Positions 1 through 44,954 of a stretch of DNA of 44,954 nt are shown one piece after another; within the stretch, counting starts at the first letter, position 1; the number at the start of each line of letters is the position of its first letter. Under the pieces are notes generated by a model. That model ran no database searches, was not told the origin of the DNA, and worked only from the letters and a program-made list of their open reading frames with translations. The DNA comes from a virus: the IMG/VR virus record IMGVR_UViG_3300033051_000021, positions 1 through 44,954 of that record; one strand, written 5' to 3'. A program made the translations under genes and the position numbers.

Positions 1-528
1 TTATTTTATCCCTCCATTATTTATTATCTTCTCACAATAATCTATCTCTTCTGTATCATTTTTCTTTCCAACTCTGATGAAATCATATACGAACACATAA
101 GGATTGTCTTCAAACTTGTAGCCTTTGGGTGCTCCTTTGTTCCATCGTACTTTGAAGTTGTCTTTCAGGCTTCTCCATGATTTTTTATTCCAAGTACCTA
201 TACTATCATGTGCTTGTTTTTTATAAGTGCTTTTTACATCTTCTCTCCTGATATCCATATCACTAATATTCTGCAACTTCTCAACACGAACATTAGTAAT
301 TTTTAAGAAAATATTATGCTTTAGTTCAAAAGATGTTTCACTACGAACATTCGTAAGTTTCTCACTGACTTGCACAACTTCATCTATGTCATATTTAGAA
401 TATTCACTTACAAGAGAATCAAGCCACTCTTTCTTTTCAATATCGGTTCTGACTTCAACAACTACTCTAAATTGAGTCTTATGTCCATTAAGTACAGCCT
501 TAATGTCTTCTTCATTCATTAGTAACAT
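1..528 (-). CDS. ASCH-like (PUA-fold) phage protein
   Basis: This is a 175-residue protein, last in the leftward gene block. The N-terminus has the pattern of phage ASCH proteins: a short hydrophobic start followed by an 'avLnGhKTQfR' segment (about residues 11-21). The C-terminus has a 'W...F...NPYVFVYDFIRV' segment (about 129-153), like the end of that family. ASCH domains are PUA-like folds thought to bind RNA or modified nucleotides; the role in phages is unclear. The middle (about 25-100) is more divergent and charged than usual. The start at 528 overlaps the end of the upstream gene by 17 bases; an internal Met at codon 4 is an equally plausible start. The stop codon occupies the first three bases of the window, so nothing is known beyond it unless the molecule is circular. 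Confidence 0.55.
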   Translation of the reverse strand: MLLMNEEDIKAVLNGHKTQFRVVVEVRTDIEKKEWLDSLVSEYSKYDIDEVVQVSEKLTNVRSETSFELKHNIFLKITNVRVEKLQNISDMDIRREDVKSTYKKQAHDSIGTWNKKSWRSLKDNFKVRWNKGAPKGYKFEDNPYVFVYDFIRVGKKNDTEEIDYCEKIINNGGIK

Positions 529-937
529 TTTTCATACCCTTGTTCTCGTATATGCTGCCTATGACTTCTAAATCATTCCATACCCATATCATTTTTGCAT
601 CATCAGGAATATAATCTGAGTCCAAAACAAAACAACCATCCATTGAAGACACTTTTATGTTCTTATACTCAATAGTTCTAATATATGTTTTTCTAGGATT
701 AATATACTCACAGTCTCCAATCACAACTTCAGTTTTTAAAACATCACCCTCACAAATCTCTACACCGTTTTTATCTTTTAACCCCGTGTATTGGTTTTTT
801 GAATCATGTTTTATATAAGGAGTATGGAGATTAAAATTCTCATTTAGGTATGCATAAACCCATCTACCATCTAAAAACATTTCATAACCTACAACTTTAT
901 CATCTTTAATTAGTCTAAACTTAATTTCTCTACTCAT
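512..937 (-). CDS. YopX-family protein
   Basis: This is a 141-residue protein. It starts with 'REIKFR', carries the hallmark 'QYTGLKDKNGVEICEGD' segment (about residues 49-65), and closes with 'EVIGSIYEN' (about 125-133). These are the recurrent landmarks of the YopX family of phage and plasmid accessory proteins, whose biochemical role is not established. A clear ribosome site (GGAG) lies 7-8 bases upstream of the ATG. It overlaps the following ASCH-like gene by 17 bases, so the two are probably translated from one message downstream of dnaG. Confidence 0.75.
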   Translation of the reverse strand: MSREIKFRLIKDDKVVGYEMFLDGRWVYAYLNENFNLHTPYIKHDSKNQYTGLKDKNGVEICEGDVLKTEVVIGDCEYINPRKTYIRTIEYKNIKVSSMDGCFVLDSDYIPDDAKMIWVWNDLEVIGSIYENKGMKNVTNE

Positions 938-993
938 CTTAAAACTCCACTTTTTATATCTATTATTTTATCTCACCATTCTTTATACAACAT

Positions 994-2598
994 CTATTTT
1001 CTTGTTCTAAGCTCATAAATGACCCCTTTCATTTTTTTAATTTCAAAACTCTTTCTATCAAAACTCTCATCACCACTAATGATATTTTGTAACTCTTTTT
1101 GATAGTGAGATATTTTCATAACTCTTATCTGGCTCTTTAGTTCTTCTACAGTGTAGAGACTTAGTTCATCTCTTAGTAGCAAACCTAGCAACTCTTGCGA
1201 GTTCTCTTTAAACATAAGAAACTCTCTTGAGTGATAGATAAACATATTCTCATTTAACTCAGATAAAACAAGTGTCTTGTTCTCATCATTCGCAGTTGCA
1301 CTATTTATGATGTTCATCTCACTTATATTTATTGCTTGCAGCTGCACTACTTGTGATGGAACACTTTGTCTCGCTACTGTTACATGAGATACATTTATAT
1401 TTAACACTTTTGACACATAGTTCTTGTACTCATCTTGTATGAGCGGCGTAAGAGTTTTTGTAAACGCCATTACTTCACTAAGTGCCTCTTGCTTCTTGCT
1501 CGGCTCGCTTAAGTTGTAAGAACTCGCTATGTGACTAATGGCAAACTCTATAAGTGGTACCGGATGCTTCATCATCTCAAACAACTCATCTCTCTTGTTC
1601 TCTCTTATCATGTCCGCTGGGTCTTTTCCCTCGGGAAACAATACAACTCCACCAAAAATTCCATGAGCACTTAAGAGCTTGCTTGCTTTAAACGCAGCAG
1701 CTACTCCTGCCTTGTCTCCATCGAAACACAAAAGAGCATTAGCTTGTGACTTCGCTATGATATTACAGTGCATCTCAGTGAGTGCTGTTCCCATCGTTGC
1801 GACTGCTGTTTTTACACCAGCTTGATGAAACATAACTACATCAAGATAACCTTCCACTACTGTAAAAGTTCCCTTTCTATAGATGTGTTCTTTTGCTAAG
1901 TTGTATCCATAAAGATTTCTCGACTTGTCAAAGAGTGGCGTTTGTGGAGAGTTTAAATACTTAGCTCTATCTCCACTCAGTATGCGACCCCCGAATCCTA
2001 TAAGTTTTCCTGTATGGTTTCGTATAGGAAACGATATTCTGTTAGTTAATCTAGCATACCTCTTTCCATTATCATCCGTAGCTAAAATCCCACACTCTAC
2101 TGCATCAGGTATGCCAAACATCTCTTGAGTAATACTTTGTATCTGTAAAGAGGAGTTTGGTGCTAGACCTATCTCAAAAGCTTTTATGCTCTCGTGTGTA
2201 ACTCCTCTTTCTATAAGATACTTATGAGTATCTTGTTCCATCTGACTGATATAGTAAGAGTTTATGAACTCCATCACTTTTGAGTAGTTCTTTTTGTTTG
2301 ACTCTTTGTCATACTCTAGTGTGAAGTTCATGCTGTTCGCTACATCTTGCACCGCTTCAACAAAACTCAGTTTTTTGTGGTCCTGTATGAACCCTATGGC
2401 ATCTGAACCATAGCCACACCCAAAACAGTGACATATCTGTTTTACTGGACTCACCACAAAACTCGGTGTTGTCTCTCCGTGGAAAGGACAACAGGCTTTG
2501 AAGTTTGCACCAGTTTTTTTAAGTTCTATATGATCGCTTAAAATATCAACTATATCTATTTGACTTTTAAGAGTTTCTAATGAAGAATCTCGAATCAT
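994..2598 (-). CDS. dnaG: DNA primase DnaG-type
   Basis: This 534-residue primase would make RNA primers for phage or plasmid replication. The CHC2 zinc finger is visible near the N-terminus (C37-x2-H40 ... C58-x2-C61). It is followed by the RNA-polymerase basic region (about 110-230) and a TOPRIM fold with the catalytic E249-G-Y-L-D and D293-G-D295. The C-terminal domain (from about 370) is short and divergent, as expected for a phage primase that recruits its own helicase. The N-terminal reading (SLETLKSQIDIVDIL...) resembles epsilonproteobacterial DnaG, suggesting capture from a Campylobacterota host. It sits in the same leftward block as parAB, while the partner helicase gene (11873-13222) is in the rightward block. 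The gene contains one exact copy of the palindrome TTTCCCTCGGGAAA (1625-1638). Confidence 0.95.
   Translation of the reverse strand: MIRDSSLETLKSQIDIVDILSDHIELKKTGANFKACCPFHGETTPSFVVSPVKQICHCFGCGYGSDAIGFIQDHKKLSFVEAVQDVANSMNFTLEYDKESNKKNYSKVMEFINSYYISQMEQDTHKYLIERGVTHESIKAFEIGLAPNSSLQIQSITQEMFGIPDAVECGILATDDNGKRYARLTNRISFPIRNHTGKLIGFGGRILSGDRAKYLNSPQTPLFDKSRNLYGYNLAKEHIYRKGTFTVVEGYLDVVMFHQAGVKTAVATMGTALTEMHCNIIAKSQANALLCFDGDKAGVAAAFKASKLLSAHGIFGGVVLFPEGKDPADMIRENKRDELFEMMKHPVPLIEFAISHIASSYNLSEPSKKQEALSEVMAFTKTLTPLIQDEYKNYVSKVLNINVSHVTVARQSVPSQVVQLQAINISEMNIINSATANDENKTLVLSELNENMFIYHSREFLMFKENSQELLGLLLRDELSLYTVEELKSQIRVMKISHYQKELQNIISGDESFDRKSFEIKKMKGVIYELRTRK
1625..1638. repeat. 14-bp palindrome TTTCCC-TC-GGGAAA, copy 1
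   Basis: Exact copy inside dnaG (read there as codons for F-P-E-G-K). It is one of five exact copies in the window (also 5639, 13241, 29643 and 42296). It is a 6-bp perfect dyad around a 2-bp centre. Function is unknown; see the finding. Confidence 0.7.
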
Positions 2599-2607
2599 CT
2601 CTTTGCC

Positions 2608-2925
2608 TTACTCTTTTATCTTAGGACTCTTTTTAATTTTCATCCATCTCTTTTTAACCGCTTTACCCATCTTTTTATTACCAGCATCTTTAGTTAATTC
2701 TACGAATCTTTCTATCCTCTTATCTATCTCTTTAGAAATTGAAAGTCGCTCATCTCTCTTGTCTTTAGTTTGAGATAGTTATCCAAACTCATCTATCATC
2801 ACCCCCAACACTTCCATAAGTGCTTCAACTTCCAGTTCTACATCTGTAGCTTCTATCTCAGTAGCTTCTATCTCATGTGCCTCTTCTATCATTATTTCTA
2901 ACTCATTTCTTTTTCTAGCTTCCAT
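2608..2925 (-). pseudogene. Small ORF split by an in-frame TAA
   Basis: From an ATG at 2925 with a good ribosome site (GGAGA, 5 bases upstream), the frame reads 48 acidic residues rich in E, I and A. It then meets a TAA at 2779-2781 and stays open in the same frame for another 56 codons, ending with a basic K/R-rich tail (TAA at 2608-2610). The second part has no credible start of its own close to the break. Either a 105-residue protein was interrupted by a nonsense change, or only the 48-residue part is made. The start overlaps the upstream small ORF by 28 bases. The product family is not recognised. A short direct repeat (GAGATAGAAGCTAC) occurs twice in the acidic half. Confidence 0.45.
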
Positions 2926-3056
2926 CGTTTCTCCAATATTTTATCTATCTCTTTTTTGGCTATCGCTAAACTCAGTGTGTTTTCCTGATTTGCGATTGCA
3001 TGACCGTTTTGTGGGGTTCCCTGTATCAATCCTAAGACTCTAAGATAAACTCTCAT
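2898..3056 (-). CDS. Small hypothetical protein (52 aa)
   Basis: Short ORF with an ATG at 3056, 3 bases after the stop of the upstream 105-residue gene, ending at TAG 2898-2900. The N-terminal half is neutral and the C-terminal half is charged and probably helical (KKEIDKILEKRWKLEKEM). I recognise no family. Support comes from its position in a chain of near-touching genes and from the absence of any other use for this stretch. It could be a spacer. Confidence 0.45.
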   Translation of the reverse strand: MRVYLRVLGLIQGTPQNGHAIANQENTLSLAIAKKEIDKILEKRWKLEKEMS

Positions 3057-3059
3057 TTG

Positions 3060-3377
3060 TTACTCATAAAACTTTCCAACGATACTGAGTAGTTCTTGCG
3101 CTATCTCTTCTATATTCTCAATGTCTGCACTGTTTTCAAGATAAAAAATCTCACCATTTTTTATCTCGAAATAATCATTTATCTCACAATCAATAATATG
3201 ATAAAATTCAAAGTTCATCTTTCCTGGCAAGAAACAAGCTGAACCTACTCTGTACCATTTTTTGTTAAACTCTTGATACTTTAGACACCCTTTTATTTTA
3301 AATTCTACATGTGCTTTTGCATTTTCAATAGCATTTTCATAAAATACTATAGCCTGCTGAGTTTCTTTAATATTCAT
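3060..3377 (-). CDS. Hypothetical protein (105 aa)
   Basis: Unrecognised 105-residue acidic protein, probably cytoplasmic, with no membrane segment or signal peptide. A helical N-terminus (about 1-30) is followed by an aromatic-rich middle with Y/F/W (about 31-75) and an acidic helical C-terminus. Its ATG overlaps the stop of the upstream small gene in an ATGA junction, which implies translational coupling within the leftward block between parB and dnaG. Confidence 0.65.
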   Translation of the reverse strand: MNIKETQQAIVFYENAIENAKAHVEFKIKGCLKYQEFNKKWYRVGSACFLPGKMNFEFYHIIDCEINDYFEIKNGEIFYLENSADIENIEEIAQELLSIVGKFYE

Positions 3378-3526
3378 TTTTCAATTCTCCATATAAAACC
3401 TGTTGCATCATTTCGCAGCAGTTTAGTTAGAAAGCTTTGAAGATATCTCATGTCTCTAGATACTTCTTCATAAGCTTTACCTTTGTATGTTCCTCTTAGT
3501 GAGTAGAGATGTTTAGTCTCTTGCAT
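3374..3526 (-). CDS. Small hypothetical protein (50 aa)
   Basis: Begins at ATG 3526, which shares one base with the stop of the upstream gene (TAATG), and ends in an ATGA overlap with the next gene. Such tight coupling at both ends argues strongly that it is translated. The product is basic and mostly helical (MQETKHLYSLRGTYKGKAYE...). No family is recognised. Confidence 0.6.
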   Translation of the reverse strand: MQETKHLYSLRGTYKGKAYEEVSRDMRYLQSFLTKLLRNDATGFIWRIEK

Positions 3527-3738
3527 TAAATCTCTCCAAACTTTATATCAGCTTCTGGAACTACTGCTAAATGTGTAAGTTGTTCTCTGTTTAAAATAGA
3601 GTCTATGGCTTTTATTAGAAACTCTTTAGTCTCTATTTTCTTGTAGTCCATTGATGTAGATGTTATATTTCTTTGCTTTATCAGCTGTTCATCACTCATC
3701 AAGCGAAACATCTCTAAAGCTTTTCTCTTGGTCATCAT
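3526..3738 (-). CDS. Small hypothetical protein (70 aa)
   Basis: Helical, charged protein (TKRKALEMFRLMSDEQLIKQRN...) of unknown function. An ATG exists at 3753. The start at 3738 is preferred because GGGGAGAGA sits 3-8 bases upstream of it as a ribosome site, and codons 1-5 of the longer form consist of that site. It lies 50-65 bases downstream of parB. The intervening AT-rich stretch contains TATTAT/TATAAT-like sequences that could be a weak internal promoter. It is coupled to the next gene by TAATG. Confidence 0.6.
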   Translation of the reverse strand: MMTKRKALEMFRLMSDEQLIKQRNITSTSMDYKKIETKEFLIKAIDSILNREQLTHLAVVPEADIKFGEI

Positions 3739-3803
3739 CAGTTCTCTCCCCATTTTCTTTTTTTAAAAATAGATATAATAAATTTACATATTTTTTTTAA
3801 CAT

Positions 3804-4931
3804 TTAGATTTCCTCAATTGTGATTTTGTATCTTTGTGTAGTAGTGACTTTTGGAAAGTCATTAGGAATATTTAATTCCCAATATTGGAAATAACAATCT
3901 GTTGTATACCAAGAGTTTCCATCCTCTTCATTTCCGCTAACATCTCTTTCATTTATAATCCACTTCTTTTTTTTCACTCTTTCAAAATTATCACAAAAAT
4001 CACTGTTTTCTTTAAGTGTCACTGCTTTAAACAAATATTTTTTATCTTTTGCTTCTTCGTGATAATGCTTACGACCTAGCTCCAGGGCTTCATCTCTGTT
4101 AGTCGCTCTTAATCTGTGCCCACCGCCATGCGGTACACCTTTTTTATGTTGATAACTGATGATGTATAACTCTTTCTTTTGAAGCTCTTCTATCTCTTTT
4201 AAAAGCTCATCAACTCTTTTATCTTTATCTTTAGCTTTAGCTTTAGCTTGAACCTCTGGTACTTCATCACTCGTCATTTTCAAGTCTCTGTACTCAGCAA
4301 TGCCATCTCTTGTAATGAACTTAGTGAGATACATACGATAAACTTCTCGCTGCATCGGTTTATCTTTAACTCTTGATATCTCTTCAAGAACAGAGAGTCC
4401 TATGTCGTGCTTCGCTTCTTCTAAGTCTTTTATAATACTCTCGTCTAGTCGCAGGCATCCAAAAGCTTTAGAGAGATATGACTGTGACTTTCCTATCGCC
4501 TTCGCTAAGTCTCTCTTACATTCATAATTTCCACTAGCTTGTAGCTTTCCTATATGAACTGCAATTTCAAAGTCTGTTAAATCTTCCCTTTGAATATTCT
4601 CTATAAGTGCCAACTCTAAGACTTTGTCATCATCTACACTTATGATATGTGCTTTGATGGTAGTCATGTCTGTCCACTCTTTATGAGCACGATATCTTCT
4701 TTCTCCACTTACTATCGTATAGCCATCACCGCGTTTAACTACAACAATCGGCTGGAGTAGTCCGTTGTCTTTTATATCATGACCGAGTTCCATCAAAGCT
4801 ACAGTCTCAAACTCCTTTCTTGGCTGGTCTGGGTTCGGGTGTACCTTTGAAAGTTGTAACTCTGCAAAATCACCCATGCCATTCGTCCGCGTTTTGTTGT
4901 GGGTTACTTTATCTATCGCTGATAAGTTCAT
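3804..4931 (-). CDS. parB: ParB-type partition protein with extra C-terminal domain
   Basis: This 375-residue centromere-binding protein would act with ParA to segregate the prophage as a plasmid. The ParB/Srx-like CTP-binding domain spans about residues 23-115 (LSKVHPNPDQPRKEF and the nucleotide motif G76-E-R-R-Y-R81). A helix-turn-helix DNA-binding region follows at about 120-165 (KRDLAKAIGKSQSYLSKA). After an Ala/Lys/Asp-rich linker (about 228-240) comes a helical stretch, then about 120 residues with many aromatic residues (about 255-375). That last part does not look like the usual ParB dimerisation tail. The ATG lies 23 bases inside the end of parA, so the two are translationally coupled. 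Candidate binding sites are discussed under the promoter element and the palindrome. Confidence 0.9.
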   Translation of the reverse strand: MNLSAIDKVTHNKTRTNGMGDFAELQLSKVHPNPDQPRKEFETVALMELGHDIKDNGLLQPIVVVKRGDGYTIVSGERRYRAHKEWTDMTTIKAHIISVDDDKVLELALIENIQREDLTDFEIAVHIGKLQASGNYECKRDLAKAIGKSQSYLSKAFGCLRLDESIIKDLEEAKHDIGLSVLEEISRVKDKPMQREVYRMYLTKFITRDGIAEYRDLKMTSDEVPEVQAKAKAKDKDKRVDELLKEIEELQKKELYIISYQHKKGVPHGGGHRLRATNRDEALELGRKHYHEEAKDKKYLFKAVTLKENSDFCDNFERVKKKKWIINERDVSGNEEDGNSWYTTDCYFQYWELNIPNDFPKVTTTQRYKITIEEI

Positions 4932-5529
4932 CTCGCAAGCTCCTTATCTCATTTTTAGCTATTTCGTTTTTTGTGTCAAAAACGCTAGAGCCGACTCCTA
5001 GAGTTGTTTTATAAACCTTTCGCGTTCTTATGACAGAGTCAAGGAGTTTATATTTATTTCCTATTACTTCTTTTATGATTGAAAAGTTACGAGTGAGCGG
5101 ATGAATGTTGTTAAGTACTATGTTGAACTCAGTCTCTCCAAGTATGAGTTCATTTATGATGCCCTCAAATGTTTTGAAACCGAGAACTTCCGTAACAGAG
5201 TCGCTTATGGGGATGAGCACTTTATGAGAGCAGTCTATAGCTGTTCTGTTGATGTCGCTATCGAAACCGCCGACATCGACTATATAGAAGTCCGGTCTGT
5301 TCGCATCTGCGTTTGTTATAAGTAGTTCTAAAACTTCACTTACTGTAGTGGGTTGTAAGACTTCTATGTCATTTAAGCCTCGTATCTCATTTATGAAGTG
5401 TAGAGTCTGCTGGAAGTCTAAGTCTACTAACGCGACTGTTTTCCCTATCTCTTTTAGAGAGTGTGCTAAGTGCCAAGCTAAAGTACTCTTACCGACTCCG
5501 CCTTTCGTGTGTGCTACTGTTATTGTCAT
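4909..5529 (-). CDS. parA: ParA-type partition ATPase
   Basis: This 206-residue small ParA is of the type Ib size class, without an N-terminal DNA-binding domain. The deviant Walker A motif K9-G-G-V-G-K-S-T16, the switch region 'VDLDFQQTL' (about 35-43) and 'YIVDVGG' (about 82-88) are all present. It would form the ATP-dependent partition gradient with the overlapping parB product. It is the first gene after the promoter-like element at 5561-5597, which it shares with three virion operons. The leader is about 25 bases, with a GGGGTTAGGA ribosome-site region. Confidence 0.92.
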   Translation of the reverse strand: MTITVAHTKGGVGKSTLAWHLAHSLKEIGKTVALVDLDFQQTLHFINEIRGLNDIEVLQPTTVSEVLELLITNADANRPDFYIVDVGGFDSDINRTAIDCSHKVLIPISDSVTEVLGFKTFEGIINELILGETEFNIVLNNIHPLTRNFSIIKEVIGNKYKLLDSVIRTRKVYKTTLGVGSSVFDTKNEIAKNEIRSLRDELISDR

Positions 5530-5560
5530 TTTCCTAACCCCTCAGTTAATTTTATATGTA

Positions 5561-5597
5561 AGTCTATAATAATAAAAAACACTAAGTGGTATGTGAA
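5561..5597 (-). promoter_or_regulatory. Four-copy promoter element, copy before parA
   Basis: On the minus strand, TTCACATACCACTTA (5597-5583) matches the element before the virion operons at 14 of 15 bases. Sixteen bases further downstream is TAGACT (5566-5561), a weak -10-like hexamer. The parA ATG lies 32 bases past that hexamer. The opposite flank contains an inverted half (CCACTTA at 5604-5610), giving a dyad TAAGTGG...CCACTTA around an A-rich centre, which occurs only at this copy. This could be the parA operator or centromere. Confidence 0.6.
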
Positions 5598-5620
5598 AAA
5601 CACCCACTTAAAATATGTTT

Positions 5621-6214
5621 TTACCACTTTCTTAAAGTTTTCCCTCGGGAAATTTCCTCGTGTGTAACTGTTGCATATCTTGCTGTAGTGCTTATGCTCT
5701 TGTGTCCTATATCTTGTCTTATATGCTCTAGCGATAAGCCTAGCTGATGAGCACTGGTGATGTAGCCTGCTCTAAAACTATGAGTAGAATATAAATTTCC
5801 CAACACTCTATGTATGAAAGAGTTCATGTTGAGCTTGAGAGCACTTACAGTCATCGGCTTGTCAGAGTTGTTTTTCGCAAAGAGATATCCATTGTCTAAA
5901 AACATCATTCTTCTTAACATCTCCACTTGAACACCATCACTATCGAAGCTAATGAGCCTTGTCGTTTTTGTCTTCGTGTCATTAGATAAGGAGTGCTCAT
6001 TTGTAAGTATCATCTGCACTACTTCCTCTTTCGTTACATCTATAATCTCGCTAATACGACACCCAGTGAGATACAGAAGTGTAAAAGCATTTTGCAGTTT
6101 TACTTTAGAACTCGCTTGTAGTGTTATACTCTTGTGCGCAGCATTCATAAGTCGCTCATACTCTTTTTTGAGGATCGGCTTTTTTGGTCGTGCTGTTCCT
6201 GTTGGTCTTGCCAT
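5621..6214 (-). CDS. Short tyrosine recombinase, catalytic domain only
   Basis: This 197-residue tyrosine recombinase reads directly into the catalytic fold. All the key residues are present: R53 (GCRISE), a Lys-rich beta-hairpin (K81/K83), H145-x-x-R148 (THSFRAG), H171 (IGHKS) and the nucleophile Y180 (TARYATV). The usual N-terminal core-binding SAM-like domain of phage integrases is missing, and the protein begins with a basic 'ARPTGTARPKKP' tail. With parAB next door, a role in resolving plasmid multimers is at least as likely as chromosomal integration. The start ATG overlaps the stop of a small upstream ORF (TAATG). The 3' end carries one copy of the TTTCCC palindrome. Confidence 0.88.
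   Translation of the reverse strand: MARPTGTARPKKPILKKEYERLMNAAHKSITLQASSKVKLQNAFTLLYLTGCRISEIIDVTKEEVVQMILTNEHSLSNDTKTKTTRLISFDSDGVQVEMLRRMMFLDNGYLFAKNNSDKPMTVSALKLNMNSFIHRVLGNLYSTHSFRAGYITSAHQLGLSLEHIRQDIGHKSISTTARYATVTHEEISRGKTLRKW
5639..5652. repeat. 14-bp palindrome TTTCCC-TC-GGGAAA, copy 2
   Basis: Exact copy in the last codons of the tyrosine recombinase gene, about 110 bases upstream of parA and close to the promoter element at 5561-5597. This is the copy nearest the partition operon. Confidence 0.7.
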
Positions 6215-6357
6215 TATGTTTCTCCATTTTCTATAAATTTTTTTACTTCTTCATAAGATACAATTTCGCCATTCTTTTTTGAGATATATCTTGTTCCATA
6301 AACAAATCCCACTTTCACGAAATGTTCACTGATAAAAAGTTTTCTTATCTCGTCCAA
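6214..6357 (-). CDS. Small hypothetical protein (47 aa), TTG start
   Basis: An open frame of 47 codons ends in a TAATG junction with the recombinase start. No ATG is available; the only useful start is a TTG at 6357, which overlaps the end of the upstream zinc-ribbon-like gene by 13 bases. The product is basic and mixed alpha/beta in look (FVKVGFVYGTRYISKKNGEI). No family is recognised. The coupling at its 3' end is the main support. Confidence 0.4.
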   Translation of the reverse strand: MDEIRKLFISEHFVKVGFVYGTRYISKKNGEIVSYEEVKKFIENGET

Positions 6358-6563
6358 TATTTCTCATTTTCTTCATCAAACTCTTCATTCCAAGTCTGGA
6401 TTCTCTGTTTATCACTACTGCACTCAGAACACATGAGATATTCTTTCTGCTCCTCAATCTCTGTATCGCTCAACTTAAATTTTGCCATCTCCTGGCACTC
6501 TATCTCTATCTGTCTAAGAGTCAAAATCTCTTTACAGTTCCAACATAATTTTTTTTCTTCCAC
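6345..6563 (-). CDS. Small zinc-ribbon-like protein
   Basis: Two CxxC pairs (CWNC near the N-terminus and CSEC about 35 residues on) suggest one structural zinc site. The region between them is helical and the C-terminus acidic. An ATG exists at 6590, but a GTG at 6563 is preferred because AAAAGGAG lies 6-13 bases upstream of it. From there the protein has 72 residues. Function is unknown; such proteins in phage early regions are often regulators or host-takeover factors. Confidence 0.55.
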   Translation of the reverse strand: MEEKKLCWNCKEILTLRQIEIECQEMAKFKLSDTEIEEQKEYLMCSECSSDKQRIQTWNEEFDEENEKYWTR

Positions 6564-6596
6564 TATTTCTCCTTTTTTAGTTATAATCACTCATTC

Positions 6597-6624
6597 GATT
6601 ATAAGTGCTTCAACACTTATAATC
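6597..6624. other. Intercistronic hairpin, 11-bp perfect stem
   Basis: GATTATAAGTG (6597-6607) and CACTTATAATC (6614-6624) are perfectly complementary around a 6-base loop. The hairpin lies between the 27-residue ORF and the zinc-ribbon-like gene. No U-tract follows on the minus strand, so it is more likely an RNA-processing or attenuation structure, or a protein-binding palindrome, than an intrinsic terminator. Confidence 0.5.
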
Positions 6625-6638
6625 TGATGAATTATTAT

Positions 6639-6722
6639 TTAAAATAATCTCTCAGCCCACTGTTCCATCTTGTGTTCAAACTTCTCGAACAGTGTGCTAC
6701 TCTTTTTTATAAATTTAGCCAT
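6639..6722 (-). CDS. Very small peptide (27 aa)
   Basis: ATG at 6722 is preceded by a full GGAGG ribosome site 9 bases upstream, located in the last codons of the gene before it. It reads 27 codons to TAA. The peptide is amphipathic and basic at the N-terminus (MAKFIKKSSTLFEKFEHKM...). No family is recognised. The strength of the ribosome site and the spacing support translation. Confidence 0.4.
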   Translation of the reverse strand: MAKFIKKSSTLFEKFEHKMEQWAERLF

Positions 6723-6724
6723 GA

Positions 6725-6916
6725 CTACTTACCTCCTGTATTTATTTTAGAATTTTTGATATATATATTTATACAAAAACTTTTGTCTATATTTTGCTCA
6801 CTAATGAACTCTCTCATCGTTGTCGTTCTCCCTTTGTCAAGCATTATCTGCTCAACTCTAAGAAAGGCTGCTACATCTTTTAGTGTTTTTTTACTTGCTG
6901 TATTATTTTTCATCAT
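6725..6916 (-). CDS. Small hypothetical protein (63 aa)
   Basis: Overlaps the end of the antirepressor gene by 14 bases. It is a basic N-terminal helical protein (TLKDVAAFLRVEQIMLDKG) that could be a small DNA-binding or scaffold-like regulator. I cannot assign a family. Its last codons hold the ribosome site for the 27-residue peptide. Confidence 0.5.
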   Translation of the reverse strand: MMKNNTASKKTLKDVAAFLRVEQIMLDKGRTTTMREFISEQNIDKSFCINIYIKNSKINTGGK

Positions 6917-7634
6917 CTTCTCCCATACTAAGATCTAGTTTCATCATTCTTCTGTCTTGAAGTTTTTTCTTATATTTATCCTGTATTTCTTTTATGATAG
7001 TTAGTGCCTCTTCAAACGCAGCAGCTGGTATGTAGATATATGATGGGACACCAAGTTCGTTATTGAGTTTAGAATAGATTGCTTTAGTTACTTCACTCTC
7101 GCACTCTTTATAAAAAAATGCTTGTACTGGGATTTTAGTTTCATTTACAGCACCTCGAATTTTTCCAAGTTGTTCGGGTGTAAGATTTTTAGATACTTGC
7201 TCTTCCTGGTTCTTTAAGATGACACTCATCATTTGCATCATCTGCTGCAGTACGGGAATGATTTGATTTAGTATCTCTGCACCGCCTGCGTTTGCAGTTG
7301 CCATATACTCTTTCTCAACTGCTATGAAGTAGTCACGGACTTCTTTACCTTTTTGAGTTCGTGAAGCCATACTTATGTGTTTGGCTGTGTCGGTTGTTAT
7401 TATGTAATCAATTTTGTTTGCACCAGCCACAAAGCCCTGTTTCTTCCGCTCCTCTTTTAGGGGGAGCGGGATATAATCTACATTAATTTCAAGTCCTAAA
7501 ACTTTAAGTTGTCGTTTAATCCAGTCAGAGAAATCTTGTTTAACCCCAAGAGATTTATGTAAATCTCTTGCATTTACTGCGTTTGTCTCAATCGCACCTA
7601 TGACTCTTTTCTCTATATTGACTATGCCTTTCAT
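6903..7634 (-). CDS. AntA/AntB-type phage antirepressor
   Basis: This 243-residue protein has an N-terminal AntA/AntB domain (about residues 12-110), with the typical landmarks 'NARDLHKSLGVKQDFSDWI' and 'IDYIITTDTAKHISMASRT' followed by 'KGKEVRDYFIAVEK'. The C-terminal half (about 140-243) is helical and resembles the variable C-terminal domains of such antirepressors. This family inactivates phage repressors to trigger induction. It is the first gene of the leftward block and faces the repeat array at 7651-7755. The ribosome site AAGGA is 8-9 bases upstream of the ATG. Confidence 0.85.
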   Translation of the reverse strand: MKGIVNIEKRVIGAIETNAVNARDLHKSLGVKQDFSDWIKRQLKVLGLEINVDYIPLPLKEERKKQGFVAGANKIDYIITTDTAKHISMASRTQKGKEVRDYFIAVEKEYMATANAGGAEILNQIIPVLQQMMQMMSVILKNQEEQVSKNLTPEQLGKIRGAVNETKIPVQAFFYKECESEVTKAIYSKLNNELGVPSYIYIPAAAFEEALTIIKEIQDKYKKKLQDRRMMKLDLSMGEDDEK

Positions 7635-7650
7635 ATTTTACATTCCTTTT

Positions 7651-7755
7651 ATAATCTTTCTTATATGAAAGTATTATTTCATAATCTTGCCATAGTGAAA
7701 CTTAATAACATATTAAAATCTTTCTTATTCACAATATCTTAATGCATTATCTTGC
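7651..7755. promoter_or_regulatory. Operator-like array of four phased repeats
   Basis: Between divergent genes, a short sequence recurs: ATAATCTTTCTTAT (7651), ATAATCTTGCCATA (7681), AAAATCTTTCTTAT (7715) and ATTATCTTGC (7746). Start-to-start distances are 30, 34 and 31 bases, about three helical turns. The first two also share GAAA at the same offset. This is the expected architecture for cooperative regulator binding, perhaps by the CI-like repressor or the small protein at 7786. A perfect TTATTCACA (DnaA-box consensus) overlaps the third copy. Confidence 0.55.
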
Positions 7756-7780
7756 AAAATAGGAGCTTTTTCGTTACTAT
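7752..7780 (+). promoter_or_regulatory. Possible promoter for the 7786 gene
   Basis: TTGCAA (7752-7757) and TACTAT (7775-7780) are separated by 17 bases. Transcription would start at or next to the ATG at 7786, giving a leaderless message; no ribosome site is evident at normal spacing. Assignment is from sequence match only. Confidence 0.3.
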
Positions 7781-7785
7781 TATGC

Positions 7786-7989
7786 ATGAAAATAGAAAAA
7801 CTAACAATTAAAGACATATCAAATTTTATAGACAAAAACGAGAACACTATTAGTGGATGGAGCACGAAACAACCGAAACTACTAGAAATAGTAAAACTCG
7901 GTGCATTCTGCAAAAAAAACGATTTAGATATAGAAAAAATAACTAAGCTGCTTGAAGTCCAAGAAGCTGTTAGAGGGGTTGAGTCATGA
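7786..7989 (+). CDS. Small HTH-like protein
   Basis: A 67-residue protein whose 'IKDISNFIDKNENTISGWSTKQPKLLEIVKLGAFCKKN' stretch has the spacing of a Cro/CI-type helix-turn-helix (recognition helix near 'NTISGWS'). It is the first gene rightward of the phased repeat array and opposite the antirepressor, the usual place of a Cro-like regulator. It overlaps the next gene by 4 bases (ATGA). The family assignment is tentative. Confidence 0.6.
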   Translation: MKIEKLTIKDISNFIDKNENTISGWSTKQPKLLEIVKLGAFCKKNDLDIEKITKLLEVQEAVRGVES

Positions 7990-8168
7990 ATATAGACTCT
8001 ATAATGAAGTATATACTTGCAATAGTATTATTGTTTATTATGTTTTTGTGGTCTGGTGGCGTTTACGAAACTTTTATAGCTGAAAAAGTTAGAGTTAATA
8101 AGATTACAGGTGCAGTAGAAGTTCTTAAAAAAGAAAATGAACTTGTAGGTTGGTATGATGTTAATTAA
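7986..8168 (+). CDS. Small membrane protein (60 aa)
   Basis: One transmembrane helix (about residues 8-26, YILAIVLLFIMFLWSGGVY) is followed by a charged cytoplasmic or periplasmic tail. It overlaps both neighbours (ATGA with the gene before, 14 bases with the exported protein after). It could be a superinfection-exclusion or envelope-modifying protein expressed from the prophage; this is inference from size, topology and position beside regulators. Confidence 0.55.
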   Translation: MNIDSIMKYILAIVLLFIMFLWSGGVYETFIAEKVRVNKITGAVEVLKKENELVGWYDVN

Positions 8169-8607
8169 AATAGTAACTATAAGTATAGCACTACTCTTTA
8201 CAAGCACACTCTGTAGCGATACTATGGATTGGATGTATGAAGATAAGTCTGGTGAACAACCGCAAGAAACCACAGTTATAAGAAGTGAATGTGTCAGACC
8301 TATAAAACTAAAGCTCATTACCGACAACAGAGATGTTCACCGCTACAATGAAGAGCTCTATAAATATAGTTCATGTATGACACAGTTTATAAATACTCAA
8401 GTATCTTTAGCTAATGCTGCTAAAGATACTCAAAGCAGATTAATACATGTAGCATCTATAAAACAAGCCAAGAAAGACTTAACTAGCTACGATAGGCTAG
8501 ATAATGTAGATCAAAGACAACGCCACGAAGAACTAGCAAATCTCAATGGGCTAGGTTATGATGAAGATAGAGATAAAGAGAAAAAAAAGTTAGAGAAAAT
8601 GAAATAG
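8155..8607 (+). CDS. Exported hypothetical protein (150 aa)
   Basis: The N-terminus is a signal peptide: basic start, then 'IVTISIALLFTSTLCS' with likely cleavage near residues 20-22. The Cys is not in a good lipobox. The mature part is hydrophilic, with an internal pair of Cys at about residues 46 and 74 and a helical Lys/Asp/Glu-rich C-terminus. Periplasmic location is predicted. Together with the small membrane protein before it, a lysogenic envelope function is possible. No family is recognised. Confidence 0.6.
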   Translation: MMLIKIVTISIALLFTSTLCSDTMDWMYEDKSGEQPQETTVIRSECVRPIKLKLITDNRDVHRYNEELYKYSSCMTQFINTQVSLANAAKDTQSRLIHVASIKQAKKDLTSYDRLDNVDQRQRHEELANLNGLGYDEDRDKEKKKLEKMK

Positions 8608-8796
8608 CTGAATATATTTTACAAAAACATTAAGTTTTAACCATAGAAACTCTTTAGGCATACAAATGTATGTCTAGCACAGACAAAAGCCCTCACAGAG
8701 CCTCCTACAGCCATACAAATACCACAAAAACACCACAAACAAGCAAAAAAATCCCCCGAACCGACGAGCCGCACCTTTCCACCACCACCACAAAAC

Positions 8797-8819
8797 TCGC
8801 CGCCATTTGAAAATTTTTT
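8797..8819 (+). repeat. Left arm of 23-bp perfect inverted repeat
   Basis: Perfect reverse complement of 9544-9566, 724 bases apart. It contains CCGCCATTTG, the complement of the motif CAAATGGCGG, which also occurs at 10571 and 10921. Both arms run outward into a G-rich then T-rich stretch when read from the AT side. It may be an initiator-binding or recombination site, or the trace of an inverted duplication. Confidence 0.75.
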
Positions 8820-9543
8820 GGCTCTTTTTTGGTTATTTCGGTTTTTATGAGTATGAAAGATTTTTTTGAGATAGCTATTATATAAAAGAGTTGAACTTCA
8901 AAGGATTTGAGAGTTTGACTCCGTGAGAACTCTGTTTTTACGGAGGGAATTAGTAAGTGAGTTGGTTTTTTGGAGATTTTCCGTAGGTTTCGGATTTCGG
9001 ATTAGCGTTTATTTTTCTTAGAGTTGATGGAACTGCATCATTTTTATGACATGATGAGTGGTCCTCAACTTTTTTAGCACTCTCGGGAAAATTGGTCGAG
9101 GTGGTCTAAACATATTTATTTATTTATTTTAATATATTTATTTTAAGGTGGGAGTGCAAATGTTTAAGTTTAGTCCACTCTTTAAGGTTTAAGCCTTATT
9201 TTAGTGGAATATGGCTTAAGGTTAGAGCTTATGAGGTCGTTTATGTGATAGTGTGAGTGATTTGTCGAAGTGCTTGCTCTTTCTGCAGTAGGTTAATGGT
9301 GTAGTAGGTTAATGGTGCTTATTATGTGGTGGTGGATTGCTATTTGATAGTAGATGTTGGTGTCGTGCTTTTTCTCGTTTATGTTCTGTATGAGCGGTGG
9401 GGAGGGTACTTCCCCAAGTGTACTTCTGTCTGAACTACATATGAGAGAAGTGCTAGATGAAAATTCATATTTGAGTTGTAAGTTCACAAAAGAGCGTTAT
9501 TTCTTAAAGCCTGAAAGTAAGTTTCTCAAGATCACTTTTTCAT

Positions 9544-9566
9544 AAAAAATTTTCAAATGGCGGCGA
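9544..9566 (-). repeat. Right arm of 23-bp perfect inverted repeat
   Basis: Reverse complement of 8797-8819. It includes CAAATGGCGGCGA at 9554-9566, one of four copies of that 13-base motif (one copy with a single change) between 8.8 and 10.95 kb. It is followed directly by the G9/T9 homopolymer region. Confidence 0.75.
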
Positions 9567-9577
9567 CTTATCGCAAT

Positions 9578-9600
9578 GGGGGGGGGTCGTATTTTTTTTT
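9578..9600. repeat. Homopolymer tracts G9 and T9
   Basis: Nine consecutive G (9578-9586) and nine T (9592-9600) in an AT-rich genome. A 27-codon frame (ATG 9557, TAG 9638-9640) runs through the tract. Poly-G tracts of this length are slippage-prone and are used for phase variation in Campylobacterota, but no substantial gene is attached here. Confidence 0.6.
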
Positions 9601-9716
9601 AAAATTGCGGAGAAAACACCAGGGAGTAAAATATTTTTAGTAAATTATGCAGCTACTTCAAAAACAGTTTTGGAGCAAATCTAGCTAGTTCTAAATTGGA
9701 ACATACTGAGAATAAT

Positions 9717-9780
9717 ACTTAATTTTATTAAGGTAAAAATGTCCTCAATAACTTAATTTGATTAAGGTAAAAATGTCCTC
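9717..9780. repeat. Two 30-bp direct repeats with internal palindrome
   Basis: Positions 9717-9746 and 9751-9780 differ at one base, with a 34-base period. Each unit holds the dyad CTTAATTT(T/G)ATTAAG followed by GTAAAAATGTCCTC. They lie just past the 3' end of the repressor gene. The form suits iterons or a dimeric regulator site. Confidence 0.7.
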
Positions 9781-9795
9781 TCTATATATAATACC

Positions 9796-9817
9796 TATTC
9801 TTTTATAAAAAAGAATA
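9796..9817. other. AT-rich hairpin, 9-bp stem
   Basis: TATTCTTTT (9796-9804) pairs with AAAAGAATA (9809-9817) across a 4-base loop, 20 bases past the repressor stop codon on the minus strand. There is no proper U-tract on that strand; on the plus strand a T7 run follows only after 13 bases. It may be a weak terminator for the repressor or a part of the origin. Confidence 0.35.
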
Positions 9818-9837
9818 GTATATACAGCATTTTTTTC

Positions 9838-10245
9838 TTATATCTTTGCCATCTCTTGGAACTCTTTTAGTCTCACTATTATCTGCTCCATAAATTTATC
9901 TGGAGCATACTCCAGTAGATTAATGAGTTCTTGCATTTTAGTAGAGTTACTTATCTTTTCTAAAAGTAGTGGATCTATGGAAGAGTTAAAAGCTAGTTCT
10001 ATTTTAGATATATCATTTAGGAGTATCTCTGACTCACTAAGCTTCATATTTCCATTACCTGTAAGTAACCAGTCGATAGATACTGAATACTTATTTCTGA
10101 TGAGCTTTGATATGTTTGATGGTATTTCTCTTGTACCATTTATATAGTGAGTATAACTATTTTGTGTTATTCCAAGCTCATGTGCAAAATCTTTTTTATT
10201 AAGTTCTAAACTCGCTCTGAGTTCTTCTAGGGGTACATTTATCAT
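9838..10245 (-). CDS. CI-like phage repressor (HTH)
   Basis: A 135-residue protein with an N-terminal helix-turn-helix of the CI/XRE type (about residues 8-62). It has 'ELGITQNSYTHYINGTREIPSNI' as the DNA-reading part and the 'SIDWLLTGNGNMK' ending that is typical of bacteriophage CI repressor N-domains. The rest (70-135) is a helical, probably oligomerising tail; there is no LexA-type peptidase domain. Induction therefore probably depends on the antirepressor at 6903-7634 rather than RecA cleavage. It is divergent from the rightward replication operon and faces its promoter and an operator-like dyad. Confidence 0.85.
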   Translation of the reverse strand: MINVPLEELRASLELNKKDFAHELGITQNSYTHYINGTREIPSNISKLIRNKYSVSIDWLLTGNGNMKLSESEILLNDISKIELAFNSSIDPLLLEKISNSTKMQELINLLEYAPDKFMEQIIVRLKEFQEMAKI

Positions 10246-10271
10246 TTAATATCCTTTAATAGTTTGATTCC

Positions 10272-10292
10272 TATTGACATAATCACTCAATA
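10272..10292. promoter_or_regulatory. Operator-like dyad over the rightward promoter
   Basis: TATTGA (10272-10277) and TCAATA (10287-10292) form an inverted repeat with a 9-base centre that overlaps the -35 hexamer and spacer of the promoter at 10274-10302. This is where a CI-like repressor would act. Binding by the 9838-10245 product is inference. Confidence 0.5.
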
Positions 10293-10302
10293 AGTATATA
10301 AT
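10274..10302 (+). promoter_or_regulatory. Consensus sigma70 promoter of the replication operon
   Basis: TTGACA (10274-10279), 17-base spacer, TATAAT (10297-10302): a full match to the bacterial housekeeping consensus. It would drive the rightward genes from 10354 and leave a leader of about 45 bases. Confidence 0.8.
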
Positions 10303-10353
10303 TGCAACTATATTTATATATTATACAACAAATGACACATTAGGGGCTTAAAC

Positions 10354-10593
10354 ATGGAAATTAAATCTATCACTAAAACTTTTGAAATTCCAATGAAAAA
10401 AGAAGAAGTTGTTCAGATACTAAGAATAACAACACTTGCACTCGATAGAGCGATACGTAATAAAAAAATATCTTATTTGAAAGTAGGACATACTTTTACA
10501 TTCACGGCTGAACAAGTAAATGCTTATATTGAACAAAATACATTTCATTCAAAATATGAAAAAAATAAAACAAATGGCGGCGAAAATAATTAA
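10354..10593 (+). CDS. HTH DNA-binding protein (excisionase/MerR-like fold)
   Basis: A 79-residue protein with an N-terminal beta start, then a helix-turn-helix of the excisionase class: 'MKKEEVVQILRITTLALDRAIRNKKISYLKVGHTFTFTAEQVNAYIEQ' (about 14-62), ending in a Lys/Asn-rich tail. It is the first gene after the strong promoter, so it is an early regulator or accessory replication protein. A copy of CAAATGGCGGCGA lies in its last codons (10571-10583). Its stop overlaps the next start. Confidence 0.65.
   Translation: MEIKSITKTFEIPMKKEEVVQILRITTLALDRAIRNKKISYLKVGHTFTFTAEQVNAYIEQNTFHSKYEKNKTNGGENN
10571..10583 (+). repeat. CAAATGGCGGCGA motif, copy in 10354 gene
   Basis: Same 13 bases as in the 23-bp inverted repeat arms (8797-8809 reverse, 9554-9566). 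It sits immediately before the replisome-organiser-like gene. Confidence 0.6.
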
Positions 10594-11234
10594 TGCTTTA
10601 TAACCTTTATGCAAACCAAGAGATGGGTCGGATTGAGAAGATTAGTGGAAATGCTGTTTTAGTCTTTGAGGCTATAAAGCAGCTTATGGCACTTAATTAT
10701 ATTGAGATTGTTATTTATGAAGACAAAAGACATTATATATTGCATCAAGAGCTTATACTCCAACAAATCCCACTTTTTATTAAAACTACTAAAACACTTA
10801 GTCGAGCTATCGTAGAACTAAAAGAAGTAGACCTCATTATCTATAGCGGCACAAACAGACAGCCTGCTTATGCTTTTACAGATAAGGCAATGTCGTATAT
10901 CACAAGGTCCACTGGTTCCGCAAATGGCGGTGAAACTATTTTGGCTGAAAGTCAGAAACAAAAAAAGAAACCACTCTTTGATTTAAACCGCCCTACAAAA
11001 CTATCAGACCTTAAACCAGAGTATTATCAACTCTTAGAAGTTCATGCTAAAAAAATGTGTGTCACGAAAAATATTTCCTTTGAAGAGTTCGGTAGCTTTG
11101 TCGATCATCATGGTTCCAAAGGGACAAAGTTCATTAACTATCTGAGAGCATTTTCAACATGGCTTCGTAACTATAAAAAATACAATCAAGCAAATGATGC
11201 AGAAAGTGGCACTATTGCTGGTGTGAAGCTTTAA
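10593..11234 (+). CDS. Replication initiator / replisome-organiser-like protein
   Basis: A 213-residue protein. The N-terminal part (about 15-105) has the look of a winged helix used in plasmid and phage initiators (GNAVLVFEAIKQLMALN ... KTLSRAIVELKEVDLI). The C-terminal part (about 145-200, 'FGSFVDHHGSKGTKFINYLRAFSTWLRNY') resembles the helicase-loading C-domain of phage replisome organisers. The DnaB-like helicase gene follows three genes later, as expected for a loader. It contains a CAAATGGCGGTGA motif (10921-10933), so the origin may extend into this gene as in lambda O. The family call is by pattern, not by search. Confidence 0.6.
   Translation: MLYNLYANQEMGRIEKISGNAVLVFEAIKQLMALNYIEIVIYEDKRHYILHQELILQQIPLFIKTTKTLSRAIVELKEVDLIIYSGTNRQPAYAFTDKAMSYITRSTGSANGGETILAESQKQKKKPLFDLNRPTKLSDLKPEYYQLLEVHAKKMCVTKNISFEEFGSFVDHHGSKGTKFINYLRAFSTWLRNYKKYNQANDAESGTIAGVKL
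10921..10933 (+). repeat. CAAATGGCGG(T)GA motif, copy in initiator gene
   Basis: One base different from the three other copies of this 13-base motif. Position inside the initiator-like gene, between its two predicted domains, recalls origins embedded in initiator genes. Confidence 0.5.
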
Positions 11235-11235
11235 T

Positions 11236-11682
11236 ATGATTCGCTTTCTTGATGGACTTGTTTTACTTAAAGAACTTGATGATATTTCGGGTGCAAAAAC
11301 ATTATCATATAAATTAAGAAAACAGCACAATGAATCCATAGTTACAATTAATCGAACAGCATATATTTACAGATACTTGCTTGATGAAGAAACTCAAAAA
11401 ATAGTAACTAACTTGGATGATTATGTTCAAGTTGGTGTTCTTGCAGATAAAATATCTACAGATAGACTCAATATAAAAAAACGGATAAAACTCATGAAAG
11501 CTAATCCACAACTAAATCTTTTTGAGTATTTAGAAGTTGCTGGTCAGTACTTTATTAAAATGGATGCAGAACTTAAATACTTACTTACTTACTTTCAGCC
11601 ATTTAGCGCAACTCTAATAGAATTATCAAAACCAGATATTAAATTAAAAATGCTTGGCGATTTCAGAATAGGATTTTACTAA
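11236..11682 (+). CDS. Hypothetical protein in replication operon (148 aa)
   Basis: Starts 2 bases after the initiator-like gene and ends on the start of the next (TAATG). It is mixed alpha/beta with a basic 'TDRLNIKKRIKLMKANPQ' segment that could be a DNA-contacting helix pair (about 75-95). No family is recognised. Placement between an initiator-like gene and a DnaB-like helicase suggests a replication or regulatory accessory role. Confidence 0.65.
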   Translation: MIRFLDGLVLLKELDDISGAKTLSYKLRKQHNESIVTINRTAYIYRYLLDEETQKIVTNLDDYVQVGVLADKISTDRLNIKKRIKLMKANPQLNLFEYLEVAGQYFIKMDAELKYLLTYFQPFSATLIELSKPDIKLKMLGDFRIGFY

Positions 11683-11870
11683 TGAGCAATATTGACTGGC
11701 TAAACACCGACACTTTAGCTATTGAGTTTGGAATAGCTAAAAGCACTCAAGCAAAATATCGTAGTGAAAAAACTATACCATACTCTAAGGTGGGCGGCTT
11801 TATATACTACTCAAGAAAGAAAATAAACGCATGGATAGAGAGCCATAGCTTTGAAGCAGAGGGAGCTTAA
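11682..11870 (+). CDS. Small HTH protein (excisionase/AlpA-like)
   Basis: This 62-residue protein has 'LNTDTLAIEFGIAKSTQAKYRSEKTIPYSKVGGFIYYSRKKINAWIES', which has the classic HTH_17/excisionase layout: DNA-reading helix, 'IPYSKVGGFIYY' wing, and helix to the end. It is coupled to both neighbours. It may be the directionality factor for the tyrosine recombinase or a regulator of the operon. Confidence 0.7.
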   Translation: MSNIDWLNTDTLAIEFGIAKSTQAKYRSEKTIPYSKVGGFIYYSRKKINAWIESHSFEAEGA

Positions 11871-11872
11871 AA

Positions 11873-13222
11873 ATGGTAAACACGGAAAATATAGAAAATA
11901 TACGAATACTCATACTTGCATCTATACTTAGTGCTAATGAGTTTGGAGAGCTAGATTTAAACATTGTTATGACTAGCGGTATAAATAAAGAGTGGTTTAA
12001 AGACGATGCTCAAAGAGCTATGTTTGAAGTTATGAATGTTTGTTATGATGGTGACATAGCATTTGACGACCACACTATTTTGAGTTATATGAAAAAAGCA
12101 GGCATTGAGCATCCTGAGCAGATAATGCTTAATGTTATGAGTCAGACACAGGTGCCACAAACCATAGTCATGGAACACATAGCAACACTTAAAGAGGTTC
12201 ATCATAGAGATATGCTTACTCTTTTGAGTCTTGAACTTCCTAAGCTGCTTAGTGATGAAAGTTTAAGTAGCGAAGCTATCACTCAAACTCTTCAAAACGC
12301 ACTTGATGACTTCTCTTTTTTAAACAAGGGAAAGTCCACAAGAAGACTTAGCGAAGTGCGAGCGATTAGAAAATCAAAACCTCCAGTTAAAAGGCTAAAA
12401 ACAAAAATTCCCTTTATAGATACAGTTCTTACAGATAAGCATGGGAAAAGTGGCATAAGAAATGAGGGGCTAATGTTCATAAGTGGTAAAAAGCAGACTG
12501 GAAAAACCTTCATACTTGCTCGTATCATAGAAAATGTATCGATAGAGGATCCTGTAATGTTTGGAAGTTTGGAGTTTGGGCAAGAGCTTTATGATGAAAA
12601 TGTCGAGCAGCAACAACAGGATGGAAACTTTGAAGGTGACATAGAGAACATCCACACATTTGATGACATTTATGATGTCGGTGGGATTATTGCAGAGATA
12701 AGACTACAGCATAAGTTATATGGAATCAAGCTTGTAGCACTAGACTCTATGATGAGAATTACAAATAATCACCCAGACCTTAAAACAGATGAGAGAAGAA
12801 TATCTGAGATGTTCTCACGACTTGGAAAACTGAGCAAAGAGTTAAAAGTTCCTATCATTATAGTTGTACAGAGTTCTAAAGAAGACTTAAAATCAAGCAT
12901 CATCAGTGTTAAGGGAAGTATGAATGCTGACCACGAAGCTTACGTTTGGTTTCATCTTGTAAAGACTAACCCAAAAGATCCTACTGATGAGATGAGAAAT
13001 GTTATTTGGACCAAAAACAAAGATACTCATAAGCACCCTATCCAAACACTTATGTATGTACCACAAACAGCTGACTTCTATAGAGTTGAAGTTGATGAGC
13101 ATGGCAATGCAGGCAAGGCACTTGATAAGTACAGAAAGCCACCTCAAAAAGCTGTAGTGACTGTTTATGAAGAGATGCCAGCAGATGTTGAAGCTCCGAC
13201 ATACGATATGCCGCAGTTTTAA
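11873..13222 (+). CDS. DnaB-like replicative helicase
   Basis: A 449-residue protein with the DnaB layout. A helical N-terminal domain (about 8-115, 'LASILSANEF...WFKDDAQRAMFEVM') is followed by a linker and a RecA-fold ATPase from about residue 175. The P-loop is G205-K-K-Q-T-G-K-T212, the Walker B-like strand is 'IKLVALDSMM' (about 284-293), and 'KVPIIIVVQSSKE' fits the H3 region where DnaB usually has Gln. It would unwind DNA at the phage fork with the primase encoded at 994-2598. It is more divergent than host DnaB, as usual for phage helicases of this class. Confidence 0.85.
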   Translation: MVNTENIENIRILILASILSANEFGELDLNIVMTSGINKEWFKDDAQRAMFEVMNVCYDGDIAFDDHTILSYMKKAGIEHPEQIMLNVMSQTQVPQTIVMEHIATLKEVHHRDMLTLLSLELPKLLSDESLSSEAITQTLQNALDDFSFLNKGKSTRRLSEVRAIRKSKPPVKRLKTKIPFIDTVLTDKHGKSGIRNEGLMFISGKKQTGKTFILARIIENVSIEDPVMFGSLEFGQELYDENVEQQQQDGNFEGDIENIHTFDDIYDVGGIIAEIRLQHKLYGIKLVALDSMMRITNNHPDLKTDERRISEMFSRLGKLSKELKVPIIIVVQSSKEDLKSSIISVKGSMNADHEAYVWFHLVKTNPKDPTDEMRNVIWTKNKDTHKHPIQTLMYVPQTADFYRVEVDEHGNAGKALDKYRKPPQKAVVTVYEEMPADVEAPTYDMPQF

Positions 13223-13240
13223 GAGAGCTTATACATAGAG

Positions 13241-13254
13241 TTTCCCTCGGGAAA
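13241..13254. repeat. 14-bp palindrome TTTCCC-TC-GGGAAA, copy 3
   Basis: The only exact copy lying between genes, 18 bases after the helicase stop codon and before the small basic ORF. Confidence 0.7.
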
Positions 13255-13274
13255 AATTAAAAAGGAAAATAGTT

Positions 13275-13346
13275 ATGATTGCAACACAGAAAAAAAAGTT
13301 AAGAAAAAAAAGAAAAGCTAGACTAGAAAAAGGAGATGTAACATGA
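13275..13346 (+). CDS. Tiny basic peptide (23 aa)
   Basis: An ATG at 13275 has an AAAGGA ribosome site 8-10 bases upstream and reads 23 codons to a TGA that overlaps the next start (ATGA). About half the residues are Lys or Arg (QKKKLRKKRKARLEK). It may be a leader peptide or a nucleic-acid-binding peptide; coupling to the Tad2-like gene is the main support. Confidence 0.4.
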   Translation: MIATQKKKLRKKRKARLEKGDVT

Positions 13347-13762
13347 AACAGTTTATTGGAACAAAGATTGTAAAAGCAAAAGTTATGAATAGATTAGATT
13401 ATAATTTATTTAGAGGATGGAAATTGCCAGATGATGAAAATGGTTCAGATGATGGATATTTAGTTGAATACTTAGATGGTGGAGAGCCAAACACTAAAGA
13501 ATATAATGGATATGTCTCATGGAGTCCTAAAGAGCAGTTTGAAAATGCTTATAAAGAGAGTGGTAACTTATCGTTTGGAGATGCAATTACATATTTGAAA
13601 CAAGGTAAAAAAGTTACTAGAAAAATATGGAATGGTAAAAAGATGTTTCTATTTTATGTTCCATCAAGTTCTTATATTGCAATGAAAACTACACAAGACA
13701 ATGTAGTCCCGTGGTTAGCAAGTCAAATAGATATGTTAAGTGATGATTGGGAGGTCCTATAA
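13343..13762 (+). CDS. Tad2-like anti-Thoeris protein fused to N4 gp49/Sf6 gp66-like domain
   Basis: This 139-residue protein has two parts. Residues 1-70 ('FIGTKIVKAKVMNR ... GYVSWSPKEQFENAY') follow the N4 Gp49/Sf6 Gp66 phage family. Residues 75-139 ('LSFGDAITYLKQGKKVTRKIWNG', 'FLFYVPSS', then 'VPWLASQIDMLSDDWEVL') match the DUF2829/Tad2 pattern from start to end. Tad2 proteins are known to bind and sequester the cyclic ADP-ribose-type signal made by Thoeris, blocking that defence. Both domains are complete and the C-terminus ends in the family's typical 'DWEV'. It is placed among replication genes, so it would be expressed early, as needed for an anti-defence protein. The function in this phage is inferred from the family. 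Confidence 0.75.
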   Translation: MKQFIGTKIVKAKVMNRLDYNLFRGWKLPDDENGSDDGYLVEYLDGGEPNTKEYNGYVSWSPKEQFENAYKESGNLSFGDAITYLKQGKKVTRKIWNGKKMFLFYVPSSSYIAMKTTQDNVVPWLASQIDMLSDDWEVL

Positions 13763-14325
13763 TGTCAAATATAGGAAGAGTTTATAGAGATAGTTTTGTG
13801 AAGGATGGGAAGAAGTCCCCTATTTTAGTTTTAGATATTAGAACGATTAGTATTCGTAAAAAGTTTAGTATAAGCGTGAATAAAAATAAGTATGAAGATG
13901 GAAATGTTTTATCACAGCCTGTTGCTGGTAAAGAGGAGTATCCTGATTATCACATTTGGCATAACTTCTCTAACCGTGGAGAGTCTTTACCATCACAAAT
14001 AGTTGGAGACATCAGAAACGCAGTGAGTGATAGTGGACTTGATTATAAAAAAGCGAAACTTTTTGACCCTTTTATATCTGATAAAAACATCTACTTCACC
14101 ATTTTTGCAGTTGATGATGATAAGAAAATAGATGAAAACCATCTTTACAACGTTGTAGCTAAACCATATAGACCAAGTGCAATTACTCAAAGCGGTGACT
14201 ACTCTCAACCAGCACAATCACACTATACAAACAGTACCCAGAGTGCTCAGACATATAAAAAGCAAGATGGCGAAGATATACCTGTTATTGTTGAGAGTGT
14301 AAATGAAGATGAGATTCCATTTTAG
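13762..14325 (+). CDS. SSB-like single-stranded DNA-binding protein (tentative)
   Basis: A 188-residue protein. Its N-terminal two thirds are beta-rich and basic ('SPILVLDIRTISIRKKFSISVNKNKY...'). They are followed by a Gln/Ser/Tyr-rich flexible linker (about 143-170) and a short acidic tip ending 'NEDEIPF'. This domain order is that of bacterial and phage SSB proteins, whose acidic tip docks replication partners. I cannot confirm an OB fold. A longer TTG-start form (13747) is rejected because GGAGG (13749-13754) is the ribosome site for the ATG at 13762, which shares a base with the previous stop. Confidence 0.5.
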   Translation: MSNIGRVYRDSFVKDGKKSPILVLDIRTISIRKKFSISVNKNKYEDGNVLSQPVAGKEEYPDYHIWHNFSNRGESLPSQIVGDIRNAVSDSGLDYKKAKLFDPFISDKNIYFTIFAVDDDKKIDENHLYNVVAKPYRPSAITQSGDYSQPAQSHYTNSTQSAQTYKKQDGEDIPVIVESVNEDEIPF

Positions 14326-14328
14326 CAC

Positions 14329-15885
14329 ATGAGTGAAATAAAAAAAGCATTAGCAAAGAAAAAAGCGGAACCTGTTGTTCTTGCTCTTGCTAAGAAGTCA
14401 TTGCTACACTATGTTCGTTATATGTTTGAGGAGTATCACGAGGTTACTTTTCTTGAAGCGTGGTATCACGAGCTACTTTGCAACGCTTTAATGAAAGTGC
14501 TTACCGGAGAAACTACACGACTCATAATAAACATACCCCCATCTTATGGAAAAACGGAACTTGCGGTAAAGGCTTTAATATCTTGGGCTTTAGGAAACAA
14601 TCCTTGGATGCGATTTATATACGCTTCGTACTCAAACGAGTTAGCAACTGAAACCCCTGCAGATGTAAAAAGTATGATAACTTCTAACGCTTATAAAAAA
14701 GTGTTCGGAGAAAAGAAGCTTAACAAAACTGCCGACCAAAAATGGTACTTAGATAAAAATGGAAAAAAAGATGGCGGTATGTTCTCGACTACTATCGCTG
14801 GCGGCGTAACTGGTTTTCACTCTGACATACTTATCATAGATGACCCTATGAAAGCTTTTGACAAGAACTCAAAGGCTGCGAGAGATGATACCATTCGGTT
14901 TTATACCGGTACTGCGAGTACACGACTAAGAAAGTCAAATCCTAACCCTGCCATTATAGTCATTATGCAGCGGCTTCACGAGAAAGATTTGGTAGGCTAT
15001 CTGCTTGATGAAGAGCCAGACTTATGGACACACATAAATCTTACAGGTATAGAGCCTAGAGAGACTATTTATGAGTTTTTTGATTTTTATTATAAACGAG
15101 AATCACATGAACCACTTAATCCACTCTTTGAAAATAGAGAAGCTTTAGAGACTCAAAAAGAGGTAATGAAAGAGGACTGGTACTCTCAGTATATGCAGGA
15201 CCCTCGAACAATAGAAACCGGTTACGTCAAAGATGAAGACTTTACGACTATTGCATCGTGGGAGCTTACAGATGATAATAAGTGCATAAGCATAGACCCT
15301 GCTCAAAGCACTAAAGAGACAGCCGATAATAGAGCAATATCTGTAGTGGGTGTTGCTCTAAGCATAGAAAAAACAGAACTATTTAATGTGTATGGTACTT
15401 GGTTCGGTGTTTGGGGCAATGAAGAGTTTATAAATAAAATAATAGAAATTATGATAGCAAACAATAGTGTACCTGTATTCATGGAGTCAAGCGGTGGGGG
15501 GATAATTACAGAGCAGTATCTGAAAAAGAGAATAGCAGTTGTAAACTTAGAACTCAAAAAAGCAGGACAACCCATGCTTACAAATAGGATTACCCTCTTT
15601 AATCCAAAAACAAAGATAAGCAAAAACCAAAAAATAGACCAGAGTATCACCTACTTAAAAAACCATCAAATAAGACTTGTTAATGGCGGAGCAGGACAAG
15701 AACAAGTAAGAACCGAGTACAAAGGTTTTCATCCTGAAAAAGACTCCAAAGAAGATGACTGCATGGAAACTATCGCGAATGTGGTAGTAAACGACTTTGT
15801 ATCTCCTAAAATAATAAAAGATATGAACACTATAAAAATTCAAAAACATTCTCATAAACAGAGATTTGGAAAGTTTAGAATTTAA
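14329..15885 (+). CDS. terL: Terminase large subunit
   Basis: This 518-residue DNA-packaging motor and nuclease has an ATPase domain with Walker A in 'NIPPSYGKTE' (G74-K75-T76). The Walker B acidic pair D171-D172 follows the strand 'SDILII', and 'VIMQRLHEKDLVGYLL' fits the coupling region. The nuclease domain starts with the metal-binding D323 in 'ISIDPAQS' and continues through 'VFMESSGGG' and the 'EDDCMETIANVV' segment near the end. The pattern matches the phage TerL group with 'PP..GK(S/T)E' P-loops. It starts 3 bases after the SSB-like gene, but the small-subunit candidate lies at the far end of the window (44286-44954). Confidence 0.93.
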   Translation: MSEIKKALAKKKAEPVVLALAKKSLLHYVRYMFEEYHEVTFLEAWYHELLCNALMKVLTGETTRLIINIPPSYGKTELAVKALISWALGNNPWMRFIYASYSNELATETPADVKSMITSNAYKKVFGEKKLNKTADQKWYLDKNGKKDGGMFSTTIAGGVTGFHSDILIIDDPMKAFDKNSKAARDDTIRFYTGTASTRLRKSNPNPAIIVIMQRLHEKDLVGYLLDEEPDLWTHINLTGIEPRETIYEFFDFYYKRESHEPLNPLFENREALETQKEVMKEDWYSQYMQDPRTIETGYVKDEDFTTIASWELTDDNKCISIDPAQSTKETADNRAISVVGVALSIEKTELFNVYGTWFGVWGNEEFINKIIEIMIANNSVPVFMESSGGGIITEQYLKKRIAVVNLELKKAGQPMLTNRITLFNPKTKISKNQKIDQSITYLKNHQIRLVNGGAGQEQVRTEYKGFHPEKDSKEDDCMETIANVVVNDFVSPKIIKDMNTIKIQKHSHKQRFGKFRI

Positions 15886-15895
15886 ACATTATAAA

Positions 15896-15932
15896 TCCAC
15901 ATACCACTTACATACTTTTTTATGGTTAATAT
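15896..15932 (+). promoter_or_regulatory. Four-copy promoter element, copy before fibre operon
   Basis: TCCACATACCACTTA (15896-15910), 16-base spacer, TAATAT (15927-15932); the ATG of the next gene is 25 bases on. A 39-base block including this copy (15884-15922) recurs at 25101-25139 with one change. Confidence 0.7.
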
Positions 15933-15956
15933 TTTCTTAATAATTAAAGGTGGATT

Positions 15957-16472
15957 ATGAGGAAAGTAAGACTAGATGTTTCAAAGTTTGGATTAGTTGT
16001 TGGTGCAAAAATAAAACTTGAACTTATAAATAGTATTGGTAAACTACAAGCAACCACAAGTGGTTACAGTCTTGATAAAAGTATAATAATAGAAAACATT
16101 ACCATCATCGAAGTAAAATTACTTGAAAGTGATTTGGTAGACTTTCTCCACTTCTATAAAATAACACTCAATAGCGAACTAAGTTTTACTTTTAGAGTTC
16201 CCACTAATGATGATTCCTCCACTCACGACCTAATATCACTCTTTAAACTCTCTTGTTATAAAGGGATAATCAATCAGGATAATAAATCACTCTCCCCACT
16301 ATTTACTAAAAAACTAGACTTTTATTTCTCGGGGGAAAATCCACACTTTACAAAAGTAGAAAAAGATATCGTGCAATTATATGAATACTACGCGAATGAT
16401 GTAATAAATGGCACAGCAACAATAGACATCATGAAAATGATGGATCAATATTTATCAAAAATAGGATTTTAA
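15957..16472 (+). CDS. Virion-associated hypothetical protein (171 aa)
   Basis: First gene of the virion block after the shared promoter element. It is beta-rich in its first half ('LVVGAKIKLELINSIGKLQATTSGYSLDKSIIIENITIIEVKLLESD'), resembling small tail adaptor domains, and helical at the end. It precedes the coiled-coil fibre gene by one base. I recognise no family; a tail-fibre attachment role is inference from position. Confidence 0.55.
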   Translation: MRKVRLDVSKFGLVVGAKIKLELINSIGKLQATTSGYSLDKSIIIENITIIEVKLLESDLVDFLHFYKITLNSELSFTFRVPTNDDSSTHDLISLFKLSCYKGIINQDNKSLSPLFTKKLDFYFSGENPHFTKVEKDIVQLYEYYANDVINGTATIDIMKMMDQYLSKIGF

Positions 16473-16473
16473 A

Positions 16474-17472
16474 ATGAGTTTTATAAAAAATGTTAATGCA
16501 GTAGCAGCAGACTTGGCAGGCGGAGCAGCATCAAAAATAGCAATTATAAACAAAAACATAATTTCATTTAGTGCAAAAGTTATTTCTAGCCTTAAAGAGC
16601 TAGACACTCACACAACAGCAAAAGAGAATCAACTAGACACTTTCAACACTGCCAAAAAAGCAGAACTAGACACTCACACAACAACAAAAGAGAATCAACT
16701 AGACACTTTCAACACTGCGAAAAAAGCAGAACTAGACACCCACACTGCAACAAAAGAGACTCAACTAGATACTTTTAACACTGCGAAAAAAGCAGAGCTA
16801 GACACTCACACTGCTGGAATAGTAGATGATGTTCATGCTACTAAAACAAAAACTCATAGATACTTACTAGAAGTAGAAGAAAATGCTTATGATGTAGATA
16901 AAAAATTTACATATATAAAAGATATAGAAGTTCGTAAAGTAAAAGCATTAGATGAAACAACAGAGATACGAAAATCTGATTTAGATAAACATACAAATAT
17001 AAAAAAAGTTGTATTAGATAACTATGTTGATGATACTAAAAAAGCAGAACTAGATACTCACACTGTAGCAAAAGAGAATCAATTAGATGATTTCAACACT
17101 GTTAAAAAAGCAGAACTAGACACTCACACCACAACAAAAGAGACTCAATTAGATGATTTTAACACTGTTAAAAAAGTAGAGCTAGACACTCACACTACAA
17201 CAAAAGAGACTCAACTAGACACTTTCAACACTGCCAAAAAAGTAGAACTAGACACTCACACAACAACAAAAGAGAATCAGCTAGATAACTACGAAGCCAC
17301 AAAAGAACTAGAATTAAATGATTATAAAGTTATAAAAATAGATGAAATTGAAGTGTATAAAAACAAAAAAGTTGATGAGATTAATAATCAAGTAAACACT
17401 ATTTACTCTGACACATTTAAAGTTGCACGAAGATTTAAAATGCAGACTTTCGGCATAGGCTTAAATTTATAG
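16474..17472 (+). CDS. Coiled-coil tail-fibre-like protein with 22-residue repeats
   Basis: A 332-residue protein built mostly from repeats of the type 'ELDTHTTTKENQLDTFNTAKKA'. Two blocks, about residues 44-110 and 190-275, each carry three to four units, separated by a non-repeat segment (about 115-185) that looks like a short folded domain. Each 22-residue unit is two 11-residue halves with matching 'LD', the mark of a right-handed hendecad coiled coil. It lies directly before the variable adhesin and could form the fibre shaft that carries it. Confidence 0.6.
   Translation: MSFIKNVNAVAADLAGGAASKIAIINKNIISFSAKVISSLKELDTHTTAKENQLDTFNTAKKAELDTHTTTKENQLDTFNTAKKAELDTHTATKETQLDTFNTAKKAELDTHTAGIVDDVHATKTKTHRYLLEVEENAYDVDKKFTYIKDIEVRKVKALDETTEIRKSDLDKHTNIKKVVLDNYVDDTKKAELDTHTVAKENQLDDFNTVKKAELDTHTTTKETQLDDFNTVKKVELDTHTTTKETQLDTFNTAKKVELDTHTTTKENQLDNYEATKELELNDYKVIKIDEIEVYKNKKVDEINNQVNTIYSDTFKVARRFKMQTFGIGLNL
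16599..17290 (+). repeat. 66-bp tandem repeats in fibre gene
   Basis: Two arrays of 66-base units (about 16599-16815 and 17047-17290) with high identity at DNA level, around a unique segment. Slippage or recombination between units would change fibre length in 22-residue steps. Confidence 0.7.
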
Positions 17473-17526
17473 AAATGATGACCAAAGACAAGTCTTAAAA
17501 CTGTTCAAAAAATTAAGGAGTTACAG

Positions 17527-19047
17527 ATGGGTTTAAAAAGCACAAGAGATACACTTGTCAGTAGGATTGAAGAAGTTGCTGGCACAAGTACAGACCTTGA
17601 ACAGTTAAGCTTTGCAGGGGCAAGCTTACAAAAATTAGTCGATATCAACTTTGATATTTTACCAGAAGATACAGCATACAATATAGGTGTTCCAGGAACA
17701 ATGGGATATGGTGTATCTGCAATGCACGATGAGTTAGTTCCAGCTGGGTATATGAAACTATCTAGTCATGATGATGTTGCTCATCCAAATTATGGTTGTG
17801 TGATAGATTTGAATGGAAGTGTATTTGAGTATATTGCTCCTTTTTTCTTCAAAATGATTGGAAATAGTATTACTACTAGCCCTATATATGTAAGTGGATA
17901 TGTAAAACCTCGTGCTTTTTACGACTCGCCAAATGGATTTTTACACTTTAAATACATGGCTGGTAATGTTGGTGGAAAACTTGTTTCTAAACAAAATATC
18001 GACCCAGTATCAACATCAACTTCACATAACCCTATTGGGAATCTATTATCTGCTCCATCAAATAATTATGGTGGATTTGTTGATGCTTGTAAATCAGCAG
18101 GCTACAAAGCAACTACTATATTTGAATGGACTGCACTACAACTTTTAGCACTTGCTCAGTCGCAAAGTGGTGCATCTTCTGCACTATGTGCATTTAATGA
18201 TGTTGCACCATTTTTTCCAAAAGGAAATCTTGGAAATGCTTTACACGATGTAAATGATACAAGTGTAACTTTTACCGGTAGCGGCTATTCAAACTGTGCT
18301 TTGACAGGTAGTGGTTCAAACTTTGCAAAGACAACACACAATGGTCAGAACTCCGGTATAGCAGATATGAACGGAAATATGTGGAAGATTGTAACAGGAC
18401 TTACATACTTAGCAAAAAATAATGCGACTTGTGCAATAAATACAAAAGATGTATCTATGCCTAGCCACGGTTTAGCAATTAATGATGTAATTTACTTCGG
18501 TGGTACACCATCTAGTGGCTCTACTTATAACACTGCTGCTTATACAGTAACCGCAGTAACTGATGGCAATAACTTTACAGTAGGAACTGTACTTCAAAGA
18601 GCTATCGTGTCTACTGACGGAGTTTATAGTTCAAGATATTTCAGAATTTTAAAAACTTCTGTGAATCCACATGATCTTACAAGTGTAAATCTACTTGATG
18701 ATTCTAAATATGATTTGCTAAATCTTACTGGAATGATTGATTCAAATACTGGAAGTACTTATTTTGGGAATGGAGCAGAGACTGTTCTTAACTTTTCTAC
18801 AGATACAAATTCAATAGCATACAAAGCTGGAAGTGTTGGAATTCCAACTCCAACAGGAACAAGTGCATCTGGAGCTACTATATTTGGGAATGACTATATT
18901 TACAAATATATGAGACATGGTCTCGTGCCGCTTGTCGGTGGGGGTTGGAATAACACTTCCACTGCTGGGGTTTTCGCTCTTAATTTGCACAATTATTCGG
19001 CTACTTCGAACTACAATGTTGGTGGTTTCGCCTCTGTTTCCTTGTAG
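17527..19047 (+). CDS. DGR target: variable receptor-binding protein, FGE/C-type-lectin-like fold
   Basis: A 506-residue virion protein whose last about 40 codons are the variable region of a diversity-generating retroelement. The fold markers of formylglycine-generating-enzyme/C-type-lectin-like DGR targets are visible: 'GIADMNGNMWKIVTGL' (about 276-291) and the C-terminal 'VGGGWNNTSTAGVFALNL...VGGF'. Between them lies an inserted beta-rich domain with 'PSHGLAINDVIYFGG ... VTDGNNFTV' (about 315-360). The N-terminus (1-60) is helical and probably anchors the protein to the fibre. Seven codons in the variable region correspond to adenine-containing template codons (six differ from Asn or Ile, one from Asp). 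It likely decides host receptor choice. Ribosome site AAGGAG is 7-8 bases before the ATG. Confidence 0.9.
   Translation: MGLKSTRDTLVSRIEEVAGTSTDLEQLSFAGASLQKLVDINFDILPEDTAYNIGVPGTMGYGVSAMHDELVPAGYMKLSSHDDVAHPNYGCVIDLNGSVFEYIAPFFFKMIGNSITTSPIYVSGYVKPRAFYDSPNGFLHFKYMAGNVGGKLVSKQNIDPVSTSTSHNPIGNLLSAPSNNYGGFVDACKSAGYKATTIFEWTALQLLALAQSQSGASSALCAFNDVAPFFPKGNLGNALHDVNDTSVTFTGSGYSNCALTGSGSNFAKTTHNGQNSGIADMNGNMWKIVTGLTYLAKNNATCAINTKDVSMPSHGLAINDVIYFGGTPSSGSTYNTAAYTVTAVTDGNNFTVGTVLQRAIVSTDGVYSSRYFRILKTSVNPHDLTSVNLLDDSKYDLLNLTGMIDSNTGSTYFGNGAETVLNFSTDTNSIAYKAGSVGIPTPTGTSASGATIFGNDYIYKYMRHGLVPLVGGGWNNTSTAGVFALNLHNYSATSNYNVGGFASVSL
18920..19033 (+). repeat. DGR variable repeat (VR)
   Basis: 114 bases aligned without gaps to the template repeat 19498-19611. 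There are eight differences, all at template adenines: five A to C, two A to G, one A to T. None of the 88 non-adenine positions differs. The VR lies at the 3' end of the variable protein gene and the identity stops 12 bases before the stop codon. Confidence 0.95.
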
Positions 19048-19055
19048 TAGGGAAC
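19036..19055 (+). other. Hairpin directly after VR
   Basis: GTTTCC (19036-19041) can pair with GGGAAC (19050-19055), with one G-T pair, around an 8-base loop that holds the stop codon. A hairpin or cruciform just 3' of VR is a known helper of mutagenic homing in DGRs. The match here is short. Confidence 0.35.
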
Positions 19056-19059
19056 GATA

Positions 19060-19464
19060 GTGAACGGGGTAAGCAAAGGTGAAGTTTCTTTAAATAGAAA
19101 GTTTGTGGAAATGATGAAGTTACTTAATGTGTATCTCAATCATTTTCCACGATATGAAAAATTTGCACTCTCTAATGATATACGAAATACAGCTTACAGA
19201 GTGTATGACTTAATAACAGAGTGCCAAAAGAGATACTATAAAAAGAGTTCACTTACTTCTCTTGATATAGAACACGAGAAGCTTAGAATGCAGATAATCC
19301 TAGCGAACGAACTCGGATATTTTGCATTTAAAGATGGTTCTAAAAACTCTAAACTTGCACGACCTGAACATAGATTTTTAGCTATCTCTCAACTTATTGA
19401 TGAGATAGGTAGGATTATAGGTGCTTGGATAAACAAGCTAAGAAAGACAAACGAGTTTACATAA
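19060..19464 (+). CDS. avd: DGR accessory variability determinant (Avd)
   Basis: A 134-residue basic, all-helical protein starting at GTG, 12 bases after the target gene. Size, position between VR and TR, and the helical pattern ('FVEMMKLLNVYLNHFPRYEKFALSNDIRNTAYRVYDLITECQK') match the Avd four-helix bundle. Avd forms a pentamer that binds the reverse transcriptase and the template RNA and is needed for retrohoming. Confidence 0.88.
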   Translation: MNGVSKGEVSLNRKFVEMMKLLNVYLNHFPRYEKFALSNDIRNTAYRVYDLITECQKRYYKKSSLTSLDIEHEKLRMQIILANELGYFAFKDGSKNSKLARPEHRFLAISQLIDEIGRIIGAWINKLRKTNEFT

Positions 19465-19497
19465 AACTCAATGGGCTACTGCATTAACATGATTTGT

Positions 19498-19611
19498 GTC
19501 TCGTGCCGATTGTCGGTGGGAATTGGAATAACACTTCCAATGCTGGGGTTTTCGCTCTTAATTTGAACAATTATTCGGCTAATTCGAACAACAATGTTGG
19601 TGGTTTCGACT
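19498..19611 (+). repeat. DGR template repeat (TR)
   Basis: Partner of VR 18920-19033. Twenty-six adenines are present; eight (19509, 19521, 19522, 19540, 19566, 19582, 19590, 19609) differ in VR. Read in the VR frame, the template has Asn codons (AAT/AAC) at most variable positions, the usual DGR design that permits many residues but avoids stops. The flanks (19465-19497 and 19612-19706) are non-coding and should be part of the template RNA transcribed with avd and rt. Confidence 0.95.
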
Positions 19612-19706
19612 TCGTTCTAACCTGAAATATCTTAAAGATAAAATTGGAACAAAGGGATGTAGAGTCCAGCTATAAGCGAAATTTTAAAGAGGAGATTTGT
19701 TAGAGT

Positions 19707-20753
19707 ATGAGAAATATTAAGTATGGACTAGAAATTCCAAATACCTCGAAAAGATACGGTGGACTGTACCAGCTTGCTTTTACAAAAGAGAACCTTTACA
19801 AAGCTTATTTAGAAGCTAGAAAGGGTAAGAGAAATAAGGTTGGTACATATTTATTTGAAAAAAACATAGGTGAAAACATTGATAACTTATTTGAAGAGTT
19901 ACAGTGTTTTTCATATAAGCCTAGAGAGTATAGAACTTTTACAGTTTATGAACCAAAAGAGAGAGTTATTAAGGCACCTCATTTTAGAGATTTAGTAGTG
20001 CAGCACTCTATTTATAGAGTGATTTATAATATTTTCAATAAGTCATTTATAGATACTAGCTTTGCTTGTAGGAAAAATGGTGGAACTCATAAGTGTAGTG
20101 TTTATACCCAGACTCAGATGAAGAAATATAATGGAAATCTTTACTTTATCAAGCTTGATATTAGAAAGTTTTTTTACTCTATAGATAGAGGAATACTTAG
20201 AAAGTTATTTGAGAAGAAAATAAAAGATAAACAAATGATAGACATTATGACTCTGTTTACAGAAGATGATAGTTCTAGTGTTGGCATACCAATTGGTAAT
20301 CTTTTAAGTCAGCTATATTCTCTCATATATCTTAACGAGTTGGATCACTTTGTAAAAAGAGAACTTAAAATAAAAAGCTATGTTCGTTACGTAGATGATT
20401 TTGTGCTCATCGGTCTCACTCTTGATGAAGCAAAAATAGCAAAAGAGAAGTGTGAGAAGTTTGTACAGGACAAATTAAATCTTGAATTATCTCATTGGCA
20501 TATACAGAAGATAAAAAGAGGTATTAACTTTGTCGGATATAGGACATGGAAAAATGTAAAGTTTGTTAGAAAGCACTCTTTATACAAGTTCAAAAGAGCA
20601 ACAAAAAAACAAAAGGTCGATTCGATTATATCTTTAATCGGTCATGCAAAAGGTACAAAAAGTTTGAGTTATTTCAAAAATATACTTGAAAACTATATGC
20701 CTTATTATAAAAATTTAATACCGACTAGGAGTCGAAAATGTTTAGATATGTAA
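19707..20753 (+). CDS. DGR reverse transcriptase
   Basis: A 348-residue group-II-intron-like reverse transcriptase. The catalytic Y228-V-D-D231 is in 'YVRYVDDFVLIG'; motif 4 reads 'GIPIGNLLSQ' (about 193-202), the DGR-type variant; 'YFIKLDIRKFFYSIDR' is motif A. The RT-1/2 region 'KERVIKAPHFRDLVVQHSIY' is clear. There is no endonuclease or maturase domain. It copies TR RNA with adenine-specific errors and, with Avd, replaces VR. The gene overlaps the next by 16 bases. Confidence 0.95.
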   Translation: MRNIKYGLEIPNTSKRYGGLYQLAFTKENLYKAYLEARKGKRNKVGTYLFEKNIGENIDNLFEELQCFSYKPREYRTFTVYEPKERVIKAPHFRDLVVQHSIYRVIYNIFNKSFIDTSFACRKNGGTHKCSVYTQTQMKKYNGNLYFIKLDIRKFFYSIDRGILRKLFEKKIKDKQMIDIMTLFTEDDSSSVGIPIGNLLSQLYSLIYLNELDHFVKRELKIKSYVRYVDDFVLIGLTLDEAKIAKEKCEKFVQDKLNLELSHWHIQKIKRGINFVGYRTWKNVKFVRKHSLYKFKRATKKQKVDSIISLIGHAKGTKSLSYFKNILENYMPYYKNLIPTRSRKCLDM

Positions 20754-21142
20754 AATATAACAAGATACAGAAACCTGATACAGTTTTAGAGTTTAGAGGC
20801 GGTGATGATGATACAGTCAAAGTTAATTACTTTGATGTTGATGTTGTTAGTATTGAAGCGACACTTGAAGCTGACATTGATGCTTTAGTAGCACAACAAG
20901 CTAGTGAAATAGGGTGTACTATTATAACTCAAGCAGAGTTTAAAACATTGGTATCTGGAACTGCACAGTTGAAAAGAATCCGAGAAGTTGTTGCATCTGA
21001 AATATCTAAAAATTACACGCTTTCTGATGAAATTGGAATTAGTAGAAGAGCAATTGATGATGCAAAGAGAGTCACTTATGATACTTATGTTAAAACTTGT
21101 ACATCAAAGGGAACATCTCTTAAAGCACTTGTAGGGTACTAA
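20738..21142 (+). CDS. Hypothetical protein after DGR (134 aa)
   Basis: Starts 16 bases inside the RT gene and is likely coupled to it. The N-terminus is beta-rich ('PDTVLEFRGGDDDTVKVNYFDVDVVSIE'). The second half is helical with 'EFKTLVSGTAQLKRIREVVASEISKNYT', similar in style to tail-fibre assembly or baseplate-associated small proteins. No family is assigned; it may be a virion or chaperone protein for the variable adhesin. Confidence 0.5.
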   Translation: MFRYVKYNKIQKPDTVLEFRGGDDDTVKVNYFDVDVVSIEATLEADIDALVAQQASEIGCTIITQAEFKTLVSGTAQLKRIREVVASEISKNYTLSDEIGISRRAIDDAKRVTYDTYVKTCTSKGTSLKALVGY

Positions 21143-21144
21143 AA

Positions 21145-21486
21145 ATGTCATACAATAACTTTAACGATATAAATATGATTTCAACGTTAGTTGCATTTTT
21201 GGCTGGTATATGGGGTGCTGTTTTAAGTTTTCTTAGAAGGGATATGAAAACATATTCTACACTTAAAAAAATATCTCTTTTCTTTATGGATATGTTTGTA
21301 AACATAGGCTTAACAATGTTAGCTTATCTAGGACTAATCGGCTATGGGGCAAACGACCTTTTAGCAGTTGCGGTCAGTGGTTTTATAGGACATCAAGGCA
21401 CTAGAAGTTTTTATCTTATTGAACTAATAATAACTGAAAAATTAGGTGCAAAAGCTACATTTGATGAGATTAAAAAGGGGAAATAA
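21145..21486 (+). CDS. Holin (LydA-like, three membrane helices)
   Basis: A 113-residue membrane protein. Three hydrophobic helices are seen: about 10-30 ('MISTLVAFLAGIWGAVLSFL'), 45-68 ('LFFMDMFVNIGLTMLAYLGLIG') and 70-88 ('ANDLLAVAVSGFIGHQGT'), with a charged C-tail. The 'FL.GIWGA..SFLRR' start is like LydA-type phage holins. It sits two genes before the endolysin, as a holin should, and would time release of that enzyme. Confidence 0.75.
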   Translation: MSYNNFNDINMISTLVAFLAGIWGAVLSFLRRDMKTYSTLKKISLFFMDMFVNIGLTMLAYLGLIGYGANDLLAVAVSGFIGHQGTRSFYLIELIITEKLGAKATFDEIKKGK

Positions 21487-21977
21487 TGTGGGAAAACATA
21501 AAAGAAATAGTAGGAACAGTAGCACCAATAGCAGGATCACTTTTAGGTGGTCCAATAGGTGGAACAGTAGGAAGTATGGTAGCAGGACTTTTAGGAGTTG
21601 AAGATGATCCAAAGTCAATAGAAAGAGAACTGAGAAATAATCCTGATGCTCTACTAAAGCTAAAAACTCTTGATGCAGATGAAAGAATAAAATCTTTAAA
21701 CGCGATGTATAAAGATAGAGCAGATGCACGGAATATGAGTATAAAAGTGCAAAGTAGTGCGGATTGGTTAGTAAGAAGCACTGGAAGTATGATAGCAATA
21801 TTTACAGTAGCAAGTGCATTCGTAATGGATATGTACTTGCTATACTTATCAGTAACAAATGGAGAAATAAACAGTATATTCACTTTGATAGCTGGTGGAA
21901 CAACTGTAAAATCGGCGCAAGTGCTATCGTTTTACTTTGGAGATGCAAAAGCAAACGCTGATAAAGCAAGGGGATAA
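21486..21977 (+). CDS. Second holin-like protein (GTA_holin_3TM type)
   Basis: This 163-residue protein has a Gly-rich hydrophobic N-terminus ('TVAPIAGSLLGGPIGGTVGSMVAGLLG', about 9-37). An amphipathic 'SIERELRNNPDALLKLKTL' segment follows, then two membrane helices (about 95-120 and 128-148). This order is that of the three-helix holins first described for gene transfer agents. It touches the gene before (shared base) and the endolysin after (2-base gap). Two adjacent holin-like genes may act as holin and antiholin. Confidence 0.65.
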   Translation: MWENIKEIVGTVAPIAGSLLGGPIGGTVGSMVAGLLGVEDDPKSIERELRNNPDALLKLKTLDADERIKSLNAMYKDRADARNMSIKVQSSADWLVRSTGSMIAIFTVASAFVMDMYLLYLSVTNGEINSIFTLIAGGTTVKSAQVLSFYFGDAKANADKARG

Positions 21978-21979
21978 AG

Positions 21980-22474
21980 ATGAACTTCAATGAACTGCAA
22001 GAGAGAAACAAGACAACAGTATATCCATACTCAAGAAAATCGTTAAAAGTACTTTTAGACGTACTTCCAATAATGCAAGAGTTCGCGTTTAGACTAGCCA
22101 ACATCATGGACTTGAGAATGGTATCAGGAGTGAGAACAGATGAAGAGCAACACAAAAAGTTTTTAGATGGACTTAGTTCTAAAGATGGGTATAAAAAAAA
22201 GAGCGCACACCAAAAAAGAGAAGACGGATTTGGATATGCAATAGATATGCTACCTTTACCAAAAGGTGTAAATATGTATGCAGATGATGGAAGTGAAGAC
22301 AATATCAGATGGGGTCAATTTGATGGAGCTTGTCATGCGATAGCGTTTGAAATGGGAATAAAAGTAAGAACAGGATTTAAGTGGAGAAACAATTTAATGG
22401 GTTCGTTAGCAAGAGCAGAAAGAGAAAACACACTTCCAGATGGAAATCACATAGAGTATGTAGGAGTAGCATAA
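21980..22474 (+). CDS. Endolysin, M15-type peptidoglycan peptidase
   Basis: A 164-residue protein. Zinc-binding landmarks of M15 (VanY/L-alanyl-D-glutamate endopeptidase) enzymes are present: 'SGVRTDEEQ' (about 49-57), 'SAHQKREDGFGYAIDM' with the first His and Asp (about 75-90), and the C-terminal 'NHIEY' with the third ligand. It would cut the stem peptide cross-links at lysis. No signal peptide is present, so it depends on the preceding holins. The unusually long insertion between His and 'GYAID' includes basic residues. Confidence 0.85.
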   Translation: MNFNELQERNKTTVYPYSRKSLKVLLDVLPIMQEFAFRLANIMDLRMVSGVRTDEEQHKKFLDGLSSKDGYKKKSAHQKREDGFGYAIDMLPLPKGVNMYADDGSEDNIRWGQFDGACHAIAFEMGIKVRTGFKWRNNLMGSLARAERENTLPDGNHIEYVGVA

Positions 22475-22516
22475 AGCTACTTCATGCATCATCCTCAATA
22501 AGATTAGGTTTTATAA

Positions 22517-23011
22517 ATGAAAAATTCACAATCAGATAAGTTATCTAGGATTTCTATAGTTAAATCTGCTGGACTTCAAGCTCTAATAGATATTTTAAAC
22601 AATACAACGGTAGGTACACTTAGTAGTTCTATAGATAGTAATAGTGCTGACATAGTAACTATAAATACATCTATTACAAATATAAATACTCAAGCTGCTA
22701 CTAATGCAAATGACATAGCAGCTATAAATACATCTATTACAGATATAAATACTCAAGCTACTACTAATGCAAATGACATAGCAGCTATTAATGCTTCCAT
22801 ACAGACCCTTACAGATATAGACACACTTATCAACAGTAAGATAGACTCAATAGCACTGCTATTTGGTATAGTATTTAACACAGATGGAACTATAAGTACT
22901 CAAAACTATACAGCACACACACACTCTTACTCTGATGTAAGCATAGAAGATACAGCAGATGCAACAGGCTTGACAAACACTGATACTAAAACAACACAAG
23001 GAGTTGCATAA
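22517..23011 (+). CDS. Coiled-coil fibre-like protein (164 aa)
   Basis: The middle carries repeats of the type 'TNANDIAAINTSITDINTQA', 21 residues long, that is three heptads with hydrophobic I/L/A cores (about 45-105): a left-handed, probably trimeric coiled coil as in phage fibres. The C-terminus has a 'YTAHTHSYSDVSIEDTADATG' segment, a His-rich motif common near the ends of tail fibres. The RBS is weak. It shares its last base with the next start (TAATG). Confidence 0.6.
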   Translation: MKNSQSDKLSRISIVKSAGLQALIDILNNTTVGTLSSSIDSNSADIVTINTSITNINTQAATNANDIAAINTSITDINTQATTNANDIAAINASIQTLTDIDTLINSKIDSIALLFGIVFNTDGTISTQNYTAHTHSYSDVSIEDTADATGLTNTDTKTTQGVA

Positions 23012-23895
23012 TGGCAACAATTATCACGAAAGAGATAGAGAATATATTTGATACATTCTTAGAAAAGACAATAGCAAAACTTACAACGCTTTATAAAGAT
23101 ACAAACATGGAAGATGAGGCTTTTGCAACTATATCCGGTGCTGCTATTACATCAGCAATGAACTCAAGTGTCAATGCTCACGACTCACTGAAGAGAGGTC
23201 AGCTCATAGATAAACAGATTGCTACAGAAGCTAAAAAGACTCTCGACATAGTAAGCTTAACAGCAGTTCGTGATGCTCAGTCAGATAAAGACTTACTTGT
23301 AAAACAAGAGCAGATAGATATGAGCGTTTTACAACAAGACACAGAAGTTAAAAAAGCTTTAGACATAGCAAGCTCAACAGCGGTTCGTGATGCTCAGTCA
23401 AAAGAAGCTGCTTTAAATAAGATAGTTGAGCGAAGTGTTTTAAATCAAAAAGAGCTATCAGAAAAAATAAAAAATGGTATAGTTTCTATAGAATACACTT
23501 ACACAGACTCTCTTGGTGTTGTAAATAAAACAAACGATTATACTATAGCAGTAGTAAACGCTATAGGTACTATAACAAGTGCTATTACAACAAGCAATAC
23601 TGCCCCATCAATTTATCAACAACAGGCTGAAAAAATAGCTAAAGATACTCTTTTTGTTGAAGAGCAAACGAAGCAGTTAGGCTACTCTGTAATATATAAC
23701 AACAGACTAAAAACTCTTGAAAATTATAGTGATACTATAGGAAATTTAGGTATTGGTGGTTTTGTTGTGAGTGCAAGCATGTGGACAACATACTTTGATA
23801 TGATTAATAGAAACTACTCTTCTATAGTCGGTACATATAGCCCTAGTGATGATGCAACTTTTGCTGTTTCAGCTACAATATTAGATAAGGCATAG
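23011..23895 (+). CDS. Virion-associated hypothetical protein (294 aa)
   Basis: Largely helical with a partial internal repeat ('KKTLDIVSLTAVRDAQSDKDLLVKQEQIDMSVLQQ' and 'KKALDIASSTAVRDAQSKEAALNKIVERSVLNQ', about 72-148), then a Ser/Thr-rich segment and a mixed C-terminus. Position in the fibre/lysis block and the coiled-coil pattern suggest a structural component. No family is recognised. Confidence 0.5.
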   Translation: MATIITKEIENIFDTFLEKTIAKLTTLYKDTNMEDEAFATISGAAITSAMNSSVNAHDSLKRGQLIDKQIATEAKKTLDIVSLTAVRDAQSDKDLLVKQEQIDMSVLQQDTEVKKALDIASSTAVRDAQSKEAALNKIVERSVLNQKELSEKIKNGIVSIEYTYTDSLGVVNKTNDYTIAVVNAIGTITSAITTSNTAPSIYQQQAEKIAKDTLFVEEQTKQLGYSVIYNNRLKTLENYSDTIGNLGIGGFVVSASMWTTYFDMINRNYSSIVGTYSPSDDATFAVSATILDKA

Positions 23896-23900
23896 AGATT

Positions 23901-25025
23901 ATGTCTGGTAATGTTGTTTATGATGGTGGAGGTGGAGGCAATATAGGAGGAGGTTCAGGTGGTTCGTATGGAGATGCAGGAAGAGGTGGAACAGTCGATT
24001 CGGATAAGTTTGAGTATCTATCTCCTTCAGATATAACAAACAATAGTATACAGGACCGTATTTCAAATATACCAAACACAGCAAAACCAACAACTGTTTC
24101 TCTCCCAAACGAGATATATATAGGTAATGCAAGCGACATTATAAATATTTATGGAACCGATTTATCAAATATTGAGAATCCTTTTCCTGCATATCTAACA
24201 GGATATACAGAAAGCACAAAAACTGGAATCACTGCTGATGGGATAAGCTTTACATACACTTTATATACCCCAACGTATGAATACTCAGATGCTTACAATG
24301 AATTTAACACAGCACTTCAAGATGCGAAAGATGAGATACGAAAGAATGATAATAAATCTAAAGGGGAAAAAGAGAAAAGAGATAATGACAACTGGGATAT
24401 AGAATTTAATTTCATTTACATTTCCTCTGATCCATATATTAGATTACAAAACAACTACAACCTTATCCCAAGTGCTCAATTAGTTCAGAGTAGTATAGAT
24501 GGAAGTATATATGACTGGTTTGCTGGGGGCACTAAGTACGATGCACCTCGTGCCGGTAATGCTCTATTTAATGAAACAGGCGACTTAAATACTGTTGTGT
24601 TCCTTGGATTACAAGACAAAAATTACAATAAACAACTAAAAAACAGATTAATAAATCAAGCAGAAGTTTATAGGATGTTAGAAGTAACGGCTGGTGCTTC
24701 TGTAAATAATGATAGCATCTTCACAAGACTAGCTCAAGTGCAAAGGGCAACTGCTCCAAGCGGTGCTATAACAATATCAGAATATGAGAGAGGTAAAGGA
24801 GGTCTTTTTGCAACTCCTAACTATACAAAGTCCGTTGATACAGATGCTCTGACACTAGCTAAGATAAGAGAAGGAGAAAATAATAATTTTGGAGACTTCT
24901 TATTAGATGTTGTAGATATTGTTGGAGATGACCAATTTACAACATCTGTAAAAGATGTTGCTGACAATGCAGGAAGCTCTATTTCAGATGGGTGGAAAGG
25001 TGTAGGAGACTTCATTGGCTTTTAG
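23901..25025 (+). CDS. Gly-rich N-terminal virion-associated protein (374 aa)
   Basis: The N-terminus (about 7-30) is a Gly/Ser-rich flexible arm ('DGGGGGNIGGGSGGSYGDAG'). It is followed by a beta-rich stretch with IYIGNASDIINIYG (about 73-86), a short charged helix (about 145-165), and a C-terminal helix with 'DVADNAGSSISDGWKGVGDFIGF' (about 350-374) resembling membrane-interacting ends. Last gene before the second virion promoter. It may be a tail or adhesin component. I cannot name a family. Confidence 0.5.
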   Translation: MSGNVVYDGGGGGNIGGGSGGSYGDAGRGGTVDSDKFEYLSPSDITNNSIQDRISNIPNTAKPTTVSLPNEIYIGNASDIINIYGTDLSNIENPFPAYLTGYTESTKTGITADGISFTYTLYTPTYEYSDAYNEFNTALQDAKDEIRKNDNKSKGEKEKRDNDNWDIEFNFIYISSDPYIRLQNNYNLIPSAQLVQSSIDGSIYDWFAGGTKYDAPRAGNALFNETGDLNTVVFLGLQDKNYNKQLKNRLINQAEVYRMLEVTAGASVNNDSIFTRLAQVQRATAPSGAITISEYERGKGGLFATPNYTKSVDTDALTLAKIREGENNNFGDFLLDVVDIVGDDQFTTSVKDVADNAGSSISDGWKGVGDFIGF

Positions 25026-25112
25026 TAATCCAGAAATCTCTCATACCTTTTCTACTATGCAAAGAGCCAAAAACTTCTCAGTAATTTAACTAGAAATCAT
25101 AAACATTATAAA

Positions 25113-25149
25113 TCCACATACCACTTACATGCTTTTTTAGGACTAGAAT
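25113..25149 (+). promoter_or_regulatory. Four-copy promoter element, copy before capsid operon
   Basis: TCCACATACCACTTA (25113-25127), 16-base spacer, TAGAAT (25144-25149); an overlapping TATAAT lies at 25153-25158. The next ATG is 32 bases past the first hexamer. Shares a 39-base block with the 15884-15922 copy. Confidence 0.7.
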
Positions 25150-25180
25150 ACTTATAATAATTTAAGATTAAAGGACACAA

Positions 25181-25942
25181 ATGGGAAATGAAAAAAAAGA
25201 GGGTGTAGTGAAACAGCTTGAAGATATGTTAGGTCTTGGTGAAGATACATCTACTGTAGATAATGTACAAACTAAAGAAGCGACTCCTAAAGATGGCGAA
25301 GCATCTAAAGAAGATACTTCTAAAGATACTCTAGCACAAACTCCAAACACTACAGTTGTGACAGATGAACAAGTGCTCATCACAAAAGATATAGCAAAGA
25401 TAGACTTGCAGATAGAAGCACTAGAATCTGAAACTGTAGATACTGATAAATTCTTTGAAAACATCGAAGAGAACTTAAGTGAAGAGGAGCAGACACTAGA
25501 ACATAGTGATAGACCTGCATATATGAAACTCATCAACACTAAGGCAAAAGAGTACGAAGAGAGCAACTCAAATGCTCAAGCAATTCAAACACTTAAAAAT
25601 GAGAAGCAGGAGAAAGAGTCTGTTTATGAGAGACAGAGTGCTATCACGGAAGTTATAGCAAAGTACCCATCTTATAAACATGAAGATGTTTTAGAGTTCT
25701 TTCAAAAAGAGCTATCTGAAACACAACAACAAAAGATAATTGACTCTTCTTCCTCTTATTCTGATGTTTACGAGGGTGCATACAAGAAGTTTTTAGAATT
25801 AAACCCATCAAACATTGAAACACAAGCTGTTACACATTTACCAAATATGAATAATATCAGAAAACAACTGTTAAAAACTTCTGATGTTGAGGACTCACTT
25901 CAAGATGATGATGATAAAATTCGAGAAGCTTTAGGGCTTTAA
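25181..25942 (+). CDS. Scaffold-like acidic coiled-coil protein (253 aa)
   Basis: Acidic and helical from end to end: Asp/Glu/Thr-rich disordered N-terminus (about 15-65), central coiled coil (about 66-150, 'TKDIAKIDLQIEALESETVDT...'), helical C-terminus with 'DKIREALGL' at the end. It is placed two genes before the major capsid gene, the usual position of a capsid scaffolding protein. No protease signature is seen. The role is inferred from composition and position. Confidence 0.6.
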   Translation: MGNEKKEGVVKQLEDMLGLGEDTSTVDNVQTKEATPKDGEASKEDTSKDTLAQTPNTTVVTDEQVLITKDIAKIDLQIEALESETVDTDKFFENIEENLSEEEQTLEHSDRPAYMKLINTKAKEYEESNSNAQAIQTLKNEKQEKESVYERQSAITEVIAKYPSYKHEDVLEFFQKELSETQQQKIIDSSSSYSDVYEGAYKKFLELNPSNIETQAVTHLPNMNNIRKQLLKTSDVEDSLQDDDDKIREALGL

Positions 25943-25961
25943 ATAAAACCAAGGAAAATAA

Positions 25962-26192
25962 ATGAGTGAAAATGAAGAAAATGAAGAAAATGAACCAAAT
26001 GAAGTACCAAAGAAGAGAGATGAGTGGGAAATAAAAGAAGATTTAAGAGCTGTTAAGAGAGCTTTAAAAATATTTTCAGATAAAGAGAGACTCGAAGATG
26101 TTCAAGACTTAATCAGAGCAAACAAGAAAGTGGGTGATTCACTAGATGCTGTAGCTGATGGTGATATGCAAAAAGCACTCGGTTTTATGTAG
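25962..26192 (+). CDS. Small acidic protein before capsid gene (76 aa)
   Basis: Glu/Asn-rich start ('SENEENEENEPNEVPKKRDEW'), then a helical region ending 'DGDMQKALGFM'. It has the look of a small capsid-assembly or internal protein and lies between the scaffold-like gene and the structured leader of the capsid gene. AAGGA ribosome site present. Confidence 0.55.
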   Translation: MSENEENEENEPNEVPKKRDEWEIKEDLRAVKRALKIFSDKERLEDVQDLIRANKKVGDSLDAVADGDMQKALGFM

Positions 26193-26198
26193 CTTTAA

Positions 26199-26290
26199 AA
26201 AGTAGGTTAGCCCCTACTTTGAGTTAGGTAGCAATTTTAAAGAGAGCCTTACCCCTATTTGTGTCGCTCTTTAAGATGTGCTATCTACCT
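26199..26290 (+). other. Structured leader upstream of capsid gene
   Basis: In the 161-base gap before the capsid gene, a first hairpin (AAAGTAGG 26199-26206 with CCTACTTT 26213-26220, loop 6) is followed by a nested structure. Its outer stem is AGGTAG 26226-26231 with CTACCT 26285-26290 and its inner stem TTAAAGAG 26237-26244 with CTCTTTAA 26267-26274. No U-tract follows. It may stabilise or process the capsid message. Confidence 0.5.
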
Positions 26291-26353
26291 TAGGGTATAG
26301 GCAAAAGAAAAAAAATGTTTCACGACATATAAACTAAAAACAAAGGAATACGA

Positions 26354-27511
26354 ATGAGTGTATTTAATGGAATGTCTGCAACGGATTTTTTATCTGATGC
26401 TGCTACAAAAGTAGGTTATTCAAAAGAGATAACAAAACAGGCAATGGCAAAGAGTAAAATCAAGCCATTTATAGCAAGAAGTACTAACGATATGACTTCT
26501 ATCATTAAGTCACATACAAAGACTTGTGAACAAGGCAACATAGTTTCTATTGCTCTTGCAGATGAACTTGTAGAGTCTGGTGCTACTGGTAATGTAACTC
26601 TTGACGCGAGTAGTGAAGAGCTTAAAGAGATTAAGCAATTTATCAAAGTTGATTCTTATCAGCATACTGTTCCCTCTACTGGAAATGTGGTTACACAAAG
26701 AAGTGCTAATGATTTTAAATCTAAGGCGAAATCTGCACTGACAAACTGGGAAACTAGAAAATTCGATAGAACTTTCTTCCATTTAATGAGTGCTGATTGT
26801 ACGAACATTGTTGCTTGTGGACATCACTTAGATGCTACTACTGCAAAGATAGCGACAGCAGATGTTTTAACAACTTCGGATGTTGAAGAAGCAAAAAGAA
26901 GAGCTGAATTAGGTATTGATGCTAAAGGTAATGGTGTTCCACCTCTCATTCCTATTCATACATCTACAAATGAGAACCTTGGTTACTATGAAGATGTTGA
27001 GTATTTTGTGATGCTTGTTGGGACAAACTCTGCTCGTAACATCAAAACAGACCCTAACTGGGCAGCCGCTCGTAAAGATGCTACCGAGAGAGGAAAAACA
27101 AATCCTATCTTTACTGGTGCACTCGGGTTCTGGGATGGTGTACTTCTACTTCCAGCTAAAACAGACACAGAGCGAAACTCTGGTATTTTAACTTCTAAGT
27201 CGAACTTCAAAGGTTTTGGTAGTGTTAAGAAGTCTGATCTTTCTATCTATGCTGGTATTTCTGGACAAGAGACAGAAATCAACCTTTTCTTAGGTGCTGG
27301 TGCAGCTCAAATCGTTGTAGATATGGGTATTAGCTACTATGACTATGCAGCTAAAGATGATGTTCGTAGAATGGTTGCGGCAGTTGATAGAGTGTTTGGC
27401 ATGGCAAAGACTAAGTTTAGTGCAAGTGCAAATGATGGAATCCTTCAAGATAGTATCTTTGATGGTAAAGACTATGGTGTTATCGCAGTTGTAGCATCAA
27501 CTGGAAAATAA
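26354..27511 (+). CDS. Major capsid protein, N4-gp56-type
   Basis: A 385-residue HK97-fold-like major capsid protein. The N-terminal 'ATDFLSDAATKVGYSKEITKQAMAKSKIKPFI' helix region, the 'VSIALADELVESGATGNVTLD' strand and the 'QRSANDFKSKAKSALTNWETRKFDRTFFHLMS' helix follow the N4 gp56 family, as do later 'YFVMLVGTNSARNIKTDPNWAAARKDA' and 'NPIFTGALGFWDGVLLLP'. It packs the phage head. It is separated from the genes before by a structured leader and should be the most strongly expressed gene. Confidence 0.85.
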   Translation: MSVFNGMSATDFLSDAATKVGYSKEITKQAMAKSKIKPFIARSTNDMTSIIKSHTKTCEQGNIVSIALADELVESGATGNVTLDASSEELKEIKQFIKVDSYQHTVPSTGNVVTQRSANDFKSKAKSALTNWETRKFDRTFFHLMSADCTNIVACGHHLDATTAKIATADVLTTSDVEEAKRRAELGIDAKGNGVPPLIPIHTSTNENLGYYEDVEYFVMLVGTNSARNIKTDPNWAAARKDATERGKTNPIFTGALGFWDGVLLLPAKTDTERNSGILTSKSNFKGFGSVKKSDLSIYAGISGQETEINLFLGAGAAQIVVDMGISYYDYAAKDDVRRMVAAVDRVFGMAKTKFSASANDGILQDSIFDGKDYGVIAVVASTGK

Positions 27512-27521
27512 GGAGTAATAG

Positions 27522-27932
27522 ATGGCTATTAAAGTAAAAAGAAAAAATCGTGAAATTAGAGATGGTGGTACTGTTACCGCTATCTTTACAAGTGCAGATG
27601 TTGGCACAACAGTAGACTTTATGGGTATCCCTGAGGGTTTTCGTATAGTAGATGTAAATGTTACAGTTGATACTCTGTTTAATGGAACAGATGGCACTAC
27701 TAATGATAACAAGATCAGTGTTGGAATTGAGGGCGATTTAGTCCGCTTTATCCCTGCAACATCGGTAGATGCTGTTAAAGGTATTACTTTTAACAACAGA
27801 CAACTTACTGCTGTAAATTCTATGGCTATTGTCATTGATATTACTGGTAGTGGTAGTGTTGCTGCTACTACAGGTAGTGCTACCGTTACTGTAAGCTATG
27901 CGAAGTTACCTGCATCTAAGCAAGAGTACTAG
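27522..27932 (+). CDS. Capsid-associated beta-rich protein (136 aa)
   Basis: Directly after the capsid gene with GGAG ribosome site. Almost all beta and Thr/Val/Gly-rich ('TVTAIFTSADVGTTVDFMGIPEGFRIVDVNVTVDT'), as in head decoration or head fibre proteins. No family is assigned; a decoration role is inference from position and composition. Confidence 0.55.
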   Translation: MAIKVKRKNREIRDGGTVTAIFTSADVGTTVDFMGIPEGFRIVDVNVTVDTLFNGTDGTTNDNKISVGIEGDLVRFIPATSVDAVKGITFNNRQLTAVNSMAIVIDITGSGSVAATTGSATVTVSYAKLPASKQEY

Positions 27933-27941
27933 GTCTATATC

Positions 27942-28286
27942 ATGGCTAAAGTACATTTTGCACCAAACAGCGCAATCAAGTATATCGGTTCTAAACATAA
28001 GGAGTTCACTTCCTCCTTAGATAGACCGAAGCCTATGCTTAAAAAAGGTGACATTGTCATAGTTGATAAGAGAACTTCTTTTAATCTTGTAACGAAAGGT
28101 TTTGGAGAGTTTATTGTTGTTGAAGATATTGAGTTTGTTAAGGCTGACACTAAGGCTGTTAAAGAGTTGGAAGATCTTAAAGAACAACTTGCTGCGTTTA
28201 AAAATGAAAATAATAATCTATTTTCTAAAAATGTAGAACTCACTAAATATATCTCTGCACTTCCAAAACTTGTAGAAGAGCAGTAA
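27942..28286 (+). CDS. Head-associated hypothetical protein (114 aa)
   Basis: The N-terminal beta domain (about 1-65, with 'KPMLKKGDIVIVDKRTSFNLVTKG') resembles small head-tail joining or decoration folds. The C-terminal part is a coiled coil ('LEDLKEQLAAFKNENNNLFSKNVELTKYI', about 72-105). It lies between the capsid and adaptor genes. Confidence 0.55.
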   Translation: MAKVHFAPNSAIKYIGSKHKEFTSSLDRPKPMLKKGDIVIVDKRTSFNLVTKGFGEFIVVEDIEFVKADTKAVKELEDLKEQLAAFKNENNNLFSKNVELTKYISALPKLVEEQ

Positions 28287-28288
28287 AC

Positions 28289-28873
28289 ATGAAAGCAATC
28301 GACTTTATAAATCAAGCTCGTGCAGACTTACAAGAGAAGTCTGAGCAGTGGAACGATTTAGAGATGTTGGTAAAATTGCAAAGAAGCTATGTTTCTTTGC
28401 AAGTTGATTTACCCTGTTTTATCACTAAGCAAACATTAGAGATAACAGAGGGTAAAGATGAATATTATCTTGACTTTATTGCTGTTAAAAATGTCTCACT
28501 ATTTGTAGAGAATGCGAAGTTTAAGTATGTGGGTGAAGAGTACTTTTACTCAAACAGACTCACAAATAGTTATATGTTTACTCAAGACATAGTCAAACTC
28601 TCCATGCCTAAAAAGAGTGCTAGTGCAGAGATAGTTTACAAGTACCAAAAGGAGCTTCATACTCTCAACTGCGAGATAGAACTTCCTGTAGAGTACCACA
28701 AGGCTTTGAGATACTTACTTATGAGCGAAGTGCATGAGAAGCCAACACGAAACACAAAAGATAGAAATCTAAATACGCACTACTTGAAACTCTATGACAA
28801 AGAACTTTTTAAAATAAAGTCTAAAAACTCACTCAGAGTTACAAGCACTACATCAAAATATCAAAAGGTTTAA
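28289..28873 (+). CDS. Head-tail adaptor-like protein (194 aa)
   Basis: The opening 'AIDFINQARADLQEKSEQWNDLEMLVKLQRSYVSLQVDLP' has the pattern of podoviral adaptor proteins (P22 gp4/SU10 adaptor type), followed by a beta domain and a helical 'PVEYHKALRYLLMSEVHEKPTRN' end. It would sit under the portal ring and connect to the tail. It lies 3-4 bases from both neighbours and two genes before the portal gene. Confidence 0.65.
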   Translation: MKAIDFINQARADLQEKSEQWNDLEMLVKLQRSYVSLQVDLPCFITKQTLEITEGKDEYYLDFIAVKNVSLFVENAKFKYVGEEYFYSNRLTNSYMFTQDIVKLSMPKKSASAEIVYKYQKELHTLNCEIELPVEYHKALRYLLMSEVHEKPTRNTKDRNLNTHYLKLYDKELFKIKSKNSLRVTSTTSKYQKV

Positions 28874-28876
28874 GTT

Positions 28877-29155
28877 ATGGCATGGAATAGCAAAGATACA
28901 GCACTAGCAATTCAAGGATTAGGTTCATTAGCATCTGCATGGGGTCAATACGAAACAGACACAAAGAGAAACAAGCTTATTAAAGAAGAGATGGACTACA
29001 AGAAGTCTCTTGATGCAAGGGCATTTGCAAAGGCAGATAATGCACAGATAAATCTTGATGATGCTTTTTCAAATTCTGATTTAAACACGAAAAAGAAAAA
29101 GAAAAAGTATGATGCTAGCGGTGCAGAGATAGTTGATACAGCAACAACGGTATAG
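28877..29155 (+). CDS. Small virion protein with hydrophobic N-helix (92 aa)
   Basis: The N-terminal 'DTALAIQGLGSLASAWGQY' stretch is amphipathic and membrane-active in look, followed by a charged helix and a Lys6 run near the end. Such starts occur in internal (ejection) proteins of podoviruses. Position next to the portal fits. No family is assigned. Confidence 0.5.
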   Translation: MAWNSKDTALAIQGLGSLASAWGQYETDTKRNKLIKEEMDYKKSLDARAFAKADNAQINLDDAFSNSDLNTKKKKKKYDASGAEIVDTATTV

Positions 29156-29164
29156 AGAGTAGTT

Positions 29165-31036
29165 ATGTTTGAAACTACTACACTCCTCCGAGAATGGTTA
29201 AGAGAGTCTGCTCGACATTTTAAAGATACGAAAGCTTTTAGTAAAAAGGCAAGAGACTATAGAAATGGGGAGCAGCTTGATGACTTCATAAAAACAGTTC
29301 TAGCGAATCGTGGACAGCCTGAGCAGTATGAGAACCAGATAGCAAAACATAACAACTCCATACTCGGATATAAAAAAGAGCGAGAGATAGACATAAGACT
29401 TTTTGGTAGACAACAAGCTGATAGAGCCACAGCAAATATGCTCAACTCAATCATAAAAGCCATCACTCAAGTGAGCGACTATGAGAGTGAAGTTGAAGCC
29501 CTTGATGATGAGTTATCACTAGAGGGTGTAGCCATTGCAGAACTTACTATAACTGCTAGTGGAGAGTTTGATGAGTTTGGTAGAGAGCATAAAGACGTGG
29601 AAGTTACACAAGTTCCAGAAAAAGAGATGTTTCTTGACCCATTTTCCCGAGGGAAAAACTACAATAAAGACGCTCGTTATATTAGCAGATGTTTTTGGAT
29701 AGATAAAGAGGACCTTTACGGACTAGGCTTTGATGAAAAAAAGATAGAAGAGTGTAGTAACTCAAACTACTTAGCTGACATACTCGATAATGACCTCTAT
29801 GCTGATGAGACTATAAGAAAAAGAGTCTTACTCTCTTACACTTGGTATAGAAAGTATGACAAAGTTGCAAAAGAAGAGAAGTTTTACTTTGTGTTTTGGA
29901 GCGGAGAAACTATTTTGATGCAAGGTGAGTCTCCTTTTAACTTCAAAGGTTTTCCTTATGAAGTAGAGTTTTTAAACAGAGACTTTACTGCTAAGATAAA
30001 GTACTGGGGGCTTTATAAAGACATACTCCCTCTACAGGATCACATAAACTATGCGAAGTTGAGAATGCAAAATATGCTTGCAAACAACAAAACGCTTGTA
30101 GAAAAAAATGCAATTATAGACAATGACATAGAAGCTTTTAGAGACGAGTTCTCACCTGATGATGCAATTGTACTGGTAGAGAATCTTAATGGAATAAAAG
30201 ATGTAAGACAAAATGCACAGATACAGCAGATACTAAACATAATAGTCGATAACAGAAATCAGATAAGAGACTTACTAGGCACAAATGATGAGATGCAAGG
30301 TGTAGCTAACAATAGAATGAGCGGTGTAGGACAAGAGCAGAGAATCCAAACAGCACTCGTAGGTCACTCTCATTTTATGGGAAGCAGTGACAAACTTCAA
30401 AAGCATATCGTCAAGAAAATGGTAAAGTTCATAGAACAGTACTATGACTCTCAAAGAGTTGTGAGCATAATAGACGAAGACTATATGCAGTCCTACATCA
30501 CTATGAACGAGAGTGTGAAGAATGACTATGGAAGTGTAGACTTTGAAGTGCTGGCAAATGGAAAAGTAAAACCAATCGCTAACAATACAATAGCAGTTGG
30601 AAAGTATGATTTAATCTTCTCTGCAAAACCTAAGAGCAAGTCTATGAGTTCTGAGCGACTTAGGCAAAATGTAGAGCTACTAAAAGTGCTTCAAAGTACA
30701 AACCCTGAACTTGTGCAGTATTTAGTGCCTGACATATTAAGAGATAGTGATTCGCCAAGCGCTTTAAAGATAAGACAAATCATAGAACAAAATGAAGCTA
30801 GTGCTAAGGACTCGCCACAAGCACAGGCTATTCAGAAGTTGCAAGAAGCAAACCAACAGTTAGAGATGAGGCTCAAAGGCTCACAAGTAAATCTCAATGA
30901 CGCTAAGGCTAAATCAATGATAGACAAAAACAAGATAGACCTGCAAAAAGCCTTTAGCACTTCTCTTATAGCTAAAGATGCAAACAGAGCTAAACACAAT
31001 AAAAATCAACTAGATGCAATGAAAGGAGTGAGATAA
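29165..31036 (+). CDS. Portal protein
   Basis: This 623-residue podovirus-type portal would form the dodecameric DNA gate. Helical N-terminus (about 1-110) with 'YRNGEQLDDFIKTVLANRGQPEQYENQI'; stem and wing region with 'GVAIAELTITASGEFDEFGREHKDVEVTQVPEKEMFLDPFSRG' (about 120-165), where portals define the residue pattern 'P....DP'; central 'PLQDHINYAKLRMQNMLANNK' clip or stem helix; C-terminal helical barrel with a Gln/Lys-rich tail. It carries one TTTCCC palindrome copy (29643-29656). Confidence 0.85.
   Translation: MFETTTLLREWLRESARHFKDTKAFSKKARDYRNGEQLDDFIKTVLANRGQPEQYENQIAKHNNSILGYKKEREIDIRLFGRQQADRATANMLNSIIKAITQVSDYESEVEALDDELSLEGVAIAELTITASGEFDEFGREHKDVEVTQVPEKEMFLDPFSRGKNYNKDARYISRCFWIDKEDLYGLGFDEKKIEECSNSNYLADILDNDLYADETIRKRVLLSYTWYRKYDKVAKEEKFYFVFWSGETILMQGESPFNFKGFPYEVEFLNRDFTAKIKYWGLYKDILPLQDHINYAKLRMQNMLANNKTLVEKNAIIDNDIEAFRDEFSPDDAIVLVENLNGIKDVRQNAQIQQILNIIVDNRNQIRDLLGTNDEMQGVANNRMSGVGQEQRIQTALVGHSHFMGSSDKLQKHIVKKMVKFIEQYYDSQRVVSIIDEDYMQSYITMNESVKNDYGSVDFEVLANGKVKPIANNTIAVGKYDLIFSAKPKSKSMSSERLRQNVELLKVLQSTNPELVQYLVPDILRDSDSPSALKIRQIIEQNEASAKDSPQAQAIQKLQEANQQLEMRLKGSQVNLNDAKAKSMIDKNKIDLQKAFSTSLIAKDANRAKHNKNQLDAMKGVR
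29643..29656. repeat. 14-bp palindrome TTTCCC-GA-GGGAAA, copy 4
   Basis: Exact copy inside the portal gene, read there as codons for S-R-G-K. The two arms are identical to those of the other copies. Confidence 0.7.
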
Positions 31037-32019
31037 TGGGATGGTATGATGCTTTTAAGAGTAATGTTGATTCTACTGCTTCAATAAACAAGATAACAAG
31101 TAATAGTGGGAGTGCAGGAAAATACTTTGGAGATGCCTTTAAAGATTTTGGTAAATCTTTACAAGACTCTGAAAATCAAAAGATAAAAGATGACGTTGCC
31201 GATGCAAATATAAAAGCATCTCAAGCTCATACCGCTCTGTACACTGCTCAGAACACTCAGGCTGCGATAGATAATGAGTTTAACAATAACAAGAGAAAAG
31301 ACCAGGCAGAGACTAAGAAACTAGATGATGCTTTTAAGAGAGACTTTGCAAGTACAAGTGACATCAACTACCAAAAATCTCTCTTAGAATTCGAGAAGCC
31401 AGATGGTGAGTTTGACTCATCTGTATCAAGCAGTGCATTTGAGTATGCAAGTAAAAAGATAGCAAGTGATGAACTCTCAGCTCAAAAGAACTTTAACGAT
31501 GAAGCTGTCAAAGTTTCTGTCGATGGCGGGTATGCTGACTTCTCAGCATTTAAAACTGCAAATGCTGACTCTCAACTTTTTAAAAACACTGATGGCACAA
31601 CTATGAAGTCTATAGAGAAGTATTTTAATGATAAAGACAGTACGCTTAAAGATATAAAAACTCAACAAAAACTTCTTGCTAAAGACAAGCAAATAAGTGC
31701 TCTTGCTGGTTCTAAGAAAAATAAAGGTTTTGTATATGATGAGAATACAGATACAAAAATAGCAGCACAGGTAAAGACTGCTATGGGTATGGATGCTCCA
31801 AACTTTAACTTTGATGACACCACAAAAGTTGCTTTTCAAAATGCTGTAGCTGGCTCTGCAAAAATATCTAAAAAGTATAATCTTGAACCCTCTTTAGCTA
31901 TTCATGTTTATCAAAATCCAGATATGTATGACTTTACAGCAGATAATAAAGTGATACAGAAAAAGAGTCCAAAAAAGGCAGAGAACAAAGACCGTCTAAA
32001 TATATTCAAAAGGTCTTAA
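31036..32019 (+). CDS. Internal virion / ejection-like protein (327 aa)
   Basis: Shares one base with the portal stop. Ala/Lys/Asp/Ser-rich, helical, with long amphipathic stretches ('SQAHTALYTAQNTQAAIDNEFNNNKRKDQAETKKLDDAFKRDF') and a basic end. Composition and place between the portal and the giant polyvalent gene fit an internal protein ejected with DNA. No family is recognised. Confidence 0.55.
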   Translation: MGWYDAFKSNVDSTASINKITSNSGSAGKYFGDAFKDFGKSLQDSENQKIKDDVADANIKASQAHTALYTAQNTQAAIDNEFNNNKRKDQAETKKLDDAFKRDFASTSDINYQKSLLEFEKPDGEFDSSVSSSAFEYASKKIASDELSAQKNFNDEAVKVSVDGGYADFSAFKTANADSQLFKNTDGTTMKSIEKYFNDKDSTLKDIKTQQKLLAKDKQISALAGSKKNKGFVYDENTDTKIAAQVKTAMGMDAPNFNFDDTTKVAFQNAVAGSAKISKKYNLEPSLAIHVYQNPDMYDFTADNKVIQKKSPKKAENKDRLNIFKRS

Positions 32020-32056
32020 TCCACATACCACTTAGGGCTTTTATATTAGCTAATAT
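32020..32056 (+). promoter_or_regulatory. Four-copy promoter element, copy before giant gene
   Basis: TCCACATACCACTTA (32020-32034), 16-base spacer, TAATAT (32051-32056). It begins at the stop codon of the gene before. The ATG of the giant gene is 30 bases on. Confidence 0.7.
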
Positions 32057-32085
32057 AACTCTTTATAAAATATTAAAGGGTTTAT

Positions 32086-35000
32086 ATGCCATCTCCAACA
32101 AACAAGTTTTTAACACAGATGAGAGAAGAATATCCTGAGTATGATGATGTTGATGATACTACACTTGCTAAGGCTTACGGAAAAAAGCACTATGATTACT
32201 TAGAAGAAGATGTGTTTCTTGAGAAAGTAGGTCTTCACCAAAGTACTCTACTTGATGATGCTATAGACCTAGTAACTCCTACTGAAAAACCATTCACACA
32301 AGATAACAATACAACTGAACCATCTCTCCACGATGCTATAGCTCCAAATGTTGATGGTAGTATGCCAGCTACTACAAAAGAACAAGAGAAGCCTTTTAGC
32401 GTTTCATCTCCTGCATTTACTCAGAGTGAAGATCTCACAACAACAATGACATCATCTCAAATGAAAGACTCTATAGCTAACGAAACGAGCCTACTGCTTG
32501 GTGAGGGAAAAGACTTTGAAAATCCTGACAGAGAGGATTATGAACTTGGTAAAAGAGTAGTTAATGCTACAAACAAAAGTACCTCTAGTATGGCTAAGGG
32601 TCTTTTTCGCGTTCTGGGTTCTACTGCATACACTCTCATTAGACCTTTTTCACAAGAGACTGCTACAAACGTATATGAATCGTATATGGGTTCTGCAAAG
32701 AAAATATCTGAGTATGTATATGAAGATAACAAGTTTGATGTAAAAAGTACTCACACTCCGAACTCTATAAAAGAAGCTGTTAAGGCTGGTGGAATATTTG
32801 ATATAGACACAGTTCAAGAAGTGCTGCTTTATGGCTTAGACACTACTATAGAATCTGTTCCGGATATGGCAGAGATAGCTACAATGTTCCCTGCTTATGT
32901 TCTCGGAAAGGCTGAAAACAGTGCTTTAGAGAGAGCAAAAAACGATGGAAGAAAAGAAGCGACTAATGAGGACTTTTTAAGAGTTTTACCCACTGCGACT
33001 ACGAGTGCTCTACTTGATAAAATGGGGTTAGAAGCTACAACAAGTAAAATATTTAACGATCTTGTGAAAACTACAGCAGCAGGCGGTATAAAAGCAGCTT
33101 CAATAGAGATAACTAAAAAAGTGAGAAACGGTACACTTACTGAAGCTGTTACAGAAGCAGGACAAACTGTTATTGATAAGATGGGTGAAGAGATAGGAAC
33201 CAAGAGTGGGCTAAGTTCAGTTGATAAGTATGCAGAAGAAGCAGCTTGGGCTTCACTAGCTGGCGGTATCGGTGGTGGCGCTATGAGTGGAACTACTGCG
33301 ACAGGTACTATAATCTTTAACGAGTACTCAAAAGCTGATAAAGAAGCACAGAGAGAAGCTTACATACAAGACTCTTACAACAAGCAGATGCTAGGGAGTT
33401 CTTCTTTAACATCTAGCATAGATGACAATAGATACGTAGTCTTTAAAAACAATCTTGATACAAAAGTAAAAAATATACAGACAGAGTTTCAAAACTTAGT
33501 GATAAACAATCCAGACTTAGCAGTTCCAGTAGAAGCTGTTAATGATATAGCAGTTCAAGAAGCAGTAGTGCAAACTGCTAAAGAAGATGGACTCAATGTA
33601 AGTGATAATAATGGGCTCAATGCAATAGATGCTGGGTTTAAAGAGCTAGAAGCAGAGATAGGAACTCTTGATGAAGAGATGACTCCTAAGGGTAGTGAAG
33701 TTGTTAATGTTGAGCCTATACCAATAGTTAAAACTCCTATAGATACTGCAAGACTTACACAACTGCAAGAGACTCCAGCGGATGAACTCACGGTTGATGA
33801 GCAGTTTGAATTAGAAGATTTACAAATAGAAGAACAACAAATCCAAAAGTTAGGAAATGATGAAACTGCTCTTGTAGATGCAAACTCTAAACTTTTTCAA
33901 GCAAACAAGAGTGAAGAAGCTAAAATAAAAAGCCTTGGTAAAGATGAAATAGCAAGTGATGAACTTACTGCACTCATAAAAGATGGTTTTACTTTTGTAA
34001 AAAAAGGTGACTCATTTGAGAATACGACTACAAGTATAGGCGATAGATACATTAAATATGATGAGCAAGGTAATAAACTCACAAAGTACTCTACTGGAGA
34101 TATGGAAGTCGAATACAGTGATGGAGAGTCTGTTATGTTACACCCTGATGGAACACATACATCATCTTTAGGCTTTGGAGATGGCATTACAACTGCACAA
34201 GATGGAACTCTTCTAAGTGATGAGGAAGCTATTTTAGATGAAGTAAAAAGTCGATTTATCACAAACAACAATTCAATAAAAACTATTCAAGTAAAAGTAC
34301 CGACTATAGACGAAGCACGAGACAAACAAAGAGAGTCTAAAAAATCTGCACCGACTCACATAAGTGAGCAGTTAGCACTTAATGAAAAACTTTATGCAAA
34401 TGATGAGACAGCACTTGCAGATGCAAATGCTAAACTTTTTCAAGCAAACAAGAGTGAAGAAGCTAAAATAAAAAGCCTTGGCAAAGATGAAATAAAAAGA
34501 CTTGATGATGAGTACTTTACTGAGAAATATAGTGATGTGGAAGTACAAAGAGCTTATGACTTTTTACCTACCGCTACAAAACAGAGTTCAGCAGTTCAAG
34601 CTTCACTAGACTTTGCTGGAACTCAAAACCCTCTCTTTAATACAAAGGGAAGTGAAGAGTATATAGTTCCAACATGGGCGAAAGACATAGTGAGCGATAC
34701 ACTTAGATATGATGATATAATTACAGCTGTTACGGATGCTAAGAATGGTAATCCTACAGATACTTCTTTTAGAGTTATGGATGCACTTCATAAGGCTGGT
34801 GACCCTCACTTAGAAAATGAGATTGAGAGATTTGATGAACTATCTCAAAGATGGGATTTAAATGAGTTAGAAGAAGCAGAACAATCAGAACTTGCAAAAG
34901 TTTTAGACAAACACTTAACAGGAGTAGAAGATGGCACAATCACAAGAGCAGAAGAATCGACAAGAGCTACACAAGATGAAACCGCAGATAATGAAGTTGT

Positions 35001-38000
35001 ACAAGCAGTTACAGAGCAAGGGTTACAGCAAACAAGAAGCACAAAAGAGAGTGATAGAAGTCTACCCGATAGCTTCGCAGCTCAAAAACCTTTAGTCTTT
35101 GATACTGCAAAAGTATATGACACAAGAGGAATAAATCACGAAAACCCTCACAATAAACTCTCTGAAATAATTAAAAAAGATGTAGCAAGATATGTAAGTC
35201 AGTTGGCTAAAAATCTTGGTTATGATTTTGAGATAGATAAGAAAGGTAAGAAAAAAACTTTTAATGGAGTAAATAATAATATTGCAGTAGTTGGTGGTAG
35301 TATAAGCTTCAAGCTTTTTAAACCAAATAGTGATGCTGGGATATATGTGAGCCTTAACTATGACTCCTCTATGACTGATGATGGAAGATATGATACTTAT
35401 TTTTTAAATGATAAAAGCTTAGGACATTTCTTTAGAACAATAAATGGAATAGATGATCATACAGGTGGAAAAAACAATTGGTTTAAAACCGAGGACCTAA
35501 CAAGTGATACTTTTGTAAATAAAATAATATCTTTAGTTGAAGCACAAGAAAAACGAGATAGTGATATAATAAATAAAGAGGTAAAAGAAGATGAAAAACT
35601 TGAACAACCAACAGAAAGAGATGATGGACGAGATATACTCGAAACCTTATCAACAGTGGATGATGGGAAAAGTTCGGGACAATCTCGAAGAGTTCAACCC
35701 GACTCTATACAAGGAACTGATAGCAAAAGCCAAAAACAAAGCATTGCACCACTACCAGATACAACAGGTAGACAAAGCAACTCAGATGATGGAAGAGTTA
35801 GTGATGAGCGATTATCAGCTTCACGAAGCGAAGTCGATGGCGGAGGGGGAACACATTCTACAGTTTCAAGATTAGAAGAGACAGCAGATAACTTTGAAAT
35901 AGAAGATGCCCTGGGAAAAGGTGGTCTTAAAACTAAGTTTAAAACAAATATTGAAGCTATAAAAATAGTTAAAAAAATCCAAACAAAAAACTATAAACCT
36001 ACCAAAGCAGAAAAAACAATCCTCTCTCAGTATGTTGGATGGGGTGGACTCGCTAATGCCTTTGTTCGACCCAATGGTTCAATAACTAAGGGATGGGAAA
36101 AAGAGTCTAAAGAACTTAAAGAGTTACTTAGCGATGATGAGTACAAAGAAGCTAAGGCTTCAACTCTTAATGCTCACTACACAAGCAAAGAGATAGTTGA
36201 TGCTATCTGGAGCGGTGTCAAACAGTTTGGCTTTAAGGGTGGAAAAGTTTTAGAACCATCTGTAGGCGTTGGTAATTTTTTCGGTATGATGCCAACTTCT
36301 CTTAAAAGTTCTACAAAGCTGTATGGCGTTGAACTTGATGGAATAACTTCTACTATAGCTCAAACACTCTATCCAAAAGCTACTATACAAAACAAGGGTT
36401 TTCAAGATGTAGAACTTAGCAATGACTTCTCTTTAGTCATAGGAAACCCTCCATTTGGTTCTGTAAAACTTTTTGATAAAAACAACAAACACTTAAAAGA
36501 TATGTCAATACATAACTACTTCTTTGCTAAAAGTATGGATGCTCTTGAAGAGGGAGGAATCCTTGCTATGGTTGTGAGCAATGGCTTAATGGATGCAAGT
36601 AGCAGTGCTACAAGAGAGTATCTTGGAAGTAAAGCAAATCTTCTTGGAGCTATCCGACTTCCAAACAACGCCTTTAGTAAAAATGCAAACACGGAAGTGA
36701 CAACAGACATCATCTTCTTACAAAAAAGATATAAAAGTCAAGAATCAAACATAGATACATGGAGAGATATAGGAGAGATAAACGACACTCCTTTAAATCA
36801 ATACTTTGTAAACAATGAAGCTATGATGCTTGGTAAGTGGGGGAAATATGGCTCTATGTATAGAGGGGATATGCCTGCTCTTGTTGCCTTTGAGGGTTCA
36901 ACTAATACAGCAGGAATGCTTTTACCTGATGCACTTAAATCACTACCTTCAAACATAGTCACTCACGAGACTATCATAAAAGAGAACACAAGCGAAGCTA
37001 CATTTAGCGGTGATGTTTCCAAGGTAAGAGTCGGTGCTATGTATGTAAGTGATGGATATATATACAAGAGAGAACTAGATGTAGATGGAGAGCCACAAGT
37101 AAGGGAAGTTACTACAAAGCTAAACTCTAAAAATAAGATAGTAGAATATAAGCCTGCCGAGCTTTTAAAGATAAAAGGTATGATAGAAGTTGTATCAGTT
37201 GCAGATGAACTTAGAGTACTTCAACTTAATAACAGAGCAACTGATAAAGATTTAGCAAGAGCAAGAAAAGCTTTAAATAAGAGCTATGAAGCCTTTACTA
37301 CAAAACACAAGTTTTTAAATAATGCTACAAACAAGAAGCTTTTTGAAGATGATGTGCGAAGTCCTTTTTTACTTGCACTTGAAAAACATTATGATAAAGG
37401 TGTGAGTGCAGCAGTTGCTAAAAAAAGTGGGGAACTTGTCAAAAAAGAGTCTGCTGTTAAAGCAGATATATTTACTAAAAGAACTCAGAACCCTTATGCC
37501 AGACCTACCAAAGCAGATAGTGAGCAGGATGCTCTTACTGTTAGTCTAAGTGAATATGGCTCTATTAACCTTGGATATATGCAAGAGCTTACCGCTAAAA
37601 GCGAAGCGGAGTTAATCTCTGCACTTGATGGATTTATGTATGATGATGTTGATGCTGGATGGGTAACTAAAGAGGAGTACTTAAGTGGAAATGTAAAAGA
37701 GAAGTTTGCACTCACGGATAATGTTAAGTACAAAAAAGCACTTCAAGAAGTGATACCAAAAGACATAGAAGCTATGGATATATCCATAACACTTGGTGCT
37801 GGATGGGTTCCTAAAGATATTATGGCTGATTTTGTTGAGTTTATAACCGGTGATGATGCAGCAAAAGTAACTCTTACACCTCATAATGCTAGATGGACAA
37901 TAAGTGCAAGAGTTACAAGTGCTAAAGCTTCGCAATGGGGTACTAAAAGAAGAACTGCTACGGAGATACTAGAGCAGACTATGAATCTTAAACAGATGAA

Positions 38001-41000
38001 AGTGCAAGACAATCACGGTACATCTTCTCAACCACAACTCGTTACAAACATAGATGAGACAACAGCGGTCCAAGAGAAACAAGAGGTTTTAAAAGAGGAG
38101 TTTAAAGAGTGGATTTTTAAAACAGCAGATAGAAGAACTGAGCTTGCAGAGATATATAATAGAGAGTTTAATACTAAGACTCTCCGTGAATACGATGGTT
38201 CACATATAAACTTCGTAGGTAAGTCTGAGATGATAAACTTACGACAGCACCAAAAAAATGGAGTATGGAGAATGTTGCAAGGCGGTACGGTTCTCTTTGA
38301 CCATACCGTAGGAACAGGGAAAACTTTTACAGCCATAGCTGGCGTAATGGAGCTAAGAAGAACAGGTAAAGCAAATAAGCCTTTAGTAGTTGTACCTAAC
38401 CACTTAACTTCGCAATGGGGTAAAGAGTGGATGGAGTTATATCCAAATGCAAATATACTTGTACCAACGAAGGCAGACTTTAGTGCTGCAAGAAGAAAAC
38501 TACTTATGAGTAAAATAGCTACTGGAGACTATGATGCGATAATTATAGCTCACTCTCAACTTACTTCTATCCAAAACGACCCTGAGTTTGAGACAAGCTT
38601 TATAGAAGATGAGATAACGAGAATCCAAACTTCTATAGATATGCTCAAAGAAGAAGATGGGAAAAGCAGAAGTGTTAAAAATGCAGAGGACTCTAAGGCA
38701 AAACTAGAAGAGAGAATAAAAAAACTAAACGATATGCAAAGAGATGATAATCTTAACTTTGCAGAACTCGGCATAGATGCTCTCATCCTTGATGAGGCAC
38801 ATGAGTTTAAAAATCTTACTTACACTACTGGACTTCAAGGAGTAGCTGGACTTGGAAACCCTAAGGGGAGCAAAAAAGCTTTTGACCTTTTCATAAAGAC
38901 TCAAAATATTTTAGAGAAGACTAATGGGAACAATGTAGTGTTTTTAACAGGGACACCCATCTCTAACACTATTGCTGAGATGTTTACAATACAGAGATAC
39001 TTAGACTATAGTGGACTTCAAGATAAAAATCTTGATGTGTTTGATGCTTGGGTAAAGCAGTATGCTGAGATAGTAAGTGACTGGGAGCTTAGTCCTAGTG
39101 GGAAGTATAAACTCAACACCCGCCTTAGAAAGTTTAATAATATGCCTGAACTTATAACAGAGTATAAACAGTTTGGCGATGTTGTTACAAGAGAAGATAT
39201 ACCGGCACTTCCAATCCCTCTGATAAAAGGCGGTCGTGCTGCAAACATAGTAGTTGAGAGAAGTGATGCACAAGCTGCATACATAGGAGTAGCAGATAAA
39301 AAGGGTAAATATCCTGAGGACTCTTTAGTTTACAGAAGTGAACATTTGCCAAAAGGTAAGCCAAAAAAAGGGGATGACAATATGCTCTCGATCATGGGGC
39401 TTGCTAGAAAAGTAGCACTCGACATGAGACTCATAGACCCTAGTTATGAAGATAACCCTGATAGCAAAGTGAATCTTACAGTTAAAAACACTTTTGAAAT
39501 TTATAAGATGTGGAACGCTAAAAAAGGTACACAGTTAATCTTTTGTGATTTAAGTACACCTAAGGGTGCAGTAGCAAAAGAGAAAGCGAAGATAGAAGCA
39601 CTTATAAAAAATGCAGAGAGTGCAGATGAAAACGTAGCAGAAAAAGCACAAGCTGAACTTGATAAACTTAACCCTGACGACATAGATGCTCTTAACTCAA
39701 AGTTTAGCGTTTATGATGACATCAAAGCAAAGCTAATAGCTAAGGGGATAAAAGAGAGTGAGGTCGTGTTTATTCACGATGCAAAAACTGACTTGCAAAA
39801 GCAAGAACTTTTTGCAAAAGTGAAGAGTGGAAAGATAAGAGTGCTGATAGGTTCAACTTCAAAGATGGGTTCAGGCATGAATGTTCAAGATAAACTTGTA
39901 GCACTGCATCATATAGATGTACCTTGGAGACCATCAGACCTAGAGCAGAGAGAGGGTAGAATAATCAGACAGGGGAATGAGTTTTTTAAATCTGACCCAG
40001 AAGGTTTTGAAGTAGAGATATTTCGTTATGCTACTAAAAACACACTTGACAGTATGATGTGGCAGACCATAGAAGCCAAGGCAAACTTCATAGCACAGTT
40101 AAGAGCTGGGAATCTACTTGATAGAGAAGTAGAAGATGTCAGCGGTGAAGCTATAAACGCGGCAGAGATGAAAGCTATGAGTAGCGGAAATCCTCTAGTA
40201 TTTGAAGATATGAAACTTAAAAAAGATATAAAAAAGATGGAAGCTCTCAAAAAGTCTCATGACAGAAATCAGTATGATTTAGAGGACAAGATAAAAAAAT
40301 CTACTACACTGCTAAGTGAGAGTAAATCTATTTTAGATGCTTATGCTCTTGATGCTAAGTTGTCAAAAAAACTTCCTAAAAAGTTTATTATGAACATAAA
40401 TAAAAAAGAGTATGAAAGCAGAGAAGACGCTGGTAAAGAGATACTACACATCATGCTTAAAACTCCAGAGAGAACTTCTAAGCTTATAGGTGAGATAGGT
40501 GGGTTTAAAGTTTATGTTGAGACTACAGGTAAAGGTTTGAGTCTTAGTGATACAGGGATAGTTACTCTTAGTGGGTCACAAGATTATGAGTTTAGCTTCA
40601 ACATGGAAGATCAGAGCTATAGCGGACTTACTCTCAAGCTGGAAAACACAATCAAAAACATAGCTACTAAGATGCAAGAAAAAGAGTTGGATACAGAGTA
40701 TGTTAAAGAGCAACTACCACAGCTTAAAGAACAGGTAGGAGAGTTTAAAAACTCTAATAAGCTTGATGAGTTAAGACTAAGACAAAAAGAAGTATTAGCA
40801 GAACTTAGAAAAAAAGATGATGAGCCAACAGATACAGTTGATGAGATGAGCACCGGTGAAGTTTTAGAAATGATAGAGACTTTAGAGGGTAGAGCAAATG
40901 AGAGTTTTATGAAAGTACCTACAAAAAAAGAGGTTAAAGATACAGCTGCAAATAATCACTACTCACGAGTGAATGGTTTTGATGAAGCCGGTGTAAACTA

Positions 41001-44000
41001 TGTACCTACTTACAAAACAAGCGGACTTCCTCATAGACCAGCAACAGGAACTATAAGCATAGGCAACAAAGAAGTGTCACTTCCTACTTATGAGAAAGCA
41101 ATGAATGCTGATACTATCAGAGTTTATCTTAGTGAAATTATTGGTAATCGTTTGTATCAAGCCAAGCTAAAAAATAAAAGTGCTTTAGGAAAGTACAAGA
41201 GAGATGACAGTGCAATTCGTGTAAAGAACTATAGCGATATTGAAGTAATGGCTCACGAGATGGCTCACTACTTAGACTTTTTTCATAACAACAAGAGTAA
41301 AGCTGCTCCTGATAGTTTCTTTAGAAGAGAGATACTAAAAAACAAAGAAGAGATAAAAGCTCTTAGCTACACTACAGACCCTAAAAATGTAATCAGCGAG
41401 GGATTTGCTGAGTTTACTCGTTTGTGGCTTACAAACTACAACAGCTTAACTCTTGTAGCCCCTAACATGATAAAAGATTTTGAAGCTAAACTCTCTAAAG
41501 ATAAAGAGCTAAATAAGAAAATGACACTACTTCAAGAGTCTATGCACCAATACTACTATCAAGGTGCTGGCGTTGCTAAGTATGTGGGTGGAGAGCTTAC
41601 TCCTACTGCAAAGAAGATACAGAGAAGTCAAGCAGAGATAGGTAAAAACTTTCGCCAAAAGTCTATAGATAGAATCCACTCTATCAAAAGAATAGAAGCT
41701 GAGATAAAAGGTGATGTCGCAGTAAATGCTAGAGATAGTGCTTATAAATCTTTACAGCTTGTAAATGGATATAGCTCTATTATGTATAGCGCTATGAACA
41801 TAGGGACACCGACTGTAAATGTAGATGGAGATATCTCTTACAGTGGAAAATCTTTAAATGATATATTTGCTCCTGCTACTACTGTAGATGAAAACAGAGT
41901 GAAGCTTATGGAGAACTACTTTGTAGCGAGACGTGCTAACGAACTCATGGAACAAGGTCGTGAGAACTTAATCACTCAAGAAGATATAGATGCAGACTTA
42001 GGACTTGCAGAGATATATCCAGAGTTTGAGACAATCTTTACAGAGTATCAAGAGTTTAACGATGCAATGCTAGACTTCTATGTAGATATGAATCTCATCA
42101 CAAGTTCACAAAGAGAGAACTTCCAAGAGATGAATAAAGACTATGTACCCTTTCATAGAATCAACGAAAGCGTTCAATACGATGGTGTGGCGACTTCAAA
42201 AATAGGGCAAAGGCTTACAGGTGGCACATCATCTTTAAACTCTATCATGGAGAACATTATCAATGGTGTTGAGAGTAACATCAAAGAGGCTTTAATTTCC
42301 CGAGGGAAATCTATGTTTTATGAAATGCTTGAAGAGAGTGGCATGGGTGGCGTTTATGCGACTAAAGTTTCGGCTGATAGTAAAGTAGTACAAGACAACT
42401 TAAAGGACCAAGCGAAAAAGGTAGCTACTGTTATGGCTATGATGGATATAGCTGTTTCTAAAGATGGAATGATACTTAGTGGAAAAAGTGATGCAACAGA
42501 GATTTATGATGTAAGCGAGATAGAAGAGAATCTTCTTACTAATCCTAAAACGATGGAAGTATGGACTCATGGACACCCTCCAACTTCTGCTGATGGCTAC
42601 ATAGATAGTGTAATCATAAATGATAGAGTTGTTTACTTTGAGACTAAAGATATAGGGCTTGTTGATGCTATGACTTCTTTTAGTGGTTCTCACTATGGAA
42701 CAGTCGTAAGTGGTTTAATGTGGATGAAAAATGTAATGACATGGAACATTACAAATAATCCTCTCTTTTATCTTACAAACTTTGTTCGTGATACGGTTAG
42801 TGCATCTGTCTTATCTAAAAATGGATTTATACCTGTGATAACTTCACTCAATGGAACATATCACTTTATCACTCGTTCTAAAACATATAAAGAGTTTATG
42901 GCTAGTGGTGCTGGTTATGGAACGAGAAGAACATCTTTAGGTGGAGACATAGAAGCTATGAAGATGCTCAATGTAAAAAGAAGTCTCTCTGTTCTTGATA
43001 GAGTTGTAGATGCTTTAGAGTACGGTGCTGATATGTTTGAGTATGGTACTCGTGTTGGAGAGTTTAAACTAGCACAAAACTCTGGAAAAAGTAACACTCA
43101 GTCTGCATTTGAAGCTAGAGAGATAAGTACTGACTTTGCTATCAAAGGTAGTGATAAAACTATAAGTGGGTTTATGTCAACTGTTCCTTTTATGAAAGCT
43201 GCAATACTTGGACTTGATAAAACTGCTCGTAGGATATTTTCTCTTAATGGAGAGATGAAAGTTAGTAATGCTTTAAAATTCAGAAATCAATTAGGAGAGC
43301 TGCAAACTCATAAGTTGAAAATATATGCTACTGGTGGGATGATGGCAGGGCTTACTCTCGCCCTTTGGTTTAACAATAAAGACGATGAGAGATACAAGAG
43401 ACTTACTCGTGATGCTAAGATGATGTACTGGCACTTCTTTATAGGAGAGAAACATATAAAAGTTCCTCGTCCTTACGATATAGGATTTGTGTTTTCAACT
43501 GTACCTGAGCTAATGGCTGATGGGATTTATACTAAAGAGGGAAAAGAAGCCGCTAAAGATTTTGCTTGGGGTGTTAAGAATATGTTTAGCATTGGAGATA
43601 TTAGTGGACTGTTCCAGCCTATACTTGATGATATGACTAACACAAATTGGACTGGCTCACCTATAGTTCCTGCTCGTATGCAAAACCTTGATGATTTGAG
43701 TGATCAGTATATGAACTCCACTCCACTTGTATATAAAATGTTTGGAAAACTTACTGGAGCTAGTCCAATAATGACTAAGCATTATGTAAATGGTTACTTA
43801 GGTTTAACTGCTCGCATGATGGAAGAGGTTACTGAAAATATACTTTGGAACTCTAAAGAGTGGGGAGCAAGACCTTTTAGTAAAAATGCTGCTGAGTTTA
43901 TGGTGTCGCGTTTTGTAGCAAAAGAGCAACCATCTCGTACTATTTATAGTGAGAAGTATTATGAGTTAGTGAAAAAAGCAAGTGCTGTTAAAAATAGCTA

Positions 44001-44286
44001 TGACCTTAAGAGTAAAAAAGCATTTATAGATGGTGGCAATGATGTAAAAGAGTATATGAGTTCTAAAGAGAAGCAGGCTCATGTTCAGATAAGTAGAATG
44101 CTTTCTTCTTATTCTAAAGAACTTGCAAAAGTAAAGAACAGTGTTGAGCATATTACTTATAATAAAAAGTTTTCTCAATCTCAAAAAGAAGAGAAAATAA
44201 ATGCAGCTTATGAAGCTAAGACATCTGCGTTTGAAAAGATAGTTACAAGTGTAAAGAAAAAACTTGATGAAGTAGAGGGGAAATAA
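32086..44286 (+). CDS. 4066-residue polyvalent protein: methyltransferase + SNF2 helicase + metallopeptidase-like
   Basis: This single frame takes up 27% of the window. The N-terminus (about 1-60, 'MREEYPEYDDVDDTTLAKAYGKK') resembles starts of podoviral internal proteins. The next about 1200 residues are mostly disordered or helical, with a Gly-rich hydrophobic patch near 390-410. An adenine-specific methyltransferase domain follows ('VLEPSVGVGNF' near 1388, catalytic N1454-P-P-F). The SNF2-type helicase has P-loop 'TVGTGKT' near 2074-2080, D2236-E-A-H, 'GTPISN' near 2289 and Q2621-REGRIIRQG. A zinc peptidase-like site has H3057-E-M-A-H3061 and E3109. The rest (about 3200-4066) is helical and probably membrane-active, with 'WNITNNPLFYLTNFVRD'. 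Such polyvalent proteins, including P1 DarB, enter with the DNA and counter restriction. Packaging here is inferred from placement after the portal and internal protein genes. Confidence 0.88.
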   Translation: MPSPTNKFLTQMREEYPEYDDVDDTTLAKAYGKKHYDYLEEDVFLEKVGLHQSTLLDDAIDLVTPTEKPFTQDNNTTEPSLHDAIAPNVDGSMPATTKEQEKPFSVSSPAFTQSEDLTTTMTSSQMKDSIANETSLLLGEGKDFENPDREDYELGKRVVNATNKSTSSMAKGLFRVLGSTAYTLIRPFSQETATNVYESYMGSAKKISEYVYEDNKFDVKSTHTPNSIKEAVKAGGIFDIDTVQEVLLYGLDTTIESVPDMAEIATMFPAYVLGKAENSALERAKNDGRKEATNEDFLRVLPTATTSALLDKMGLEATTSKIFNDLVKTTAAGGIKAASIEITKKVRNGTLTEAVTEAGQTVIDKMGEEIGTKSGLSSVDKYAEEAAWASLAGGIGGGAMSGTTATGTIIFNEYSKADKEAQREAYIQDSYNKQMLGSSSLTSSIDDNRYVVFKNNLDTKVKNIQTEFQNLVINNPDLAVPVEAVNDIAVQEAVVQTAKEDGLNVSDNNGLNAIDAGFKELEAEIGTLDEEMTPKGSEVVNVEPIPIVKTPIDTARLTQLQETPADELTVDEQFELEDLQIEEQQIQKLGNDETALVDANSKLFQANKSEEAKIKSLGKDEIASDELTALIKDGFTFVKKGDSFENTTTSIGDRYIKYDEQGNKLTKYSTGDMEVEYSDGESVMLHPDGTHTSSLGFGDGITTAQDGTLLSDEEAILDEVKSRFITNNNSIKTIQVKVPTIDEARDKQRESKKSAPTHISEQLALNEKLYANDETALADANAKLFQANKSEEAKIKSLGKDEIKRLDDEYFTEKYSDVEVQRAYDFLPTATKQSSAVQASLDFAGTQNPLFNTKGSEEYIVPTWAKDIVSDTLRYDDIITAVTDAKNGNPTDTSFRVMDALHKAGDPHLENEIERFDELSQRWDLNELEEAEQSELAKVLDKHLTGVEDGTITRAEESTRATQDETADNEVVQAVTEQGLQQTRSTKESDRSLPDSFAAQKPLVFDTAKVYDTRGINHENPHNKLSEIIKKDVARYVSQLAKNLGYDFEIDKKGKKKTFNGVNNNIAVVGGSISFKLFKPNSDAGIYVSLNYDSSMTDDGRYDTYFLNDKSLGHFFRTINGIDDHTGGKNNWFKTEDLTSDTFVNKIISLVEAQEKRDSDIINKEVKEDEKLEQPTERDDGRDILETLSTVDDGKSSGQSRRVQPDSIQGTDSKSQKQSIAPLPDTTGRQSNSDDGRVSDERLSASRSEVDGGGGTHSTVSRLEETADNFEIEDALGKGGLKTKFKTNIEAIKIVKKIQTKNYKPTKAEKTILSQYVGWGGLANAFVRPNGSITKGWEKESKELKELLSDDEYKEAKASTLNAHYTSKEIVDAIWSGVKQFGFKGGKVLEPSVGVGNFFGMMPTSLKSSTKLYGVELDGITSTIAQTLYPKATIQNKGFQDVELSNDFSLVIGNPPFGSVKLFDKNNKHLKDMSIHNYFFAKSMDALEEGGILAMVVSNGLMDASSSATREYLGSKANLLGAIRLPNNAFSKNANTEVTTDIIFLQKRYKSQESNIDTWRDIGEINDTPLNQYFVNNEAMMLGKWGKYGSMYRGDMPALVAFEGSTNTAGMLLPDALKSLPSNIVTHETIIKENTSEATFSGDVSKVRVGAMYVSDGYIYKRELDVDGEPQVREVTTKLNSKNKIVEYKPAELLKIKGMIEVVSVADELRVLQLNNRATDKDLARARKALNKSYEAFTTKHKFLNNATNKKLFEDDVRSPFLLALEKHYDKGVSAAVAKKSGELVKKESAVKADIFTKRTQNPYARPTKADSEQDALTVSLSEYGSINLGYMQELTAKSEAELISALDGFMYDDVDAGWVTKEEYLSGNVKEKFALTDNVKYKKALQEVIPKDIEAMDISITLGAGWVPKDIMADFVEFITGDDAAKVTLTPHNARWTISARVTSAKASQWGTKRRTATEILEQTMNLKQMKVQDNHGTSSQPQLVTNIDETTAVQEKQEVLKEEFKEWIFKTADRRTELAEIYNREFNTKTLREYDGSHINFVGKSEMINLRQHQKNGVWRMLQGGTVLFDHTVGTGKTFTAIAGVMELRRTGKANKPLVVVPNHLTSQWGKEWMELYPNANILVPTKADFSAARRKLLMSKIATGDYDAIIIAHSQLTSIQNDPEFETSFIEDEITRIQTSIDMLKEEDGKSRSVKNAEDSKAKLEERIKKLNDMQRDDNLNFAELGIDALILDEAHEFKNLTYTTGLQGVAGLGNPKGSKKAFDLFIKTQNILEKTNGNNVVFLTGTPISNTIAEMFTIQRYLDYSGLQDKNLDVFDAWVKQYAEIVSDWELSPSGKYKLNTRLRKFNNMPELITEYKQFGDVVTREDIPALPIPLIKGGRAANIVVERSDAQAAYIGVADKKGKYPEDSLVYRSEHLPKGKPKKGDDNMLSIMGLARKVALDMRLIDPSYEDNPDSKVNLTVKNTFEIYKMWNAKKGTQLIFCDLSTPKGAVAKEKAKIEALIKNAESADENVAEKAQAELDKLNPDDIDALNSKFSVYDDIKAKLIAKGIKESEVVFIHDAKTDLQKQELFAKVKSGKIRVLIGSTSKMGSGMNVQDKLVALHHIDVPWRPSDLEQREGRIIRQGNEFFKSDPEGFEVEIFRYATKNTLDSMMWQTIEAKANFIAQLRAGNLLDREVEDVSGEAINAAEMKAMSSGNPLVFEDMKLKKDIKKMEALKKSHDRNQYDLEDKIKKSTTLLSESKSILDAYALDAKLSKKLPKKFIMNINKKEYESREDAGKEILHIMLKTPERTSKLIGEIGGFKVYVETTGKGLSLSDTGIVTLSGSQDYEFSFNMEDQSYSGLTLKLENTIKNIATKMQEKELDTEYVKEQLPQLKEQVGEFKNSNKLDELRLRQKEVLAELRKKDDEPTDTVDEMSTGEVLEMIETLEGRANESFMKVPTKKEVKDTAANNHYSRVNGFDEAGVNYVPTYKTSGLPHRPATGTISIGNKEVSLPTYEKAMNADTIRVYLSEIIGNRLYQAKLKNKSALGKYKRDDSAIRVKNYSDIEVMAHEMAHYLDFFHNNKSKAAPDSFFRREILKNKEEIKALSYTTDPKNVISEGFAEFTRLWLTNYNSLTLVAPNMIKDFEAKLSKDKELNKKMTLLQESMHQYYYQGAGVAKYVGGELTPTAKKIQRSQAEIGKNFRQKSIDRIHSIKRIEAEIKGDVAVNARDSAYKSLQLVNGYSSIMYSAMNIGTPTVNVDGDISYSGKSLNDIFAPATTVDENRVKLMENYFVARRANELMEQGRENLITQEDIDADLGLAEIYPEFETIFTEYQEFNDAMLDFYVDMNLITSSQRENFQEMNKDYVPFHRINESVQYDGVATSKIGQRLTGGTSSLNSIMENIINGVESNIKEALISRGKSMFYEMLEESGMGGVYATKVSADSKVVQDNLKDQAKKVATVMAMMDIAVSKDGMILSGKSDATEIYDVSEIEENLLTNPKTMEVWTHGHPPTSADGYIDSVIINDRVVYFETKDIGLVDAMTSFSGSHYGTVVSGLMWMKNVMTWNITNNPLFYLTNFVRDTVSASVLSKNGFIPVITSLNGTYHFITRSKTYKEFMASGAGYGTRRTSLGGDIEAMKMLNVKRSLSVLDRVVDALEYGADMFEYGTRVGEFKLAQNSGKSNTQSAFEAREISTDFAIKGSDKTISGFMSTVPFMKAAILGLDKTARRIFSLNGEMKVSNALKFRNQLGELQTHKLKIYATGGMMAGLTLALWFNNKDDERYKRLTRDAKMMYWHFFIGEKHIKVPRPYDIGFVFSTVPELMADGIYTKEGKEAAKDFAWGVKNMFSIGDISGLFQPILDDMTNTNWTGSPIVPARMQNLDDLSDQYMNSTPLVYKMFGKLTGASPIMTKHYVNGYLGLTARMMEEVTENILWNSKEWGARPFSKNAAEFMVSRFVAKEQPSRTIYSEKYYELVKKASAVKNSYDLKSKKAFIDGGNDVKEYMSSKEKQAHVQISRMLSSYSKELAKVKNSVEHITYNKKFSQSQKEEKINAAYEAKTSAFEKIVTSVKKKLDEVEGK
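33887..33951 (+). repeat. 65-bp direct repeat, copy A, inside giant gene
   Basis: Same as 34430-34494 except for one silent T/C change. It encodes 'KLFQANKSEEAKIKSLGKDE' and lies in the low-complexity N-terminal part of the giant protein; similarity at protein level extends further upstream (DETALxDANxKLF). A recent internal duplication. Confidence 0.8.
34430..34494 (+). repeat. 65-bp direct repeat, copy B, inside giant gene
   Basis: Second copy of 33887-33951, 543 bases further on, in the same frame. Recombination between copies would remove 181 codons without a frameshift. Confidence 0.8.
35591..35875 (+). CDS. Embedded out-of-frame gene in giant gene (94 aa)
   Basis: In the +1 frame of the giant gene, an AAGAGG ribosome site (35576-35581) sits 9 bases before an ATG and a 94-codon frame ('NNQQKEMMDEIYSKPYQQW ... 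NPTLYKELIAKAKNKAL ... QMMEELVMSDYQLHEAKSMAE'). It reads like a compact helical protein, with aromatic residues, Met and amphipathic helices. It reminds me of TnpV-like small phage/plasmid proteins. The giant protein's own frame over the same bases (about residues 1169-1263) is Ser/Gln/Gly/Asp/Arg-rich and looks disordered. That contrast is what a gene overprinted on a linker looks like. Translation is not proven, and open frames of this length do arise by chance in AT-rich genes. Confidence 0.5.
   Translation: MKNLNNQQKEMMDEIYSKPYQQWMMGKVRDNLEEFNPTLYKELIAKAKNKALHHYQIQQVDKATQMMEELVMSDYQLHEAKSMAEGEHILQFQD
42296..42309. repeat. 14-bp palindrome TTTCCC-GA-GGGAAA, copy 5
   Basis: Exact copy inside the giant gene (read as S-R-G-K, as in the portal and recombinase genes). 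Confidence 0.7.
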
Positions 44287-44954
44287 TGGCACACGATATA
44301 GAGATACGATTTAGATGTAGAGCTTTGTTTGAAGTTATGAATATGAATTTGAGTGACATAAGAAAACAAGAGAGTGTCGGACTCTCTACTCTTAGCGACT
44401 GGAAGAATGATGATCGTGAAGAGTATGGCGGCATCTGGTTACAGGGGTGCAAATCTGGAAAGATAGAACAGACTACTGAGCAACTGAGAAAAGAGCTAGA
44501 AGCCACTTCTGTTTATGATGCAATGAAAAAGGAGTTGAATAAATTTTACGGAGTATCAAAAAGCGGTTCCCTCGATGTAAGCGGAATGCTTGAAGTCGGG
44601 AACGATAATTCAGAGATACAAGCACGAGCTGAAACAGACATGACACTTCTTGCCTCTGTAGGAGCTGACTACTTTGACTCGCAACTTTTTAAAAACTCGA
44701 TGCTTAGTTCTATTGTTCTGAGTAATCAAGTGAAAAAAGACCCAACAAAAGTCAAGCAGTCAGATATAAAAGCAAGTTCTGAAATTCACAAGATAGCTAA
44801 AGAGGCTAGATTTGGCAAAAGTCCTGAGACTGTTATCTTTAATGCCAATGGCAATTATAGTCCTGAAGAGTTAAATGACCTCACTATTGAACAGCTTGAA
44901 GAATTAGCTAAGAAAGAGATGGCTGGTGTTATTGATGTTGAGAAAGTAGAGTAG
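44286..44954 (+). CDS. Terminase small-subunit-like protein
   Basis: A 222-residue protein, last of the rightward genes; its start shares a base with the stop of the giant gene. The N-terminal 55 residues ('RFRCRALFEVMNMNLSDIRKQESVGLSTLSDWKNDDRE') form a helix-turn-helix with the 'LSTLSDWK' reading helix, as in DUF1804-type and related phage TerS proteins. The middle (about 60-180) is helical and suited to ring formation, and the C-terminus is acidic and probably binds TerL. It is far from terL on the linear map (29 kb). On a circular map it adjoins the leftward early block. TerS is the likely role but not certain. Confidence 0.6.
   Translation: MAHDIEIRFRCRALFEVMNMNLSDIRKQESVGLSTLSDWKNDDREEYGGIWLQGCKSGKIEQTTEQLRKELEATSVYDAMKKELNKFYGVSKSGSLDVSGMLEVGNDNSEIQARAETDMTLLASVGADYFDSQLFKNSMLSSIVLSNQVKKDPTKVKQSDIKASSEIHKIAKEARFGKSPETVIFNANGNYSPEELNDLTIEQLEELAKKEMAGVIDVEKVE

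Follow-up and report, generated by a model that had tools for sequence, protein, structure and literature searches.

Class II promoters of the CRP type carry a two-fold 22-bp activator site near -41.5, over the -35 region, and their -35 element is weak or absent. Middle promoters of phage T4 keep the -10 element of host sigma-70 and use in place of the -35 element a phage box, at a nearly constant 12 ± 1 bp, that a phage activator recognizes (PMC2988021). Sigma-70 promoters of Campylobacter jejuni and Helicobacter pylori are described as gnTAnaAT, with no -35 sequence (PMC3847290), so that a block conserved at -35 is no part of the host promoter and a phage box becomes visible by comparison alone. 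Among the papers searched, on Helicobacter phages and on vent Campylobacterota phages, we found no earlier account of a late-promoter class for Campylobacterota phages. Here we describe such a block in a 44,954-nucleotide stretch of viral DNA (IMG/VR record IMGVR_UViG_3300033051_000021; hereafter, the window).

A 28-bp element before four operons

The original prediction had placed the 15-mer TCCACATACCACTTA at four operons, and all four coordinates proved correct: the sequence occurs exactly at 15896, 25113 and 32020 on the plus strand and, with one change, at 5597-5583 on the minus strand, before parA. Allowing up to three mismatches, the window contains five matches versus 1.24 expected, the fifth (5112, three mismatches) lying within parA and lacking a -10 hexamer. 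The -10-like hexamers of the four sites (TAATAT, TAGAAT, TAATAT and TAGACT, respectively) each start exactly 16 bases past the 15-mer, as had been claimed, and the start codon lies 24-31 bases from the hexamer. Likewise, the near-identical block noticed at two of the copies spans 40 bases (15883-15922 versus 25100-25139) with a single base difference. A scan matrix of 50 columns, built from other genomes only and leaving the window out, recovered exactly the four sites, at 21.0-30.7 bits, in agreement with the claim of no further clear copy; the next match in the window scored 6.4 bits, and the best across 20 random windows 9.2 bits. The 15-mer makes up the right-hand portion of an element of 28 bp that occupies positions -56 to -29. 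Rfam produced no match within the window. The elements, their hexamers and adjoining genes are as follows.

15883..15910, plus strand: 28-bp element of the post-terminase operon (late1), TAAACATTATAAATCCACATACCACTTA, found at the equivalent place in 21 relatives/records
15927..15932, plus strand: -10 hexamer TAATAT of late1, N16 from the element
15957..16472, plus strand: first gene of the late1 operon, conserved, with no assigned function
25100..25127, plus strand: 28-bp element of the scaffold/capsid operon, a matrix match
25144..25149, plus strand: -10 hexamer TAGAAT of the scaffold/capsid operon, N16
25181..25942, plus strand: first gene of the capsid operon, scaffold-like by position
26354-27511: major head protein, after the scaffold-like gene
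32007..32034, plus strand: 28-bp element of the giant 4066-aa ORF, CAAAAGGTCTTAATCCACATACCACTTA
32051..32056, plus strand: -10 hexamer TAATAT of the giant ORF, N16
32086..44286, plus strand: giant 4066-aa ORF, behind the third late element
5583..5610, minus strand: 28-bp full dyad, TAAGTGG-N14-CCACTTA, before the parA-parB-dnaG operon
5561..5566, minus strand: -10 hexamer TAGACT of parA, N16
4909..5529, minus strand: parA, 206 aa, PHROG 164
3804..4931, minus strand: parB, 375 aa, with ParB_N and HTH
994..2598, minus strand: dnaG primase, downstream in the parA direction
5621..6214, minus strand: 197-aa tyrosine-recombinase-like protein, whose 3' end adjoins the parA element

The half-sites of the 28-mer are 14 bp apart, and the dyad is absent in the late1 and scaffold copies. 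An inverted half-site had been proposed for the parA copy alone; within the window it is indeed complete only there, and this geometry is common to 11 parA promoters, but in contig L008, which is near-identical, the element at the giant gene reads TAAGAGGTATG-N6-CATACCACTTA, so the inverted half-site is not strictly a parA feature.

Spacing to the -10 hexamer and mode of action

We compared 49 promoters from 23 related Campylobacterales phage records, in which the element precedes parA, the post-terminase operon, the scaffold/capsid operon and the giant-protein gene. A search of related phages for the 15-mer and its spacing had been suggested, and the element is kept at the equivalent promoters in these 23 records. 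TANNNT follows at N16 in 49/49 listed promoters, with no variation in spacing, although the low-scoring sites among them were picked using the N16 rule. We therefore retested the spacing in 11 genomes without that rule: CCACTTA upstream of these genes had TANNNT at exactly N16 in 24/24 cases, as compared with 4/63 for CCACTTA elsewhere in the same genomes, two of these four being promoter-like. Positions 3 and 28 of the element are A in all 49 promoters. A host-type -10 is thus retained in both samples, and in many copies it fits the host consensus TAnaAT. The parA promoters show a stronger -10 (TATAAT in 5/11 versus 0/38; Fisher p 0.0002), which we did not use as an argument because the host consensus permits any base at the third position. 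Other searches for relatives were less specific: megablast of 10 kb against deposited phages gave no match, a pattern scan of the viral collection returned true relatives plus unrelated contigs with chance matches inside genes, and a profile search of viral contigs with terminase alignment A1 yielded mostly distant phages and was set aside.

We consider it likely that the 28-bp site is a class II activator site for a phage regulator at the four operons. A single DNA-binding regulator, encoded by the phage and probably dimeric, would occupy this site, which is centred at about -42.5 and has the 15-mer as its promoter-proximal part; as the site spans about -56 to -29, its right half-site, CCACTTA, coincides with the -35 region, always 16 bp before a host-type -10. 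With the site taking the place of the -35 element, the regulator most likely brings host sigma-70 RNA polymerase to parA-parB-dnaG, the post-terminase operon, the scaffold/capsid operon and the giant-protein gene, and would switch on the particle-building genes jointly with those for partition and DNA copying. Through this element, the virion regulon takes in the genes for partition and primase. The centre of the site and its overlap with the -35 region resemble CRP-type class II promoters, from which it differs in its length of 28 bp and in its distal half, which is AAAACT in the late1 and scaffold copies. The likeness to the T4 MotA/AsiA system lies in the host -10 being kept and a phage box at a fixed or nearly fixed distance replacing the -35, rather than in sequence. 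The MotA box, however, covers about 10 bp around -30 and is bound by a monomer, whereas the element here is 28 bp, partly dyadic, centred at about -42.5 and exactly N16 from the -10, and here the host has no -35 to displace.

The same promoter geometry could serve a repressor, and a phage protein covering -56 to -29 might keep the virion operons off in the lysogen and tune par. The right half-site overlaps the stretch that RNA polymerase has to cover, the complete parA dyads look like autoregulated operators, and the match of many -10 elements to the host consensus would also suit an operator. Nevertheless, a lysogen whose parAB is shut down by a repressor is an awkward notion, no copy is found at the CI-like repressor gene and its divergent early promoter (10246-10353), and the strict -10 spacing at every copy suits activation better. 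We infer that the regulator activates rather than represses, repression throughout being unlikely.

The activator half of one earlier reading thus stands on the spacing, the conservation in 23 records and the co-variation of boxes described below, unlike its other half, an alternative sigma factor. A phage sigma factor using the element as its -35 would explain CCACTTA at the -35 place and the strict distance to the -10, but the -10 remains host-like and the conserved part, 28 bp and partly a dyad, is too long for a -35; no sigma family matched among the window proteins scanned, a subset of the ORFs. We regard this explanation as highly improbable.

Box variation and candidate readers

The box differs between phages and agrees across operons within one phage. 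The right 11-mer shows 1.1 mismatches within a genome versus 4.1 with shuffled labels, and 0/5000 shuffles were as low. From the ATAGTTA-type box at parA of G026 we predicted the same type at its late1 and scaffold promoters, where it was then found. This agreement suggests that one reader serves all four promoters and, judging from the variation between phages, that it is probably phage-encoded. Regulator and sites would then be drifting together within each phage, providing a set of naturally different specificities.

Three small proteins are candidate readers.

7786..7989, plus strand: gp7786, 67-aa helical HTH protein
11236..11682, plus strand: gp11236, 148-aa tandem winged-HTH protein with a CheQ-like predicted fold
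11682..11870, plus strand: gp11682, 62-aa HTH_17 protein overlapping gp11236, candidate partner or reader

Among 16 proteins, gp7786 is the one whose divergence best follows the divergence of the box (Mantel r 0.50, p 0.0005-0.0012). It is missing in G010, G018, G019 and G027, which encode another HTH protein of about 70 aa instead, located at the gp7786 place in the three of these four records inspected. G025 and G026 have a common gp7786 helix and different boxes, and fold searches returned only generic, non-significant HTH matches. Both gp11236 and gp11682 are present throughout the related records checked (for gp11236, every one that covers it), and their distances do not track the box. 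The gp11236 model (pLDDT 93) best matches the C. jejuni CheQ/CheP entry 6a51 (E 1e-5, probability 1.0), two proteins reported to serve specifically in controlling the transcription of cheVAW (PMC9665402). The likeness is nonetheless one of predicted fold: identity is 17%, and gp11236 has no sequence or profile match among solved structures. Replication genes flank it, and its function could instead lie in replication. We infer that the reader is one of these three proteins.

A single small regulator might also have two roles, activating the virion promoters and, at the complete parA dyad, acting as a repressor or early switch; such systems would be mutually blind within the clade. We hold this version to be rather unlikely; were it true, plasmid partition and particle production would be exchanged in a single step, and reader specificity would drift with all its promoters, giving orthogonal late-promoter systems in one clade.

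ParB, a separate palindrome and the recombinase

The original prediction had offered as a second reading that the 15-mer marks scattered ParB sites, whose occupation by the partition protein keeps late genes silent in the lysogen. One copy does stand before parAB, KorB, the ParB of RK2, doubles as a global repressor, and dispersed centromeres have been reported for N15, RK2 and pSM19035 (PMC3235114). Against this, the ParB recognition helix KSQSYLSKAF is identical in the window and G023, whose boxes are CCACTTA and ATAGTTA; other phages with ParB homologues 52-58% identical have no box at their parA; and ParB distance does not track box distance (Mantel r 0.06). Aliarcobacter plasmids encode a ParB of 45% identity, and in one of them (L052) no box occurs within 400 bases upstream of parB. 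In addition, a separate palindrome, TTTCCCGMGGGAAA, has the closely spaced half-sites asked of a ParB/KorB operator, occurs six times in the window versus 0.15 expected, and stands near parB both with and without the box. The ParB reading is not supported, and ParB is very unlikely to be the box reader.

On sequence grounds, TTTCCCGMGGGAAA is likely to be the parS of this phage. Its copies (no strand assigned) are:

1625..1638: candidate parS, TTTCCCGAGGGAAA, inside dnaG
5639..5652: candidate parS, in the 3' end of the recombinase gene, with the parA element about 30 bp away
13241..13254: candidate parS, after the helicase gene
16325..16338: candidate parS, degenerate, TTTCTCGGGGGAAA
29643..29656: candidate parS, inside the portal gene
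42296..42309: candidate parS, inside the giant ORF

Since TTTCCCGMGGGAAA is dispersed and behaves as a ParB site, the idea of N15-like dispersed centromeres is probably right for this phage, with this sequence rather than the 15-mer. In KorB/RK2 and N15, too, several partition sites are spread over the genome, a part that falls here to TTTCCCGMGGGAAA; the 15-mer differs in lacking abutting palindromic half-sites, in not following ParB and in being locked to a -10. With the box told apart from the likely parS sites, each of the two systems can be tested directly.

Finally, the parA dyad might be an Xer-like recombination site (11+6+11) of the 197-aa tyrosine recombinase, with the late copies as related half-sites. 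The TAAGTGGTATG-N6-CATACCACTTA geometry and the directly adjoining recombinase gene would fit; inverted arms match at up to 10/11 in parA copies and poorly in late copies. We find this very doubtful, as every copy keeps a set distance to a -10, divergence of the recombinase does not follow that of the box (r -0.22), and an integrated relative in G018 has an intact recombinase-parA junction. That relative carries a different, broken integrase at its end.

The promoter element and its two forms

As originally predicted, the window, an IMG/VR virus record 44,954 bases long, contains four copies of a 15-mer, each separated by 16 bp from a -10-like hexamer. Relatives share the element and its spacing: among relatives gathered via terminase, the first late gene and ParB, most of them metagenome fragments, it occurred with N16 throughout in 49 promoters from 23 records, upstream of parA and of the equivalents of genes 15957 (first of the post-terminase operon), 25181 (scaffold/capsid operon) and 32086 (giant gene). 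Near-identical contigs (L007-L012, L026) belong to a single phage population and do not enter the independent counts; the exception is two G002 rows, which were excluded from the within/between-phage test. Sequence comparison indicates that the conserved element extends beyond the 15-mer: all 49 promoters have a 28-bp element in common, mostly starting with TAA and finishing with TTA, with A at positions 3 and 28 in 49/49, and a spacer of exactly 16 bases separates it from TANNNT.

Since low-scoring sites among the 49 promoters had been picked using the N16 rule, the spacing was re-tested without it. In 11 genomes, CCACTTA upstream of these genes had a hexamer at N16 in 24 of 24 copies, as compared with 4 of 63 copies elsewhere in the same genomes; two of these four are further promoter-like sites, one in relative G006 and one before the giant gene of relative G019. 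When the window and its near-identical contig were withheld from matrix construction, the four sites scored 21.0-30.7 bits, compared with 6.4 for the window's next match and no more than 9.2 for random windows.

An inverted half-site had been proposed at parA only. Each of the 11 parA copies does show the dyad form, TAAGTGG-N14-CCACTTA, with symmetry at 4-7 of 7 bases, but the element at the giant gene is partly dyadic too. At post-terminase and scaffold promoters a left arm AAAACT replaces the dyad arm (Mann-Whitney p = 5 × 10−9). The half-sites lie 21 bp apart, centre to centre, or two helical turns, as would be expected for a dimer bound on one face.

A probable single reader in each phage and its candidates

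The box was alike within each phage and unlike between phages, with 1.1 mismatches in the right 11-mer within a phage versus 4.1 with shuffled labels (0 of 5000 shuffles as low), and this pattern of sequence variation indicates that each phage uses one reader for its boxes. The parA operators of loci L245 and L262 carry ATAGTTA or GTAGTTA in place of CCACTTA, and we predicted, before fetching them, that their late promoters would carry the same change. The record of L245 (G023) does not include the late promoters, but both late promoters of relative G026 read GAGCGTATAGTTA-N16-TANNNT, as predicted, and prophage G018 has ATACCACTTA at 4/4 promoters.

Among the proteins tested (16 in the first run), only the candidate gp7786, helical with an HTH and 67 aa long (model pLDDT 85), clearly diverges in step with the right 11-mer: r was 0.50, with p 0.0005 in one run and 0.0012 in the other. 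Relative G025 is an exception. The window and relative G017 have helix NENTISGWSTKQP of gp7786 in common, and an identical 11-mer. Four box-bearing records encode a different small HTH protein instead, located at the place of gp7786 in the three inspected and with weak profile similarity to it (probability 38). These two unlike HTH types of about 70 aa replace each other (7786-7989; L142 4048-4269; L326 16730-16942; L319 13539-13790) at one syntenic place, with the antirepressor/recombinase side to one flank and the repressor to the other.

Two other candidates, the HTH proteins gp11236 and gp11682, are present in all records checked that cover them, and a distance comparison found no co-variation of either with the box. 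The gp11236 model comprises tandem winged HTH domains with high confidence and matches 6a51 (C. jejuni CheQ/CheP) along its whole length; CheP and CheQ are described as partners whose dedicated role is to regulate cheVAW transcription (PMC9665402).

ParB and a dispersed palindrome

The original prediction had offered ParB as an alternative reader. G023 and window ParB are 81% identical with an identical HTH helix, although the G023 operator is of the ATAGTTA type; moreover, in phages outside the clade whose ParB is 52-58% identical, parA lacks a box and a terminase of this type is absent. ParB is therefore a very unlikely box reader, because the box changes without a change in its helix and related ParBs accompany boxless parA genes. 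The group's ParB (3804-4931) has a conserved N-terminal half and a very variable C-terminal part closed by a conserved YKITIEEI-like motif.

A palindrome, TTTCCCGCGGGAAA, common to the outside-clade ParB loci arose without prior assumption. Most of these loci have it close to parB; within the clade it is located in dnaG and in the recombinase gene, at the 3' end. Six copies are spread across 1.6-42.3 kb of the window, five of them perfect and one degenerate (0.15 expected), and complete relatives have four to six each.

Probable parS sites in the window
1625, 5639, 13241, 16325, 29643 and 42296: TTTCCCGMGGGAAA, 14 bp each; palindrome, near parB also in unrelated phages with similar ParB

The palindrome is likely parS, which ParB would bind, and dispersed centromeres like those of N15 (PMC3235114) are therefore probable. 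This part of the original prediction survives via the palindrome, and not via the 15-mer: the centromeres are distinct from the late-promoter element.

Probable host, mode of action and other features

The host is probably a member of Campylobacterota, because the window primase contains the PF16730 helicase-binding domain, ParB finds its best plasmid matches in Aliarcobacter butzleri, the terminase is matched best, among deposited phages, by those of Helicobacter, and Campylobacterales genomes, one of them Sulfurimonas, hold relatives with terminases 68-70% identical. Sigma-70 promoters of C. jejuni and H. pylori consist of gnTAnaAT without a -35 sequence (PMC3847290), so a fixed block at -35 would be foreign to the host. 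Together with the agreement of boxes within each phage and a centre near -42.5, the class II position (with the -10, rather than mapped starts, as reference for the numbering), this favours the activator reading of the original prediction, and the element most likely works as a class II activator site. The main rival is that the box serves repression instead. Under activation, the four operons would be switched on jointly upon induction, which makes sense because they comprise three virion blocks and parA-parB-...-dnaG, with a replication gene. The nearest functional parallel is the T4 middle promoter (PMC2988021), with no claim of common descent.

The post-terminase operon contains a diversity-generating retroelement (17527-20753), whose variable protein is probably the ORF ahead of Avd.

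Parts of the retroelement
17527-19047: ORF, probable variable protein
19060-19464: Avd
19707-20753: reverse transcriptase

The 4066-aa ORF (32086-44286) has its own late promoter, and the following ORF (44286-44954) resembles a gene adjoining the terminase in L146, so that it may be a small terminase subunit distant from the large one. Before the terminase, the product of 13343-13762 carries a domain resembling Tad2 (Thoeris anti-defence). A stretch of some 776 bp that lacks conserved genes (8794-9569), with no match in an Rfam search, has a 26-nt inverted repeat on both flanks; the repeat core CAAATGGCGGCGA has four copies (8797-, 9554+, 10571+, 10921+). Relative G018 is an integrated prophage adjoining tRNA-Met (L331 4222-4298; L333, contig 177211-178193), with a separate frameshifted integrase at the other end and parAB and a 197-aa recombinase kept inside.

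Follow-up and report, generated by a model that had tools for sequence, protein, structure and literature searches.

The window, a 44,954-nucleotide stretch of viral DNA spanning positions 1 to 44,954 of record IMGVR_UViG_3300033051_000021, carries a complete diversity-generating retroelement (DGR) with the gene order of Bordetella phage BPP-1. The overall explanation proposed here, to which we assign a probability of roughly 0.88, is a complete BPP-1-type DGR in a temperate Campylobacterales phage that integrates at tRNA-Met and rewrites the tip of a lectin fibre from TR to VR. The DGR itself is of a known, textbook type; a short element conserved after VR is the part that is possibly new.

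VR (18920..19033, + strand), at the 3' end of the target gene, and its direct repeat partner TR (19498..19611, +) align without gaps over 114 bases and differ at eight positions (18931, 18943, 18944, 18962, 18988, 19004, 19012 and 19031), every one of which coincides with one of the 26 TR adenines, the remaining 88 positions being identical, exactly as the sequence-only reading had stated; the chance that eight random differences would all fall on TR adenines is P = 2.8e-6. A neutral blastn comparison of VR with TR gave the same outcome, and the pair was also recovered by a direct-repeat scan without adenine bias. All eight differences alter the protein, in seven codons, and the TR adenines lie only at codon positions 1 and 2 (13 at each, none at position 3). 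No second VR was found in the window, where the next best match reached 47% of non-A positions.

The claimed order target-avd-TR-rt is present, as in BPP-1, and the target, Avd and RT reading frames are all open. The avd gene (accessory variability determinant; 19060..19464, +; 134 aa, start codon uncertain) matches PF22296 (E 7e-18, above cutoff) and phrog_3206 (E 6e-20), and its match to NF033474 (E 1e-19, 70.7 bits) falls under that model's cutoff of 80. The 348-aa reverse transcriptase (RT; 19707..20753, +) matches phrog_1423 (E 1e-101), has the BPP-1 bRT (8ub7, E 9e-54) as its best solved structure match, and carries YVDD and GNLLSQ; across 24 RT loci, YVDD occurs in 23 and GxxxSQ in all 24. 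Avd and the YVDD-bearing RT are intact, as had been claimed. A further 134-aa gene (20738..21142, +), which overlaps the RT end, directly follows RT in 28 of 30 RT loci, the remaining two stopping just past RT; it showed no similarity to BPP-1 Bbp4.

The 506-aa target protein (17527..19047, +), a probable receptor-binding tip, is confidently modelled with a C-type-lectin fold. Its AF2 model, built on 68 sequences (pLDDT 89.8), bears out the C-type-lectin/FGE-like fold that had been proposed, with TaqVP as the nearest structural neighbour (Z 26.3), followed by BPP-1 Mtd (Z 12.0) and FGE (about 10; VIA-align), and shows an inserted small beta-barrel (residues about 294-405) that matches phage tailspikes; an earlier model from 18 sequences (pLDDT 58) was discarded and superseded. 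The repeat-built shaft expected ahead of the target was found by repeat search and ORF as a separate 332-aa gene immediately upstream (16474..17472, +), composed of 22-aa (66-base) repeats, and the target gene that follows it lies between the terminase and structural genes. In the closed relative G410, the shaft homologue closes across the record ends. Receptor switching by this DGR would follow by analogy with BPP-1.

The DGR machinery works in this lineage, on evidence that comes from relatives rather than from the window's own virus. Under neutral scoring, 23 of 24 RT sources contain a TR/VR pair, and 314 of their 362 aligned differences fall at TR A (a hand-made sum over the neutral comparison that treats gaps as differences), leaving 48 off TR A; the least adenine-restricted sources are L005 (6 of 12), L010 (15 of 26) and L023 (10 of 16). 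A pooled A-versus-other table over 22 sources (298/583 A sites, 22/1,839 others) was replaced by this comparison and is not quoted in support because its alignment tolerates A mismatches. Two near-identical records, L111 and L116, have 15 VR differences over 115 positions, each at a TR adenine; TR is constant (0/115) and 14 differences occur elsewhere in 8,673 bases, from which it follows that the machinery works in the lineage. Between L115 and L120, VR shows 14 differences, 13 of them at TR A (two of these being gap positions), TR none, and the sequence outside VR two in 4,158 columns; VR has likewise changed with TR constant between L011 and L015, and eight other pairs or sets of near-identical records have an unchanged VR. 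The proposed check of related records for VR change against a constant TR therefore succeeded for these three pairs, and for the window's own virus it returned a single other record, with an identical VR and possibly from the same population. Together with the window's eight adenine-site changes, the changed VRs in relatives uphold past activity of the element in this lineage. As to the cellular relatives, the DGR of G003 belongs to another RT lineage and has a broken frame, and no DGR RT was found in G004.

Immediately after VR lies a conserved element, TAGGGAAC GATA GTGAACGG (19048..19067, +), in which a GRNA loop is flanked by tandem G.A; it is a candidate homing-site mark. A GA-NN-GRNA-NN-GA element of this kind follows 44 of 51 VR loci, in place of the known GC-rich hairpin; pairs 3-4 are Watson-Crick in L003, L117, L150, L152 and L159, and L020 and L126 have no element by the rule applied. 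The GA type was noticed only after a search for classic post-VR stems of five or more Watson-Crick pairs had come out below background (observed mean 0.85, random 3.0). Because its initial pattern had been derived from those 23 sources, independent tests are provided by 28 further loci, by a second VR in L009 and by element pairs 5 and 6. Of 75 new loci, 50 have a TR/VR pair; the 28 loci, hand-picked from these and excluding repeats of first-set records or of one another, comprise 23 GA-type, 4 Watson-Crick and 1 without an element. The element also stands 3' of the second VR of L009, next to a convergent integrase ORF instead of avd; elsewhere in the 23 sources, the sequence after TR included, it was absent. 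Covariation was seen among the 39 elements kept for comparison once 2 rows lacking an element and 10 that duplicated another had been set aside: pairs 5 and 6, not used for selection, are paired in 28/39 and 34/39, and for pairs 1 and 2, which selection required, pairing itself is no evidence and only the variation (GC/AT/GT; CG/TA) counts as such.

In BPP-1-type systems, the target site is described as a GC-rich hairpin of 7-10 bp with a GRNA loop, 4-34 bases after VR (PMC3240598). The window copy lies outside this definition, its loop and distance fitting but its stem being not GC-rich and without a predicted fold. Among five examples folded as DNA under standard parameters, the window copy (0 kcal/mol) and L007 (-0.5 kcal/mol) have no stable fold, L115 folds weakly (-3.6 kcal/mol), and L152 and BPP-1, with their ordinary stems, fold well (-9.8 and -9.4 kcal/mol), a result that speaks against a stable hairpin for the window copy. 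A tentative proposal, at somewhat less than even odds, is that this lineage marks its target site in a manner undescribed for BPP-1-type systems: the GRNA loop would sit on two base pairs, followed by tandem G.A (5'-GA/5'-GA) and then an outer stem that varies, and recognition would depend on shape or on RT/Avd/TR-RNA contacts rather than on how stable the stem is. In L009 this would allow a single TR to serve another target gene at a separate place in the genome. The element is possibly a new feature, with a putative structure; searches of open-licence full text listed no paper dealing with DGRs of Sulfurimonas-type phages or with G.A pairing in DGR hairpins.

That the element instead serves avd translation or the end of transcription appears fairly unlikely: the first possible avd start in the window (GTG 19060) does fall inside it, but its presence beside the convergent integrase of L009 and its absence after TR speak against such a role. 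It is unlikely, too, that the DGR fired formerly and now lies idle in the window's virus with VR fixed. Two records of that virus share VR exactly, the window's eight changes stand at the low end of the family range (8 to 26), and relatives such as G413 exist in which the target is kept, avd is mostly gone and no RT was detected; however, the window has open and conserved RT, Avd, TR and target, near relatives show fresh VR change, and the second record may stem from the same population. Hardly credible is a role of the diversified protein at the surface of the lysogen rather than at the virion fibre tip, for although the second VR of L009 sits in a separate 347-aa lectin protein without a shaft, beside an integrase, the window target occupies a structural setting behind its shaft gene, and in G002 shaft and lectin are fused as one 967-aa protein.

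Equally to be weighed is the label of phage-plasmid. P1 has plasmid partition genes, and the window likewise encodes genuine ParA (4909..5529, -; phrog_164, E 9e-31) and ParB (3804..4931, -; PF02195, E 4.5e-24) next to a small 197-aa tyrosine recombinase (5621..6214, -; PF00589, E 3e-15) that is not the relatives' integrase; all three are conserved in G002, G003, G004 and G410. A prophage kept as an episome by ParAB, and a DGR tied to that lifestyle, would also accord with the closure of G410 into a circle and with the uninterrupted order last gene, att, integrase, DnaG in G538:C255, but this reading is quite improbable. In G002, G003 and G004, the three cellular relatives whose phage region was read, tRNA-Met adjoins the homologue of the window's last gene (44286..44954, +; DUF1804-like, E 0.0013, below cutoff) and an integrase (67-75% identity to the G003 enzyme) sits next to the far att copy; the att repeats of G003 are 48 bases long and 47.6 kb apart, those of G002 and G004 are only 35/48 and 37/48 alike, and the G004 phage is embedded in a 422-kb contig, flanked on either side by host genes. 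G410 carries the same 48 att bases once, as a single attP between last-gene homologue and integrase, and such a circle is equally expected of an integrating phage after excision or in the virion. The window record, which contains neither an integrase of this type nor an att copy, stops at the gene adjoining the att site, before the segment with att and integrase, which measures about 1.4 kb in G410. Three of ten integrase homologues (L186, L192, L193) had no att-like core beside them, no ParB-site palindrome of 14 or more bases was found near the window parAB, the 49-base left end matched no other viral record, and no plasmid replication initiator was recognised among the window genes scanned, many ORFs having no family match. 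As the nearest relatives integrate chromosomally at a tRNA gene, the window's virus is probably an ordinary integrating phage, and the phage-plasmid label is unsupported. The link between a DGR and an episomal lifestyle, which had been called unusual, has a precedent: a review describes DGRs in crAss-like phages, with a phage-plasmid lifestyle for one of them (PMC11844821).

The preferred reading, that of an integrating phage with a BPP-1-type DGR, can be set out as follows. Judged from its relatives, the phage, which has an N4-type capsid gene, would be temperate, with a sulfur-oxidising, Sulfurimonas-like host among the Campylobacterales, and would integrate at the 3' end of tRNA-Met; ParA/ParB and the small recombinase are conserved alongside the integrase system and may serve to maintain the phage as a circle while it is not integrated. 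By homology with BPP-1, TR RNA would be copied by RT and Avd with errors at adenines, and the cDNA would replace VR, an outcome observed in relatives by a presumed mechanism, with changes in as many as 15 codons for the tip of the C-type-lectin protein, which probably sits at the end of the repeat-built fibre and binds the host. These results add a broad set of working DGRs in Campylobacterales phages, remove a doubtful link between DGR and episomal lifestyle, and provide, in two record pairs with altered VR and constant TR, natural evidence of homing; if the post-VR element is functional, comparison with the BPP-1 hairpin would make DGR target-site recognition directly testable in terms of stem stability, loop and G.A pairs.

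Among known systems, P1-type phage-plasmids and Carjvirus communis (PMC11844821) are comparable through the window's ParA/ParB, which resemble plasmid partition genes, whereas the window's family carries an integrase and att at tRNA-Met. Epsilon crAss-like phages (PMC11054128) are temperate-looking and share a complete DGR and a TaqVP-like receptor-binding protein, but belong to another phage group and have the RT motif GxxxSP where the window has GxxxSQ. Helicobacter ganmani prophage BK070120 holds relatives of DnaG, TerL, portal, capsid, giant protein, target, Avd and RT together (RT 37%, portal 30% identical), its post-VR hairpin being, unlike the window's element, an ordinary stem of at least 8 pairs. 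TaqVP (the Thermus aquaticus DGR variable protein, 5VF4), the nearest solved fold (293 residues at 3.4 A), has VR at the C-terminal end as does the window target, at 19% identity, the window lectin differing in its inserted barrel and in following a fibre shaft. Finally, BPP-1 itself (mtd-avd-TR-brt) has an 8-bp GC-rich post-VR stem with GAAA that is absent in the window, and its RT is 34% identical and its Avd weakly similar (E 6e-6); gene order and a C-type-lectin target are shared, and att lies at a tRNA in both, tRNA-His by annotation in BPP-1 and tRNA-Met in the window's relatives.

The diversity-generating retroelement (DGR) of the window, which is the entire IMG/VR record of 44,954 bases, is real and complete, comprising the target gene (17527-19047), avd (19060-19464) and the reverse transcriptase (RT) gene (19707-20753). 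As the sequence-only reading had claimed, the variable repeat (VR, 18920-19033) and the template repeat (TR, 19498-19611) differ at eight of 114 aligned bases, all eight at TR adenines, and the same pair was recovered by a repeat scan without adenine bias. The TR contains 26 adenines and 88 other bases, and the probability of eight random differences all falling on A is 2.8e-6. These adenines occupy codon positions 1 and 2 only, and each of the eight VR differences alters the protein. Additionally, a small gene (20738-21142) that overlaps the end of the RT gene comes next in 28 of 30 RT loci, on any phage backbone; the other two loci end there.

The encoded proteins likewise bear out the intact DGR-type RT with YVDD and the C-type-lectin/FGE-like target fold proposed from the sequence. 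The RT hits phrog_1423, a DGR RT family (E 1e-101), and its best solved relative, 8ub7, has the sequence of the RT of Bordetella phage BPP-1, as read from the phage record; the YVDD box aligns to YMDD of that enzyme and GNLLSQ to its GSLTSQ. Avd lies above the Pfam cutoff and below that of NCBIfam. Family search of the target protein gave no useful match, and a structure model from 18 sequences was poor and was discarded. For an AF2 model from 68 sequences (pLDDT 89.8), the nearest solved structure is the DGR variable protein TaqVP (Foldseek E 3e-12; Z 26.3, 293 residues), followed by the BPP-1 target Mtd (Z 12.0), Treponema denticola variable protein 1 (Z 11.2) and formylglycine-generating enzymes (about 10). 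A small barrel inserted at model residues 294-405 resembles phage tailspike barrels.

The RT scan of viral contigs gave 30 loci, one of them a second record of the window's own virus (L032). When the window and 23 non-duplicate loci were compared under neutral blastn scoring, a TR/VR pair was present in 23 of 24 sources, the exception being L006, whose record holds only 123 bases upstream of the RT; TR A sites hold 314 of 362 aligned differences (a hand sum, with gaps counted as differences). Locus L009 has a single TR and two VRs (696-807, 1286-1402, 6717-6833); the second VR lies on the opposite strand from the first, inside a separate 347-aa lectin protein beside integrase and ParAB. In L009 and in prophage G002 (L063-L065), the RT reading frame runs upstream through the TR, which is therefore contained in the RT ORF. 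Another relative, G413 (L099, L176; 8236-10154), has a target 72% identical to the window's with the element after the VR intact, Avd reduced to its first 20 residues and no RT detected; avd-TR-RT has apparently been deleted and the target fixed.

VR change beside a constant TR was found in related contigs. Loci L111 and L116, from two metagenomes, show 29 differences over 8,673 aligned bases: 15 in the 115 bases of the VR, all at TR adenines, none in the TR and 14 elsewhere. The VRs of L115 and L120 show 14 differences, of which 13, two gap positions among them, fall on TR A; their TRs show none and the remaining sequence 2. For L011 and L015 the counts are 22/113 VR columns, 1/112 in the TR and 64/1,790 elsewhere. 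By contrast, the VR is identical within each of eight sets of near-identical records (window/L032; L003/L004; L012/L013; L017/L018/L031; L024/L025/L026; L097/L109; L131/L133; L164/L165), and a scan for adenine-site variants of the window VR matched only the second record, with an identical VR. The activity claimed from the sequence is thus demonstrated at the level of the lineage; these comparisons do not extend it to the window's own virus at the present day. The only difference between the window and its second record is a 63-base tandem repeat at 22648-22805, in the ORF at 22517-23011. L131 and L132 present the opposite of the usual pattern, with identical VRs and TRs differing at 8/109 positions.

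RT and backbone relatedness disagree. G007, the phage of L021, is 66% identical to the window in RT and 72% in Avd, yet only 32-33% in TerL, portal and capsid, whereas G002 is 63% identical in RT, yet 68% in TerL and 71% in portal; the target-avd-TR-RT cassette has therefore probably moved between phages. At the same place in sister prophages, G002 carries this DGR, G003 a DGR of another lineage whose RT is broken, and G004 a fibre without a DGR RT.

Although ParA and ParB are clear in the window, the putative phage-plasmid status given to its virus by the sequence-only reading is not supported, since relatives have an integrase and att repeats at tRNA-Met. A capsid scan of genomes yielded four Campylobacterales MAGs, one named Sulfurimonas, and the phage region was read in three (G002, G003, G004). 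In each, tRNA-Met adjoins a homologue of the window's last gene (44286-44954), and an integrase of 357-375 aa lies beside the far repeat copy. The repeat (the tRNA 3' half) is an exact 48 bases at both ends of G003, 47.6 kb apart; the far-end copies match at 37/48 in G004 and 35/48 in G002 (next best 28 and 25). G004 is situated within a contig of 422 kb, flanked on each side by ordinary host genes. The related record G410 (47,494 bases; target 75% and ParA 80% identical to the window) forms a closed circle whose ends join within the shaft gene, which encodes the repeat-built fibre shaft (16474-17472 in the window), and holds one copy of the same 48 bases between last-gene homologue and integrase, an order shared by G538:C255. 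G411 equals G410 over 27,762 identical bases and starts exactly at the core's first base, which would fit assembly-graph branching between integrated and free forms.

The window ends at the stop codons of its outermost genes on both sides, and the att-integrase segment, which spans about 1.4 kb in G410, is absent from it. On this analysis, an integrating temperate phage is the simplest reading of its virus, and a phage-plasmid stage is a less likely possibility. ParAB and a small recombinase are kept in all four relatives read and may have a role in a circular stage. The recombinase is a 197-aa Xer-like protein encoded beside parAB (5621-6214), and the four relatives that keep it also have a full integrase. 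The window further encodes a 4,066-aa polyvalent protein (32086-44286) with methylase, SNF2 helicase and LPD38 domains.

One possibly new detail lies in the target site of this DGR lineage. According to PMC3240598, a BPP-1-type site is a GC-rich hairpin of 7-10 bp whose 4-base loop reads GRNA, located 4-34 bases downstream of the VR. Our hairpin script recovered that of BPP-1 and ordinary stems in Bise, ACA1, a Vibrio phage and a Helicobacter ganmani prophage; it found none in ANMV-1 and nothing clear in G003. The element after the VR is conserved in the window's lineage: its A.G/G.A form occurs in 44/51 VR loci, against 24/4,000 stretches of 66 bases drawn at random from those loci, with Watson-Crick pairs as pairs 3 and 4 in 5/51 and nothing by the rule in 2/51. 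Moreover, its pattern, fixed on a first set of loci, has 23 occurrences in 583,638 bases: 22 directly follow a VR, and one directly follows the second VR in L009. Across 39 distinct elements, covariation is seen in the four remaining pairs (score 0.715; shuffled 0.300 +/- 0.037, 0/500; slid at most 0.146). Under standard DNA parameters, however, the copy in the window does not fold stably. The element may form a G.A hairpin and act in homing. Compared with the BPP-1-type site, the lineage agrees in loop and distance and differs at pairs 3 and 4, which are A.G and G.A.

Follow-up and report, generated by a model that had tools for sequence, protein, structure and literature searches.

The stretch of DNA analysed here (the window) is a virus record of 44,954 bases, in which genes for a terminase, a head protein and a portal are present. 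Its plus strand carries a giant gene (32086..44286) for a protein of 4066 aa. As this product contains an N6-methyltransferase with an Eco57I-type methylase stretch (residues 1434-1520; 36385..36645, plus strand), an SNF2/ResIII helicase and LPD38, it was classified as a DarB-like polyvalent protein, i.e. one of the methyltransferase-helicase proteins described by Iyer et al. 2017 (PMC5512222). A 97-nt direct repeat (33855-33951 and 34398-34494, 93% identical) lies inside the same gene. In the related phage JC1, the DarB-like giant gene makes up 22% of the genome and its product, gp69, is packaged in virions (51 peptides; PMC9144972).

Just ahead of the methyltransferase part, and upstream of the methylase stretch, the +1 frame of the giant gene contains a nested ORF of 94 codons with an ATG start (35591..35875, stop codon included; plus strand). 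It is preceded by the Shine-Dalgarno-like sequence AAAGAGGT (35575..35582, plus strand), located 9 nt upstream of the ATG when measured from GAGG. Due to a TAA at 35582-35584, the inner frame of the window is open for only two codons ahead of the start. Over the nested ORF the outer frame (35592..35876, plus strand) encodes a polar linker, with a sequence that the inner frame largely imposes. The residues DERKSTGNQP account for 82% of this linker, versus 61% of the whole giant protein and 55% of the inner frame product.

A first-pass annotation, made from the letters of the window and a list of its ORFs, had proposed that this ORF is an overprinted gene with a ribosome site, an ATG and 94 codons, that the two frames have opposite characters, and that a small cytoplasmic protein is thereby produced from a gene whose main product is packaged. 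The coordinates and signals are exact and the difference in composition was confirmed. Packaging of the main product is supported by the virion protein of JC1, a related phage, while for the small protein both translation and a cytoplasmic location are only inferred. The length of the ORF is by itself weak and merely suggestive evidence. When the outer protein was fixed and synonymous codons were resampled, the 94 codons remained open in 1.3% of the trials, and an ATG ORF of at least 94 codons appeared somewhere in the giant gene in 3.8%. It is the comparative conservation that is decisive. A second metagenome contig (L002) shares 4166 identical bases (100%) with the window and terminates within the nested gene.

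One relative, L003, is 76% identical to the window in the methyltransferase part and has an inner ORF at the same place and in the same frame. The inner products are about 49-51% identical (51% over 82 residues), whereas the outer linkers share only 30% identity. Over the nested ORF the outer codon positions 1, 2 and 3 diverge by 0.54, 0.41 and 0.24, respectively, versus about 0.2, 0.1 and 0.6 in the methyltransferase part; the wobble position over the ORF is therefore that of the inner frame. Nowhere else along the giant gene, of which 2062 codons were aligned, was such a flip of periodicity seen. In 5000 trials that resampled the codons of L003 while preserving its outer protein, the similarity of the inner frames reached a mean of 42.5 and a maximum of 111, compared with an observed value of 221 (z 11.9). 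A second relative, L136, gave the same periodicity and resampling results, its inner ORF being 49% identical to that of the window and conserved beyond what the outer protein forces. The more distant L137 showed a weaker pattern (0.68/0.49/0.56 over the ORF versus 0.33/0.23/0.61 downstream).

The same signal is found outside the window clade. Comparison of phage PEp14 with ten further main-family phages gave inner similarities with z of 11-22 over outer-preserving resampling, and the periodicity flip recurred in the majority of pairs from other phage clades, as well as in plasmids. The inner frame is thus under protein-level selection beyond what the outer frame forces. Two further flips of periodicity were observed in the giant gene of PEp14 (11702-11969 and 19958-20165 of L011).

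A comparison of codon positions among relatives had been proposed with the first-pass annotation, and divergence indeed switches to the inner frame precisely over the ORF. The finding named there as refuting, i.e. an inner frame broken in relatives and no stand-alone homologues, was not made, as the frame is intact and an un-nested relative (L108, see below) exists. The proposal of an overprinted gene therefore held, on the grounds of inner-frame conservation, the periodicity flip and the ribosome sites, although its translation remains an inference.

Selection also acts on the outer frame. When the inner protein of the window was fixed, the outer frame stayed open in 0/5000 codon resamplings, and therefore both frames must be considered as being kept. 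For VvAW1, S. suis and Selenomonas the corresponding figure was also about 0, and it was 5-64% in several GC-rich plasmids, where nesting may therefore partly be a matter of annotation choice. Selection thus maintains an open outer frame in the AT-richer cases at the least. As regards its amino-acid sequence, the outer linker of the window clade shows no conservation above the level forced by the inner protein and openness (z 0.2-1.6), while in other clades this level is exceeded (z 2.5-4.8). Since in the window clade the inner frame (z 11.9) is conserved far beyond what the outer one forces, the earlier suggestion that the linker owes its form to the inner gene held there.

The protein encoded by the nested gene is predicted to be helical, as had been expected: its structure model contains five helices (mean pLDDT 95.7), and a comparable helical core is seen in the model of the PEp14 relative. 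In fold comparison, the window model was closest to 2apl (PG0816), which is a DUF1896 protein with a solved structure (Z 8.2 over 70 residues, 2.2 A; next best match 5.5). This match is weak and merely suggestive, given that helical bundles need a Z of about 13, and hhalign found no sequence relation to DUF1896 (PF08989; 0.5-2%). A structure search with the PEp14 model gave no confident fold.

The search of the 94-residue product against protein families, also proposed earlier, gave no significant match for the window protein itself. In Pfam no family was reported at E up to 10, the cut-off for TnpV (PF14198; 27 bits) not being passed, and tblastn against phages and plasmids yielded nothing significant. 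Sub-threshold matches to LcrH/SycD, Csx28 and DndC, obtained with Pfam, PHROGs, NCBIfam and PADLOC, were taken as chance. Nested relatives from Selenomonas (67 bits), S. suis (54 bits), Fibrobacter (35.5 bits) and Micromonospora (28 bits) do exceed the TnpV cut-off, and 29 of 60 nested phage-family proteins match this family at E<=0.01. Profile-profile comparison of the nested phage family with TnpV, shared sequences excluded, gave 96.8% (E 2e-10). The window clade is linked to the nested phage family by hhalign (77-97%; 93-97% for the profile of the window clade) and by hmmsearch, in which the nested ORF was at the top of 350 window ORFs (E 4e-6); a direct link of the window clade profile to TnpV was not detectable (2-4%). 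As the window protein is tied to TnpV only in two steps and has no match of its own, we refer to it as a distant TnpV-like protein and not as a member of that family. The resemblance to TnpV noted in the first-pass annotation thus holds at a distance only. It should be added that a hand-made consensus and another non-natural, TnpV-like sequence were used solely as baits to retrieve natural loci.

The nested gene is widespread. Seven relatives (L003-L009) had been retrieved by their methyltransferase and not by the inner ORF, and all seven have a +1-frame ORF within the linker. In a larger survey of 80 viral contigs, retrieved by the outer methyltransferase alone, the inner-family profile matched the +1 frame in 80/80 at E<1 and in 72 at E<1e-3, with no match in any other frame of either strand. 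This profile was trained partly on contigs of the same survey; when only distinct inner DNA was counted, 65/71 passed. In most of these loci no more than about 120 nt separate the end of the inner frame from the methyltransferase match. When the inner family itself served as query, 70 viral and 22 genome loci were recovered. Among 91 distinct relatives, the outer frame was open across the inner ORF in 86, while the other phase was open in none (0/91).

The 91 starts comprise 87 ATG and 4 GTG codons. A Shine-Dalgarno motif precedes 88 of them, compared with 568/5052 control ATGs in the same frame (11%), and its spacing in the family is mostly 6-8 nt; in BcepIL02, for instance, the inner start is preceded by GGAGG at good spacing. 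These sequence signals, which are the only evidence on this point, indicate that the nested gene has its own translation start.

One of the exceptions to outer-frame nesting is L108, a free-standing relative from Pseudidiomarina (3474-4262). Its product has a hydrophobic C-terminal part and its neighbours resemble McrBC; it is possible that this is a defence-island form of the family. A TnpV search of 60 genomes from the same phylum found none.

The nested gene was not annotated separately in any of ten phages inspected (PEp14, Pavtok, Stean, Itty13, VvAW1, SopranoGao, Atu_ph08, POI1126, Mwe-JY07 and LASTA). The text of Iyer et al. 2017 (PMC5512222) does not mention a nested gene, TnpV, an overlap or a frameshift, and the open-access literature searched contained no report of a gene nested within DarB or methyltransferase-helicase genes. 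As far as this literature and the annotated records show, the presence of a conserved TnpV-like gene within giant genes of the DarB type is new, while nested phage genes in general are already known.

The giant gene of the window may contain another such gene. A second nested ORF of 54 codons, with an ATG start (34931..35095, plus strand) in the same +1 frame, is preceded by AGGAG (34920..34924, plus strand), and L136 has aaggag at the same place. The ORF was also picked up by the profile, and its product is 51% identical to that of a +1-frame ORF of L136 (1545-1697), which has 55 codons, the same start and a ribosome site; the similarity exceeds what the outer protein forces (z 5.6-5.8). As only one relative is available, the conservation of this ORF as a second nested gene is less certain than that of the 94-codon gene.

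Elsewhere in the window, a diversity-generating retroelement was observed. A 119-nt repeat (18920-19038) lies at the 3' end of a gene for 506 aa (17527-19047), its template copy (19498-19616) is located ahead of a reverse transcriptase gene (19707-20753), and 8 of the 10 differences between the two fall at template adenines. A repeat family with 66-nt spacing (16530-17434) was found within an ORF of 332 aa (16474-17472).

Nested relatives matching Pfam TnpV occur in the mobile DNA of Bacillota, Actinomycetota and Fibrobacter. The order of a small gene followed by a methyltransferase-helicase gene recurs in plasmids of Actinomycetota and Bacillota, in which the TnpV-like gene is either annotated just ahead of the helicase gene or absorbed into it. 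With few exceptions, the helicase frame of these plasmids is open along the entire TnpV-like gene, in the same phase. Actinobacterial plasmids (L116-L122) share one arrangement, and their records list either a TnpV or small hypothetical gene with a shortened helicase, or a long helicase with the small gene dropped. In Bacteroidota, a DUF1896 gene stands un-nested directly before a methyltransferase-helicase gene of the same type in 3/3 loci (in one of them DUF1896 is sub-threshold), overlapping it by 20-40 nt. Cargo copies of TnpV located beside tet genes have no adjoining methyltransferase-helicase.

The origin of the locus can only be inferred. Most likely, the small gene and the methyltransferase-helicase gene following it were an old pair, in which the ORF of the latter became extended upstream across the former; the outer ORF would have been extended further when polyvalent domains were fused in front. 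In this scenario, which we consider likely, the inner gene is the older partner and the linker is new sequence. If so, it is strictly the outer linker that was printed over the inner gene, and the direction of overprinting assumed in the first-pass annotation has to be reversed.

We conclude that the stretch is very likely a conserved dual-coding locus with a real second gene. Selection has been demonstrated for the two frames, whereas translation of the inner one was deduced from the sequence. In the proposed mechanism, the inner ATG, served by a ribosome site of its own, would be an independent point of initiation on the giant gene's mRNA and give rise to a 94-residue helical TnpV-like protein, while other ribosomes would read the outer frame through as the polar linker of the packaged methyltransferase-helicase protein. 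The small protein may assist or regulate the methyltransferase-helicase as its partner, e.g. by keeping the enzyme inactive or aiding its assembly in the producing cell. That a product of the same mRNA serves the methyltransferase-helicase is inferred from linkage only, and we regard it as a possibility that is less likely than not; the cargo TnpV copies without such a neighbour and the lack of a nested relative in P1 DarB speak against it. A bolder reading is that giant antirestriction genes, which rank among the commonest of their kind in phages and conjugative elements, encode the TnpV-like protein as a partner in a fixed +1 frame. In this view the arrangement spans three or more bacterial phyla and has survived very deep divergence owing to the joint action of both products, and additional nested genes, the 54-codon one being an example, are present in some giant genes. 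This too is put forward tentatively, with the balance slightly against it.

The main rivals to a partner function are a role in excision and an effect in cis, both of which we consider unlikely. In the first case the product would be an excisionase or a factor that binds DNA, following the proposal made for TnpV of Tn4451, and a hitch-hiker without a functional tie to the methyltransferase-helicase. TnpV has been postulated to act in excision from its resemblance to lambda Xis (PMC3158075), and cargo TnpV is found apart from methyltransferase-helicase genes. However, a position inside the gene of a packaged product is unsuited to an excisionase, and the linkage to the methyltransferase-helicase extends across several phyla. 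In the second case nested translation would slow or couple ribosomes and so influence the folding or amount of the methyltransferase, the product itself mattering little. The fixed place ahead of the methyltransferase domain, with most inner frames ending within the mentioned 120 nt or so, is in line with this explanation, but conservation extends to the amino-acid sequence and to a well-defined helical fold, and free-standing copies exist.

A programmed frameshift, by which the inner frame would provide an alternative C-terminus for the N-terminal half of the giant protein, is very unlikely. In its favour, the upstream outer frame of the PBC5 record runs directly into the inner frame as orf33, and a PHROG profile apparently inherits this fusion. 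Yet the PBC5 fusion resembles a frameshift in one older record. Moreover, the ATG and the ribosome site are conserved, the relative L108 is un-nested, and the inner frame opens only two codons ahead of the ATG in the window and within five codons in 19/91 relatives; this late opening in the window favours independent initiation over frameshifting. A match to phrog_938, annotated as 'endolysin', was likewise traced to PBC5 orf33 (L016, 5752-12309), in which the N-terminal half is joined to the nested frame by an apparent frameshift of the record.

It is also very unlikely that a small mobile gene was inserted out of frame as a parasite. There is a precedent, the out-of-frame HNH endonuclease gene of ShiLan in a phage methylase (reported in 2025, PMC11855218), but the gene described here is near universal (72/80) and not sporadic, has no nuclease similarity, and no homologue with an empty site was seen. 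Finally, a frame open by accident in a low-complexity linker, and untranslated, finds support only in the chance openness mentioned above (1.3%, or 3.8% somewhere in the gene) and is all but excluded by the inner conservation (z about 12), the periodicity flip, the same frame in 80/80 contigs and ribosome sites at 88/91 starts.

Several known systems resemble the locus in part. TnpV (PF14198) of Tn4451-like transposons and conjugative elements is alike in size and pattern, although its classic copies beside tet genes are free-standing, unlike the nested window gene. The DUF1896 gene stands directly ahead of a methyltransferase-helicase gene, just as the window gene lies ahead of the methyltransferase part of its host gene, but it is not nested and no sequence relation was found. 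The giant gene of the window also differs from P1 darB, as the methyltransferase of P1 DarB is near the N-terminus and no nested relative was found in that gene. The HNH gene of ShiLan is likewise an out-of-frame gene inside a phage methylase whose own frame stays open; it is, however, a homing insertion with a nuclease, whereas the gene of the window type is near universal, non-nuclease and common to plasmids. Rz1 embedded in Rz, as in JC1 (PMC9144972), is another small phage gene that lies entirely within a larger one in a different frame, but these proteins are unrelated to the nested family and function in lysis.

DarB-like giant genes occupy a large share of many podovirus genomes and are read as single products, while nearly all of those surveyed conceal a second gene that is discarded by gene callers. 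Knockouts or truncations in these linkers should thus be interpreted with caution, as they affect two genes. The nested gene offers a handle on a possible control of the packaged methyltransferase-helicase, as well as a testable function for TnpV. The locus also constitutes an unusually well-documented case of a larger ORF apparently growing over an older gene.
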